From Leucosporidium creatinivorum (lineage: Eukaryota; Basidiomycota; Microbotryomycetes; Leucosporidiales; Leucosporidiaceae), in NCBI GenBank assembly GCA_001600635.1, contig BCKL01000002.1:1596266-1660265 (forward strand): a stretch of 64,000 bases of DNA, written 5' to 3'. The notes under the pieces were generated by a model. That model was not told the origin of the DNA and did no database searches. It saw only the letters and a list, made by a program, of their open reading frames with translations. Of this stretch, positions 1 through 64,000 are shown piece by piece (position 1 is the stretch's first letter; every line of letters begins with the position of its first letter). Position numbers and translations under genes: made by a program.

Positions 1-84
1 CTCAACCTAGGTGAGTTTGTGTAGTGCAGTATGCAACTAGGAGCTCAGTCTGAGGCTTCTCAACCTAGTACAAGTACAAGAAGG
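1..84. repeat. Short direct repeat at the window edge
   Basis: The ten-base string ctcaacctag occurs at 1-10 and again at 59-68, bracketing a short non-coding segment just before the plus-strand copia fragment. I see no gene here. It may be part of the debris of the neighbouring copia element, whose left end lies outside the window or has decayed. Confidence 0.4.
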
Positions 85-400
85 ACTCGCACTCTCGTCG
101 ACGGGAGCGAAGCTCGTCGCCCTCAACCACGGCGCCACTCAAGCGCAGGCAATCAAGATCCTCAAGGAGAAGATGGGCTACGGATCGGACGGCCCCATCA
201 CCCTACTCGGAGACAACACGGGAGCCACCGCCGTCTCGCTCAACCCTCGTCACGCTTCGCGGCTCAAGCACGTCCAGTCTTGGCACTTCTGGGTCCGCAA
301 CGCGGTCAAGGAGGGCATTGTTGAGATCAAGTACATCCCCACGAAGGAGGAGATTGCCGACATCCTCACCAAGGCGCTGCCTCAACCCGCGTTTGAGTAG
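85..400 (+). mobile_element. Ty1/copia RNase H tail, plus-strand fragment
   Basis: This is the C-terminal end of a Ty1/copia polyprotein. The frame at 173-400 reads as the closing part of RNase H, with the family-typical ending EEIADILTKALP just before the stop. A G-rich tract follows about 40 bases after the stop, in the position of a copia polypurine tract. It lies in the opposite direction to the larger copia body at 940-12,070, so the two are not one colinear copy. It is a fossil fragment of a broken element, older than the nested Ty3 insertion. Confidence is high for family and moderate for the left boundary. Confidence 0.8.
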
Positions 401-732
401 CATTGGGCAGCGCTGCCTCGCTAGTCCCCCAGTGGGACTAGGGGGGGGGGGGGGTTGGGGGGTTCGGGTTCGGTTTGGTGTTGAGGTCGAAGGCGCTGGG
501 AGTGGGCAACGGGGCGAGGTGCCAGTGTGCAGAAGGATCCAAAACGGTTGCACCAAAGGGCGAAGAGCGAAGTCGAGGCGAGGGCGAGAGAGAGCTGGGA
601 ACGAGGGCGCGAAAAATACGCAAGTCGAGGGAAAGGACAGGTTGCTGGGGTTTGAGGGGTTCTGGTTGCAGGGGAGTCGGGGTTCTGGGTATTCTGGGTG
701 TCTAGGGATGTGGTCCTGGTGTCTGGGTGCGT
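401..732. other. Gene-free stretch with poly-G tract
   Basis: No gene is seen. A run of about fourteen G residues (near 440-453) follows the copia tail, then GT-rich low-complexity sequence. The segment cccccagtgggacta just before the G run recurs near 12,850, so both places end in the same copia 3' region. Confidence 0.5.
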
Positions 733-1617
733 CTAGGGTGCTGGGTTCGAGGGTTGGTTCCGGGGGTAGAGGTTCCGCTGAGATCCAGGCGGGAGCGGCT
801 GACTACTAGGGTAGAACAGCCTACAGGTCGATGTTAGAAAAAAAATTGAAAGGAGCACAGGTCTACTAGTGCTCCTCACTGGGACCGCAAGATAACAGGA
901 CTGTAGTGTGTATAACAAGCTAAAGAGAAAGGGATCTACACTCAAATGCCCGCACATCTCTGAGTCTGAAGTCGAGAACAGCGTCGTAAGGCGGCGAGCC
1001 TTGCACTTGGACGACCAAGTGACGGCGGCGCTGGCGAGGTTGAAGATGAAGCCGTAAGTAGACCTGCCGTTGCTCTTGTCATCTCCCCACGAAGCGTCGG
1101 CAAAGGCATCCCAGCCGGCAATGGGCCTGCCCGTGCGCTTGTAGACGACGCCAAAATTGAGAGTTCCGGCAAGGTAGCGGACAACACGAAGGGCCGTGAC
1201 GAAGTGCTGCTCTGTTGGTCCAGGGTTGGCGCAAGCAAGGATGTTGACGGCGTAGGCAACATCTGGCCGAGTGGTGTTGCTGACGTACATGAGGGAGCCA
1301 ATGAGGCAAAGGTAGCGCTTCTTGAGCTCGGGAGACCGGGGAGACACAGACGGGTCGATGGCCGGCATCTTGGCGAAAGCACTGGGATCCATGGGAGTAG
1401 CTACTGGCCTGAGCGTCTGTCCCTTGAAGTACTCGTTGACGAGGTTGCGGTTGTAGCAACCTTGCAAAAGGTGCAGCGAGCCATTGTCGAGGTAGCAAAA
1501 CTCCAGGCCGAGCAACATTGACGGTTGTCCCTTCTCCTTGGCGCCGTACTTGATGCGAAGGCCTCACTTTTGGCAGTCAATCTCGGCTTGACGGAGAGAG
1601 AGGTGGAGCATGTTGTC

Positions 1618-1622
1618 AACGT
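1618..1622. repeat. Target-site duplication, left
   Basis: The bases aacgt here recur immediately right of the element at 11,206-11,210. Depending on where the LTR end is set the duplication is 4 to 6 bp (acgt, aacgt or caacgt), within the range for Ty3-type integration. Confidence 0.8.
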
Positions 1623-2706
1623 TATGGGGGTGAGGGTAGGGAGGTGGTAGGAGAAAGGGGAAGGAGGAAGGAGGAGTGGGAAGCGAGGGAAAGGGGAAGG
1701 GGGATTTGAGGGCTATGGCTCACCACAAGAGCACGATGGGGGCACTGCAAGGCTCGGTTTCTCTCGTATATATCTCGGGGAAGATGTAAGAGAGTGTGAA
1801 AGACTTAAACTGCAGGTGTGGTGTCCCAGAAAGAGAGGCAAACTACGAAGAACGGCTTTTATACCCACTACCAAGGCGCAGCACGATGTAGTAAAGTGGG
1901 GGAGTGTGTAATAAACCTGAATGCGTACTCTACTCGCTCCTCCGATACATCCTATACCCAAACGCAACCAGAATCCCATGACCGAGTCGCTCCTCCTTCC
2001 CAATCCAGCCCAAAGTCCGTCCCATGACCGCGCCCTCCTTCCAAACACGTCCCAATACATCTCCAACTTACTCGTTACCACTCCCGCCCTATCCTAGTCC
2101 GCTGTAGTCGATCCTTGATGCCCAAGTTTGGCGAGTCTCTACTCGGCGAGGATGAGGGTGGGCCAAACGCGGCCAGAACGGTCGAGGGTGCGAGGAAGAG
2201 CGGCGATGAGACGGTTGGTAGGGTAGGGAGAGCCGCGGTAGGGGTTGCGAGTACGAGGAGGGGTGGGATGGCGGATGCGTGATGGAGAAGCTTGGGGAGA
2301 AGCGGATGGAGCGCGAAAGAGCGGGAGTTGAGCGGGGATAGACGCGGGGGAAGGGAGGGAAGGGAGGTCGGAAGAGTGAGGCGACCTCTCGCGCTCCTTG
2401 CCCTTGCCGAGGTCCTCGGTAGCCGTCTCGGTGTCGGCGAAAGCAGGCGAAGACCACTNGTAACGACGAGGGCGAGGACGAGGGTCTTGCGTAGACTCGG
2501 ACTGAGAAGGTTGCTGTACGGCTGCATCGTCGTTGAGAGTCGTGATGTTGTTGTTGACGAGAGGAGAGCCGTAGATGGAGGCAGGCGAAGGCGGAAGCGA
2601 GTGAAGCGAAGTGGAGAGGGAAGAGGAAGGGGAGTCCGTTTGGAAGATGTCCTCGAAGGCGGGGTTATCCTGCTCTTGCTCCTGCTCGTTCTCCCTCCCC
2701 ACCACA
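1623..2706 (-). repeat. Ty3 3' LTR (left copy)
   Basis: This 1,084 bp direct repeat matches 10,123-11,206 without length change. Read on the minus strand it starts TGTGGTGGGG and ends CCCCCATA, so the termini are a loose TG...TA pair rather than the textbook TG...CA. It contains the last 568 bases of an extra open frame. One ambiguous base is present. Confidence 0.92.
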
Positions 2707-3086
2707 TCCACCCCCCTCTCTAAAAGCGCGTCCTCGCGCGTCTGCTGCTGCTCCACCTCCCAGTCGATGATGCGCAGCAGCCCAAGGATGGACTGAGCTA
2801 CATCGTACACCTTGCGAAGAGTACCAGCTCCTTCCCCCGAGAGGCGCTTGACGAGCTCAGCGTCTGAGGTGCGGATCTCAACCACGGTGTGTTGGCTTTG
2901 GCCGTCGAGAAGGTCGACAATGTACTGGTACGAGGGAGTGAAGACGGGCATGGTTGGTGTAGGAGGTGGCTGTAGTGAAAGTCGAGGTGAAGTGAAGTGT
3001 AGGAAGGAAAGAGAGAGGAAGGACGAGTCGAGAGATTGCAGAAAGGTGGCGGGGGAGTGGGGCGAAGAGGCGGGGTAGGCAGCCAT
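2139..3086 (-). mobile_element. Extra open frame behind pol in the Ty3 element
   Basis: An uninterrupted frame of about 315 codons starts downstream of integrase and ends inside the 3' LTR, with roughly 190 codons within the LTR. The N-terminal third contains a compact stretch (HTVVEIRTSDAELVKRL) that could fold. The rest is Ser/Pro/Glu-rich and looks disordered. No transmembrane segment or signal peptide is evident, so nothing supports an envelope protein. I do not recognise the family. It lies in the place where some Ty3 lineages carry accessory or env-like frames. Confidence 0.55.
2707..2727 (-). promoter_or_regulatory. Polypurine tract of the Ty3 element
   Basis: Read on the minus strand, the sequence AGAGAGGGGGGTGGA abuts the start of the 3' LTR. 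This is the expected place and base composition for the plus-strand DNA primer of an LTR retrotransposon. Confidence 0.75.
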
Positions 3087-3157
3087 CTTTATCACCGGAT
3101 TTGTTCGTCTTGGGGACTGGGTTCCCGTCCTCCTGCATTTGTACAGATCGTTAAGGG

Positions 3158-4560
3158 CTAGTTCATAGAGCCCCGATCCGGCGAGTCGTCCGAAAGCGAG
3201 CTTGGGAGCGCTCGCTTTGAAGTCGAGGCGGAGGGAAGTCGGCCTCGAGGTGGTGTAGGGATGTATACGCCTAGGAAGCGGCGTTTTGCTTGTCGGGTGC
3301 GTTCGTTCAGCTCGTTCTGTCTCCTTGCTAACTCCTTAGCCTCCTCTTCGTCCTCCTCACTCGTCTCTCTTCCTCCTTCCTCTTCTTCCGACTCCGCTTC
3401 TCCTTCTTCTGCTTGTAGCTCCTCCATTGGTCGGCCTCGGTGGTGGTATCGCCGTAGTCGCTTCGACGCGTAGGCCCTGGCGATGACTGCGCCATCGAGC
3501 TCAGCCAGGACGTAGGATCCTTTCGTGAGCCGAGTGACGACTCGGTAAGGACCATGCCAGCGAGGTGAGAGCTTCTGGGTGAGGGTGTCGTGCTTGAGCT
3601 GATTAAGTACAAGTACTAATTGGCCTTCCTCCAGTGCTGGCCGAATCCGATGGGCGTTAACCTTGTCCAAGTAGGCTACGCTGGCTTCCCTCGCCCTCCT
3701 CATCTTCCTCTTCGCTTCTTCCACCAACTCTTCCTTCCTCTCCATCACTACTACTCTTGATTCTAGTAGGTCCTTCCTCGTCTTCACTCCTTCCTAATCC
3801 GCCGCTAACCAGGTCATCTCCTCCATGTCGATTGGCAGCACGGGCCGAACGCCGAAGACTAACTCAAAAGGTGAGTAGCCTGTCGAGCGAGAAGTACTGA
3901 TCCTGTCGGCGGCGAGGACTTTTGGAAGTATCTTGCTGACCTGCTCGTACGTCCTGCAGAGCTTGGCGAGAAGATTGACGATTGGCGCGTGTCCTTGCTC
4001 GGCGCGGCCGTTGGCCTCGGGATGGTAGGGAGCGATGACTTTGACCGGTATGCCCGCCTTCTCCAGTACTTCCCGAAATTCCTTCTTGAACTCCGATCCT
4101 CCATCGACCGTGGCTTGACCGAATTGAGCGTATCGACTGATCACCTCCTCCTCGACGAACTTGGCGCAGGTCTTCGACTTGAGATTCCGAAGGATGCGAG
4201 CCTCAACCCATCCCGACAGGTCGTCTCGGGCGGAGATGAAGTACATTCCTTGTTGTAAGTGAACGCAGTCGAAGTGGATCTTGCTGAACAGACCAGCAGG
4301 GAGAGTAATCGCTGACTTCTCCCTTTCTTGCACCGGGTTCTGACGTTGGCAGAGGTCGCAGGACTTGACGTATTGGCGGATATCCTTCTCGAGTCCTGGC
4401 CACCATGCTCGGAGCTTTACTTGTCGGTAAGTCTCGTCCCGCCCTCGGTGTCCTCCGTCGTCGTGGATCGCCGAGAGGAAGCGTCGGCGCCGTTCTTCCT
4501 TCATGATAACTTCCTGGTGCTGACCATCCTTTTGGCGACGGTATAGGCGTCCATTCTTGA
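3158..4560 (-). mobile_element. Ty3 integrase region
   Basis: The region contains an HHCC zinc module (HDDGGHRGRDE then SCDLCQRQNP), followed by a DDE core with the marks IHFDCVH, VDGGSEF and APYHPEANGRAEQ. The C-terminal part (about 3,360-3,790) carries a GPY-type motif (PRWHGPYRVV) and then an acidic, lysine- and arginine-rich tail. Such a C-terminal module helps choose insertion sites in Ty3 relatives. No chromodomain is evident. This is part of the nested element. Confidence 0.9.
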
Positions 4561-4779
4561 CAAAGAACTTGGCTGCGCGGACCTGCGCTCGTCGGTAGGC
4601 CTGCTCGTCCATCCCCTCCGGCCGAGTTCCCGCTTCAAGATACTCGCCGAGCTCCTTCCACTGACCCTCGTACTCTCCCTCAGCTAGGTACATTCCTACA
4701 ACTCGACTCCCTTCTTCCTTCTTCTCCATAATCACCATATTGCTCATCAACTCTCCCACACTCTCCGCCGAGTCGTCCG

Positions 4780-6250
4780 ATTCGGTCCTCCTTACTCGCG
4801 AGAGCACATCGACGAAGGTATGCTTCTTCCCTGGAATGTGGCGAATTTCGAAGTCGAATAGATGAATGTAGGCTAACCATCTTGTCATCGCCGCGTTTGG
4901 TAGATCGGGGTTGTTGATCATTTGAACGAGGAAGGCGGCGTCGACTTCGAGGATGAAATGAACGCCCCAAAGCAGGCGCTTCAGCTTCTTGAGCATCTTG
5001 ACGACGCCGGCGAGTTCGAGTTTTGGTTGAGAGTACTTGGATTCCGTTTCCGTGAAAGTAATTGACTCGTAGCGGACTGGACCTCGGCGCTTGTCGGATC
5101 GGCGTTCCTGCCAAAGGGCTCCTCCTGCGGCGATGTTGCTGGAGTCGACGGAGAGGATGATGTCGCCTCTCCCTTCAGTGTAGTCGAGTTTCGCGAGTAA
5201 AATGCTCTCCCCTACAAGCTTTTTACAGCGAGTAAAAGAGGATTCACAATCCTCGGTCCAGACGAACTCGGCGTCCTTCTTGGTGAGTTCCCTGATGGGT
5301 CGGACCAGGTTTCCAAAGTCGACGATGTAGTGGCAAACGTAGGTGAGGAGTCCGAGCCAGGATCGGGCTTCGTGCACGTTGGTCGGCCGAGGAAACCGAG
5401 ATATCTTGTTCTGCTTTGCCTTGGCGATAGACGTTCCTTCCTTGCTGACCCTGACGCCAAGGATTTCGGCAACCGGGGTGATTGCCTGCAGCTTCTCGAT
5501 TGAAGCTGTGAGCCCTGCTTCTTCCAGCCGGAAGAGCATCCTCTCCAACCGCACCGCGTGCTCCCACACCAATCGCCGAATCCCTTCTCCTCCTTCAATC
5601 TCCTCTCCTCCATAGTCACTCTCTGCTCCCTTCATCCCACAATCATCAATAAAAACTCCTAAGTACTCCGGTATCTCCTCCCTAAAGATATGCTCCATCA
5701 TCCTCTGGAATTCCTGAACCGAGTTCGTCCAGCCTTGAGGAAGTCGGGCGAGGCGATGGGGACCGAGGAGCGTCTGGAAGGTCGTCATGTCGCGGAAGGA
5801 TTCGTCGATTGGGAACTCATCGTATCCTCCAAGAATGTCCATGAGGGCGTATGATTGACGTCCAGCGAAGCTCTCGATGAATTCCTCGGCGACGGGAGGA
5901 TTTCCACTGTTGCGAATAGTGACACCGTTGAGAGGTTGTAGGTCGTGTACAATTCGAAGTTTTCCATTCTTCTTCTTGACGACAAACCAGCGACCGGAGT
6001 AGGCCGAGGTCGAGGGTTCGTAAAGGCCAGTTGCAATCCTTTACTTGACCAATTCGGTGATCTGATCGCGGAGAGCGGCGTGTAGGGGAATGGGTTTCTC
6101 CTTCCAAGGCTTGTGAGGTACTGTCGCTGCCTTCACCGGGTCTGCCCAAGTTGGTTTGAGCTTCCCTCGTTCCTCGGCCGAGCCTGCGAGTGCCTTCTCG
6201 CGAAGCCGTAAGACGTGTAGAATAAGGTTCTTCTCCGCTGGTCGTAGCCA
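4780..6250 (-). mobile_element. Ty3 reverse transcriptase and RNase H region
   Basis: The reverse transcriptase palm shows LPQGWTNS and the catalytic-site strand LGVFIDDC. The YxDD box is replaced by FIDD, a known variant among fungal Ty3 elements. RNase H follows, with ILSVDSSNIAAGGALW and later WLAYIHLFDFEI-HIPGKKH, the usual end of that domain. Domain order RT-RH-integrase fixes the superfamily. Confidence 0.9.
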
Positions 6251-7153
6251 TCCTTCTGGTCCAAAGTCGATTTTGGCTATCCTTTCTTCCGTAAGACGTC
6301 CTCCCGGCACAAATTCGGGCGGATGGGCGGTGAGGGGGGTTTGGTACGGGTCGCGAGAGAGCGGTGGTCGATGTAGCTTTGTAGTTTGCTCCTGACCAAA
6401 TGCCTCTGCTACCGGCAGCACCTTCTTTCCCACTGGTTTGTACATCATGTACGATTCCAGTGGTGTGGCTCCCTCGGCTTCCGTAGCGGTTTTTGGCGTT
6501 GACGTCTGGCTCGGTCCTCCTTCCTCCGATCCTCTCGATTCTTCCTCCATAAGTTCCTCCAGCATCGTTTCCTCGAATCGAACGACGTGATCCTTTCCTC
6601 CCTCCATGATGAAGGAGTAGAAGACGGAGGCAACTTCGGTTGTCGTTTTCGGCTTCGGCTCTTTCCTCCTTTCCCTTCTTGACTTCCTCGCCTCGAATGG
6701 TACGTCCAACGGGTTCTCCAACGATTCGATCCAATCTTGTACTTTCAGCGCCTCGTCTGGTGCGCCTGCCCCGTCGTCCGCTTCCTTGAAAGTGGAGTGC
6801 TCGGCTTCGGCGGGAGGAGGTGAGGTCGAAGGCGAGAGGAGAGGTGTGTTGTACATGTCGGCGTCTTGATACATATTTTCTTGATTCGGTACAGATTCTT
6901 GAGACTCCCGAGATAACTTGGCTAAGTAGGGGACCTGCTCCCCATCTTCTTCCTCCCTCCAATCCACTTCCTCCGTCTCTTCCTCTCCAGGCCACGCTCT
7001 CTCCACTGTTCTCGCCACACTATCATCCCAACATTCACTTTCCTCCTCGCTCCTCCACCCCCCTCTCTCATCTCTTACTCCCACCTCCTCCTCTCCCTTG
7101 CCTGCCCTTAAGCGAGATTCGGCAGGTCTCGCTCGGATGAGTTTCCCTGCCAT
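6250..7153 (-). mobile_element. Ty3 linker between protease and RT
   Basis: This is an acidic, Ser/Glu-rich linker of about 300 residues. Its end (PTWADPVKAATVPHKPWKEK) resembles the segment that precedes the reverse transcriptase in basidiomycete Ty3 elements. It has no recognisable domain of its own. Confidence 0.6.
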
Positions 7154-7229
7154 TCTCCGGTGTTCCAGTCGTCCACATCGGTCTTGATCCTCTTCTGTAC
7201 TGTTCCCGTCCTCCTAAGCATGGCCTCGA

Positions 7230-7640
7230 GCGTCTTGGAGCCAATTTTCATCGTGAAGAGAGTTCCTCCCGAGTCGGTGTAGTCGAGGTTGGCTTTAACG
7301 GCGTGAAGGAAGGGAAGGCCAAGGAGTAGGTCGACGGCGGCAGTAGTCGAAACCATAAGGTGATTCTTGATGGGTACTCCTCCAACGAGGATCTCTACGT
7401 CGGTGCAAATGCCAGCCATGGGTACGAGGTGTCCTCCGATTCCGCGAATAAAGTCTCCCTCGCGTTTGGTCGAGATGAGGCCGAGTTCCTTACGAAGGCG
7501 ATCTGAGATGACGGAGATCATGCTTCCTGAGTCAATAAGGGCAAGGTGCTCTCGACCGTAGACCATGACGGGAAGTCGACCGAGGGGATGGGCTTCGGCG
7601 GCTTCGGTGATTCCAGTTGGAGCGGCTTGGTGAACCTCCA
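7230..7640 (-). mobile_element. Ty3 aspartic protease (retropepsin-like)
   Basis: The active-site strand reads ALIDSGSMISVIS (a D-S-G catalytic triad), and the closing strand reads LLLGLPFLH, matching the ILG(x) flap end of retropepsins. It follows gag in the same polyprotein. Confidence 0.85.
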
Positions 7641-9813
7641 GCACGGTACCATCGGGGAGCATGTAGTCGGGCATTTGAGCGAGGTTTCCGTCGTAGATCA
7701 CACGAGTTTCGTCGTCGGGAAGAGGAACTCGGCGGCGCTGGCACTGACGAAGCATTGCTTTGGCCATGTCGGGGGAGCTTGCAAGGAACATTCCGAGAGG
7801 CATGTTAATACCCTGATCGAGAAGCTTGTTGATGACGTCGGTGGGCGAGTGCTGAAGTTTGAGGGGATTCTTGAGCATGCTGGTAGCCTTTCGGCGAACG
7901 GTCGCCTCGGTCATGACTTCGTCACCCTCTCGGGCGGAGGTGGCGGCGGTGGAAGGGGAAGGTACAATCCTAATGGCAGGGGTAGGAGTGACGTCGTTGG
8001 GAACTTGATGAGGAGGGACTTGACGAGGGAGAGCTTGCGAAGCCGGTTGCTGATGCTCCGCTCGGCGAGTGTCGATGGAGCGAGTGTCAACTCGTTTGAT
8101 GGTAGGAGGCTCAGCATTCGAGCTGGATGACCCAGGGCTGGCGCGAGTCCTCTTGCCAGCATCGATCTCGTAGATTTGAGCTGCTTCCTCCTCCAGGTCG
8201 CTTTCGGTTCCCCACTCTCGAACCCTCGCTGCCTGAGTGGTGAAGGTTTGAGGACGAGGTGCAGGCTGGATGGCGCGAACATATTCGGTGACATTGACCT
8301 CCTTGAAGCGAGCGGTCTTGGTCTCGGGAGTCGGCTCTGCGATGGGTTCTTGAGCATTGATCCAATCCTCAAAGTTGGAGTTGATGGAGTTGCGAAGGGG
8401 AAGGAGTTGGCCGCGGTAGAAGAAGGTTCCAGTAGGTGATCGAGAAACAATTCCTTGCTCCAGGAAGCGCTGCATCGGTTTGCAGAGGTCGACGTCGCGG
8501 AAGCCGTGAGGTCCTCCACAGGTGAAGCAGGTGATGGGCATGCCCATTCCTCCTCCAGTTCGAGCGAATCCTCCTCCTTGTCCAACGGCGAGGTTGTTGG
8601 GGTACGTAGCTGGCCCATTTCCTCCAGAGTAGGCTCCTCCTCCGTTGCCGAAAGAGCGAGGCTGAGGCGCTGAGGTGAGAGCGGAAGTGAGGCGAGTCAT
8701 GGCGTTGTCGAAGGAGGTGTTGTAGATCTTGAGAGTGTCTTGAAACGAATCGGCGAGGCGTGAGATCTCCTCCGACATCGAGGTTTGAGACTTCTCGGGT
8801 TCCTTCTTCTTCTCACCGACCTTCTTCTCCTCCTCCTTCTTCTCATCCTTCTTTCCCTTAGCCCTTGGCTTGGTCTCGGCTTCCGAATCCGAATCGCTTT
8901 CCTCCTCTGTAGCGCTGGAGTCGGATCCATTGTCCTCGGTTGTCGCCTCGGAAGCGGTCTCGGTCGAGCGGCGATGGCGAGGGCGAGACTGGCGAGAGCT
9001 CCTGTATCCTCGGTAGCCATACATCTCCTCATCCTCGAGGATTTCCATAACTTCTTGAGCAATTTCCTTGAGAGAGGCGAGGGCATTGTGCTTTGAGGCG
9101 CTCTTTCGGATTTGTCGTCGAACGAGGGGCGCGTCAGATTCAGCATCGGTGGCGGAACCAGATGGGTCAACACCTCCCCTCGCCGCGTTTCCGTCCTTGT
9201 CCTTGACAGCAGCGACTGCAAGATGTCCGAGATCCAATCGGCGACGGCGGCGGCCTTCCTCCCACTTGCGAAGAGTCGACTTGGAGAGGCCTTGTAGGAA
9301 GGTGGCGGATTCGTCTTGCCAGGAAATCATCTCCCTTTCCTTGAGAGCCTCGCTGATGACGCGGAAGCGACGATGATACTTGACAAAGTCCTTGACCGTT
9401 TCGATCCTCTTGTCATGGGCTCGGTCGGCGCATCACTCGAGGTCTCCAGGCGAGTAGCGGTTCCACTCCTCATCCATAAACTCATCTAACATCAACTCCT
9501 TCACTTCTTCCCAGTCCTTGCGAATCCACGCCGCTTTCTTCTTGATGATCTTCTGCTCGCGCTTGGGGAGGAAGAGGGCACAGTCGATGCACCTCTGCGC
9601 GTCGTCGTATCCATTTGCATCGCCAATGAGATCGATGATTTGAAGATACTCCGAGGTGTTGCTCCCATTAAATTTGATCTTCTTTGGGACCTCCAAGAAG
9701 GCAGTCGTCGCGACTTGCTTCTTCGCCGAGCTCGGCGATCGAGAGGGATTGTTCTGGTTTCCGGGATTTTTGTCGCCGGATCCGGTGCCAGGTACTCCAC
9801 TGGGGGGTGCCAT
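7640..9813 (-). mobile_element. Ty3 gag region
   Basis: The start at 9,813 opens a capsid-like segment (KKIKFNGSNTSEYLQ). After a charged low-complexity stretch comes a single imperfect zinc knuckle, CFTCGGPHGFRDVDLC, near 8,480-8,530. Gag and protease appear to be made as one polyprotein. The region holds one of the element's few frame interruptions. Confidence 0.8.
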
Positions 9814-10102
9814 GTTACTGGAAGGGAATTGGGGGGGATTGGAAAGGGAAGGGAGAGGTGGCTGGAAGGGTGGCTGGGGGATTAAACCCGGAAGGGGAAG
9901 AGCGGGGTAGGGCTCTGGAGGATACAGGATGATAGGGATGGCTACTTTAGAGGATATGAGGAAGGTAGAAACTACTTGATCTATCTAAGGAAGGAAAGGA
10001 CTAGCTACTAAGGGAAGGAAGGACGGAAGGACAGGGACGGATTCGGAGATGAGGGCTAAGGAAGGGAAGGGGAGGTTGGTTCAAAGCAGTGTATGAAACC
10101 GC

Positions 10103-10120
10103 TCCCGGGTTCGGGCCCCA
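10103..10120 (-). promoter_or_regulatory. tRNA primer-binding site of the Ty3 element
   Basis: On the plus strand the sequence gctcccgggttcgggcccca reads like the 3' end of a tRNA: T-arm with GGTTCG, acceptor strand, then CCA. It sits two bases inside the 5' LTR. The minus strand is therefore complementary to a tRNA 3' end, as expected for a primer-binding site. Which tRNA is not clear without a genome tRNA set. Confidence 0.8.
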
Positions 10121-10122
10121 AA

Positions 10123-11206
10123 TATGGGGGTGAGGGTAGGGAGGTGGTAGGAGAAAGGGGAAGGAGGAAGGAGGAGTGGGAAGCGAGGGAAAGGGGAAGG
10201 GGGATTTGAGGGCTATGGCTCACCACAAGAGCACGATGGGGGCACTGCAAGGCTCGGTTTCTCTCGTATATATCTCGGGGAAGATGTAAGAGAGTGTGAA
10301 AGACTTAAACTGCAGGTGTGGTGTCCCAGAAAGAGAGGCAAACTACGAAGAACGGCTTTTATACCCACTACCAAGGCGCAGCACGATGTAGTAAAGTGGG
10401 GGAGTGTGTAATAAACCTGAATGCGTACTCTACTCGCTCCTCCGATACATCCTATACCCAAACGCAACCAGAATCCCATGACCGAGTCGCTCCTCCTTCC
10501 CAATCCAGCCCAAAGTCCGTCCCATGACCGCGCCCTCCTTCCAAACACGTCCCAATACATCTCCAACTTACTCGTTACCACTCCCGCCCTATCCTAGTCC
10601 GCTGTAGTCGATCCTTGATGCCCAAGTTTGGCGAGTCTCTACTCGGCGAGGATGAGGGTGGGCCAAACGCGGCCAGAACGGTCGAGGGTGCGAGGAAGAG
10701 CGGCGATGAGACGGTTGGTAGGGTAGGGAGAGCCGCGGTAGGGGTTGCGAGTACGAGGAGGGGTGGGATGGCGGATGCGTGATGGAGAAGCTTGGGGAGA
10801 AGCGGATGGAGCGCGAAAGAGCGGGAGTTGAGCGGGGATAGACGCGGGGGAAGGGAGGGAAGGGAGGTCGGAAGAGTGAGGCGACCTCTCGCGCTCCTTG
10901 CCCTTGCCGAGGTCCTCGGTAGCCGTCTCGGTGTCGGCGAAAGCAGGCGAAGACCACTNGTAACGACGAGGGCGAGGACGAGGGTCTTGCGTAGACTCGG
11001 ACTGAGAAGGTTGCTGTACGGCTGCATCGTCGTTGAGAGTCGTGATGTTGNTGTTGACGAGAGGAGAGCCGTAGATGGAGGCAGGCGAAGGCGGAAGCGA
11101 GTGAAGCGAAGGGGAGAGGGAAGAGGAAGGGGAGTCCGTTTGGAAGATGTCCTCGAAGGCGGGGTTATCCTGCTCTTGCTCCTGCTCGTTCTCCCTCCCC
11201 ACCACA
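10123..11206 (-). repeat. Ty3 5' LTR (right copy)
   Basis: This is the 1,084 bp partner of the LTR at 1,623-2,706, with two ambiguous bases and one clear difference. It should hold the element's promoter. Its right end meets copia reverse transcriptase sequence directly. Confidence 0.92.
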
Positions 11207-11210
11207 ACGT
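11206..11210. repeat. Target-site duplication, right
   Basis: The bases aacgt match 1,618-1,622. Together they bracket the Ty3 element within the copia reverse transcriptase region. Confidence 0.8.
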
Positions 11211-12070
11211 AGACGCTGATGAAGTGGTAGAGGAGCTTGTTGCCAATGCGTTCTGTGAGGTAGAAGACGTACGGGTCCGAGACGGCAAGCTTGTAGCTTA
11301 TGCCATTGAGGGTGATGCCGAGCTCCTTGTACCATGCGCAACCGGACTGGTGAAGACCGTACAAGGCCTTCTTGATGCGTAGAACTTCGATCTCAAGCTT
11401 GGGGCGCTCGGCAACGATGACGGCGGGGATGGTCATGTAGATATTGTCGCGGTCAAGCTTGCCGTGGAGGTAGGCCTTGTCGATGTCCGTCGGCTCCATG
11501 AGGTATCCGTTCTCGAGCGAGAAGGCGATGAGGGTGCAAAGCGAGGGGAACTTGAGGACTGGCGAGAAGGTCTCGGTGAAGTCGAGTCCCTCACGTTAAC
11601 CGTCTCCCATGGCGACCAGGCAGACCTTGTTCTCCTTGAGCGTGCCGTCAATGTTGAACTTCTGGGAGAGGACGAGCTTGGAGTTGAGGATGGTAGCGCC
11701 CTCTGGGACAGCCGACCTTGGGACGGCGTCGAAGATGTCGTGCTTGGTGTCGAGCTCGTCGTACTCCTTCAGCATGCCCGTCGTCCAGCTTAGTCCGTCG
11801 ACGCCCTCGAGAGCCCGCTTGATGTTTTTGGGGCAGGCGGAGGGGATGGAGAAGGTCTCGCCGTTGCCTGCAAAGACGTCGCCGAGACTGGCGATGAAGG
11901 CCTTGACCTCGTCGGGGTCGTTGGTGGCAGCGCTAGTGGGGATGCCACCTCCGGCGCTTGTCCCCCCCGCCAAAGTACAGCGGGTTCTCCGAGGATTCTT
12001 TGTCGAGAGGCTCGTCTACCTTGGTGCTGTCTAGAGCTATGCGGGGTGCAGCCTTGAAATCTCAACATGC

Positions 12071-12640
12071 ACCAAATCAGCTGAATCTTGTTTTGTAGTC
12101 TTGTAGAGCATCAAAGATACCCTAGGGGACCTTCCCTACCCTCCTACAGGGCTTTGAAATTCCGAAATTTGGCTCATTTCTGAAATGGCCGTGACCCTGA
12201 ACCCCGACCCCGCACCCCGTCGAGGTGCACCCCGAAGCTCGGGGTCGACCCCGTCGGCGTTGCCCCTGCACACCTCTAGTGCTGTCCTCGCTCAATGTTG
12301 TTGTAGAGCTGTCTGTCAAAGCCTGAGGTTGACTGCTTCAGACTAGCTCCTTACAGACATGCAACAACTAGTCAAACTCACCTGAGGTCAACTGCTTCAG
12401 ACTAGCTGAAGAGAGACCCATGTGAGCGCCCGGCCTTGCGTCTTAACCCCCAGAGACTCGCCTCCCTCACTTCCGCCAAATCACTCCGTACTCCTCCTAG
12501 ATGATACCCAGTGGGAGTAAACCCTCTTGAGCGAGTACATGGCCGAGAGGGACAAGCAAAAGACGAGGAGAGAGGGCCGACACTCGAAGGTGCGCCGAAG
12601 AGGAATTGAACCGAAGGGAGATGAACTCGAGGAAGACATC
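12071..12640. other. Gene-free stretch with C-rich and short repeats
   Basis: No gene is seen. At about 12,195-12,265 there is a cluster of ACCCCG-type motifs that can also pair with ggggtcg nearby. A sequence of about 25 bases (tgaggt..actgcttcagactagct) occurs near 12,325 and again near 12,383. Both features look like transposon-edge debris. Confidence 0.4.
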
Positions 12641-12739
12641 CTGCTGGTGTACATGATGAGGTAGACGATGAGGTAGATGATGATGATGAACTGGTGGTAG
12701 AACTCGTGGTAGATGCCGATCATGAGGTAGTAGTCGGCC

Positions 12740-12880
12740 GTCTCAACAAAGTACATCCCCACAAAAGAGATCTCAGATCGCCAACATCCTCACCAAGGCG
12801 CTGCCTCGACCCGCATTTGAGAAGCATCGAGCAGCGCTTGGCCTCGCTAGTCCCCCAGTGGGACTACGGGGGGGGGGGGT
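12740..12880 (+). mobile_element. Second copia RNase H tail, decayed
   Basis: The DNA near 12,745-12,880 closely follows that at 330-450, with the same NILTKALP-type ending, the cccccagtgggacta string and then a G run. It is a second, more decayed plus-strand copy of a copia polyprotein end. The sequence from about 12,880 may be the start of its 3' LTR. Broken fossil. Confidence 0.7.
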
Positions 12881-13270
12881 GTTGAGCAAGATGCTTAGGT
12901 CACCACTTCCAATTCATCATCAGCTTCAGCATCACCCTCTCTGTCCCTTCCTTTCGACCTCCGTTCGAGTCCGACCGCGGGAACCTCTCATCCTCCTCAC
13001 CTTTCGCTCTGCACACTCTCCCATTGCTTCACCAAATCAGCGGAGTGTCTATCAGTCACTACTCCAACTTTGTTACCGCAAGGAGGAGTTTTGGGATGGG
13101 AGCCCCTATCGGACTGAGGCGGATTTTAAGTCCCCGGCGTGGGCACTCACCTGGCTCTCTCTTCAGACTCTGTCTGATCAAGTACATTGCCAGGGGAGTT
13201 TGTGTAGCTAGTCTTTGATGCATTAGAGACTCTGTCTGATCGAGTACATCGCCAGTCCTCTGCAACATCT
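12881..13270 (+). repeat. Possible copia LTR remnant with internal repeat
   Basis: The segment follows the copia 3' end and G run directly and starts TGTTGAGC, as an LTR might. Within it the unit gactctgtctgatc.agtac occurs twice, near 13,166 and 13,229. No second LTR is visible in the window, so its limits are uncertain. Confidence 0.4.
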
Positions 13271-13492
13271 GTGCACCGAGCTGGAAAATTCGGATGCTCT
13301 AAGCCAGACCTTTCTCGGTTGAGACTCGAGAGCTCAAGCGCGCTTTGACAAGCTCACAACTTTGCCTCTCTTGCCCCCGCAGCACATGAGAGTGACATTC
13401 ACTTCCATTGCCCCCCCCACGGCATGAGCGTCAGCCCTTTTTCTCCGTCTGCCTATCCATCCACATCCACGCCACGGCCCGCTAGACCCTCT

Positions 13493-16018
13493 CTAAATCA
13501 TCTTCCTCCCATCCCACAATCCCAGTCCTCCTCCTTTCCGGCCCCCTCTTTTACTCCTCAACTGCACCGCCAACCACACTACAAACAGCAGCACCCCGCC
13601 AACCCAGACCAAGATGGAGGTGCCCTTCTTGGCGTGGGTTGAGACGTCGTCGAGCGTTGAGCTGAGGGATTTGAGAAGCGAGAGCGACTCGGAGGTCCGA
13701 GAGGTGAGGGTCGCGAAGGAGGCGGTGTGGGCCGACTTTTGCGTGTTCGGACGAGAGGGTCAGCGTCTCGGTGCTCGGCGGTCGTCCCACCTCATCTCGG
13801 CGAGGGAGGAGGAAAGCAGCTAAGGACTCACATTACTCCCCTCCAACTTCTTTTCAAAGCTCTGCAACTCGACCATCAACCGATCTTGGAGCTGGAGGAG
13901 GTGGGTGAACGTCTCCTTGTCGTCCTTGACTTGCGAGGCCGCAGGCGAAGGGAGCTTCACGGCGAGCTCGGTGAGGCGGACTTCAATGTGCGCGAGTTGG
14001 GCGGCGAGCCTGTTGATCATCAACAAGGACGAGGTTAGCGGTGACTCGCGCCGACTCGAGGCGAGGGGTCGAACTCACTTCGCCTCGCTCAATCCTCCCG
14101 CTCCTCCTCCTACCCCTCCAGCAGGACTCGTCGCCGCGCTTGCACCACCCTCCACCCCACCCTTGGCCATAGCGTTGGCATTATGCAGCGGCCGGACCAA
14201 CCGACTCAAGTAGTCGACCTTGCGCGAAAGCGAGTCGATCGCTTCGAACATCTTGGCTTGGGAGAGGAAGATCTCGTGCGCTAGGGTGGTGGACTGTGCG
14301 TGCGAGTGAGCAAGGGAGGAGGCGAGGAGGAGGAGGACAGGGGAGAGGAGAGGTCAGTGAGAGAAGGAGGACGAGGAAGAGAGAGACGAGACGAACAGCT
14401 TCCTCCGAAGTCCCCTCGAGAGGCTCGGCTTGTTTGACCTCGGGCGCGTCGTCCGAGCCGTCCGTCGCGGTGGTCTCTCCCTGTTACAGTAGAACGGAGA
14501 TCAGCGTTCAGCCTCACTTCGCCCGAGCAAGAGAAGACAAGATCACCTCCTTGATGACCTCGAACACGTCCATCTGCCCATCGCCGAGCCGTCAGCAAGC
14601 CCCTCCCGAGCCACACAATCGCTCCGCAGACTCACAGCATACACATCAATCGTATCGGGCTCAGTGTAGGCGCTAGCGAGTCCCGAGATGCCGACGTAAT
14701 TGCCGGGCGCGAGCCTGAGGCCAGGGAGATGGAAGCAGTTGTGCGCATAGTCGCGGCCCGCTTTGGCGAGGGTCGTGTGCGGGGAGAGGTCCAGGTCGAC
14801 CTGTAGTTTGAGTGAGGGTCAGCGAGGGAGTGAGGGACAGCGAGGGAAGGAGGGAGACAGGGAGAAGGGAGAGAGAGAGACGAACCCGGATCGTGTGGTT
14901 CACGTAAGAGATGCGAGCCCAGAGGAGTCCATTGGCGTTGCGGAAGGCGGCTGTTCGAATCGTCCCAGCGTCAATTTTGCTCTCCGACTCCTTCAAGCCC
15001 TCCTGAAACCTCGGCTCACCCTCACACTCCCCAATCGCCTTATCCAAGTAGCCCGCCTCATCATCAATCTTCAACTCCCTCCCCTCGGGCTCCAACCACT
15101 TGCCCCCACTCCCATCATCCAGTACACCACTGACCACTCCCCCACCCGCTCCCAATCCATGATGCGCATCACTCTGCGCCGAAGGGTCCCAATTCCTGCG
15201 ATCCGAGCGCGCGTACAGAGGCTGCGTCGGGGAGGTATCGAAGATGACGCCGAGGCCGTCGAAGGAGGTTTGGTAGCCGAAGAGGGAGACTTGTGGGTCG
15301 GTGGGGTCTCTAGGGAGAGCGGGGGAGGGAGGAGGGGGAGGAGCGACCGAGGCGCCTTTGGCCGAGGTGATGGTGATGGGCCCGGGGTTGCCGGTCTGTT
15401 TGAGGGTCAATCGTTAACTATAACTTCTGTACGAGAGCAAGAGAGACAGAAACGCACCTTAGCGTACCAAAACGCCAACCCTCTGCCTCCCTTATGCAAC
15501 CGCTTCTGCGTGCCATCCTCCATCGTATCCCCCAACCCAATGATTGGCGGACCATGCACCCTAAACGCAACTTCTACCATCCATTCTGCCGCTTCCAAGG
15601 GCTTCGTGGAGAAGACGGCGCCGTGAGCGAGTGGAGTGGGCTGTCGAAAGGGAGGGTCAGATCAGCGGTGCTCTTTTGAGAGAGAAGAGGTTACAGAGAC
15701 TGACGGGTACTAGTCGGAGGAAATCGTGTACTCCTGGAAGAGCTTGTCTGTTGTAGCAGAGTAGAGCAGCAATTAGCGAGCTGCTGAGAGCTGAAAGAGA
15801 GCTGAGAGAGCGACGCACGCGTGTCCTGATACTCCAAACCCTTGCACTTTACCGGCAGGAGTGAGACCGCGGAAGGACAAATCTGCATTATAATGCGCCG
15901 GTGGAGGAGTGAAATCGGGTACAGTCGAAGAAGAAGTGGACGAGGCGACATCCTCGGCGAGAGTTGAATGGGCGGCGAGGAGCAACGCTGCTGCTGGTAA
16001 TAACAGCGAGGACACCAT
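13493..16018 (-). CDS. L-type lectin cargo receptor (ERGIC-53/Emp47-like)
   Basis: The product is a type I membrane protein of roughly 500 residues. It has a signal peptide (MVSSLLLPAAALLLAAHS), a luminal legume-type lectin domain, coiled-coil segments and one C-terminal transmembrane helix (SILVWVGGVLLFVVWLAV). Lectin-domain marks are GAVFSTKP, VEVAFRVHGPP, GRGLAFWYAK, FDGLGVIFD and GNYVGISGLAS. Family members carry glycoproteins from the ER to the Golgi. The short cytosolic tail ends in a basic/glycine stretch without a clear KKxx signal, which is unusual. About eight introns of 50-100 nt interrupt it. Introns 1 and 2 use GTAAAG and GTCAGT donors and keep the frame. Its 3' end faces the transposon region. 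Confidence 0.85.
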
Positions 16019-16368
16019 GAGAGCAGCTGTAGGTTGTATGGTTAGCTCTGTAGGAGATCTGTAAGACTACAGGACTGTACTGACGAGTCGAGCTGGTTGA
16101 GGACCAAGAGCAACCCGTGAAGCCATCGCTCAACTCGCCCCCTTGAGCCCCGACCTCGACTTGCCCCTTTGAGCTTCTGTTACAGAATCAAATCTGCTTG
16201 CTTTGACTGCTCTGCTCTGCTCTGCTCCAGCCAAGCTGAGCCCAGCCTTCCTCTCGTGCTCCAACTCGGCACCGCACCTGGCGCTCGACCTCCTCGCGGA
16301 GCACAAGCCTCCGTCTCGTCTCTGCTGGCTTGCTTCCCTCTCGCCTGCTGGTTGACTGAGCGTATGAG

Positions 16369-17693
16369 ATGGGAGTGTTCCTGCATGGCAAGTGGATCAC
16401 CGCAGGAGTGGTCTTTGTCGCTGCTGGCATCGCTGTGTAAGTCCTCTCCTCCCTTCGCGCTTGCTCCGTTGTCCGGAAGCAGCGAGAACGGCTGTCAGAA
16501 GGTGCGACCTCTCCCACTCGACGAGTTGTGTAGCTCTCCCTCTGACCCTGCTTCCTCACAGCAGCAGCAGCAGCAGAGGCGTTCGTGTTCAATCTCCAGC
16601 TCGGCGCCGAGCTGACTGCGCTCGCCCCTCTCTCACACTAGCTTCATGTTCTCCTTCTACATCTGGATCCTCGCGCACCACGTCGCCTTCCCCACCGTCC
16701 TCACAGAGGTGGTAGCCGTCTTCTCCATGCTCTTCTGGTTCGCTTGGGCCGTGCAGAGCTTGGCCACTTGCCATTCGGTGAGCTCTCTCCCTCAGCGCTC
16801 AGCTCGGGGAGGGTTTAGAGGGGACTAGCTGATGGGAGTTGAGCTTTGCAGATCCACCAAAAGTCGAAGCAGCTTTCATTTGGTCGGTGGTCGATCATGG
16901 GACTTGTTAGCATGTGAGTTCCAAAGACAACCGAAGCATCGCCCGAAGCTGACCTTTGAGCGCCGAACTTGCAGATCCTTCGACATGCTCTACTTTGGCA
17001 TGATGATCAACTACAGCGGCTTCGAGTTCAAGAGGATGTGGTCAGTCGTCTTCTCTCCTTCGATCTGAGGTCATGTATTGACGCCTCTCTTATCGCAGCG
17101 CCGTCGACCATTCGCAGAGAAAGCGGGACGAACGGAGCTCGAGCTACATGTGCAGTCATCGAGCGGGCGTCAGTGAGTGACTTGTACTCCACTAGAATCG
17201 CTCCTCACTGCTGACCACTTTTGGGTCACACTACAGTCGGCCTAGCGGTCATGATCTTCCTCACGGCGCTCTATCGCCTCTTCTGCCTCCTCGTCGTATG
17301 GCATTGGGATGTCCGGGTTAGTCGCTTCCTCCTCTCGCTTCATAACACAGCTCATCTTTCGCTCTGACACAGTGGAACCAAACCCAAGCCACCGCCAACA
17401 ACTCGCCCGCCGCCGCCGCCGAAGCGGAGGGAGGAGCAAAGACGAAGGCTCAGAGCTTGCCGAAACGACGCCCTCGGCCTCGAGGTCGACCAAAAGTTTC
17501 GCTGGATCATGATGAGGAGGCTCGGCTAGTCCCTACTGCACCGAACGGGCTGCAGGAGCACGAGTCTGATACCTCGGCCTCAGATTCGGACTTGGATTCG
17601 CTCGACTCGGCTTCCTTACACTCTTCCCACTCCTCGCCTTCCTCTTCGGATGATAAGCTACATCCACATCGTAAATCTCGTGATCGCCTGTAA
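16369..17693 (+). CDS. Four-helix membrane protein, MARVEL-like
   Basis: Six introns separate exons that encode a protein of about 270 residues. Helix one lies at the N-terminus (WITAGVVFVAAGIAV), helix two is FSFYIWILAHHV, helix three is EVVAVFSMLFWFAWAV and helix four is GLAVMIFLTALYRLFCLLVVW. This layout, with the AVQSLATCHS segment after helix three, resembles fungal MARVEL proteins, which sit in the plasma membrane or vesicles. The C-terminal tail is cytosolic, basic and then Ser/Asp-rich, a likely phosphorylation region. The ATG at 16,369 is used because it leads directly into helix one. An out-of-frame ATG lies five bases upstream. It is divergent from the lectin gene, with 350 bp between them. 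Confidence 0.7.
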
Positions 17694-18025
17694 CAATCGC
17701 TCCCTTGACTTGACGCCACACATGGCCCTTCGCACGCCTCCCTGAGCATCGCCGAGGTCGTCTCTGCGCGTTTCGCTTCTTCAGCCACCTGAGCTCTTCT
17801 CACGGGCTTTGATCTTCCTTGCTGGGCTCTGACTAGAATCGACCGCGGCGCGGCAGCTCGGTGCGCCCCACTCCGACTGATGAGATTCCGGCCCTCAGCG
17901 CTTCGAGGCCTCCGGACCAACAGGTTCCGCTGGTCGCGCTGACCCCGCGTTGAATCGCTTCTTGGGGGTTGACTTCCTGCGCTCACCTCGACGACTTTAC
18001 ATTCACACTAGACTACAGCAAGAAC
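17694..18025. other. Intergenic region, putative promoter
   Basis: No gene is seen between the MARVEL-like gene and the monooxygenase. The region must hold the terminator of the first and the promoter of the second. No TATA box is obvious. Confidence 0.4.
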
Positions 18026-20839
18026 ATGGTCAGCTTCACCATCAACAGCGACACGGGCGCTCCCAACGGCGTCTCGTCCTCCCCCTTCCACTTGGAGGAC
18101 TACCCCATCGACGATGCCTCGCGCAACCTCAAGATTGCCATGAGTGTGTTGATTCGCCTCTTAGTAATATACCTCTGCTAACGTACTCTATCACACTACA
18201 GTCGGCGCCGGTTTCGCGGGAATCATCGCCGGCATCCGGATTGACCAGAAGCTCAAGAACGTCGACCTGGCGATTTATGAGAAGAACTCGTCTGTTGGTG
18301 GGACTTGGTGAGTACTCTTCGAGTATGCCCCTGCTCCCTCGAAACTGTAGCTGATTAGCGTCCCTCAACAGGCTCGAGAACAGGTGACTCTCCCACTCGC
18401 TTCGATCCCGGAAGACGAGAGCCGAGATAGCTGACCTTGCCTCTCTCCTCTCTCTTGCGATCACTAGCTACCCTGGTCTCTGCTGTACGTTCTCACTCGC
18501 TCGTGCTCCATCGCCTTACCCAAGCTGACCTGTCACCCCTCTCCCTCCCCTGCAGGCGACATCCGTTCGTTTCTCTCTCCACCCCCACTTCATCTAGGCG
18601 GCGAAATCTGACCTCCCAATCCTCCCACACACAGCCGCCCACTGCTACAGCCTCACCTTCGAGCCCAACGTACGTCCATCATCCTCTCGCCTTCACACCC
18701 CTCGGCGAACTAACTCCTCATCCTCTCAAACAGCCCAACTGGTCCTCCTTCTACGCCCCCGGCTCCGAGATCCTCGAGTACCTCCGCTCCGTCTCGCAAA
18801 AGTACAAGCTCGACCGCTTCATCCGGTACCGCTACACCCTCACTCGCGCCGATTGGGACGAGGCCTCGGGCCAGTGGACTTTGAGCTTTGATTTGACTAA
18901 TGAGCACGGGGAGAAGGTAGGAGAGAAGACCGAGACGGCGGATGTCGTTATTCAGGGTGAGTTTTGGTGTGTTTTCTGAGCGATGGAGAGCACTGGCTGA
19001 TCCTCAGCGTCGTTCGACTAGGCATGGGAGGACTCTCGCGCTGGAACTGGCCCGATATCAAGGGTATCCACGATTACAAGGTGCGCTCAGCTTTCTAGAC
19101 GTCTCTAGTATGCCTGCTCACCCCTCTACACCTCTACAGGGCAACAAGATCCACTCGGCCGCCTACCCCGGCACCGCCGAGGATCAAGCAGGCAAGACCG
19201 TCGCCGTCATCGGCTCTGTACGTCTCATCTCCTTCTCCCTCCTTCTCCTCCTTTCTAACCCCTCCGTCACAACAGGGCTCCTCCTCTATCCAAATTGTTC
19301 CCTCCCTCCAGCCCTTCGCCGCCCGCGTCGACAACTACGTCCGCGGCTCCACCTGGATTGCCAGCCCTTTCGCTTCCACCGAGTTGATCAAGCGTCGTCC
19401 GGATGGACTCAACTACAAGTTTACGGACGAGGAGAAGAAGGCGTTTGCGGCGGACCCGGAGGCGTACAAGAAGTTTAGGCATGGGATGGAGTCGGAGGTG
19501 GGTCGTCTTTGGTTGCGATGAGGTGGATGGAAGGCGCTGACGCAGTTTCGGTTCAACAGCTCAACGGAGTCCACGGCTGCACCATGAAGGGCAGTGACTT
19601 GCAGAAGGGAGCCGTCCAGGCCTTCACCGAGCTCAGTAGGCTTGCTTCCATCTTCTCGTCTTTCGAGCTCGGGCTGACCTGTTCTTTCGCCATCTCACAG
19701 TGCAGCAGAAGCTCGCCTCCAAGCCCGAGATTGCCAAGACGCTCATCCCCGGCTTCCCCGTCGCCTGCCGCAGGTGAGTCTTCTCGTCCAGTCCTCACTT
19801 TGGGCACCGAGCTGACTTTACCTCCTCCTCCACTCGCAGGCTGACTCCCGGACCCGGCTACCTCGAGGCGCTCGTTGAACCCAACGTCGACTTTATCAGT
19901 AACGGCATCAAGAGGATCACGGAGACAGGAATCGAGGACAACGAGGGCGTGCACCGCGAGTACGATACCATCGTTTGCGCTACTGGTGAGTTTGAAATGC
20001 CGCCGTGCTTTTCGAGAGCTCTTTGCTGAACTCAGATGTATGAATGGAACAGGCTTCGACACCTCCTACCGCCCTCGCATCCCCATCAGTGAGCTCTCAT
20101 CGCCTCCTCCCCTTCCTCGCTCCTCGCTAACCTCCCCTCTCCCTCACCACAGTCGGCCGCAACGGCACCAACGTGCAAGACCTGTGGTCCGACATCCCCA
20201 CTCACTACATGTCGCTCTCGATTGGCCCCTCCTTCCCCAACTACTTCATCGTCAACGGGCCCAACTCGTCGCTCGGCTCTGGCTCGCTCCTCGTCCTCTT
20301 CGAGAGGGAGGTGGATTACATTGTCGAAGCGATTGCCAAGATGCAGAGGGAGAATGTCAAGGCGATGAGTGTCAAGCAGGAGGCGGTGGACGATTTCATG
20401 GAGTATATTGAGGTGTACTTTAGGAAGACGGTCTACTCGGAGAAGTGCAGGTCGTGGTACAAGAAGGGACTGGAGACTGGGTATGTGTCCCCTCTCTCTC
20501 TCTCCTCTCGTTCTCTCACTTCTCCCTTCCCTCCCTCTTCTCATACTGACCTCCTCCGCTCCTCTCCTCTCTCCCCTCCCTCCCTCATCTCACCTCGGCC
20601 CTGGCTTGGCCCCCTCCCTCAACAGCCCCGTCGTAGCCCTCTGGCCCGGCTCCTGCCTTCACGCCATCACGGCGCTCAAGAACCCCCGCTGGGAGGACTA
20701 CGACTACACTTCTTCCTCTGCGCAATCCAACCGGTTCGCCTGGCTTGGGTCGGGGTGGACGAGGGCCGAGATGGATCCCAAGGGGGATAGGGCTTTCTAT
20801 TTGAATGAGGTGGATGTTCCGGCGACTCCTCAGGAGTAG
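18026..20839 (+). CDS. Flavin monooxygenase, Baeyer-Villiger type
   Basis: The enzyme of about 600 residues should use FAD and NADPH to insert oxygen into ketones or related substrates. The first Rossmann fold shows GAGFAGIIAG and GGTW. The second is VAVIGSGSSS. Between them YKGNKIHSAAYPG matches the Baeyer-Villiger fingerprint (F/Y-K-G-x3-H-S/T-x2-W/Y). The late ATG motif is IVCATGFDTSYRP. About ten short introns break the gene. The ATG at 18,026 gives a start about 35 residues before the first fold, which is normal. Its natural substrate cannot be told from sequence, and no biosynthetic cluster surrounds it. Confidence 0.9.
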
Positions 20840-21444
20840 TAGAGCGTGGTAGAGTGGTGTAGAGAAGCTTTTGTTATGGTTGTAAGTTTCTATTGTTCGT
20901 GGTTCTTATTCCAGCTCCGAGGAGAAAGCCGAGCGAGAGGAGAAGCGAGCTTCGGCCAACGAGTAGACGACTCGAACGAGGTCTCAAGAGCTACAGACAG
21001 AAGTGCAGCAGGCGTAGGCAGCCGCCGCCGGGTTCCCGCCGCTCACTCGCCTCTCTACCGGACGCCCACTTGAGCGGAACAGCAAGAGCCGAGCCCAGCG
21101 AGCAGCCTCGGCGAAAAGCTTCCTGACGGACTTGAAGGGCTAGAGAAGTTCCAGTGGCGAACCAGAGCTAGCACGCGGTCATTGTCCAGGGCCTCGTCGG
21201 CGGGCGTGCTGTTGGCTCTTCTCCCCCCGCTCAAGCCAACTCGGCGCTCGACGCTCACTTCGGCGCAGCTTGACCTCGGCACAGAGCCCTAATCGCGCCT
21301 CTTCGTCCAGCTCAGCATCATCACCTCTCCACAGCCTCATCTCTCAGCTCTCAGCACTTTCTTGCTTCCTCCTCGACCCTCAACAGGTACAGCCTTCAAA
21401 TCGTCGTTGCAATCGCCCTCCTTCTTCGAGCAGAGCATCAAGCT
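20840..21444. other. Intergenic region between convergent genes
   Basis: Six hundred bases separate the ends of the monooxygenase and proteasome genes. I see no coding or RNA gene, only GC-rich unique sequence. Confidence 0.4.
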
Positions 21445-23007
21445 TCACTCGTCCGTCTCCATCGCCTCTCCCCCCGCCGCTCCCGCCGCAGGGGCATCAC
21501 CCGCCGCCGGTGCAGCAGCCGCCGCCGCCTCACCCGCCACCCCCGTACTCGCCGCCTGTCCCGCCAACGTCGGCGCACCATCCTCCACCCCGAGGACCTC
21601 CTTCGGGTCCATCGCATCCAAATACCTCTGCAGATCCTCGCCCTCGACAATCCTAAACTTCTGGAACCCTTGTCCTGCTTGACTGCCCACGGGGGCTGGC
21701 GCATCCGTCGCGGTGGGGCCGGGGGCGGGGGCGGGGGCATCAGAGGAGGAAGACGAGGAAGGGGAAGTGAGGCCGACGATCCCGATGCTCGTGTTTAGAG
21801 GGGTGAGCTCCTTGTCTTGTTGGAGCGTGTCGCGGAGGGCGTGCAGGCCGTGCTTGATTAGGGTGGGGAGGTCGCCTGTTGCGCGAGCCGAGCCGAGCCG
21901 AGCCGAGCGAGCGAGCGAGGGGAGCGAGGGAGATGAGATCCAATGGGAGGGGAGGGAGTTGGGCGAGAAGAGTGGAGAAATGAAGGGAGGGAGGGAGAGA
22001 GAGAGTAGGAGAGGGTCAGTCAGCTCTAGCACCGAGAGCCAAAAGAAGAGAGAGCGTACAATCGGGGAACTCGTCGTAGTGGGCCTCGAGGTACGTCTTG
22101 GCCGACTGACTACGAGCACCAATGGACATGGCATAGTACTCGAAGCAGTTGCCCGAGGGGCTGAACTCGTACAAATGGGGGCCTTTCTCCTGTTTGAAGG
22201 CGAGCGCCAGCGCAGCGAGCCGAGTGTTAGCGGGGCGCGGGGGAGCCAGAGACGGAGCGAGGAGGAGGAGGAGAGAGAACACACATCGTAGCCCGCGACC
22301 AAGAAGCCGACTCCATAAGGTCTCCGTCCGTAGTGCTGGGTGTTGACCTGGGCCTCTGATTTGGTGTCATCCAGGTGGTCAGCTCTTGCTTCGCAGCGGG
22401 TAGGGAGGAGAGCGGAGACGAAGCAGCTCACTATCAGCAATGGCGTTGACGATGCGGTTGACGGGCAGAGGGCGGTTGTAGAGCATGCGGGAGGACATGG
22501 CTTGGGTGCGCATAAAGTTGCTATTGTATCGTCGTTGGGCGTCGTCAGCTTGAGTCGGGAACTGAGAGGGAGAGCGCCAGGAGAGAGAGCGCAGAGCTAC
22601 GTACGACAAGACACGAGCATCCGAAGTGAGACCGGCGATGGCGATACCAATGTGGTCGTCGATGCGAATCAACTTCTTCTGGTACGAAGCGAGCTCGCCG
22701 GTGGAGCGCTGTTGGAAGTGAGAGAAGCGGGAGGTGAGGTGAGCTGACGCGTCGCCTAGTCGGGCTGCAACTGGAGAGAGCGAGGAGATACTCACCTTGA
22801 GAGCGAGGAGGAGGACGTGAGTCTTACTCCTCAATCCTACAGAAGCTGAACCTTGCTTGACTGCTTCGAGGGCATACTCGACCTGTTGCAAGTGAGTTAG
22901 TGAGTGGGAGCTGCAACTCAAGGAGCAAGCAAGCAGAGACTAACCTGGTGCAGACGACCTGCAGGGGAGAAAGTGGTATTGTCCGAATCGTACGAATTGC
23001 GGTGCAT
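21445..23007 (-). CDS. PRE5: 20S proteasome subunit alpha-6
   Basis: This is the alpha-6 ring subunit of the 20S proteasome (human PSMA1, yeast Pre5), which gates and supports the proteolytic chamber. The start [18 protein letters not shown] and the alpha-subunit signature [14 protein letters not shown] are clear. [15 protein letters not shown] and [16 protein letters not shown] follow as in orthologues. The C-terminal extension is long and rich in Ala and Pro before an acidic end (METDE); such tails vary in this subunit. Six or seven short introns are present, and one holds a GAGCC repeat near 21,890-21,910. It is transcribed convergently with the monooxygenase and divergently from NIP7. Confidence 0.93.
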
Positions 23008-23343
23008 CCTTGTAAGAACTCTACTGAGCGAGTGAGAGGAGAGGTGAAAGAGACGACGAGACGAGACGAGAGAGGGTGACGACGCTGAGGTCGGTAGGAG
23101 AGAGCTCTGTAGGTAGAGCTGCGTGTGCAGGCTGATAGAGCTGTGTGACTGAGTCCTGTAGTTGAGAGCGACGAGCTGTAAGACGGTAGAGACGAGACGA
23201 CGAGGTTATAGTGAGAGTTCAAGAGTCGACTTGGCTCAAGACGCTTCTCCCTCCTCCCCCTTCGCAACCAAACTCCAGTGAGCTCGGCCCTCGGCGTTCG
23301 TAGGGCTCAGAGCTACAGCTAATCTATTATGTAGTACAGAACC
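23008..23343. promoter_or_regulatory. Shared promoter region of PRE5 and NIP7
   Basis: The two housekeeping genes start 336 bp apart on opposite strands, so this is a bidirectional promoter region. It is rich in GAGAC/GAGAG repeats, with no obvious TATA box. Confidence 0.5.
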
Positions 23344-24319
23344 ATGAGGCCCCTCACAGAATCCGAGACTTCCACCTTGTTCACAAAGTTGTCCTCCTTC
23401 CTCGGCTCCAACCTCATCCACTTGGTCGACACTCCCGATGATGTAGGGTTTCTAGCAGCTCTTTCGCTCTCTCTCCACTCTCCACTAACTTTTCCTACTC
23501 TGCTACAGCCCCACGTCTTCCGCCTGCACCGCTCGCGCGTCTACTACGTTCGCGAAGAAATGATCCGCCAGGCCATCTCGGTCCCTCGTGCCAACCTCAT
23601 CTCCCTGGGAATCTGCTTGGGCAAGTTTAGCAAGACGGAAAAGTTTAGGCTCCATGTCACCGGACTGGATATCCTCGGTCGGTATGCCAAGCATAAGGTG
23701 CGTTTCTCTTTGTGTTGCGGCTTTCGGAGTTGGGCACTTTTTGGAGGGAGCTCTGGCTCTGAAGGACGGGACAAGATGTAGAGGTGTAGGAGGGAGTAGG
23801 AGGAGCTCGGTCGAAGATGGGAAAAGGAGCTACCCCTTGCTCGGACCTCACTAACCCTCCCTCTCCCTCTCCCATCCCTCTCCCCCTGCTCGGCCCTCCC
23901 CCTCCCCTCCTCACCAAGATCTGGATCAAGCCCAACGGGGAAATGCCCTTCCTCTACGGCAACCACATTGTCAAAGCCCACCTCGGGAAAATCACCGAAG
24001 ACACGCCCGAGCACCAAGGCGTCGTCGTCTACTCGATGGCGGATGTTCCTCTGGGCTTTGGAGTCACGGCGAGGAGTACGATTGATACGCGAAAGTTGGA
24101 CCCGACGAGTATTATCGTGTTCAATCAGGCGTGAGTTCTATACCTTACCTCTTCTTCATCAGCTGTCCTGCCTCACACTCACCCGGACTCTTATCAACAG
24201 CGACGTCGGAGAGTACTTGCGTGACGAGGTGAGCGCCGAGCTGGCTTGCTTGCTCGGGTCCTAGAGCTTGAACTGACCACTGACCACTCTGCTACACTCC
24301 ACAGGATACCCTGTTCTAG
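23344..24319 (+). CDS. NIP7: Ribosome assembly factor NIP7
   Basis: NIP7 acts in the nucleolus in processing of the 27S pre-rRNA and assembly of the 60S subunit. The protein of about 180 residues has the N-terminal alpha/beta domain ([31 protein letters not shown]) and a C-terminal PUA RNA-binding domain ([24 protein letters not shown], then [16 protein letters not shown]). Length and order match the family. Four introns of 60-230 nt are present, one of them in the linker before the PUA domain. The gene ends GDTLF-like with a stop at 24,317, almost directly facing PYM. Confidence 0.95.
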
Positions 24320-24626
24320 GCCCCGACCAGTTTTTGTTGCAACACACTGTATTTCGTACCGGTCTCATCTACACGTCTGAGGGAGCGAAAGAGGGGAGAG
24401 CCGAGCAGAGGATCGCCGAGAGAGCTTTCAATGGCGACTTTGAGAGCCAGGCGAGTTAGGACAGGACAGCAAGAGCGCCGAGAGCTGCCCTCGACCCCTG
24501 CACCTCTTCAACAAGCTCGACAGACCTCGTCTATTCGCCCCTCCTCAACCGAACGAAGAACGAGCGCCGAGCTTCAATAAGTAACCTCCGAACCCCTCTA
24601 CAAACCTCCCTCGTTCCTCCCATAAA

Positions 24627-25464
24627 TCACGCCTCCTCCTTCTGTTCTCCTCCCAATGACAACCTCGCAATCTCCTCCTCCAACCCCTCAATCCCCTCGA
24701 CCTTGACCCTCTCAGCTTGGGTGAACTCTCCGCCTTCTCGTGCGCGGAGTTGCTCGGCCTGTTGGTTGAATTGCGGGCGGGGGACAGGGTCAGCAGTAGC
24801 ACAAAGGGAAAGAGGGGGGGGAAAGGCGCTTAACATACCTGCCGCAGCTTCTTGCGAAGGGCTTTGATGCGCTTCTCCTCGTCCACCACCAGTGCTGCTG
24901 GTTCCGGCGCTCCTGCTGCCACTTGCAGCTCTGCTACAGGCTCGGGAATAGCTGGTGGTGGTAGAGCCACTGCAGCAGCATCACCATCATCATCCCACGA
25001 CTCGGGCACCTCCTCCTCTCCCTTCCGCTGCTGCTCTTCCTCCTCGCTGCTCTCCCCTCCCCCACCGTCCTCCCGCCGCTTCTCCTTCCTCCTCAAATTC
25101 TTCTTCTGCGCCTTACTCATCGCTCCCTGTCCCTGTCCCTGCTTGCTCACAGGCGCCAGTTGCGCTCCCGGAATCCCAGGCTTGCTACTACTACCTCGCG
25201 CGTCCTCCGCTGCCGCCATCCGAGCGGAACGATAGCGCCTGACGTCCTCCTCTGGCGTGTAGCCCGGGCGGATCTTCAATTCCTTGCGCAATCTAATTCC
25301 CGTACTCCACAGGTCAGCAGCGCGCTCGGCAGGGGAAGAGAGGAGAGGGGAAAGAGGACGAACGACCCGTCTGCTCGACGAGAGCCGGCGACTACGCGCT
25401 CGCCTGAGGAGGTGGCGATGATGCCCGAGGTGGTTTTGAGGGGGAACATGGGCGGTAATGACAT
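24627..25464 (-). CDS. PYM1: Exon-junction-complex recycling factor PYM
   Basis: PYM binds the Mago-Y14 pair and releases exon junction complexes from translated mRNA. The N-terminus has the Mago/Y14-binding pattern: SGIIATSSGER, then SRRADGSF, then RKELKIRPGYTPEEDV. The middle is basic and acidic and probably disordered. The C-terminal helix (KRIKALRKKLRQAEQLRAREGGE and a later LEEEIARLSLG) matches the ribosome-binding tail of the family. Two introns are inferred. Two in-frame ATGs (25,464 and 25,449) precede the motif; the first is taken. The intron-dense gene set here makes an active exon junction complex plausible. Confidence 0.85.
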
Positions 25465-26272
25465 GCTGGGGCGAGGCGAGGCGAGATGGGCGAGGGGAAG
25501 AGGAGGGAGGAAAGGAAAGTGGGGAGGCCGCGCTTTCTGGCCTCTGAAAAGAGGGGGGAAGAGGGGTCGGATGTACTGTTGTAGAGCAGGGTAGGGTGGA
25601 GACTGATCATGAGTCCGCAGAATGCTCGGCAGAGAATCTAGACGACCCGCCTGCAAGATCAGCGAGCCGTCCGTTACATAGCTCGGCGCCGAGAGTCGCT
25701 CGTACGCTCGGGCTCCTCGAACCTGCCCATATGGAGCTGGCGGCTCAACAGACGCTCGAGCCACTTATCTTTATAGGACTTGCAGCTGCTCGCACCCCGT
25801 CTCCCCTAGCTGGAAAGGCGTAAGGGGCTGAAGCTTGGGAAGCTTCGCCCGGGCGCCGAGCTCCGAGTGTAGGGGGGCAGGAACTTGTCTCGAGTACAGT
25901 GAGAACCCGAGAAGAGGGTTCAGCAGCATAGTAGCCCGTGAGGGAGAGCTCCTTGAGCAGGAGCTGTCTCTGCAGCGAGCGAGCGACAAGCTGACCAGAC
26001 CCTTCGTCAGGTTTCGCCGAGCACGTTTTTCAAGACTTGATGGCTCTACTAGTCTCGCGCGACGCTGCTCCTGGGGGTGGGAGCCGAGTCGGCGCTCAGC
26101 TACTCCCTATTCTCGCTCGCTTACCGCTCGACTCGAGCGGGGATAGATGGATTGATATGACAGCGCCAACGGTTCGGCTCGGCGGGTAAGCAGGGGGATA
26201 AATTGAGGTTCTTGGGGGGTTAGTGGTAATCTAGTACGGCGGCAAGCGACAAGCCCATCTCATCAAGATCTC
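25465..26272. other. Intergenic region, no gene recognised
   Basis: About 800 bases lie between the PYM start and the end of the DUF6534-like gene. Short open stretches occur but none has splice-linked neighbours or a recognisable domain. Confidence 0.4.
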
Positions 26273-27864
26273 TCAACCCTCAAAGCGAGGCGGCTCCTTC
26301 CTGGGAATCTGGTGCGTCGAGCTCGAGAGAGCGCGCTTCGGCGCCGAGTCGGCGCGCACCTCCCTCTCCTCCGACACCTCGACCGACTTGTGCACATCCA
26401 CCGCGACTCGGAGGTGCCAGGGGTACGTCTGTACTCACCCCCATCGTCAGCTTTGCCAGACTTGAGGGTAGAAGGGGGAGAAGAGGAACGTACAGGCGAG
26501 TTGAGCGTCGTGCTCTGCGAAAGGGAGGAGGAGGGCGAGTGACCGGGGCGAGTGCGAGTGCCAGTCTCGAGGGTACTGGGAGAGGCAGTGAGAGTGGGAG
26601 TCGAGGTCTTGTCCTCAGCGGGACGGCGGGTGCGGGAGTTGACTGTGTGTTGAGGAGAGGTCAGCTCGGCGATGCAGGCGAGCGAGGGAAGAACGCACGG
26701 GTGTAGAGCACCGAGATGCAGTTGAGGGCGGGAAGGAGAGAGAGGAAGGCGCTAAAGATCTGTATCCCAACGTTTGAGGTCAGCGAGGGTCAATGAGTGA
26801 CGAGCAGAAGGCGACTTGCCGGGTTCTCGATGGAGATGGCGACCGAGATGAAGAGGGCGATACTGAGGGCGGCGGTGGAGACAAAGGACTGTACAGCGAC
26901 GGCGAGCATGAAAGAGAGAAGCTCTTGGAACCTGGGTCCGAGTCGTGCGGTCTCAGCTTCCACTCGACGGCGAAGAGCTGTGGCAGCTTACCTCGGGTCA
27001 GGGCTCCTCTCGCGCAGCCTGACGACGCTGAAGATGTAGACGCTCGAGAGGTAGACGTCCGAAAGAGCGGTCGTGGCGGTGTAGGCGACGAACCAGCGGT
27101 GGAACTCGGCGTTGAAGAAGATGGTCCAGTAGCTCGCTGTGGAAGTCAATGTCAGCGATGGCTCTCGGCGAGTCGGCGTGGGGCAGAACGAGCTTGGCTC
27201 ACTCTTCGTAGCCATCAATCCAACGAAGGAGATGAAGCTCGCGAGCACGGTGACGATCCCGCCGACGGTGGTAGGCCAGTAGCGCTCCGACAGCTGCGAA
27301 AGCCGAGCTGCTCAATCGACGCCGAAAAGGAGAGCTCTGCAAGACTACCCACCACATGCACACGGTAGACGAGCCACATCTGAGAGCAGACGATACAGAT
27401 GAACGCCATGGCGAGCGAGACGGTGAGCTCTGCGCCGAGCTGGGTCGACTTGGTGTCGTCTACGATCTGCTCGCTCGCTCGGCGTCAGCTTCTCCCTCAC
27501 CCAGTTCCCCTCGAGCTCGAACTCAGTACTCACCAGATCCCTGAGAAACTCGATATCCAAGCACGTCTTGACGACAAAGCACGGGATCATCACCAGCAGC
27601 AAAGCGTAGTGGAGCCAGCGATCGCGCGCCTTGCGCACCCAGCGCGAGCAGTAGGTGGTGGTCATGCAGAGGATCACGCCCGTGAGGAGAAGGCCGAACA
27701 TGGTAGGGAAGTAGACCGAGTCGCTGATGTGTCTTTCGGGCCAGGGGATGCCGGCCTCTGCGACGGGGAGAGCGAAATCGGTGAGCGGGAGATGAAGCGC
27801 AAGAGGGAGCGAGGCAGGGCTTACTGAGGGGTGCTGTAGGCGAGGAAAGTACGGTAGAGGACAT
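26273..27864 (-). CDS. Multi-pass membrane protein, DUF6534-like
   Basis: Seven or so hydrophobic helices are spread over about eight short exons. Marks are YFPTMFGLLLTGVILC, LHYALLLVMIPCFVVKTCLD, VSLAMAFICIVCSQMWLVYRV, FISFVGLMA, VAYTATTALSDVYLSSVYI, SIALFISVAIS and ALNCISVLYTVNSR. The order of helices and the S-x-L-x-x-x-N-S/A-R ending of the last helix resemble the DUF6534 family, which is expanded in Basidiomycota and has no known function. A disordered Ser/Thr/Pro tail follows and ends PPRFEG. The start at 27,864 joins through an A|gtaagc donor to KAGIPWPER. Family placement is tentative; membrane nature is certain. Confidence 0.65.
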
Positions 27865-28382
27865 TAGGGAGGGATGAGAGTGCTGTAGGGGTACAGCGAG
27901 GGAGCTGTTGCTGCTCAAAGGTTGTGGTCGGAGGAAGAGCTGCTCGCCGCTCGCCCGAGCCGACTTTAAGCTGTTCGTGAGTAGGTAGGGGCGACTCGGT
28001 CTGTGCTCTGCGAGCTAGAGCGTACATACAGCAATGGTTCGGGTCCTCTGCGCCTAGGCTCTGTAGCTCTCTAGCCATCTCATCCGAGCTCTCGCTTTTC
28101 CGCTTTTCCGCCCCAGCGCTCAGCTCCGAGTCGCCTTTCCAGGCCTGCCAGTGACTCTTCTCCCTTTCTCAACATACAGTCGGTACAGAGGAATGCAAGC
28201 CGGGCTACTACGACTCAGACTGATCCGCGCGTCTCGAGCGAAAGGCATCCTGCTTTGGCGACGGCGAAAGCTCGGCGCGGTGATCGAGCTGCTTGAGGCC
28301 GAGCGTTTCGCCCATCATCTCTCCCCTCCTCTCGCGATTACTGAGCACACACAGCATTCTTATGTCACTCCCAGCCCCACCG
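27865..28382. other. Intergenic region, no gene recognised
   Basis: This 518 bp region separates the DUF6534-like gene start from the end of F-box gene C. No gene is seen. It marks the left edge of the F-box cluster. Confidence 0.4.
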
Positions 28383-29620
28383 CTACATCCACTTCCCGAA
28401 ATGCTCCTCCCACTCGTCCACGATCCAACTCCCTTGGGCAAAGGCAATGCCCCGCTCATGACAAATGGTCTCGATGTATTCTGAGGCCTCTGGAAAGATG
28501 TCCGTGGAGCCTGGCTCGGGTTTCGGCCAGATCTGAAGCCTTTTGAGGCTTGACCGACACCCGTTTAGGAGCAGGGCCAGGGCCGGGTAGTCGTAGACGG
28601 AGGGGCTACAGCGCAGAGTGTGAAGAGGTGAAGAGGAGAACGATTGAGGCCGGATGTTCCAGTCGTCCAGGGAGAGGTCGCGTAGGTTCGCAAGGCGAAG
28701 TGAAAGCCGAAGCGACGGCGGCGGCGTCGCAGCGAGTTTGTTGCAGAAGACGAGGGAGGTGAGGGTTTCTTGATGGCTGCCAAGGATGGAGCGCAGGTCT
28801 TGGAGGTTGATGCAGCATCCACGGATGTCGAGATGCGTAAGAGGAGCTTGAGGGGAGATCCGAAGCTTCCGCGCCGTTTCCGGTCGGAGCTGGTTGAGAC
28901 GAAGAGATTGGAGGTGTCGGAGGGACAGGACTCCTCGATCCAACGTATCTCCTTCCTCGGTCCCGCCCCAACTCAGTCGAAGAGTGGTGAGCAAAGGTAG
29001 CCGCTCGAGCAGGGCACCAATGGGCGCGCCGCTGATAGACTCTCCCACTGACAACGAGAGGGCGGTGAGGGTGTTGGAAAGGCCGGACGCAGCTCGAAGA
29101 AGCTTGTCCCATGTCGCTGCAGGAGTATCGAAATGCGTGATGGCGATGTCGAGGTGGCGAAGGTTGACCATGAGGGGGAGGGCGATGGCGTAGATGATGT
29201 TGTAACAGGAAATGATGGCGCTCGTCGATTCAAAAGCTGCGCCTTGCTGAGCGTATAAGCGTAGGAGTCGAACATGTTGCCCGTACAAGGGGAGGAGGGT
29301 GTCGATGAGCTCGGGGAGGCGGTCGAGGTGGTCGGGGGAGATGGGAAGGTTCTGTGGGGCGACGGGGAGTGATCAGAATTGCTCGCAGCTTGCAAGATCC
29401 CCAGTCAGCTCACCTTCCACCTCTGTGGCTCGGACAGCTTCCTCAGCTCTCGGTTCGTCGACGAGAGGCTGCAGAGAGCTCGAGGGCTAGCGATTCCAGT
29501 CCAGGCGATGATCTCGAGCTTGAGCTCGGTAGGGAGGGTAGCGAAAGGCGATGGCTCAGAGGTGGAAGAGGTGGAGGAAGAGGAGGAGGCGGAGGAGCTC
29601 GGCGAATCGGAGGAAGCCAT
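28383..29620 (-). CDS. F-box/LRR protein C
   Basis: Exon 1 (29,414-29,620) encodes a Ser-rich start and an F-box-like motif (FATLPTELKLEIIAW ... LCSLSSTNRELRKLSEPQRW). A 62 nt intron follows. Exon 2 (28,383-29,351) encodes about 322 residues of degenerate leucine-rich repeats, for example LPLMVNLRHLDIAITH, LERLPLLTTLRLSW and ANLRDLSLDDW, and ends WEEHFGKWM. The 391-residue product would be a substrate adaptor of an SCF ubiquitin ligase, with the F-box binding Skp1 and the LRR part binding target. The frame is intact. Its closest relative in the window is C' at 37,071. F-box assignment is by pattern, so the Skp1 link is inferred. Confidence 0.8.
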
Positions 29621-29946
29621 CTGCGAAGGGCGAAAGGAAGTTAGCTCGGCTTCTCGTCAATAAAGTGTGTGAGCTCTCGCCGAGCACGGCTGTATGGAGT
29701 GGCCAAGCCCATTGCTCGTATGCAGGCCCTCTCCCTCCTCGCCGACCGCCTCCTGCTCGTCCGCTTCCGCCCTCTTCCGCCTGCTCGCTGTTCCCTGCAG
29801 CCGTCTTCTCGCAAGGCGTACAGCTGCACGTCGGCCTCCGGCGAAATGCTACCCCTGCTCTATTCGACCACAGCTCTGCTTACCTTCTCGATAAAGCCAG
29901 CCGTCGAGTCGTGTTTGTATCGCTTTCGAGCGCTGGAAGGCCAGCT
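29569..29946. repeat. Direct repeat left of the assembly gap
   Basis: This segment, holding the start and upstream region of F-box gene C, matches 30,047-30,423 at an offset of 477 bases with few differences. It stops exactly at the run of Ns. Confidence 0.85.
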
Positions 29947-30046
29947 NNNNNNNNNNNNNNNNNNNNNNNNNNNNNNNNNNNNNNNNNNNNNNNNNNNNNN
30001 NNNNNNNNNNNNNNNNNNNNNNNNNNNNNNNNNNNNNNNNNNNNNN
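29947..30046. other. Assembly gap of 100 Ns
   Basis: Exactly 100 N bases, the usual placeholder for a gap of unknown size. Both sides carry the same sequence, so the join is suspect. Confidence 0.97.
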
Positions 30047-32103
30047 AGGTGGAGGAAGAGGAGGAGGGGAGGAGCTCGGCGAATCGGAGGAAGCCATCTG
30101 CGAAGGGCGAAAGGAAGTTAGCTCGGCTTCTCGTCAATAAAGGGTGTGAGCTCTCGCCGAGCACGGCTGTATGGAGTGGCCAAGCCCATTGCTCGTATGC
30201 AGGCCCTCTCCCTCCTCGCCGACCGCCTCCTGCTCGTCCGCTTCCGCCCTCTTCCGCCTGCTCGCTGTTCCCTGCAGCCGTCTTCTCGCAAGGCGTACAG
30301 CTGCACGTCGGCCTCCGGCGAAATGCTACCCCTGCTCTATTCGACCACAGCTCTGCTTACCTTCTCGATAAAGCCAGCCGTCGAGTCGTGTTTGTATCGC
30401 TTTCGAGCGCTGGAAGGCCAGCTAGCCTCAGCTAGCAAGCGAGGAGAGGTGGTGTAGCAGCTACGATGTTATGTCGAGGATCCTGTACTGCTGCAACGAG
30501 CGGCGAGATGTCGGAGCGAGCGCGACGACGAAAGCGAGGACGAGGGGAGAAGCCAAGAAGCGAAAGGCGGATCGAGCAGGTGATGAGAGGAAGTTGGTTA
30601 TAAGGTGCAGGATGCAGGGCTCGAGGTAAGTAGGCTTTGTGTGTTTTCACTTGCCTGGCACTTGCTGTCTCTTGGTTCCCGCTGAGCTGCACTGCGCCAA
30701 TGGGGCGGCGACCGAGAGTGGCTCCGAGCAGTGTCCCAAGCTACAGCCGAGATCTCGGATGTCACGGTGCGGCTCGATGCCGCGCTTAATATCAGCACTA
30801 GCTCAGCATGTCCCTGTCAAAGAGGTTCTTCTGCTTTCAAGGCGTCGACAGCCACCTCGTCAACCAAGTCCGAGCAGCTCGGCGGATCTGCTGAGCCGGG
30901 CCGTTGGTCGTGCTGCACTCGAGCAGCTTCAGGATGACTCTATAGACTCTGGTGACCTAACTTGAGAGCGCATGACGACCATCTGACACCAATGTGCAGC
31001 CGACTTGGCGGGCAAGGCTTAGGCTTAGAGCATCCGACTTTGTGGCGAGGGTGTCCTCGTGACAGTGGTCTCGATGGAAGTGTACATCAGTCTCGAGGAG
31101 ATGGCTTGGGAGGCTCAGAGGCGCCGTGGTAGCTCGAAACGTCCCCTCGAGCGTCCAGAGGCCAGCGCCGAAGCGGTCACCGAGACTTGCTGTCGCCGCT
31201 GGGGCGCGCCGGGACGGTAGACGAGGTTTGATCGCGAAGGGCATAGAGATACGCGATGCGTCAGCTCTCCCCTTCTTCTTCGTCCTCTGCTCTCCCCTCT
31301 CGACTCGGCACCGACACGAGACTGAAAATGAACCGCCGAAAGCAAGCGTTGGTTTTGCAAGCCCGGCCCTACAACCCCCCCTTCTCCTTCTCCATTCCCC
31401 CTGGGGCACAACATAGCACGCTTAGACCTGTGATGAGAGGGGGAGAGAGTGAGGTCAGCGAGCTGTTCCAAGCAGAAGCTCACAGACGCCGAGCTGCACT
31501 CACCGAGGTCAAAGCAGCGGGCTCGACAAAGTCGCCCTTGGGAACCTTGACACCACTGTCCTCAGCAACCTCTCCGGCGTGGAGCTCGAGGAGCTTGTTG
31601 ATGCTGGTGAGGTGAGAGAGGGAGGGGCCGGAGGTCAGCTCGGCTCGAACAACAGACGACGGCATTGGACTCACTCGAACTTGGGCGCCTTGAGGATCTT
31701 CACCTTGCGGACGTAGCAGTTCTGGAGAGGGTAGACTCCCTGCGACGCCTTCTCGATCTCGCGGCCGATGACCTGAGCGTGGGAAGAGAGGAGAGATCGT
31801 CAGCGACGCCGAAACGGCTAAGTCCACCGGCGAAACGACGGCGAGAGCGTAAGGACAGCACTGACCTCGGGAACCAACTTATGAACGAGTTGCTTCAAAT
31901 CGCAGCTGGAAGCCTCACGAACAGCAATCTCCATCATCTTCTTGCGGATCTCGCGGATCTGCGAAGCCTTGGCGTAGGTAGTCTTCTTGACCTGGTTGGG
32001 GCGCTTCTTGGTGAACGCGATGGTAAAGAGGCGGATGAGGTAGCCGTCGGTGGTCTTGACATCGACGTGGGCCTCGATCAGCGACTGCCACTTGCGCACG
32101 AGC
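30047..32103. repeat. Inverted repeat, left arm
   Basis: This arm is the reverse complement of 35,065-37,121; for every paired base the coordinates sum to 67,168, so there are no indels. I found about four base differences over 2,057 bp. It contains the first 51 coding bases of a C'-type F-box gene on the minus strand, its upstream region, an unassigned kilobase and the 3' two-thirds of the eS1 gene. Confidence 0.9.
30098..31421. other. Non-coding part of the left arm
   Basis: No gene is recognised between the F-box start fragment and the eS1 stop. Short open stretches exist in several frames without splice partners. The sequence is conserved in the right arm, but that only reflects recent duplication. 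Confidence 0.4.
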
Positions 32104-32964
32104 GAGCGGAGCTTGTCCGAGGTGAAGTCCATGCCGTGGAAGTTGGTGAGGCAGTTCTTTCCCTGGATCTCGTCGACGCGGAGCTTGATCTTGCGGAAGG
32201 TGTTCTCGTCATCCTTGTTGAGGTCGGCGAGCGAGAGCTCAAGGATGCGGCCCTTGAGGGAGTCGTTGGCGTTCTCTGCGGAGGGGGACCAGAGGGTCAG
32301 CGCCGGTACCACGGGAATGCGAGGGAGGTGCGGCGAAAGTGTAGGCGATTGTTGCTGATGGATAGGAAGGGGCAGGGAGGGTCGGCGGAGGCTGCGAATC
32401 GAGACGCACTCAATCCAGAGGAGCGGTTGACGAGGGTCTTTCCAACGTTCCGGGTGTCGAAGATAGAAGGAGCCTTGATGTCGTACCAGTCTGCAGGAGT
32501 ACGGCAGCGTTAGCTACAACTCCGAGCCCTCGGGACCACTCCTTCGACGTACCCTTGCGGGTGAAGGGGTCTACGACGCGCTTCTTGATTCCCTTCTTTC
32601 CCTTTGAAAGGCGCTTGTTTTTTCCGACAGCTGTTGTAGGTGAAGAGGCGGAGGAGAAGGGTGCAACAGGTCAGCGTCGTATGCCGGCAGCGGTTCCCCT
32701 TGGGCATTGAAAGCGGTCCCTCGTCGAGTCCTGCAGTCGAGCAGCAGTTCCCCCTGCCACGGCAATAGCACCACCCAATGCACCATCATTCTCTCCCCCG
32801 TCCTAGCCTGCCCCTGCTGTCTCTGCACCTCTCCCAACCCTCCCACGACGCCCTCATCCAAATTTGCTCTGCCTCCCGCCTCAGAGTTCGGTTTGACCAC
32901 GGGCGAAGCTGTAGGGTATGCTGGCGGGGCGGTGTACACGTCTAGTCGAATGAGACGTACCCAT
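31422..32964 (-). CDS. RPS1: 40S ribosomal protein eS1 (S3a)
   Basis: This is eS1, a component of the 40S platform near the mRNA exit. Exon 1 carries only the ATG and one further base before a GTACGT donor at 32,960, a layout common in fungal ribosomal protein genes. Translation then reads [91 protein letters not shown] and [14 protein letters not shown]. The end is [10 protein letters not shown] and VEPAALTSV. The stop follows one intron after ALTS. Domains and length match full eS1, with six introns. The last two-thirds lie in the inverted repeat, so a truncated copy exists at 35,065. Confidence 0.95.
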
Positions 32965-33678
32965 GGTGTAAAGATGGGTGGTGAGATCGGATGGGCGAGC
33001 TGACGAAGTGAAAGAGCTGTTGGCGGGATTCGAAGGAGTCGAGCTGAGAGCGAAAAGGAGGTCATCTCGTTTCGACTTGACCTCGGTCTTGGGGCGACAT
33101 AGTAGCAGCTTCAGAAATCTCTGTTAGTTGACTCATTACAGCCCAATACTCACTTACCGCTGTCCATCTGGCTGGAGAAGCCTCGTCGGCGCTGCCTCTC
33201 CGCCTCTTTCGCTCTCGCCCATTGCTTCGAGTCTCACTTCGGCAGACGCTACAGCGCCTAATAGTCGACAGAGGCTGTCTGGAGCTTCCCGCTAGTACGC
33301 TGGTCGCCTCCGCTGCTGCACGACCAGCCTTATGAGCTCAAAGAGCCCGACTCCAAGCTCGCCTCTTGGTCGCCCGCTCCACTGTACGCCAGCCTCCGAG
33401 GCGCACCGCCTCGTCTAATCAAGATATATTGCACCCTGCCCTGCTTTCCCGACTTCTCCTTCGTCCATCTCGGCTCGGACTTGCACCCTCGCCAGCCCTC
33501 GTCTCCCAGCGGACGCTGCCTCGTTACTGTTCGTCTAAGCAGTAAGTCGGATGGTTCGGCCTTCCAATTCCATGATGTCGACCTTGCAGCTGCTGTCAAC
33601 ACCCCGGGCTACCTGCTCGCCATCTTTGACCACCTTGACTACTCGCTGACCTTTGTCGCTCGTCTGCAGTTTCCCGCC
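32965..33678. promoter_or_regulatory. Region between eS1 and F-box gene D
   Basis: The 714 bp between these divergently transcribed genes should hold both promoters. It lies in the unique spacer of the inverted repeat. Pyrimidine-rich stretches occur on the coding strand of eS1 just before its ATG. No specific ribosomal protein promoter motif is claimed. Confidence 0.4.
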
Positions 33679-34924
33679 ATGTGTATATCCTGCGACCACC
33701 AAGAGCTGCTGGTCGCGCCTCATGCTCAACCTTCCGCCGACTCCCTGGACCGCCTGCCGCCCGAGCTCAAAGGCGAGATCGTCAAATGGGCTTCCTTCGG
33801 CGCCGAGAAGGAAGCGACGCTCGCATCGCTGAGATTGCTCAGCTGGGACTTCTGCTACTACGCTACGCCTCTGCTCTTTGAGGTGAGCTGGCCGAACCCT
33901 TCCCAAGCCACTGCCGAAGCTCACCGATGACTTCACTCGCGTGCAGGAGATTGAACTCTTCCCCGAGACGAACGGCCCTCAGCTTTTCCAACGCTTCCAC
34001 GAGGACGTAGCTCTTCGCCATGGCTCGATGGTCAAGCGGATCATCATTGAAGCACGCACCGACAACATCAACCTTCACTCTCATCCCATCACCCTCGACG
34101 ATGTCCTCATGCTCCGCCGAACAGCCCTTATCCTCCCACACCTCTGCAACCTCACCAGACTACATCTCGATATCCTTCCCGCCACTCTCGGGGACTTCGA
34201 GTACGAGCCCATGCTCGACTTGCTCAACCGAGTTCATCTCCCCTCCCTCGAATGGCTCGCCTTAACGGCGTATTGCACGAGGCCTATGGACCCCATTCGA
34301 CTCGCGCAGACGGTCCGACGTTTCAATGGTGTACGACACCTATACATCGCGGGTGTAGCGTGGACGCATGGACCCGAGCTCGCCGAGGCCATCGCTTCAC
34401 TGCCCCTCGTCGGCCTTCGCCTCGGCGACATCGACGGTCCCATCCTTCACCACCTCGCCGAAATTCCTTTGACCAATTTCAACTTGTCTATTGCCCATCT
34501 CGCCATCATCGACTGCCCCTCCACCAAGCTCGTCGACCTTCATCTCCTCTTCCTCCGCCTCGCCAGTACCCTCACCCATCTCAAGCTGGAGTACGCCGAA
34601 GAGCTCGAACCCAGCTCGCAGGCAAAGCTCATCTTCCCCTCCTTCCTCAAGTCCTTCACCCTCCGTGCACCACCCGCTCATGCCCTCATCATGCTCGGCT
34701 TCTTCCGTCTGTGCCCCTTCACCGAGTTTAGAGTGCTAGGGTCACTCGAGGTGGCTTTCTGGAGCTTCTTGCACGAGATGGTGATGCGCACGGGAGAAAG
34801 GCAAGCGTTGAAACGGTTCTGCGTGGAGGTCACGAACGAAGCGGAGAAGCAGGGGTACGAGCTGCTGAGGCCGATGTTGCTAGCGAAGGGGGTGCAGTAC
34901 GAGGTAGTCGAGGTGGAGGCTTAA
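33679..34924 (+). CDS. F-box/LRR protein D
   Basis: Exon 1 (33,679-33,882) encodes 68 residues with the F-box-like motif DRLPPELKGEIVKWASF ... LRLLSWDFCYYATPLLFE. Intron 33,883-33,946 follows. Exon 2 encodes 325 residues of leucine-rich repeats such as LPHLCNLTRLHLDIL, LPSLEWLALTAY and TLTHLKLEYAEEL, ending YEVVEVEA. The intron lies at the same place, behind the F-box, as in the other family members. The 393-residue frame is intact. It is the only F-box gene in the spacer between the inverted repeat arms and the most divergent one of the family in this stretch. Confidence 0.78.
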
Positions 34925-35064
34925 CTTATCGCATATCCTAAGTGCTGTTACTGTTGCTCTTTATGTGACAAGAGCGAGATAGGGAATCCGGCGCGAGCAA
35001 AGCGAGTTCGGCCGCTCGGCGAAGACCTGATGAAAGCTCTGAGGGACTGGTTTCACAGCCCGCT

Positions 35065-35746
35065 GCTCGTGCGCAAGTGGCAGTCGCTGATCGAGGCCCA
35101 CGTCGATGTCAAGACCACCGACGGCTACCTCATCCGCCTCTTTACCATCGCGTTCACCAAGAAGCGCCCCAACCAGGTCAAGAAGACTACCTACGCCAAG
35201 GCTTCGCAGATCCGCGAGATCCGCAAGAAGATGATGGAGATTGCTGTTCGTGAGGCTTCCAGCTGCGATTTGAAGCAACTCGTTCATAAGTTGGTTCCCG
35301 AGGTCAGCGCTGTCCTTACGCTCTCGCCGTCGTTTCGCCGGTGGACTTAGCCGTTTCGGCGTCGCTGACGATCTCTCCTCTCTTCCCACGCTCAGGTCAT
35401 CGGCCGCGAGATCGAGAAGGCGTCGCAGGGAGTCTACCCTCTCCAGAACTGCTACGTCCGCAAGGTGAAGATCCTCAAGGCGCCCAAGTTCGAGTGAGTC
35501 CAATGCCGTCGTCTGTTGTTCGAGCCGAGCTGACCTCCGGCCCCTCCCTCTCTCACCTCACCAGCATCAACAAGCTCCTCGAGCTCCACGCCGGAGAGGT
35601 TGCTGAGGACAGTGGTGTCAAGGTTCCCAAGGGCGACTTTGTCGAGCCCGCTGCTTTGACCTCGGTGAGTGCAGCTCGGCGTCTGTGAGCTTCTGCTTGG
35701 AACAGCTCGCTGACCTCACTCTCTCCCCCTCTCATCACAGGTCTAA
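35065..35746 (+). pseudogene. 5'-truncated copy of eS1
   Basis: The sequence starts abruptly within codons for [11 protein letters not shown] and then follows the eS1 gene to the same stop, keeping its introns. It lacks the start codon and the N-terminal half, so it cannot make eS1. It is the end of the right inverted-repeat arm, and its intact reading frame and unchanged introns show that the duplication is recent and DNA-mediated. It could also be an assembly product. It is a host gene copy, not a retrocopy. Confidence 0.85.
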
Positions 35747-37070
35747 GCGTGCTATGTTGTGCCCCAGGGGGAATGGAGAAGGAGAAGGGGGGGTTGTAGG
35801 GCCGGGCTTGCAAAACCAACGCTTGCTTTCGGCGGTTCATTTTCAGTCTCGTGTCGGTGCCGAGTCGAGAGGGGAGAGCAGAGGACGAAGAAGAAGGGGA
35901 GAGCTGACGCATCGCGTATCTCTATGCCCTTCGCGATCAAACCTCGTCTACCGTCCCGGCGCGCCCCAGCGGCGACAGCAAGTCTCGGTGACCGCTTCGG
36001 CGCTGGCCTCTGGACGCTCGAGGGGACGTTTCGAGCTACCACGGCGCCTCTGAGCCTCCCAAGCCATCTCCTCGAGACTGATGTACACTTCCATCGAGAC
36101 CACTGTCACGAGGACACCCTCGCCACAAAGTCGGATGCTCTAAGCCTAAGCCTTGCCCGCCAAGTCGGCTGCACATTGGTGTCAGATGGTCGTCATGCGC
36201 TCTCAAGTTAGGTCACCAGAGTCTATAGAGTCATCCTGAAGCTGCTCGAGTGCAGCACGACCAACGGCCCGGCTCAGCAGATCCGCCGAGCTGCTCGGAC
36301 TTGGTTGACGAGGTGGCTGTCGACGCCTTGAAAGCAGAAGAACCTCTTTGACAGGGACATGCTGAGCTAGTGCTGATATTAAGCGCGGCATCGAGCCGCA
36401 CCGTGACATCCGAGATCTCGGCTGTAGCTTGGGACACTGCTCGGAGCCACTCTCGGTCGCCGCCCCATTGGCGCAGTGCAGCTCAGCGGGAACCAAGAGA
36501 CAGCAAGTGCCAGGCAAGTGAAAACACACAAAGCCTACTTACCTCGAGCCCTGCACCCTGCACCTTATAACCAACTTCCTCTCATCACCTGCTCGATCCG
36601 CCTTTCGCTTCTTGGCTTCTCCCCTCGTCCTCGCTTTCGTCGTCGCGCTCGCTCCGACATCTCGCCGCTCGTTGCAGCAGTACAGGATCCTCGACATAAC
36701 ATCGTAGCTGCTACACCACCTCTCCTCGCTTGCTAGCTGAGGCCAGCTGGCCTTCCAGCGCTCGAAAGCGATACAAACACGACTCGACGGCTGGCTTTAT
36801 CGAGAAGGTAAGCAGAGCTGTGGTCGAATAGAGCAGGGGTAGCATTTCGCCGGAGGCCGACGTGCAGCTGTACGCCTTGCGAGAAGACGGCTGCAGGGAA
36901 CAGCGAGCAGGCGGAAGAGGGCGGAAGCGGACGAGCAGGAGGCGGTCGGCGAGGAGGGAGAGGGCCTGCATACGAGCAATGGGCTTGGCCACTCCATACA
37001 GCCGTGCTCGGCGAGAGCTCACACTTTTTATTGACGAGAAGCCGAGCTAACTTCCTTTCGCCCTTCGCAG
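35747..37070. other. Non-coding part of the right arm
   Basis: Mirror of 30,098-31,421. It lies between the eS1 fragment and F-box gene C' and should include the promoter of C'. No gene recognised. Confidence 0.4.
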
Positions 37071-38307
37071 ATGGCTTCCTCCGATTCGCCGAGCTCCTCC
37101 CCTCCTCCTCTTCCTCCACCTCTTCCACCTCTGAGCCATCGCCCTTCGCTACCCTCCCTACCGAGCTCAAGCTCGAGATCATCGCCTGGACTGGAATCGC
37201 TAGCCCTCGAGCTCTCTGCGACCTCTTGTCGACGAACCGAGAGCTGCGGAAGCTATCCGAGCCACAGAGGTGGAAGGTGAGTCACTCGGAGCCTTTTTAC
37301 AGCTATGTGCGCTGATGACTTGCGACCGAATTACAGAACCTTCCTACCTCGCCCGCCTATCTCGACAACCTCCCCGAGCTCATCGACACCATCCTCCCGC
37401 GTTACGGCCACCACATTCGACTCCTACGCCTGGACGGACCGACGGGTCCTGAAGACCGCATGTCTAGTGAAGCCCTGACTCTATACTACGACTTAATCCA
37501 TACCGCCCTTCCCCTCATGACCGGCCTCATCCATCTCGACGTCACGGCCGCGGAACTGGGTGCAAACCGCACGAATCTGAGGGGCCTTCGACACGCCATC
37601 CCCGTCCTCTCCAAATCCCTTACAAAGCTGACACTTTCGGCGGGGAGCGCAATCAGCGGGGTCGCCATCGGTGCCCTCTTCGCGGCGTTACCTTCCCTCA
37701 CTACCCTGCGCTTGAGCTGGACGAGTGTGAGAAGCGGAGGCGTAATGGCACGGGCGTTCTATTCCCTACACCACCTGGAGTCGCTGCAAATCAGCGTGGT
37801 TCGGGCGAGTACGATGCACAAGGTTCGGCTCTCGCCTCGAGCTCCCTTACCCATCTCGACTTGCGCGATTGCGCCGTCGACTTGGATGACCTACACTCTC
37901 TTCTATCTGCCCATCAAGACACCCTCACCTCCCTCGTCCTCTGCGCTGTAAGCCCCCCGGTAACACCACGACCGCCGACCTTCCACCTTCCGAACCTCCG
38001 CGACCTCTCCCTCGATTCCGACGGCGCTCAGCCTACCTTTTTCTCCTCTTCACCCCTTCACACTCTCCGCTGCACCTACGCGCCGGACGATCGCCTGGAG
38101 CCGGTTCTGCAAGCGCTCGACCAGCATCGGTCGACACTAAAGAAGCTTCGGGTGTGCGAGACAGACTGGAGCGGCGTCACAGGCGAGACCGATTACCATG
38201 ATGATCTGGAGAAGGTCAGAGCGGTATGTCGAGAGCGAGGTATCGACTTCGCCGAGGGGCGTTGGAAGGTCGACGAGTGGAATGCGCACTTTGGGAAGTG
38301 GATGTAG
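37071..38307 (+). pseudogene. F-box/LRR gene C', frameshifted
   Basis: This is the mirror partner of C. The first exon is about 95% identical to that of C, but one base is missing in the Ser-rich codons before the F-box, near 37,101. The ATG at 37,071 therefore does not read into FATLPTELKLEIIAW, and no other ATG opens that frame. Exon 2 starts near 37,337 (NLPTSPAYLDNLPELIDTIL) and is only about half identical to that of C at protein level. A second one-base loss lies near 37,848. The end is NAHFGKWM. Two frame breaks make it a probable pseudogene, unless the draft sequence is wrong. The fragment at 30,047-30,097 shares the first loss. Confidence 0.75.
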
Positions 38308-39010
38308 CTTTGGAGTAGGAGTAGGGGTTCATCATAATGTGTTGTATGCTTAGCAGCTGGCGCTGACAGCTGAGAGCTGAGCTAGCAAAACGAGGCGACA
38401 GCTGCTCGGTCGAGTCGGGCGAAGCGAGCTCGGCGCAGGCTAAGATCTCTCGCGCAGCTTCACTGAGGCGGCTTCAGCACTCTCACGTCGATTGCAGCAG
38501 CGCGAAGTTGTAGTCGAATAGCCTGCTTGACGAGTCTCAACATCTGCTGCGGCCGCTCATCCTCTAAGCTTCGGCGCTCGGCGCCACCTCCCTCCCCTCT
38601 CCCCTTCGCCAACTCTCGCCGCCGAGCTTCCTCCTTCTCTCCCACGCTCTCTCGAACTGTTTCCTGACCCTTGATGCCTCCACGATCCCTCTACAGCATC
38701 TCGAAGACATTGAATGGCTCCTCTGTGCTCTCGATGTCTGTGCGATTCGACCTGGGAGGCGGAGACCTGGAGGAAGGTGGACAGTGTCGGAGGTTGGCGA
38801 GGGAGATGATGCGTTGGAGCTGGATGATGGGAGCGAGGGTTTGGAGGTGGTGGTTGTTGCGAGGGGTTCGCGGTGGAGGTGAGGGAGGCCGAAAGAGGCG
38901 AGCGAAACGCCGAGCAGTCGGGAAGGCAGGTTGGAACGCTTCTGCTGACTCTGGAGGCAGCCCTCGTATAGTAGCTACTTTGAATGATAGCAATTGCACA
39001 TATACGACGT
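38308..39010. other. Intergenic region between convergent genes
   Basis: About 700 bases between the ends of C' and the quinolinate phosphoribosyltransferase gene. No gene is recognised. Confidence 0.4.
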
Positions 39011-40386
<1,376 letters not shown>

Positions 40387-40575
40387 GCTGAAGAGGTGCA
40401 GGATCGAGACAAAGCAGAAGCGAGCGAGAAGTAGGAAGCGAAGAGGCGGAGCTCACGGCCGGCTCGCTCTTTGGCTCTGCCCACGTCCCGTGATCTCGTC
40501 TCGACAGCTCGAATCGCCTACAGGATCATCTAGCTGCCTCTTCTGCTCGCCTGCTACCTCTACAGGAGCTCCACC

Positions 40576-41856
40576 ATGGCTTCACTGCTGCCAGCGCACG
40601 CTACCATCCTCGTGCACCACGTTTCGCCTCTTTCTGCTACTCATGCACGGCAACACGCTCTCGGTGAGCTACAGCGCTTCTTGGTGATGCCCCGAGCTCG
40701 ACTAACAGCACTTCCCTACAGACATTCGCGCTCAGGGAGCTGAAGAAGCTCAGGACGACGCGCCGTCGGAGGCCCTGCGCTGGACGATCAAGAACAAGTA
40801 CTACACGGCAGACGTCGGCTTCCGTGTACTTGAGCTGCTGGACGAAGGGGGTGATGGAGAAGAGCCTGCCGTGATCGTGTTGGCCGCGAGGGAGGAGGTG
40901 AGCGAGCGCCCTCAGCCTCTGCAACGCCGAGCTGATCCCTTACACTCTCACAGCTACCACACGCCGACCTCACACCTCTACTCAAGCGTCTCGCTTCCCG
41001 AACGGCCGAGTTTGAGGTCGCCTTGCTCGTTTCGCTCCCTCCGCCCAGCTCGGCGCCCGCTTCGGACTCGCCCAAACTAAACGAGGAAGCATGGGAGGAC
41101 CTCGCTCTAGAGCATGGGTTCGAATGGGTTGATTTCGCTCCCGAAGCTGAGCAGCGTGAACCGGGAGAAGGCGAGGATCGCGAGGAGACGGGCTTGCGGA
41201 GGGTCGTTGGGGCGCTGCAGGCTCATATGTGGGAGGGAATGGTGCCGGTCAAGAAGGAGGAGCAGGCAAAGAATATTGCGAGTAGAGGGCGGTGCGGAGA
41301 TGACGGACCGACACTCGATAGCGACGAGGACGAGCTCTCGGCGCTCGGCGCTCCTCCCCTGCCTCAGGCCAAACCCTTCGCACCGACACCCATGAGCTTC
41401 CCCGACACTTTCCTCCCTTCCATCAAATCCAAGGCAACACCTTCGCCTGCTACCGCTCCTCCGCACTCCACCGTCGAAGCATCGTCAGCACCCGCCGCCG
41501 AGCCTACGTTCGAGGACGACTTTGCGCCCTTCGTCCCCGCCCTTCCCTCCTCACAGACCTCCTTCCCTCCTCTCGCACCCCTCTCTGCCGCCAACAGCAC
41601 CACCTCACCACCCATCTCCCCTCTCTACCGCCACCCCGAGCTCGCCTTCCCCGACAGCTCGACCCTTCCCTCGGCCGCAAGAGATGATCATGAAGGCCAA
41701 GAGGGAGAGGACGACCTAGAAGCCATGTTTGCGAAGCTGGTGGGCGTGAGGGAGGAGATGAAGGGGTTGAACGGGAACATGGAGGCGAGGAGGGCGTTGG
41801 CCGAGAGGACGGTGTTGGGGTTGTTCGGTGGAGGGGACAGTGATGGGGATGAGTAG
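40576..41856 (+). CDS. Adaptin-binding protein, AAGAB/p34-like
   Basis: Members of this family chaperone adaptor-protein subunits (AP-1 and AP-2) during clathrin coat assembly; yeast Irc6 is distantly related. The N-terminal half looks like a degenerate GTPase fold (ATILVHHVSPLS, YYTADVGFRVLELL, AVIVLAARE). The linker includes LEHGFEWVDFAPE and TGLRRVVGALQAHMWEGM, typical of p34. The C-terminal helical pair DDLEAMFAKLVGVREEM and RRALAERTVLGLF matches the conserved end of the family. The middle is low-complexity. Two introns lie in the first 350 bases. It is divergent from the quinolinate phosphoribosyltransferase gene, with 190 bp between starts. Confidence 0.78.
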
Positions 41857-42041
41857 AAAGATGTTGTGATGCACTGAGGCTTCGAAAACTTTTTTGAGCA
41901 AGGAAGCACATCTAGCTAAACCTTCGCTGCTCGCGTCGCGCTTGAAGCGCCTTCGGACTGGCTCACTCGCTCGTCGCTTCGTGCCCGATGGCTTACAACA
42001 TCAACGTGATGACGTCTCACTTCTACATACAGATGGCCTAT

Positions 42042-43414
42042 TCATCTCCACGCCTCCAAGCTAACCTCGATCCCCTCTGCTCGCCCCAGCTCGGCGACCT
42101 CATCCCAAGGCGCCAGCAATCTCCTCCAATTCGAAGGGGTCATGTCTCGGGTCGCCTCCAGGTCGTGCGAGATGACACGCTTCATAAGATCATCCATGAG
42201 CTGTACGTCCAGCCGCTGGAGATGGCTCCCGTGCGCCCGGATGGCCCGCCGAACGGCAGCGAGGTTGGCCTGCTCCAACGCCTCGTCGATCTCGAAGCGC
42301 CCCGCGCCGATGTCGTAACCCTCGTTTTGCATGCAGCGAAGGGTCTCCAAGGGACTTGACGAGAAGTAGTCGAGGAAGGAAAGGTTGACGCTGATGTGGA
42401 GGGACAGGTGGCGCAGTCGAGGGAAGGTCGGCGCTCGTTGCTGGGGGAGAGGGTGAGGTTCCTTATCCCAGTTGCGGCAGATGAGAGTGTGGAGGGTGGA
42501 GGAGATAGTGGAGATGACGTCCAAGAGTTCGGCGGGCTTCAAACTGAGGCATTCGAGCACCTCGAGAGGTGCGTCGAACCTCGCCCCCTGGAGGCTGTTT
42601 CCGAAGACCATGATCATGCGAAGCTTCTTGAGGTTGTGCAGAGTGGTGAAGGCCTCTACTAGCTCGGGGCCGTCGTGCATGCCGAGATGGGGGCCGCCGA
42701 TGTTCTCGAGGTGCAGTGAGGTGAGGAGGGGAAGGTTGGCGACAATCTCGGCGACTCGAGGGGCGGACATGGGGTAACGACTTTGAGGGCCGACGAGGCG
42801 GAGGGAGGTCAGAGTCTTTCCGAGCATTGGCGTCGCTTCCAGAAGGTGGCTGTCGCCATCCAATCCATCGCGGTCGATGAGGGAGCCGAAACAATCGATG
42901 TCGAGCCGTGTCAACGCCGAGAGGTGCTCCAGCGCCGGCTGGAAGAAGTTCCACCGCATCATTGAGGTCATGAGCTGAGGCTCAACACCCGCTTTGTCGT
43001 CGGCAACCTCGAGATAGATGCTCTTGATGAGGGGGCCGTACTTCTTCGCATGCCAGCGGAAGGGCAGGAGCTCCTCGTATTTGACGTCGCGGAGCTTGAA
43101 GTCGTCGTCCTTAACCGGTGGGTCGCTCTTGTCCATCTCGAATTTGAGGTCCTGTGATTGTTGTGTCAGCGACGGAAGGACACTGAGGCAGGTTGGCCAC
43201 TCACGCCGAAGATGACGGGTTCGCCGAGACGGCGAAGCTCGTTGCAGGTCGACGCTAGGGAAAGGACGAGGCGCTTCCCTCCTAGAACGTTGCAGCATTC
43301 GAGGATCTGGATCTTGAGCTCGGGAGCCAGGCGGTCGAAGTAGCTCGGCGCGGAGGGTGAGGGACAGGCGGCCGGTGTCGACGAGGGCTTCTTGCTTCCC
43401 TTCTTCTTGGCCAT
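42042..43414 (-). CDS. F-box/LRR protein A
   Basis: Exon 1 encodes a Lys-rich start (MAKKKGSKKPSS) and the F-box-like motif SYFDRLAPELKIQILECCNVLGG ... STCNELRRLGEPVIFG. An intron of about 50 nt follows near 43,152-43,204. The long exon 2 encodes LRRs (HLSALTRLDIDCFGSL, LPLLTSLHLENIGG, TLHNLKKLRMIMVFG, FPRLRHLSLHI) and ends EVSLEAWR. The product of about 440 residues is intact. The basic start might be a nuclear signal. It has an inverted, decayed partner, A', at 60,189, with which it shares the opening residues and also upstream DNA. Confidence 0.8.
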
Positions 43415-44029
43415 GGTGGTCTCTTGTGGGTTGATGAAGGTCTGCGGATGAGTTAGCGGTCAGCTGTGTACTCCTAGTCGTCCTCAGAAGCCTTGCAGAT
43501 GCCGTCGAGCTGCTCTGAGCTGGCGCTGCCCTCGCCGTGCAGCTGTCGAGCCGTCGCGACGAGGTGCACAGCAGCAGCAGCATCCTTACTACCTCATCGA
43601 GCTGTAGCTGTATGCCGACCGCGCTCGTTGCGCCTACAGAGAGAGAACGGAAGCTCACCTCGAAAAGGTGCAAATCAACGGCGAGAGCAGATAGTAGAGC
43701 GCTGTAGGCTAGTAGCGAGCAAGTCGAGTAGCACTGAAGAGCTGACAAGCTTCCTGTGGTTGAACGAGCGAGTCGAAGAGAGCGATGACGAGGGGAGAAG
43801 TCAACGAGCGAGAGCGGCGCGCGGCGAGACTTGGTCGACTGCAACGGAGCTCGAAAGGCCTGCAGCAAAGGCCTAGCAGCTGCCTTAGCATTGTGATGTA
43901 GCCCGAGACCATAGCTTGGATGATTTGAACCCTAACAAGACCGACCGAGCAGATGTTTGCCTTCGCCGAGCTCTCGCCGAACTCAAGCTACAGACCTCGA
44001 AAGCTCCATTGATGCAACAGCTCACACCC
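43415..44029. other. Region between F-box genes A and B
   Basis: The 615 bp hold the promoter of A and the terminator of B. Two stretches (about 43,490-43,700 and 43,915-44,029) are recognisably similar, in reverse complement, to 59,811-60,188, so the duplication of the A-B pair included its spacer. Confidence 0.6.
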
Positions 44030-45412
44030 TCAATACCACTTCGTGATGATCCCCAATTCGCTACACCGCTCCCTCACTACCCTCCACGGCTCCAACGCCC
44101 TCGTTCCGGGAGTATCCTCTCCCGCCGCCCACTCCTCCTCCAGCCTTCCCAACAGCAATCGTGTATCTCTCAGAGACATAGTCTTGACATCCAACAGCTT
44201 GAGCGTGTCTCTATGGACCTCCACGAGCCTCAGCATCTCCTTCACGCTTCGAGCCTCGGCGACGGGGTCGACCGAATACTCGTCTTCAGCGGGGTCCGAG
44301 TTGATCTGGACAATCTTGAGGAAGTGTAGCGGGCTGGAATTGAATCGAGCAACGAAAGACAGGTCGAGGTGGCCATCCAGGGAGAGATTCACTAGATGCG
44401 GAAAGCGAAGGTTGTCGGCGTCGGTGGGAATGGCCTCCTTGCGGCCGCTGATTACGCCACGGACAAAGATGGAGTGAAGTGTAGCCTCGTGGCTCCGGAT
44501 GACCTCGATCAAGTCGGGTAGATACGTGTGGGAGGCGCGGTCGTCCAAGATCTCCAACGGCCCGGAGAGACGAAGGTTGGCGAGGAAGCTGTCGTCGACT
44601 TCGCTGATGCGGAAGGAACTGAGGTGGTGTAAACTTCCAGTGGCCTCTTTGAGGAGGGTGTAGTCCTCAGGCCGAGATTCGTGTTGGTTGGTGCCGACGT
44701 CTTGGAGGCTAAGGGCGGTTAGGAGGGGAAGGGCGCCGAGAAGTTGGGCGAGACGATCGGGGTGCATGGAGAAGTGCTCGACGTTGCTCGACAGGCGTAG
44801 GGAGGTGAGGGTATTGCTGAAGGTGGGTGCAGCGGTGAGGAGGTAGTCGTCACCCTCGATGTCGACCCTGGGGCCAGCCAGAGACGTGTACTCGGAGATG
44901 TCGAGTTCTTGAAGGGAGGAGAGATGGCAAAGCGACCTTTTGAAGCCTCTCGACCGGACGATGGAGATGGCATGTTGGAAATTCCACACCCCATGAGGTG
45001 CCCGCTGTAGGCGTACGCTCTTGACGAGGTGACCAAAGCCGCGCGAAAGCAAGGCGAAGAGGCTGAACGTCCTGTCTTGGCATGCGAGCTGGAGACTCTC
45101 CTCGTTGGCGGCCTCAAAGCTTTCGGGTAGAGTGAAGGAGAGGTCCTGTTTTGAGTCGAGGTCAGCCTTCGAGACGAGGAAGCTGGTAAGAAGACGACAA
45201 ACTCGGTAGATCAAAGGCCGACCGAGTTCCTGCAACTCTTTCGACGTTCCCATCAATCGCACGAGGAGCGGCTTTCCTCCCAGAGCGATGCAGTTCTTGC
45301 AAATGGCAAGCTTGAGCTCCACTGGCAGACGATCTAAGAGATTCGGCTCGAGTGAATAGTTCGGCGAAGGGAGAGTGGGTGCCGGTGAGGGCTCGGCGTT
45401 CTCTTCAGCCAT
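44030..45412 (-). CDS. F-box/LRR protein B
   Basis: Exon 1 encodes a Pro/Ser-rich start and the motif NLLDRLPVELKLAICKNCIALGG ... MGTSKELQELGRPLIYR. The intron near 45,150-45,205 is in frame and free of stops, so reading through it would add about 18 residues. Exon 2 encodes LRRs such as HLSSLQELDISEYTSL, LPLLTALSLQDVG and FPHLVNLSLDGHLDLSF, ending CSELGIITKWY. The product of about 440 residues is intact. Its mirror partner is B' at 58,420. Role as an SCF substrate adaptor is inferred from the F-box-like motif and LRRs. Confidence 0.8.
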   Translation of the reverse strand: MAEENAEPSPAPTLPSPNYSLEPNLLDRLPVELKLAICKNCIALGGKPLLVRLMGTSKELQELGRPLIYRVCRLLTSFLVSKADLDSKQDLSFTLPESFEAANEESLQLACQDRTFSLFALLSRGFGHLVKSVRLQRAPHGVWNFQHAISIVRSRGFKRSLCHLSSLQELDISEYTSLAGPRVDIEGDDYLLTAAPTFSNTLTSLRLSSNVEHFSMHPDRLAQLLGALPLLTALSLQDVGTNQHESRPEDYTLLKEATGSLHHLSSFRISEVDDSFLANLRLSGPLEILDDRASHTYLPDLIEVIRSHEATLHSIFVRGVISGRKEAIPTDADNLRFPHLVNLSLDGHLDLSFVARFNSSPLHFLKIVQINSDPAEDEYSVDPVAEARSVKEMLRLVEVHRDTLKLLDVKTMSLRDTRLLLGRLEEEWAAGEDTPGTRALEPWRVVRERCSELGIITKWY

Positions 45413-47975
45413 GACGATAGCTCTAGGGACGTGAAAGTGAAGATCAGCTCAAGTCCAGACGCTCACGCTTCACTGTAGCCCGACAGCCCTCCCGCACACA
45501 TCTCCAATAGCGCGTCCTGCCTCCCCGTGGCTACCAGAGACCGCTGAGCAGCGGCAGCACAAGCACAAACACTACCCTCATCTGTGTTTGCCATAGGTGT
45601 CTCGAAATCCCGCCTGCTTATCAACAGCGCTGAACGCTCACCTGAGATTGCGAGACCGGCTCGAGCAGGTTTATGAGTGAACGAGGACGAGGCAGTCCGA
45701 AGTACAGCAGCGAGAGACAACGTCTGACGAGTTATAATCTGTGCCGCGAGTTGAGAGAAGCGAAACGAGGAATTCGGTTAGTCAAGGGAGCGCAACCCGG
45801 AACCGACGAGCGCGAGCCTCTCTTGACGGCCGCCAAATCTCTGAACTGTAGCTCGCAGTCGCCTGTAGTTCGAGCACACGTCAAGACTACTGGACTATAG
45901 TCCCCTTCCTGTGAGCTTTAGGGCCCCCGACCTGCGCCTCCCTGCACCGAGCACCGACTTGAAGCGCTGCGAGACGCGCAGGCTGCTCTGCTACACCTTG
46001 CGAGATGTAGAAGAGTCTCTTACGTCAGTCCCCGGGTCTGTAGGGTCGTGGAGGAAGGGAAGCGGGAGAAGCCGCCACAGCAACCATCGCCGAACTCGAC
46101 CTTGCGAGGTCTGTAGAGCTGAAGCCTGGGCCGCGAGCGGCAAGGCCGTTACGAAGGAGAGCAACAGCCTGACAGAGCAGCTGCAGTAGCTACGGTGGAC
46201 CAGAGCTCGCCACCGCCCTCACAAGGCGGCAACGAAGCCCCGAGTCTGGAGCGCCGAGCTGCTCAAGCTCCCCCTCTGCGTATGAACGATGGCGCTCTGC
46301 TTGCTATCAAAGCCTCACGTGGTTTGGAAGAGCTTGGGCGCATGAGTATGGCTTTCACTCCAGCACTGTATCGCCAGAGAACGAGCAGCCAGCTCGTCGT
46401 TCATGCTGCTCCCAAGTTCAACTCCCGGCGTATCAGGGCTGTCGATCCTTGCAGCCCGCCCGACAGACAGGACCTCGAGAGCCACTACTAGTACATCCAA
46501 CTCTCTTCCGCAAGGCGATGTGGACGGGAGAACGAGGGATAGCGAAGCAGCGACTCGCCAGCGACCTTTTCGCCGAGCTCCGAAATCAGGTCAATGAACC
46601 AAGAAGCACGCGTAGATACAACACGCGGATGTGATGACAGACGGACCAATTAGCAGAACTTGCCGCCACCCAACGGGCAGCAGCAAGCTTCCGATGTCCA
46701 CCCCCCAAACGCCGAAGTCCTGTCATTCGGCACTTGCTCGATCGCAGGTCGGCCGTCGCACCTCAATAGTAGTGTCTAAGCATACCGTACATTAGAACAG
46801 GAGCTTCTGACGGCTGTAGACCCGCGCGCCCTCACCGTAATCTAGCGAGAGCACGAGCGCCAAAACTCGCCGAGCTCGTTCACGGCTCGGAGTTGTTGCT
46901 ACAGCCTCATGCAGGGCTTTAGCGAGGCTAATCGCTGCCTCAATTATTGGAGGAGAACTGAAGGAGCGCGTCAAGATACCCGCACCCTCCCTGCTCTGCA
47001 GGGAGAGAGCGAGAACCAGCGGCTCCCGCTCACTCCTCGTTTTCTCTCGCTCGTGGGCTGCCCGCTCGTCTCGATCTGCACATTGCCAGCCCATGCAGTG
47101 AGCTACTTGCCTTCTTAGCGTCGTTCTGTGTGACCTCTCCGCCCCCGCCTTGGCTCTCCCTTCGCTCGTCCGACGACTGCCTTCGCTTCCGTCGTCTCGG
47201 CTTCCTCCGCTCGCGCCTGCCTCCCTGTAGCCTTCTACGCAGTCTGTTGGCGTTGTCTTGTTTACTTGCTCAGCGGTCGCCAATGAGCCATGAGCTGAGA
47301 AGCGACAAAGAGGTAGGAGAAAGAGAAGCGAAAGTTAACTTCGGCTCGGCTTGACTGCTCGCTCGGCGCTCATGACTCGCGGTTCTGAGGACGGGAAAGC
47401 AGTCGCAGACCTGACAGTGCAGCACCTCGTAGACCCAACACAGTCCTGCACTTCGACAGCCCGCTCGAGAAATCTCGACTCGGCTGCACCCTCCTGCGAA
47501 GCATCTTCAGCTCGGCGTTGTTTCCGAGCGCTCGGGAGAGGCTGGGAGAGCGGCAGTAGTCTTCTAAAGCTGTCTGTAAGATGCTACAACTGCACAAGGA
47601 GCGACACGAGAGCTGTAGCGAAACCCCACTCTCGCGCATGTTGACGAGGATGTGATGGACTCGTTCTCGGCAGCCAGAAGGGAGGAGGAGCGCTGGTTTA
47701 CTTCCATGTACATTCTGATGAGCCCTGTACTAGGTCAGAGTGACTATCCCCGAAGATCGGGTGACGCTGTAAGACTATCGACTCGAGCACAAGGTGGCAA
47801 ATCCCTGCTCTCTCACCTCTCTCCCTCCTGCCACATCTTGCTCGCTCCACCCTCTCTCCCTCCGCTCTCTCGCTCCGCCAACTCGCCCGCCTCGTCGTCG
47901 ACTCTCTCTCGCCTTCTCACTCGCTACAGAAGACTACAGAACAGCGCACAAGTCGCGGAATCGGCACCAACAGAC
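45413..47975. other. Long gene-free stretch
   Basis: At 2.56 kb this is the longest stretch of host DNA in the window without a recognised gene. No splice-linked exons, transposon domains, tRNA or rRNA are evident. It must include the promoters of gene B and of the zinc-module gene. Composition is similar to the genes around it, and the many short open frames show no shared domain. Confidence 0.45.
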
Positions 47976-50900
47976 ATGTCGGACGATTACAAATTGCTCT
48001 GGCCTACAGATGATTCAACGTGGGATTCCCCGAAAGATGTCGTCCTCGTTCTTCACCTCGCCACCTTAGCATCAGGCTACACGCCCAACATCAACCTCGC
48101 GGCTCGCCCCACTCCGACTCGCACTTCGCACGCCTTCCTGCGTTGCGTAGAGCCCAAGAAGCCTCATAGGACGGGATGCCAGGCTACTCTCTTGTACTTG
48201 GAGTACTTGACGAGGAGTAAGAAGGGCAATGGACCGTGCAAGGTGCATTTGCCGCCGAGGAGCAAGGATACTCAGAAGCTCTGTGATCATCATGGAGGAG
48301 AGGATTCGGGTCATTCAGAGTGTGTTGGACCTTTGGAGGTGAGTCGTCTGAGTCTTGCACAGGATCACTTCAGCTGCTCGCGACGCGTTCGACTTGGGCG
48401 ACGCGTCTGGCTAGTGGGCGGAAGAGCAAGGAGCAGGCTCGCTCGCTAAGCTACAGATCGGCTAACGCTCGCCCTCTTCCACTACAACAGCGCGCCACCA
48501 CCCCCTTCCACCTCACCGTCGGCCCTCGCGTCTACACCAAGCGTGAAGTCTCGCGCATCGAAGCCGGGCTCAAGTCGACCGGCCGTCGCGCCGGCTACGC
48601 CATTCAATCGCGCCACACCAAGGACGTGCTCGTCAAGTGCTTGGGCGAGTCGGATCAAGGGCCTTGCAAGTGGCAGGTCCGCCTGATTCCCGGCAAGGGC
48701 AAGGGAGAGGATGGCAAGGAGGTCGAAGGGCATACTGCTAGCGAGATTGATCCCGATCACCAGTGCGAGCCCAAGCTGCCCAAGCCGAGTGACCCTTTGA
48801 TGGCCGTGTTGGACTACTTCGTGAGTAGCCTCTGCGCGGGGAGTGAAGCGGGCGCCGAGAAGGGTCGAAGCCGAGGAAGATTGAGAGCTGACCTTCCTTG
48901 TTTTCTCCTTGTCCTCCTCCGCCTTATCATTTCCTCACCATCCACCAACCTCTCGTCCTCCACTCACCCCCCTCCTCTCCTCCATGCTCGCTCTCCTCGC
49001 CCTCCCGCTCTCTCCCTCAAACAGCCCGAGATCACCCTCACCGCCGGCCTCATCGGCAAGTCCAAGCGCCAACAAGTCCGCAAAAAGCCCAAGAGCAAAG
49101 TCGTGAGCTCTCCCTCTCCCTCTCCCCTTCCCTCGCTCTCTCTAGCCGAGCCGGCGCTGACCCTCCTCTTGCCTCTCCCTTTTCTCTCGCTCGCTCCCCC
49201 CCTCACATCACTCGACTTGATTCGCCCGCAAACCGCTACCACTCGGATTCTGTCGTTGACTCACGGGCGACTACGACGACACAGCCCGCTACGCCCGATT
49301 ATGCGACGGATTCGTCGGATGAGGATGGAGTGATGAGCGATTCGGGGTTGCAGAGGAGGTGTGAGGAGTTGGTGAGTCTTGAGCTCGCTTGCTGGATTGT
49401 GATGGGCGGGATGTTTAAGACGGGCTGAGTCGGAAGGGAGACGGTGGGAGGGATGAGCTCGGGGGGGAAAGGGTTCGCTCTTTCCGCTCTCGCTCTTTCG
49501 CTCCTTGCCTGCCTGCGACTCGAGCGAGTCGAGGGCAGGGAAGGTGAAGAATTTGTAGAGGCCGAGAGAGCGTGGGGCTCTTGGCTGTCCTGAAGGGCTC
49601 GACAAGCACTCGCTCTCTGCCCTCGTTCCCGTTCCTCGTCCTGCTCTCGGCTTGCCTGTGTCGAGGGGAGGCGGTATTTTGCGCACGGAGATCAGCAGCG
49701 CACGGGAGTGTCGCTCGAAAGTTGGGGCAAGGCAGGGAACGTCGCCCGCTTTCGTCGTCTCGACGCTCTCGACGAGGGTGCTGACAGACGAGCGGGTTAG
49801 GGTCAAAGTCTCGATTGAAGGGGCGCGGGCGTCGAGAAGCTCGAGATATTGCTTCGAGCGAGCCAAGGCAGATGCCTCAAGCCGACGGTGTCGAGCTTGC
49901 TGGCTCGGCGCTTCGGCTCTGGTCCTCGCCTCGGTTTCGCTTGTTCGGCTTTGCGGCGCTTTGATGGACGTTAGGCTACGCGAGAGTTTTGACGCCGACG
50001 GGCCCCGAACTGCCTTCGATGTGAGCTCGCTCGGTGCTCGATGCTCGGCGTCGTCCACAGAGCGCTCCAGCCGTGCGTCGCATAGCAAAGGCCCACCTGG
50101 ATTGAAGAAGACGAAGGACCGCTTGGCTAACACTTAACTTCGCCGACTACAGATCGCCCTCTGCCCTCCCGCCGACAAGGCCGCCAACGGCAACGATCCC
50201 TCTTCGCTCGAGCCTCCCGCCGACAACTCTGGCGCCGCCTCCACCACCGGGTCCATCGAGCACACGACGCTCACCGCCCCCGCTTCCGCTCTCGGCCTCT
50301 CTTCTGCCGCTGCCTCCCCCTCTGTCGGAGGAGGCAGGGACACGCGCGATCCCAGTTCGAGCCTCTCGCCCGTGCAAAGCGAGGCTGCCGACGACTCGAT
50401 GTACGAGGAGCCTCCTCTTGTGGACGCCGGAGCCGAGGACGACGAGGATGATGGCAGCTACGGAGGGGATAGCGAGGAGGAGCAGAAGCCAAGGGCGTCG
50501 AAGCGGGCGAGGTTGGCGAGGGGCCAGCAGTTGCAGCAGGAGGAGCAGCAGAGGAGGGCGACGAGGAGGAGTTTGGGCAAGGGCAAGGAGGTGAGCTATA
50601 AGGAGGTTTGGGAGGTCGAGGGGTTGGAGGAGGAGGTGTACGAGGAGAAGCCTTACTACGGTGGAGGAGGAGTCGAGCAGCCGACGATTGAGGACCTCAA
50701 GCCCATTGAGGATCTCAAGCCTACCGCCGAGGACGTTAAGCCCGTCCCTTCTCACTACCCTCACTTCGACGACGCCTCCATCATCCCCGACTCGGCTGCC
50801 CCCTCCCCCGCCGTCGGATCCTCCGCCGGCGCTTCCCCCTTCCTCGACCCCAGCCTCCACGGCGAGCACGTTCCCCTCCCTACTTCCGCTCATCTCGCCT

Positions 50901-51202
50901 CTACCGCCGCCTACGGCCTCCACCCCCTCCCTCAATTCCCTCCCGCCACCGCGCCCTTCCCTCCCGCCCCCATCGCCGCTCCCATCGCCGAGCCCGAGCC
51001 CGAAGTCGACCTCTCCATGTTCGTCGACCTCGACTCTTCGGCTCCTGCCAGTCAAGTGCAGGAGTCCAACCCCAACCACGTTGGCGGAGGGGACAAGATC
51101 GGCGAGGTCTACCAAGGGGGAGAGCAGAGGATTGTGGTGGATCAGATGCTGCCCAGCGCGGCGACGGAGGAGAAGATTGGGATGGACGTTGATCAGGCTT
51201 GA
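47976..51202 (+). CDS. Nuclear protein with two WRKY/FAR1-like zinc modules
   Basis: The start MSDDYKLLWPTDDSTWDSPKD leads into a module with Cys and His spaced as in FAR1/WRKY-GCM folds: RCVEPKKPHRTGC ... HLPPRSK ... DHHGGE. A second module follows: AIQSRHTKDVLVKCLGESDQGPCKWQVRL ... DPDHQCEP. These folds bind DNA and are shared by Mutator-type transposases and transcription factors derived from them. Basic stretches (KSKRQQVRKKPKSK, KPRASKRARLARG) look like nuclear signals. The C-terminal 350 residues are acidic and Pro/Ala-rich, like an activation region. One intron (about 49,373-50,151) is near 780 nt, ten times the local norm. Function is not known. Confidence 0.55.
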
Positions 51203-51600
51203 GCGAGAGAAGGGAGGGAGGACGTGCTTGTGGGGATGAAAAGAGGGGGGAGATACGCTTTGATACCTGGGTGTGTTGTAATGCCCCCCCTCGGGGTTCG
51301 CTTGACTGGAAACGGCTGACGAGACTTAGGGAAGTGCGAGCGAGCCTCAAGAGAAGCAGGAGATAGCGGTCGAGGAGTCGAGGGTCAGTAGCTGTAAGTC
51401 GAGCCCTGCACCATCATGAGACGACCGTAGAGTCGAGCGACTCAGCGCCGAGGGCTCCGCCGAGCAGGTTCCACTCGCCAGACAAGCTCGCTGCATCCAT
51501 TTCCTCCGCTGCCATGAGCTTTATAAAATACGTGACATCCCATCTGGGACGCTCTTTTGATTCCCTCTCCCTCTTCTTCATCTACAAGCCCTCCCCACAT
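51203..51600. other. Intergenic region between convergent genes
   Basis: About 400 bases between the zinc-module gene and LYS12, both ending here. No gene is seen. Confidence 0.4.
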
Positions 51601-53366
<1,766 letters not shown>

Positions 53367-53649
53367 TGTGCTGCAGTCGAAGCGAGTCGAGATCGAGTGC
53401 GAAGGAGGAGGGAGAGCCGCTGAGGACCGAGATGCGCCGAGATGAGCTTCAGTCCCTTTAATCGCCGAGTAGCTGGTATTAGCTGAGCTATACGCGCCCA
53501 ATCAATATCATACTGCTCTGCTGCACCGCATTACATCTTACTACAGCTTCTAGCGCCCTCATTAGCTTCACCAAACGCGTTTCGCTCAACCCATCGCTTC
53601 TTGCTCTCCGTCCTCTTCTCTGCTTGTAATCGTTCTACACTGCTACCTC

Positions 53650-55749
53650 AACATCACTTTACGAGATCAGGCGGAGGAGGAGGGGGAAGAGGCTCTTTGG
53701 CGCCTCCCTCTCCAAGATCCCCCTCGTTCCCCTTCCCAGACGATCTGAGCTTGAGGCAGCGAAGGAGCTCCTCGCCTTTCATCGGGGCTACTTCTGTACG
53801 TTCTCGTCGCTCTTCTCGGGCTCATTCACCGCTAACAAGATCAAACCACAGACACCCCTCCGCCTCCCACGCAGCACTTTCGCTCCCCGCTCTCTCGCCC
53901 TCTATCTCCTTCTTTTCCTCTCGCTCCTCTTCCTCACCTTTCTCACTCGTTCAACCGCGCCAATCACCACTCTATCAGAGACGACCTCATCCTTGGTCTC
54001 GGCACTCAGTCCCGCCTCCTCTGCACCCTACTGCTCAGCCCATCAACTCCTCCTCTCCGGCGGGCAATGGAATGCTCGGTCGCCCATACCTCGGTCGGTG
54101 GAGGATGTCAAGCTCGCATACGGGTATCAACCCTACGTAGCTCTGAAGGAGGAAGAAGGGATCCTCAACACCTACGAGACTCGGGCGGATGGGCTGTATT
54201 GCGCTGCGCCGAAGGAGGGGGAGGTGTCGCATGATCCTTCGAGGGAGATGAGGAGGGAGGAGGAGGAGAGGTTGATCAAGGTGGCGGGGTGGGAGTGGGA
54301 GAGTGAGCCTGTCGGTCGAGGGGAGTGCAGAATGAGAGGATGGGACTGGAGAGAGGTGGTCAAGAGGCTGGTGAGCAGTCGAGCGGGCATCGTCTTTCTC
54401 GGTGGTGCGTTTTCTGCTTCCCTTTCCCAATCTACCACGCCCTCGCTCCGCTCACATCGCTTCCGAAATGAATAGATTCTATCACAGCCCAACAATATGA
54501 CTCCCTCGCCCTCCTCTTGGGCAACCAGGGTCCCATAGTCGAACGAGTCCTCTCTTCTCCGCTCTCCTCACTCTCCTCTGCACCTCCCACTACCCCCGGG
54601 CGGAGGCTCGACGTCCCCCGAGCGCTTTTCCTCGATTCTAAGCACCCTCTCACCCTCTCTATCCTCGAGGAGATCCCGATACCGAGGGACGTGCTGCTCC
54701 GGCGGTTGGAACGACCGATTGCTCGGACTGTGCGGGCCGACTTCCTGATTACCGTGGGAGAGATTGAAGAGTTGGGGTTGAAGAAGCATGGAATGAGTAG
54801 AGTGAGGGGGACCGAGTGGGTCAAAGAGCTGGAAGGGATCGCCGAAGGGCGGGCTGGGGATGAGGAGACGATGGAGGAGAAGGAAGATGGGGCGGTAGAG
54901 TGGAAGAGGAATCTGGTGGTCACTAGTGTGGGCAATTGGTGGGAACGGTGGGTGGAGAAGAGCGCTGTGAGTCGAGTTGCACTCTGCTTTTCGTGTCGCC
55001 GAGCCGGGTTACTGACCCCTCCTCTTCCACTTCGCCCACCCTTGTCTCTCTCACCTTCCTCACGCACCTCACCTCATCCAACTCCCTCTACCACACATCC
55101 GCACAGTCCGTGTCCTCCTCCCTCTCTCTCTACCGCCATTCCGTCCACCGCGCCATCTCCCACCTCCTCGACCTCACCTCCGAGCCTTACAACTTCACCA
55201 TCTTCTTCCGCACTGTCAACAGGGGGCATTCGCATTGTGAGGGGTATGAGAAGCCGATTGCGGAGGAGGAGATGGGGGCGATGGATCAGGATCAGGTGAG
55301 ACTTTCGATCCCTCTCGGCGCTCCCTCCTCGCTCGTAGAGGCGGGCTTTGCTCTCGCTCGAACGCCGCTGACCTAGGCGGATGACCGAACAGCACGCCTG
55401 GTACCTCAAAGCCCCCATGTCCGACATCTGGCGCTCGGGCCTCGCTCCGCACCTCCCCTCTTCCTCTGCGCCGAAGATCCACCTCCTCGATATCGTCTCC
55501 CAAGCGTACCAACGGCCCGATGCGCATCGGTTCCCACCGGGGGATTGTCTGCATTGGTGCTTGCCTAGTGTGTTGGGTGAGTGCAGTGCGAGGTCGGCGG
55601 TCGGTGGCTGAGGAAGAGGAGGGTGGAAGAGATGCTGACCCTACCCTGGTGGACGTGTCGCAGATGATTGGAATTGGACTTGGTGGCATTTGCTGATGGC
55701 TAGTGAGGAGGCAGCGCTCGATGCAGGAGGGGGAGGGAAGGAGGAGTAG
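53650..55749 (+). CDS. PC-esterase (TBL/PMR5-like) membrane protein
   Basis: The protein is an SGNH-type acyl esterase or transferase of the PC-esterase family, likely acting on cell-surface polysaccharide in the secretory route. A type II membrane anchor (LALYLLLFLSLLFLTFLT) follows an N-terminal Ser/Arg-rich segment. The nucleophile block is GIVFLGDSITAQQYD, made by splicing after VFLG. The closing block DCLHWCLPSVLDDWNWTWW carries the catalytic D-x-x-H. The end is GGGGKEE. The first exon is not settled: the frame before the anchor (53,650-53,810) lacks an ATG, so a short upstream exon must supply the start. Four or five introns follow. Divergent from LYS12. Confidence 0.8.
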
Positions 55750-56066
55750 CTCGGCGATGAGGGAGACGGCATGAAACACGCTTGGTGTCGTCGCTCTAAG
55801 ATGGGGAGGGAGTAGTGTTGTACGATTAGCTAGTGCCTGACATTGCATCGTCGGGCGGGAGGGCACAGATACTCAGTTTTGTCGACTCGGCGCGGGAGGG
55901 GAGCGAGCGTGAGCAGTGTCGAGCAGAGCAGAGCAGGGAGATGGAGCGGAGCAGAGCAGCAGTTCAGGCGACGAGCGAGCTCTCTCCTCTCCTCCTCTCC
56001 TCTTCCACGCAACTCGACGAGAGGCATGTATAAATCTAGCTTTCCATCTCGCTCGGGTCATTCAGT
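55750..56066. other. Intergenic region between convergent genes
   Basis: About 315 bp with GAGCAGAGCAGAG repeats near 55,910-55,960. No gene is seen. Confidence 0.4.
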
Positions 56067-57442
56067 CTACCGCTCCCCCTCCTCCTCCCCACCCACCCTC
56101 TTCTCCTTCTCCTTCCCACTCACCACCGTCGTCACGGCCGGCGTCGGACTACTCCAGAACCCCCACCCACCCGGCGGGGCGACCTCCGCCTCCTCACTCC
56201 CTCTCCTCACTCCCAATTCCTCGATACTCGGCGGCGGGGCGGGCGGCTCGGTCGGCTTGGAGGGCGCGGCGGAGACGTAGGCTACTACGCAGACTACTAC
56301 GGCTACGATGGCGGCTGTGGAGAGAGAGTGGGTTAGTGAGGTGGTGGGAGAAGGAGGGGGGGGAGGAGGGAGAGACGCACTCATTACGCGGCCTGTGAGA
56401 GAGAGAAGAGATGGTCAGCGACGAGTGGGGGATGGCGACAGAGAGACGAGACACACGAGTACTGATCCACTTGGTAGCCTCAATCTCTGTTCGTACTTCT
56501 CCGAGCAGGATGGTGAACTTGGAGTTGAGATCCTGTGAGTTCGAAGCGAGAAAGTCAGCGCCGAGCGAAAGGGAGCAGCACAAGAGACGACGGACCATGA
56601 TGTTGATATCCAGCTGCTTAAGCTCTTGACTCGTCTCCTCTTTCCGTTGATTCATGTCGAGCTGCGAGAGGGTAAAGGACGAAGCTCGGTCAGTTGGGCG
56701 ACTTCGAAGTGCTCCGACCTAGCCTGTTGTAACGCACCTGAATATCGCTATGCAGCCTCTGCACATCCTCATTGAGTTTCTGACTGATCGCATCCGCTTC
56801 TCGCTGCAGAACGGCCGTCATACTCTTCAGCGCGACGCCGTCGTTTCGGCTCTTGACTTGCGATCCAGTCTTGAGCTCGGCGAGGGCGGCAGTATACAGA
56901 TATGCTTCCTGTTTGACGTCAAAGCGGATGTCAGCTTCGATCCCACCTCGCAGAGCCCCTTCACCTCAACTCACATTCTCCAAATCGGCCCTCCCCAGCA
57001 GCTTGCCCGTCGCCCTCTCCTCCTCCCTCAACAGCAACTGCCTCGTCGCCTTCATCAACTCTGTCGCCAACTCCCTCGGTACCTGATTCTCCTCCAACCG
57101 TCTCACAAACCGATGCGTCGAGAATGGCACAGTCGGCACGGGCGAGACGTGCGAAGAGAGGGGAGGGAAGAGAGGCTCGGGAGCGACGAGCTCGAAATCT
57201 GTTGAGGGGAGGGGGGTTTCTTCGGTTGGTGTTAGAGGCGTCGTGGAGGAGTGTTCGGAGGAGGAGGAGGAGGTGGTGTCGTCGGCGAAGCGGAGGGAGT
57301 CGCGAGGATGGGAGGAAGAGCCGTGGTTCTCGCGTAGTGGGGGAAGGTCGGGTTCTGTGGCGTATGGTCGTGTGTAGGAGGGTGGAGGGCGACAGGGCTG
57401 TATCCGCCGAAGCGAGCGGGTGAGGATGGTCCGAGTCGACAT
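56067..57442 (-). CDS. DUF1640 mitochondrial coiled-coil protein (MCUR1/FMP32-like)
   Basis: The start MSTRTILTRSLRRIQPCRPPP...YAT is rich in Arg and Ser and fits a mitochondrial targeting peptide. The DUF1640 core begins FSTHRFVRRLEENQVPRELATELMKATRQLLLREEE and runs through a coiled coil (ALAELKTGSQVKSRNDG, LNEDVQRLHSDIQLDMNQRKEE, FTILLGEVRTEIEATKW). One transmembrane helix follows (AAIVAVVVCVVAYVSA), then a Pro/Glu/Gly tail. Relatives include human MCUR1/CCDC90B and yeast Fmp32, proteins of the inner mitochondrial membrane. The tail after the helix is longer than in yeast. Five short introns are inferred. Confidence 0.82.
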
Positions 57443-58419
57443 TAAAGAGAGAAAGCCGAGAGCTCGGCTGGGGGTTCAGCAGCAGCTATCGGTGGTGGAG
57501 ATGAAGTCCTGTAGCGTTCTGTGGGGGTGGAACGATGGGTCAGTCCACAGCTCTCGCCGCGGTGAGCTGATGGAGCGTTTCGGCTCAAGGGCGCCTGCAG
57601 CTCCTGCAGCATCTTCAGCTCCATAGCAGCAGTTGCGCACCATTCCTCTATCCATGCAGCTTCCTGCCACCCTTCCTGTACCCTACCGCCGACAGCCACT
57701 GAACGGCGCGCTGCCGGTACGCTGCGACGCCGCGAGAGCGATCCTGCAGCCTTCCAGCCGCTCTTTCCAGTCTTCTGTAGCGCACTTCTATCCTCCTTAG
57801 TCCGACCTACCTAGTCCGGCTTCTCCAAACGAGCTAGTCGTGGTGCAATCAGCCCAGGCGACTTCAAGTCGACGCGTGACGCTGGTTCGAAAGCTGGAAG
57901 GTGGAGGCTGAGCGGCGGTAAAATAGCCTGTGGTGTAGCTGAGTAGATCTAGGAGTGTATCGGAGCTGCAGGAGAGGTCGAAGTAAAGTCTAGAGATTCG
58001 GCGAGAGCCAAGAGCGGTGCGCGGTCGTCGGTTCGAGGTTGTGCTCTTCCGTGATTCCTCGTCTCGCTGCTTCGATCCGCACGACAAGCTGTAGCACATT
58101 AGGATCGTATTACACCTCTGCTGCTGTACCTCGGACCGTCGCATCGTCCTTGGCCCCACTCCTCGTTGAAATTGAGCTTGGAACAGTCAAAGGTGAGTTG
58201 TCAGCGCTTGCAGGAGACGGGCAGAAACTTACAGGGCGATGGGGATCAGAGGAAGAGCGTGTTGTGCGCCTATCTCTGCTGCTCGGTGCTTGCGAAGTAC
58301 CTTGGTGGAGCAGCAGAGGTCGGCGCGGGATACGGGCTCGGGAAGCTGTGCAGCTACAGCTCAGCAGAAACGAGTGGGAGGAGCTGACCTTCTTTTGACA
58401 TTACCTAGTGACTTCGCCA
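57443..58419. other. Intergenic region, no gene recognised
   Basis: Nearly 1 kb separates the DUF1640 gene start from F-box gene B', with the two transcribed in opposite directions. Both promoters must lie here. No other gene is seen. Confidence 0.4.
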
Positions 58420-59810
58420 TGGCCGAATCGCTAGCTGAACCATCCTCGGCGACTGCTCTCTCATCGCCGAAACCCTTCTCCCTCTCCGTCGCGCCGAACC
58501 TCATGGACCGACTTCCTCTGGAGCTCAAGCTTGCCGTCTACCAAAGCTGCCTCGATGAGGGAGGCAAAATGCTTCTCCTCCGACTGATGGGGACGTCCAA
58601 GGAGCTGCAGCAGCTCGGCAGGCCCTTGGATCTATCGGGTAAGCGCTTCCTTCTCCCACTCAGATCTTGCAGCTGACCGTCTATCAAAACAGCACCTCTC
58701 CTTCACCATTCCCGACACTGCTCACGCCGAGAAGAGGAAGCTCGACATGGCGGACAAGGACAGGACGTTCAAGACCTTCCGATTCTGCTCGCGCCGCTAC
58801 GGGTACCTCACCGAGAGTGTGCGCATCCAGCTCGCCGACGAGGGAAACCCGGTGTACCAACACACTCTCTCCCTCACGCGCTGGTCTCGCTTCCAGGACT
58901 CGTTACCCCATCTCACGGCGTTGAAGCACCTCGACATCTCTCAAATCACCTCGCTAACGGGCGACGCCGGCCACCTCGATGGCAGTGACCATTTCCTCAC
59001 AGCCGCCTCCTCCCTCGGCACAACCCTTACCTCATTACGGCTCTCGGCTCACGTTCAGCGTTACCCAATCTGCCCCTTTCGTCTCGCCGAAGTCCTCGCG
59101 GCCTTGCCTCTCCTCAGCGACCTCCACCTCGAAGGAATAGCCAACAAGTACTGGGCCCCGGGCAATCAATGGCCCGCTCTCAAGACCGCCATCGGGAAAC
59201 TGCGATGCCTCAGGCGTCTCATCTTCGAGAACGTCGCCGAGAACATGCTCGCAGGGCTTCGGATCTCGGGACCGTTGGAGGAGCTCGATGACCGCAGCTC
59301 GGTGACCAACCTGCGTCAAGTCATGGAGGTGATGCAGGACCACGAAGCCACGCTGCAAACCATCAAGTTTCAGGGGACCATCGCCATGGGCGACGAAGCC
59401 ATCCCCGGCGACGCCGCTCGCCTCCGATTCCCTCGCCTCCGCTATCTCGCATTCGACGACCACCTCGACATCGCATTCATCTCCCGCTTTGACGCCAGCC
59501 CCTCCGTACCCTTCACTTCGCACAGGACCACTCGGACCCACTGCTGGACGACGGATACGTTCCGGACCCCGTCGCCGAGGCGAGGAGCGTAGCGGGCGTA
59601 CTAAAACTCGTCGAGGTCCACCAGTCGACGCCGGAGCGACTGGAGCTGAGGATGATGAGTTGGAGCTGGAGGGACGATCTGAACCTGATGGCGGGGGTGG
59701 AGGAAGAGTTGGCGGCGGGAGAGGATACCGTGAGGACGAGGGCGCTGGAGCCGTGGACGGCAGTGAGGGAGCGGTGTAGCGAATTGGGGATCATCACGAA
59801 GTGGTATTGA
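58420..59810 (+). pseudogene. F-box/LRR gene B', one frame break
   Basis: Exon 1 carries PNLMDRLPLELKLAVYQSCLDEGG ... MGTSKELQQLGRPLDLS, and the intron (gtaagc...aacag) ends at about 58,692. Exon 2 is similar to B throughout (LKHLDISQITSL, LPLLSDLHLEGIA, FPRLRYLAFDDHLDIAF). The frame changes by one base near 59,500-59,515, at the codons matching NSSPLHF of B. The other frame then reads PLHFAQDHSDP and continues to the shared end CSELGIITKWY. Read literally, translation ends early near 59,592. It is a likely recent pseudogene, or a draft base error in an active gene. It is the mirror partner of B at 44,030. Confidence 0.75.
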
Positions 59811-60188
59811 GGGTGTGAGCTGTTGCATCAATGGAGCTTTTGAGGTCTGTAGCTTGAGTTCGGCGAGAGTTCGGCGGCGGGGGCAGCCATCTGCTCGGTC
59901 GATCTCATTAGAGTTCAGTGTGCCGCTGTTTGCACCTTTTCCGAGGTGAGCTTCCGTTCTTTCCGTGTCGTCGCGAAAAACATTGGTAGCATACAGCTGC
60001 AGCTCGAAATGGTAATCAGGATGCTCCTGCTACTGTGTACCTCGGCGCGACTGCTCGACAGCTGCAGGGCAGGGGCGGCGACAGCTGAGAGCAGCTTGAC
60101 GGCGCCTGCCGGTTTCCGAGGCCGAGGAGGAACATGCAGCTGATCTCAAACTCTTCTGCAGACCTTCATCGAGCACTAAGCAACCGCC
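59811..60188. other. Region between F-box genes B' and A'
   Basis: The 378 bp are similar in parts to the A-B spacer at 43,415-44,029 in reverse complement, including the bases just before the start of A'. It must contain the promoter of A'. Confidence 0.6.
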
Positions 60189-61856
60189 ATGGCCAAGAAG
60201 AAGGGAAGCAAGAAGGCTTCGTCGACGCCGGCCGCCTGTCCCTCACTCTCCGCGCCGAGCTACTTCGACCGCCTCGCTACCGAGCTCAAGATTCAAATCC
60301 TCGAGAGCGGCCACGAGCTAGGAGGCAAGCGCCTTATCATCCCGCTGGCATCGACTTCCAATGAGCTTCGGCGGCTCGGCGAAACCGTCATCTTTGGCGT
60401 GAGTTGCTCGCTCACTTCGGTCGCATGCACCACTGACACCTGCTCCGTAGGATCTCGACTTCTTCTTCGTCTATTCGAAGCTGGACCCGCCGGAGGGCAC
60501 CTTCACCCCGGCCGACGGCGACTACAAAGCCTTCCCCATCTTTCAACAGCTGTCCATGAAGCATGGCCCCCTTGTCAGGAGCATCTTCGTGCAGCTGGCA
60601 AACATGTTCCATCACGGTGAAATCATGCTCAGCAGCCATGATGCGGTGGAACTTCTTCGCGGCGTTGCTACCAAACCTCACGGCGCTCGAGCGGCTGGAC
60701 ATCGAATGCTTCACTTCCCTCATCTGCGACGAGGAGTTAGGTGCCGACAACCGCCTTCTCCGAGCCACGCCAATGCTCGGCAAAACCCTCACCTCCCTCC
60801 GCCTCTGCGCCCCTCGCTATCGCTTCTCCACGTCGCCGCCCGGAGCAGCCGCCATCATCGCCAACCTCCCCCTCCTCACCTTGCTACACCTCGACCACAT
60901 CGGCGGTCCCGAGACGGGACTACCTGAAGGTCCGGAGCTGCAGCAAGCGATCCTCGGTCTGCGGCACCTCAAGAAGCTCCGTATCGTCAACGCGCCGGGC
61001 AGCATCTTGCTCGGCGCTCGGTTCAGCGCGCCCCTGGAGCTGCTCGAGTGCGAGGGCTTGTATCCCTCCGACCCTTTCGACGTCAACCGCCCCATCGCTT
61101 CCACACTCCATACCCTCATCTCTCGTCTCTCGGGCAAAGACGTCCAGCCGCTGCCTCGGCGCCCAGCATTCGACCTTCCTCGTCTCCGCCACCTCTCCCT
61201 CCGCGGCGGTCGAGGCCAACATCGTCGATGGATGGAGCCGTCTTCCAAGGTCCCCTCGAGATGCTCGAGTGCCGGAACGTTCACCCCATGGCGCTTCTCA
61301 AGGCTGTCCGCCCTCTTGGAGCTGCTCTACGGACCCTCCAGTGCTGCAACTTCGGTGGCTCGCCCTACACCCTCCCGGTGGCTCGCCCTACACCCTCCCC
61401 GACCTTCCGCCCCTCGACCTACCCCAGCTACGCTCCCTCTCCTTCGACTTCAACATTGACCTCGCCTTCCTCGATCTCTTCGCCGCAAGTCCACTGAAAC
61501 AGATCCGCTGCTGCCAGTACCAGGTTCCTAGCCGTTACCACCTTCGCATCGACCCAAACGTCGAGCTGGCCAATCTTGCCGCCGTGCGCCGAGCGCTCCT
61601 GCTGCACAAAGCGACGCTCAGGCAACTGGACGTACAGTTGCTGCAGTGGCATGACTACATTTGGATCACGCTAGCCAACGAGCAGGCGCTGGCTTCGGGT
61701 GATTTTGCGATACGAAGTGCGGCGGGATTCGGAGACGGGTCGGCGCTCACAGACGCCGCGAGGGCATTACGAGCGCGATGGGATGGCGTTACAGAGCTGT
61801 GTCGAGTGCAGGGCGTTGAAGTAGCATATAGGACTTGGGATGTAACCTCTATTTAG
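60189..61856 (+). pseudogene. F-box/LRR gene A', several frame breaks
   Basis: The opening MAKKKGSKKASSTPAACPS and the motif SYFDRLATELKIQILE are nearly those of A. After the conserved intron the LRR exon needs at least three frame changes to follow A: near 60,640, near 61,205 and near 61,380. The last coincides with a 23 bp tandem duplication (ggtggctcgccctacaccctcc, twice at about 61,364-61,409). The segment after 61,225 (PLEMLECRNVHPMAL) resembles an earlier one (PLELLECEGLYPSDP), so an internal LRR block may be duplicated. The end reads VQGVEVAYRTWDVTSI. It is very likely a decaying paralogue of A. Confidence 0.8.
61364..61409. repeat. 23 bp tandem duplication inside A'
   Basis: Two back-to-back copies of a 23 base unit beginning cggtggctcgccctacac. 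As 23 is not a multiple of three, it alters the frame of the host F-box gene. Confidence 0.85.
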
Positions 61857-61954
61857 ATCGCGCAAAACGACCGAAACGAGCGCCGAGAGCCTGAACTCGC
61901 TGCCCGCTCGTAAGATCATGTCTAGTGTCCTTCCAGCACCCATCCAAGCTTGAT

Positions 61955-62751
61955 CTACCACCATTTGACCGACTCGAGCTCTCCCCTCCACCACACGCCC
62001 GCTCCAACGCCCAGCAGCCCGAGCACCGCCCAGCCGAGGTCCAACCTCACAACGCTCCACACCCACAGTGTTCCGATTCCTGGTGCTTGCCGCATGACTT
62101 TGAGATAGCTCTCCGTCGTAGTGATGTGTACTAGAGCGATGCCGGTGCCGACGCAGAGGCCGAAGAGGAGGGCTTGGATGAGGAAGGGAGGGAGGATTGG
62201 TTTCGGCCGAGAGACGAGGAAGGTGAGGAGGAAGATGGCTGTAGGTCGACAGGGGGATAGAAAGGTCAGCTCTGATTCTGGCGAAGGTGTAATAAGAGCT
62301 TTCTAGGGACGATGTTGAGCAGTCGGCCGACCTCGTCTCGACTGCGAAGGTCCATGCCGAACTGAGCGTGCACGGCGTAATCCCTGCAATGGGGCGAGTC
62401 AGCGGTCGTCGGGAAGCTTTAATACATCTCTACTCACATGCCCGAGAAAAGAAAGCCGAAAGGAATAGTCCACAGCAGAGCATTCGCCAGCTCCTCCCAC
62501 AGCTGCATTTCCTCGCCCGCCGCTTCCTGTTCCTGTAGTGCGACTTTAGCTGCTAGCTCTTCGGGCGTTAGGACCAGTAGCGGATCCTTGTCTGCTCCTG
62601 GAAGTGATGAAGGTTTGAGGCCCGAGTGCGAGCTGAGCAGGCGCAGGTGGTCGGCGTCGCTCAGGGTGAATTCTGTAGGCGATGCGGGAGGGGAGGGCGA
62701 AGGCGAAGGAGTCCAGGATCCAGTCTGTACTGTACGGCGCCGTTCAAGCAT
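61955..62751 (-). CDS. Small multi-pass membrane protein
   Basis: Three exons encode about 215 residues. The N-terminal third is Ser/Pro-rich and then acidic. After it come hydrophobic segments: ELANALLWTIPFGFLFSGM, VPSIFLLTFLVS, FLIQALLFGLCVGTGIALVHI and VVRLDLGWAVLGLLGVGAGVWW. The stretch VHITTTESYLKVMRQAPGIGTLWVW between helices three and four is highly polar for such a site and probably the conserved core. The layout resembles a small uncharacterised fungal family of ER-type membrane proteins (DUF7719-like), but the assignment is tentative. The start at 62,751 and stop at 61,957 are clear. Confidence 0.65.
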
Positions 62752-63148
62752 ATTGGTCTAGGCTCGGTGATTCGGTAAGAAGCTGAGATTCAAGCTCGCG
62801 CTTCTTGTCCTCGTACGCTCACCTCGACTCGCTGTCGATACGCTCGCGGAGTGCCCTGGATCAGCTACAAGTCGTGCGAAGCTAAAGCTACTGCTCAGCG
62901 TCCCTCCCTTTACGCCGCTCTCTCTTCGTCTCGTCGTCTTGGTCGCGCTTTGGGCTCGCGCCTGAAAGCTTGGAGCGCAAGTGCACTACAACTCTTCGGT
63001 GAGCTCACCTTTCTGTACAAGCGCTCAAGCTGTACGCTGCTGTGTAGCTGCATTCTGACGGGGCGCCCAGAAAGGCTGCAGACGCTGAACCGCCGAACGC
63101 TCCGAGCGCTGACCGCTCGACGTCTTTCTTACCCATAGGCCCGACACC
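62752..63148. promoter_or_regulatory. Region between divergent genes
   Basis: Almost 400 bp separate the starts of the membrane protein and F-box gene E, so both promoters lie here. No motif stands out. Confidence 0.4.
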
Positions 63149-64000
63149 ATGAGCGAAGCTGGACCTCTCTCTACATCAGACGAAGCTGTCCCCACTATCA
63201 CCTCTCCTTTCGACTCTTCGCCCTCCTCGACCCTCGCCCGAGCTTCCCTCTCCTCCCTCCCCGCCGAGCTCAAGCTTCAGATTGTCGAATCAGTAGAGGA
63301 TCACCAAGACATCATCGACTTGCAGAGTGTCAATTGCGAGTTTCATGCCCTGGCCAGTTTCGCCCGCTGGAGGGTCAGTCCCGTCATCTGCTCCATTCGG
63401 CGACACGGGCGCTGATCCAGTCCATCTCTTGCAGAGGGTCTTCTCCGTCCAGCACCGCCTTGCCAACCTGCGGGCGTTGACTGACGCTGTCGTTCCCCAA
63501 CATGGTCACGCCATGGCCGCCCTCAGGACGGGGTTTGACTGGGACGCGGATTCGGACTTCATCAGCTACGAGGACGAGGAGCGGTTCGCCATCTTCCTCC
63601 ACCTCCTCCGAGCCCTTCCCCACATCACCGAACTCGGGATTATCGAACTGCCACTCGAGCCCTCCCTCATCTCGGTTTCCGCTGGCCGGTCACTCCACCT
63701 CACCTCGCTCAGTCTCTTCGGCCTGGACGACGATCCCCTGATCCCCGAGACGTCGCCTCTATCCTCTGCACGTCCCAGCAACTCATACAATTGGACCTAT
63801 CCGACGTTGCATCGGCAGACGAGCAGACGATGAGCTCGGTCGTAGCCGCAGTTCGAGGGCTGGAACACCTGAAGTTGGTCCGATACTCGTTCGTTCCGCG
63901 AGCCTTCGTGGAGGGACTCAGCCATTCCGCACCTCTAGCTTGCATCTACATGCTCGATGTTGGCGGTGTCAGACCCTCGGGCGTCCTCGACCTCTTGCGC
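63149..64000 (+). CDS. F-box/LRR protein E, cut by the window edge
   Basis: The start MSEAGPLSTSDEAV leads to the F-box-like motif LSSLPAELKLQIVESVEDHQDI ... VNCEFHALASFARWR, with an intron directly behind it, as in the rest of the family. Exon 2 has LRRs (LRALPHITELGIIELPL, SLHLTSLSLFGLDDDP). Near 63,745 the reading frame appears to shift by one base and then continues as LCTSQQLIQLDLSDV and GLEHLKLVRYSFVPRAF to the window edge. It could be a frameshifted paralogue, a sequence error or a missed intron. The 3' end is outside the window. Confidence 0.65.

Follow-up and report, generated by a model that had tools for sequence, protein, structure and literature searches.

Plant NLR arrays are made up of clustered genes with pseudogenes among them, sequence exchange between paralogues and diverging LRRs. 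Large families of LRR recognition proteins are not known to be typical of fungi, and the title of a paper on pattern receptors reportedly makes the same point. In Caenorhabditis, two reports describe large, clustered and lineage-specific F-box families in which the substrate part outpaces the F-box (PMC12062965, PMC5041008). For PF00646, Table 3 of PMC4469406 lists 7, 18 and 12 in three Microbotryomycetes and 43 in Agaricomycetes, while Table 3 of PMC10662464 gives Rhodotorula strains a mean of 34.6 (SD 13.1) for PF12937 and of 22.2 for PF00646.

The genome considered here, that of Leucosporidium creatinivorum (27.7 Mb in 63 contigs), contains at least 128 PF12937 matches and 32 PF00646 matches, and as these counts come from a six-frame search, the comparison with Rhodotorula and other Microbotryomycetes is a rough one. 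The 128 canonical PF12937 matches occur in groups, most of them on contigs C8, C4, C1, C26 and C9, an expansion that is wider than the family described below; 55 of them have another such match no more than 20 kb away, whereas random placement on one line of genome length gives 21.7 (maximum 40 in 1,000 trials). Unlike what is tabulated for other Microbotryomycetes, by counting methods that differ from ours, a further family on contigs C2 and C12 comes in addition to the PF12937 and PF00646 matches. We found no report of it among the titles and abstract openings listed in searches on fungal F-box genes. The window that we analysed is a stretch of 64,000 nucleotides of contig C2 (C2:1,596,266-1,660,265). 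We consider it probable that the intact genes of this family are SCF substrate adaptors and that the family is large, lineage-restricted and evolving as two modules.

An eight-gene cluster and its relatives

A six-frame search of the window for L[PA]xELKxx[IV] returned eight matches, which are exactly the eight genes named in the initial annotation (A, A', B, B', C, C', D and E), and none elsewhere in the window; in 60 simulated sequences with the same dinucleotide steps the mean was 0.02 and the maximum 1. The core of the LPxELKxxI motif that had been ascribed to all eight is thus upheld, with LA at its start in A and A' and V as the last residue in B'. Likewise, the common exon plan that had been proposed was recovered in every gene: a start codon and approximately 68-75 codons form exon 1, which stops right after the F-box and is closed by a GT donor, an AG acceptor follows 52-64 nt downstream, and a long LRR-like exon comes next. 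The intron between the two exons is in phase 0 in all four intact genes, and by inspection C and A are likely to have a further intron in the 5'UTR.

C, D, A and B are uninterrupted from start to stop. Gene C (28383-29620, minus strand; 391 aa) has its F-box exon at 29620-29414 and, after an intron of 62 nt, its LRR exon at 29351-28383. Gene D (33679-34924, plus strand) has exon 1 at 33679-33882, an intron of 64 nt and exon 2 at 33947-34924, the most divergent LRR exon among A-D. Gene A (42042-43414, minus strand) consists of exon 1 at 43414-43205, an intron of 53 nt and exon 2 at 43151-42042, and gene B (44030-45412, minus strand) of exon 1 at 45412-45203 and exon 2 at 45145-44030. The 57-nt intron of B (GTTTGT...CAG) lacks stops and keeps the frame, so that B can also be read as a single ORF of 460 aa.

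Frameshifts, for which sequencing error remains a possible cause, break the other four genes; at least three broken members had been suspected. C' (37071-38307, plus strand; exon 1 37071-37276, intron 60 nt, exon 2 37337-38307) carries one in exon 1 and a second in exon 2. B' (58419-59810, plus strand) has one base more than B near the donor of exon 1 (58419-58638); its exon 2, from 58693, loses frame near 59,500, with the ORF stop at 59592 and homology to B continuing to approximately 59,810. In A' (60189-61856, plus strand; exon 1 60189-60398, intron 52 nt) exon 2, from 60451, holds at least two frameshifts. E (63149-64000, plus strand; exon 1 63149-63373, intron 61 nt, exon 2 from 63435) has a single one, near 63,750, and its exon 2 extends beyond the window (L009). 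An exon matching PF00180 (isocitrate/isopropylmalate dehydrogenase type; 52738-53196) separates the two halves of the cluster. Elsewhere in the window lies a Ty3/gypsy-type LTR element (1623-11206) with 1,084-bp direct repeats (1623-2706 and 10123-11206, 99.8% identical) and with reverse transcriptase, RNase H and integrase zinc-binding domains in its interior, rve falling slightly under the cut-off; it is apparently nested in an older element of copia type (RVT_2 at 11383-11595).

The cluster continues past the window, with an intact member, F, 5-7 kb beyond it and another, L064, ending approximately 0.8 kb before the contig end. C2 terminates (C2:1,737,612) in TTAGGG-type telomere repeats, which places the window 77-141 kb from a telomere; an LRR-like fragment was seen by eye between these repeats and L064. 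Single-protein queries of the genome, each counting itself, gave 12 matches for B, 11 for A, 10 for C and 2 for D (one of them weak); L019, a member 180 kb upstream, gave 29 at E<=0.1, and the C12 member L074 gave 38. Counted by match rows, some of them matched through one exon only, the family has approximately 35 loci: eight in the window, three elsewhere on C2 (L019, F and L064), 22 on C12 at 186-538 kb and 2 on C18, leaving out weaker matches on C14, C16, C20, C32 and at C2:333 kb. The C12 array of approximately 22 F-box/LRR loci has no PF12937 match; many of its loci begin MAGWNDLPTELK, and 17 have a common leader of approximately 370 bp. Outside the window, 14 of 16 F-box-like exons were tested, and all 14 end in W or F plus one residue with GT directly after.

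The fast turnover put forward in the initial annotation fits a cluster in which half of the genes are broken and in which B, in a word-based search that scored 7,995 candidates, found no relative at E<=0.01, although the database includes L. creatinivorum proteins. Searches for protein relatives covered two family members, B and L019, and the large family with its common exon plan is apparently lineage-restricted. L019 has five relatives at 63-82% identity, one of them labelled L. creatinivorum (63% over 73%), for which reason we regard it as a kept member; the eS1 gene of the window matched L. creatinivorum at 99% identity over 60% of the query. Viral contigs searched with B held no relative, and nothing was found that links the family to recognition of self, mating partners, viruses or transposons, the roles that had been suggested for it.

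As a pair average, exon-2 dN/dS is 0.39-0.63 over six in-frame parts of C/C', A/A' and B/B', one of the six bootstrap intervals exceeding 1 (first part of A/A', 0.25-1.31), and 0.50-0.71 when A, B, C and D are compared in all six pairings. No pair read in frame averaged above 1, and the check that had been proposed for exon 2 therefore offers no evidence for positive selection; as the values are averaged over whole parts, and dS is close to 1 or higher, single sites may still be under such selection. In exon 1, dN/dS is 0.19 in A/A' and B/B' and 0.49 in C/C' (interval 0-2.59), and among the pairs of A-D it is 0.18-0.86 in four and not computable in two. It could be argued that the family was once functional and is now a set of mostly pseudogenes with little function, its number upheld by duplication, as the four broken window genes, the proximity of the telomere and the stops in several C12 matches would suggest. 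However, an open reading frame persists in A, B, C, D, F and L019, the last of these retains its five similar relatives, and exon-2 dN/dS stays below 1 even where one member of the pair is broken, all of which makes subtelomeric decay a quite unlikely account of the family.

The F-box-like exon and the LRR exon

Under the adaptor reading, exon 1 would form an F-box docking on Skp1, for which this genome has one locus, and exon 2 an RNI-type LRR arc binding the target for ubiquitination. Across 22 aligned exons L29, E32 and L53 are invariant and P30, L33 and K34 near-invariant, and the alignment displays the F-box hallmark of LPxEL...I, followed further on by a conserved L and a terminus close to ...W/F. 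The profile check of exon 1 that had been recommended gave a divided outcome. No family exceeded the Pfam threshold in ten ORF pieces of the window, and PF12937 had no match in the window at E<=1e-3 among the 150 of 330 candidates scored. The window genes are absent from the genome's PF12937 and PF00646 matches, i.e. they lie under the curated threshold (12.7 bits for C' against 24.3), which is a detection limit and not a biological feature. At E<=1, 7 of the 22 exons match PF12937 (best 5.8e-4) and 5 match PRANC (best 4.8e-4). As Pfam named no family for the ORF pieces, we turned to profile-profile comparison, in which the exon-1 family matched eight canonical F-boxes of this genome at 95.3% with a pairwise E of 2.2e-8. 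Among PDB sequences the exon-1 profile found two chains, both weakly: a cystinosin homologue (E 0.39) and 1fs1_A (E 0.81), labelled cyclin A/CDK2-associated p19, which we take to be the Skp2 F-box fragment.

An AlphaFold2 model of B has helices at residues 31-44, 46-54 and 58-79, with pLDDT 71-86 for residues 21-70 and 44 for residues 71-80, and C-terminal to the F-box it folds into an RNI-type LRR domain. Among its best structural neighbours are FBXL3, FBXL17, FBXL2, plant D3, COI1 and yeast Dia2, at 10-16% sequence identity. The VIA structural rows for B span mostly residues 70-460, so that the F-box half is hardly covered, and they also name RanGAP, ribonuclease inhibitor, NLRP3 and TLR8, for which reason the LRR match is one of fold only. 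Foldseek gave TM-scores of 0.27-0.44 in the rows named and three matches at E<=0.001, and a PDB sequence search with B had no match. A second AlphaFold model (orthologue P0121) was poor (pLDDT 50.2) and was left unused. Taken with the profile-profile match, the fold of the B model bears out the F-box plus LRR architecture that had been read from the letters.

Some F-box proteins function independently of SCF, and the weak Pfam scores would also be expected of LRR proteins whose F-box has degenerated and which no longer serve SCF, e.g. as stand-alone binders. The invariant and near-invariant residues kept over 22 exons argue against this, as does the low exon-1 dN/dS of A/A' and B/B', the values in other pairs being higher, and we judge such a loss of SCF function very unlikely. 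An adaptor role of the intact genes is likely.

Two parts with two histories

C and C' share a 5' module of leader and F-box exon (29414-29946, minus strand, and 36745-37276, plus strand) that is 97-100% identical by part: the leader stands at 100%, the 5'UTR intron at 99.2% and exon 1 at 97.1%, whereas identity is 50% for intron 1 and 61% for exon 2. A change-point at 29,408, approximately six bases beyond exon 1, separates 98.5% identity over 537 sites from 60.5% over 1,014 sites (log-likelihood ratio 172.6, where none of 200 shuffles exceeded 8.8), and dS rises from 0.06 over 44 codons of exon 1 to 0.87-0.95 over exon 2. The module of C lies at one end of a 2-kb inverted repeat, the left arm of which (30047-32113) runs from the C leader into part of eS1 and is 99.66% identical to 37121-35057; the right arm (35057-37121) holds a partial eS1 copy and the C' leader. 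The ribosomal protein eS1 gene itself lies at 31818-32513 and its partial inverted copy at 35057-35557, adjoining D. As the longer eS1 is on the C side, the arm was probably copied from C to C'.

The same module touches a gap of 100 N (29947-30046) in the 5' region of C, flanked by a 378-bp direct repeat of 99.5% identity, likely the unmerged ends of contigs. This arrangement at the C end would be compatible with an assembly error having produced the inverted repeat, in which case the strongest single case for module exchange would be false; the repeat copy right of the gap differs by one gap and one mismatch from C and by two mismatches and no gap from C'. Both arms, however, sit within one N-free stretch, and the gap is well removed from the pairs and the mosaic described below (A/A', 509/536 and 323/269/384), none of which touches it. 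We therefore hold an assembly error to be rather unlikely.

In A, leader and exon 1 (43199-43682, minus strand) are 81.5% identical to 59922-60404 of A', with a change-point at 43,198, seven bases into the intron (80.1% versus 55.8%; ratio 45.8 against 8.3 in shuffles), and dS again rises, from 0.43 in exon 1 to 0.83-1.51 in exon 2. Intron 1 is 54% identical in the first alignment and 78% with a gappier aligner (shuffled null 62.3, SD 6.5), which makes this edge less sharp than that of C/C'. B/B' has its change-point near the opposite end, from 60.0% to 90.1% across the last coding bases and the 3' flank, and no dS discordance between exon 1 (1.23) and exon 2 (1.04).

On C12, the 366-bp leader of one gene has 17 matches, itself counted (77-100%), and four short ones elsewhere. 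Over 27 pairs of eight C12 loci, a set that leaves out the near-identical 509/536 and a ninth locus with a short ORF (12_384), identity is 77.7% in the leader (DNA), 51.1% in exon 1 and 26.3% in exon 2 (protein); in these non-independent pairs, similarity in exon 2 correlates with that in the leader at rho 0.26 (p 0.18) and with that in exon 1 at rho 0.43 (p 0.03). Of five pairs scanned for a change-point, 291/384, 269/323 and 291/339 drop from approximately 81% to approximately 50% at 32-36 nt past the start codon. The pair 509/536 is reversed, with 83.3% through codon 37 and 98.9% thereafter, and 323/384 departs from the leader pattern with 59.5% upstream of -75 and 82.8% after. The leader of 323 matches that of 269 (-464 to +14, 80%), and its coding part matches 384 (82.85%, -152 through exon 2), the exon-2 proteins of 269 and 323 being only 33% identical; by this pattern 323 reads as a mosaic of a 269-like upstream leader and a 384-like coding part. 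Spread by simple tandem copying, as originally proposed, is an incomplete account, because several genes have a 5' part and a 3' part of unequal age.

The same contrasts could arise among old duplicates without any exchange, if purifying selection maintains the F-box exon and shared regulation the leader, while LRR exon and intron drift; the apparent breaks would then mark only the end of constraint. C12 leaders do contain recurrent conserved blocks, and leader similarity may come partly from shared regulation. The breaks of three of the five C12 pairs just past the start codon are as expected from promoter constraint, and dN/dS in A/A' and B/B' is lower in exon 1 than the range found in exon 2. 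However, exon-1 dN/dS is not uniformly low, reaching 0.49 in C/C' and up to 0.86 among the A-D pairs, and the near-identity of C and C' continues through leader, 5'UTR intron and 2 kb with part of eS1 and is gone in intron 1. Shared regulation does not account for this pattern, for the reversed 509/536 or for 323, and constraint alone is therefore insufficient; divergence without exchange is a possible reading that we do not favour.

The reading that we prefer, of two modules, treats the C2 cluster, which extends to the telomere, and the C12 cluster as one family with one exon plan, composed of an LRR exon and, in front of it, a 5' cassette (the leader with some or all of the F-box exon). In some copies, cassettes would be moved or homogenised through ectopic recombination or conversion, and the LRR exons would drift apart while many copies decay. 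One might go further and see a recognition repertoire acting via protein degradation, its leader and F-box cassette swapped among paralogues onto divergent LRR binders, both close to a telomere and in the second array on C12. This extension is speculative and improbable, and if it were true, capture of a cassette by LRR binders could switch on new target specificities.

Relation to known recognition families

In sum, this is a real F-box/LRR family of a kind already known, and its modular history is the unusual part. A genome-wide set of such adaptors, with leaders in common, exchanged 5' modules and far-diverged LRRs, would give a tractable system in which to follow rapid change of substrate recognition in a yeast-like fungus, and the presence of broken and intact copies together, with the conserved L019 beside fast members, would allow a direct test of defence, conflict or drift.

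Like the FBXL proteins and their relatives named above, the family combines N-terminal F-box-type helices with an RNI-type LRR arc, whereas its sequence identity to them is low, its members are very different from one another and its binding to Skp1 is a prediction. With the F-box A/FTH families of Caenorhabditis it has in common a clustered, lineage-specific organisation and a kept F-box against a fast substrate part; there, however, the substrate part is FTH rather than LRR, and the positive selection reported is absent from our pair averages. Like plant NLR arrays, it shows clusters, pseudogenes, apparent exchange between paralogues and diverging LRRs, although no NB-ARC domain was seen and an immune role is at most hypothetical here. 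The family resembles the recognition gene families of plants and worms in a front part (control region and F-box exon) that some copies share or have swapped and in a target-binding part that has drifted far apart.
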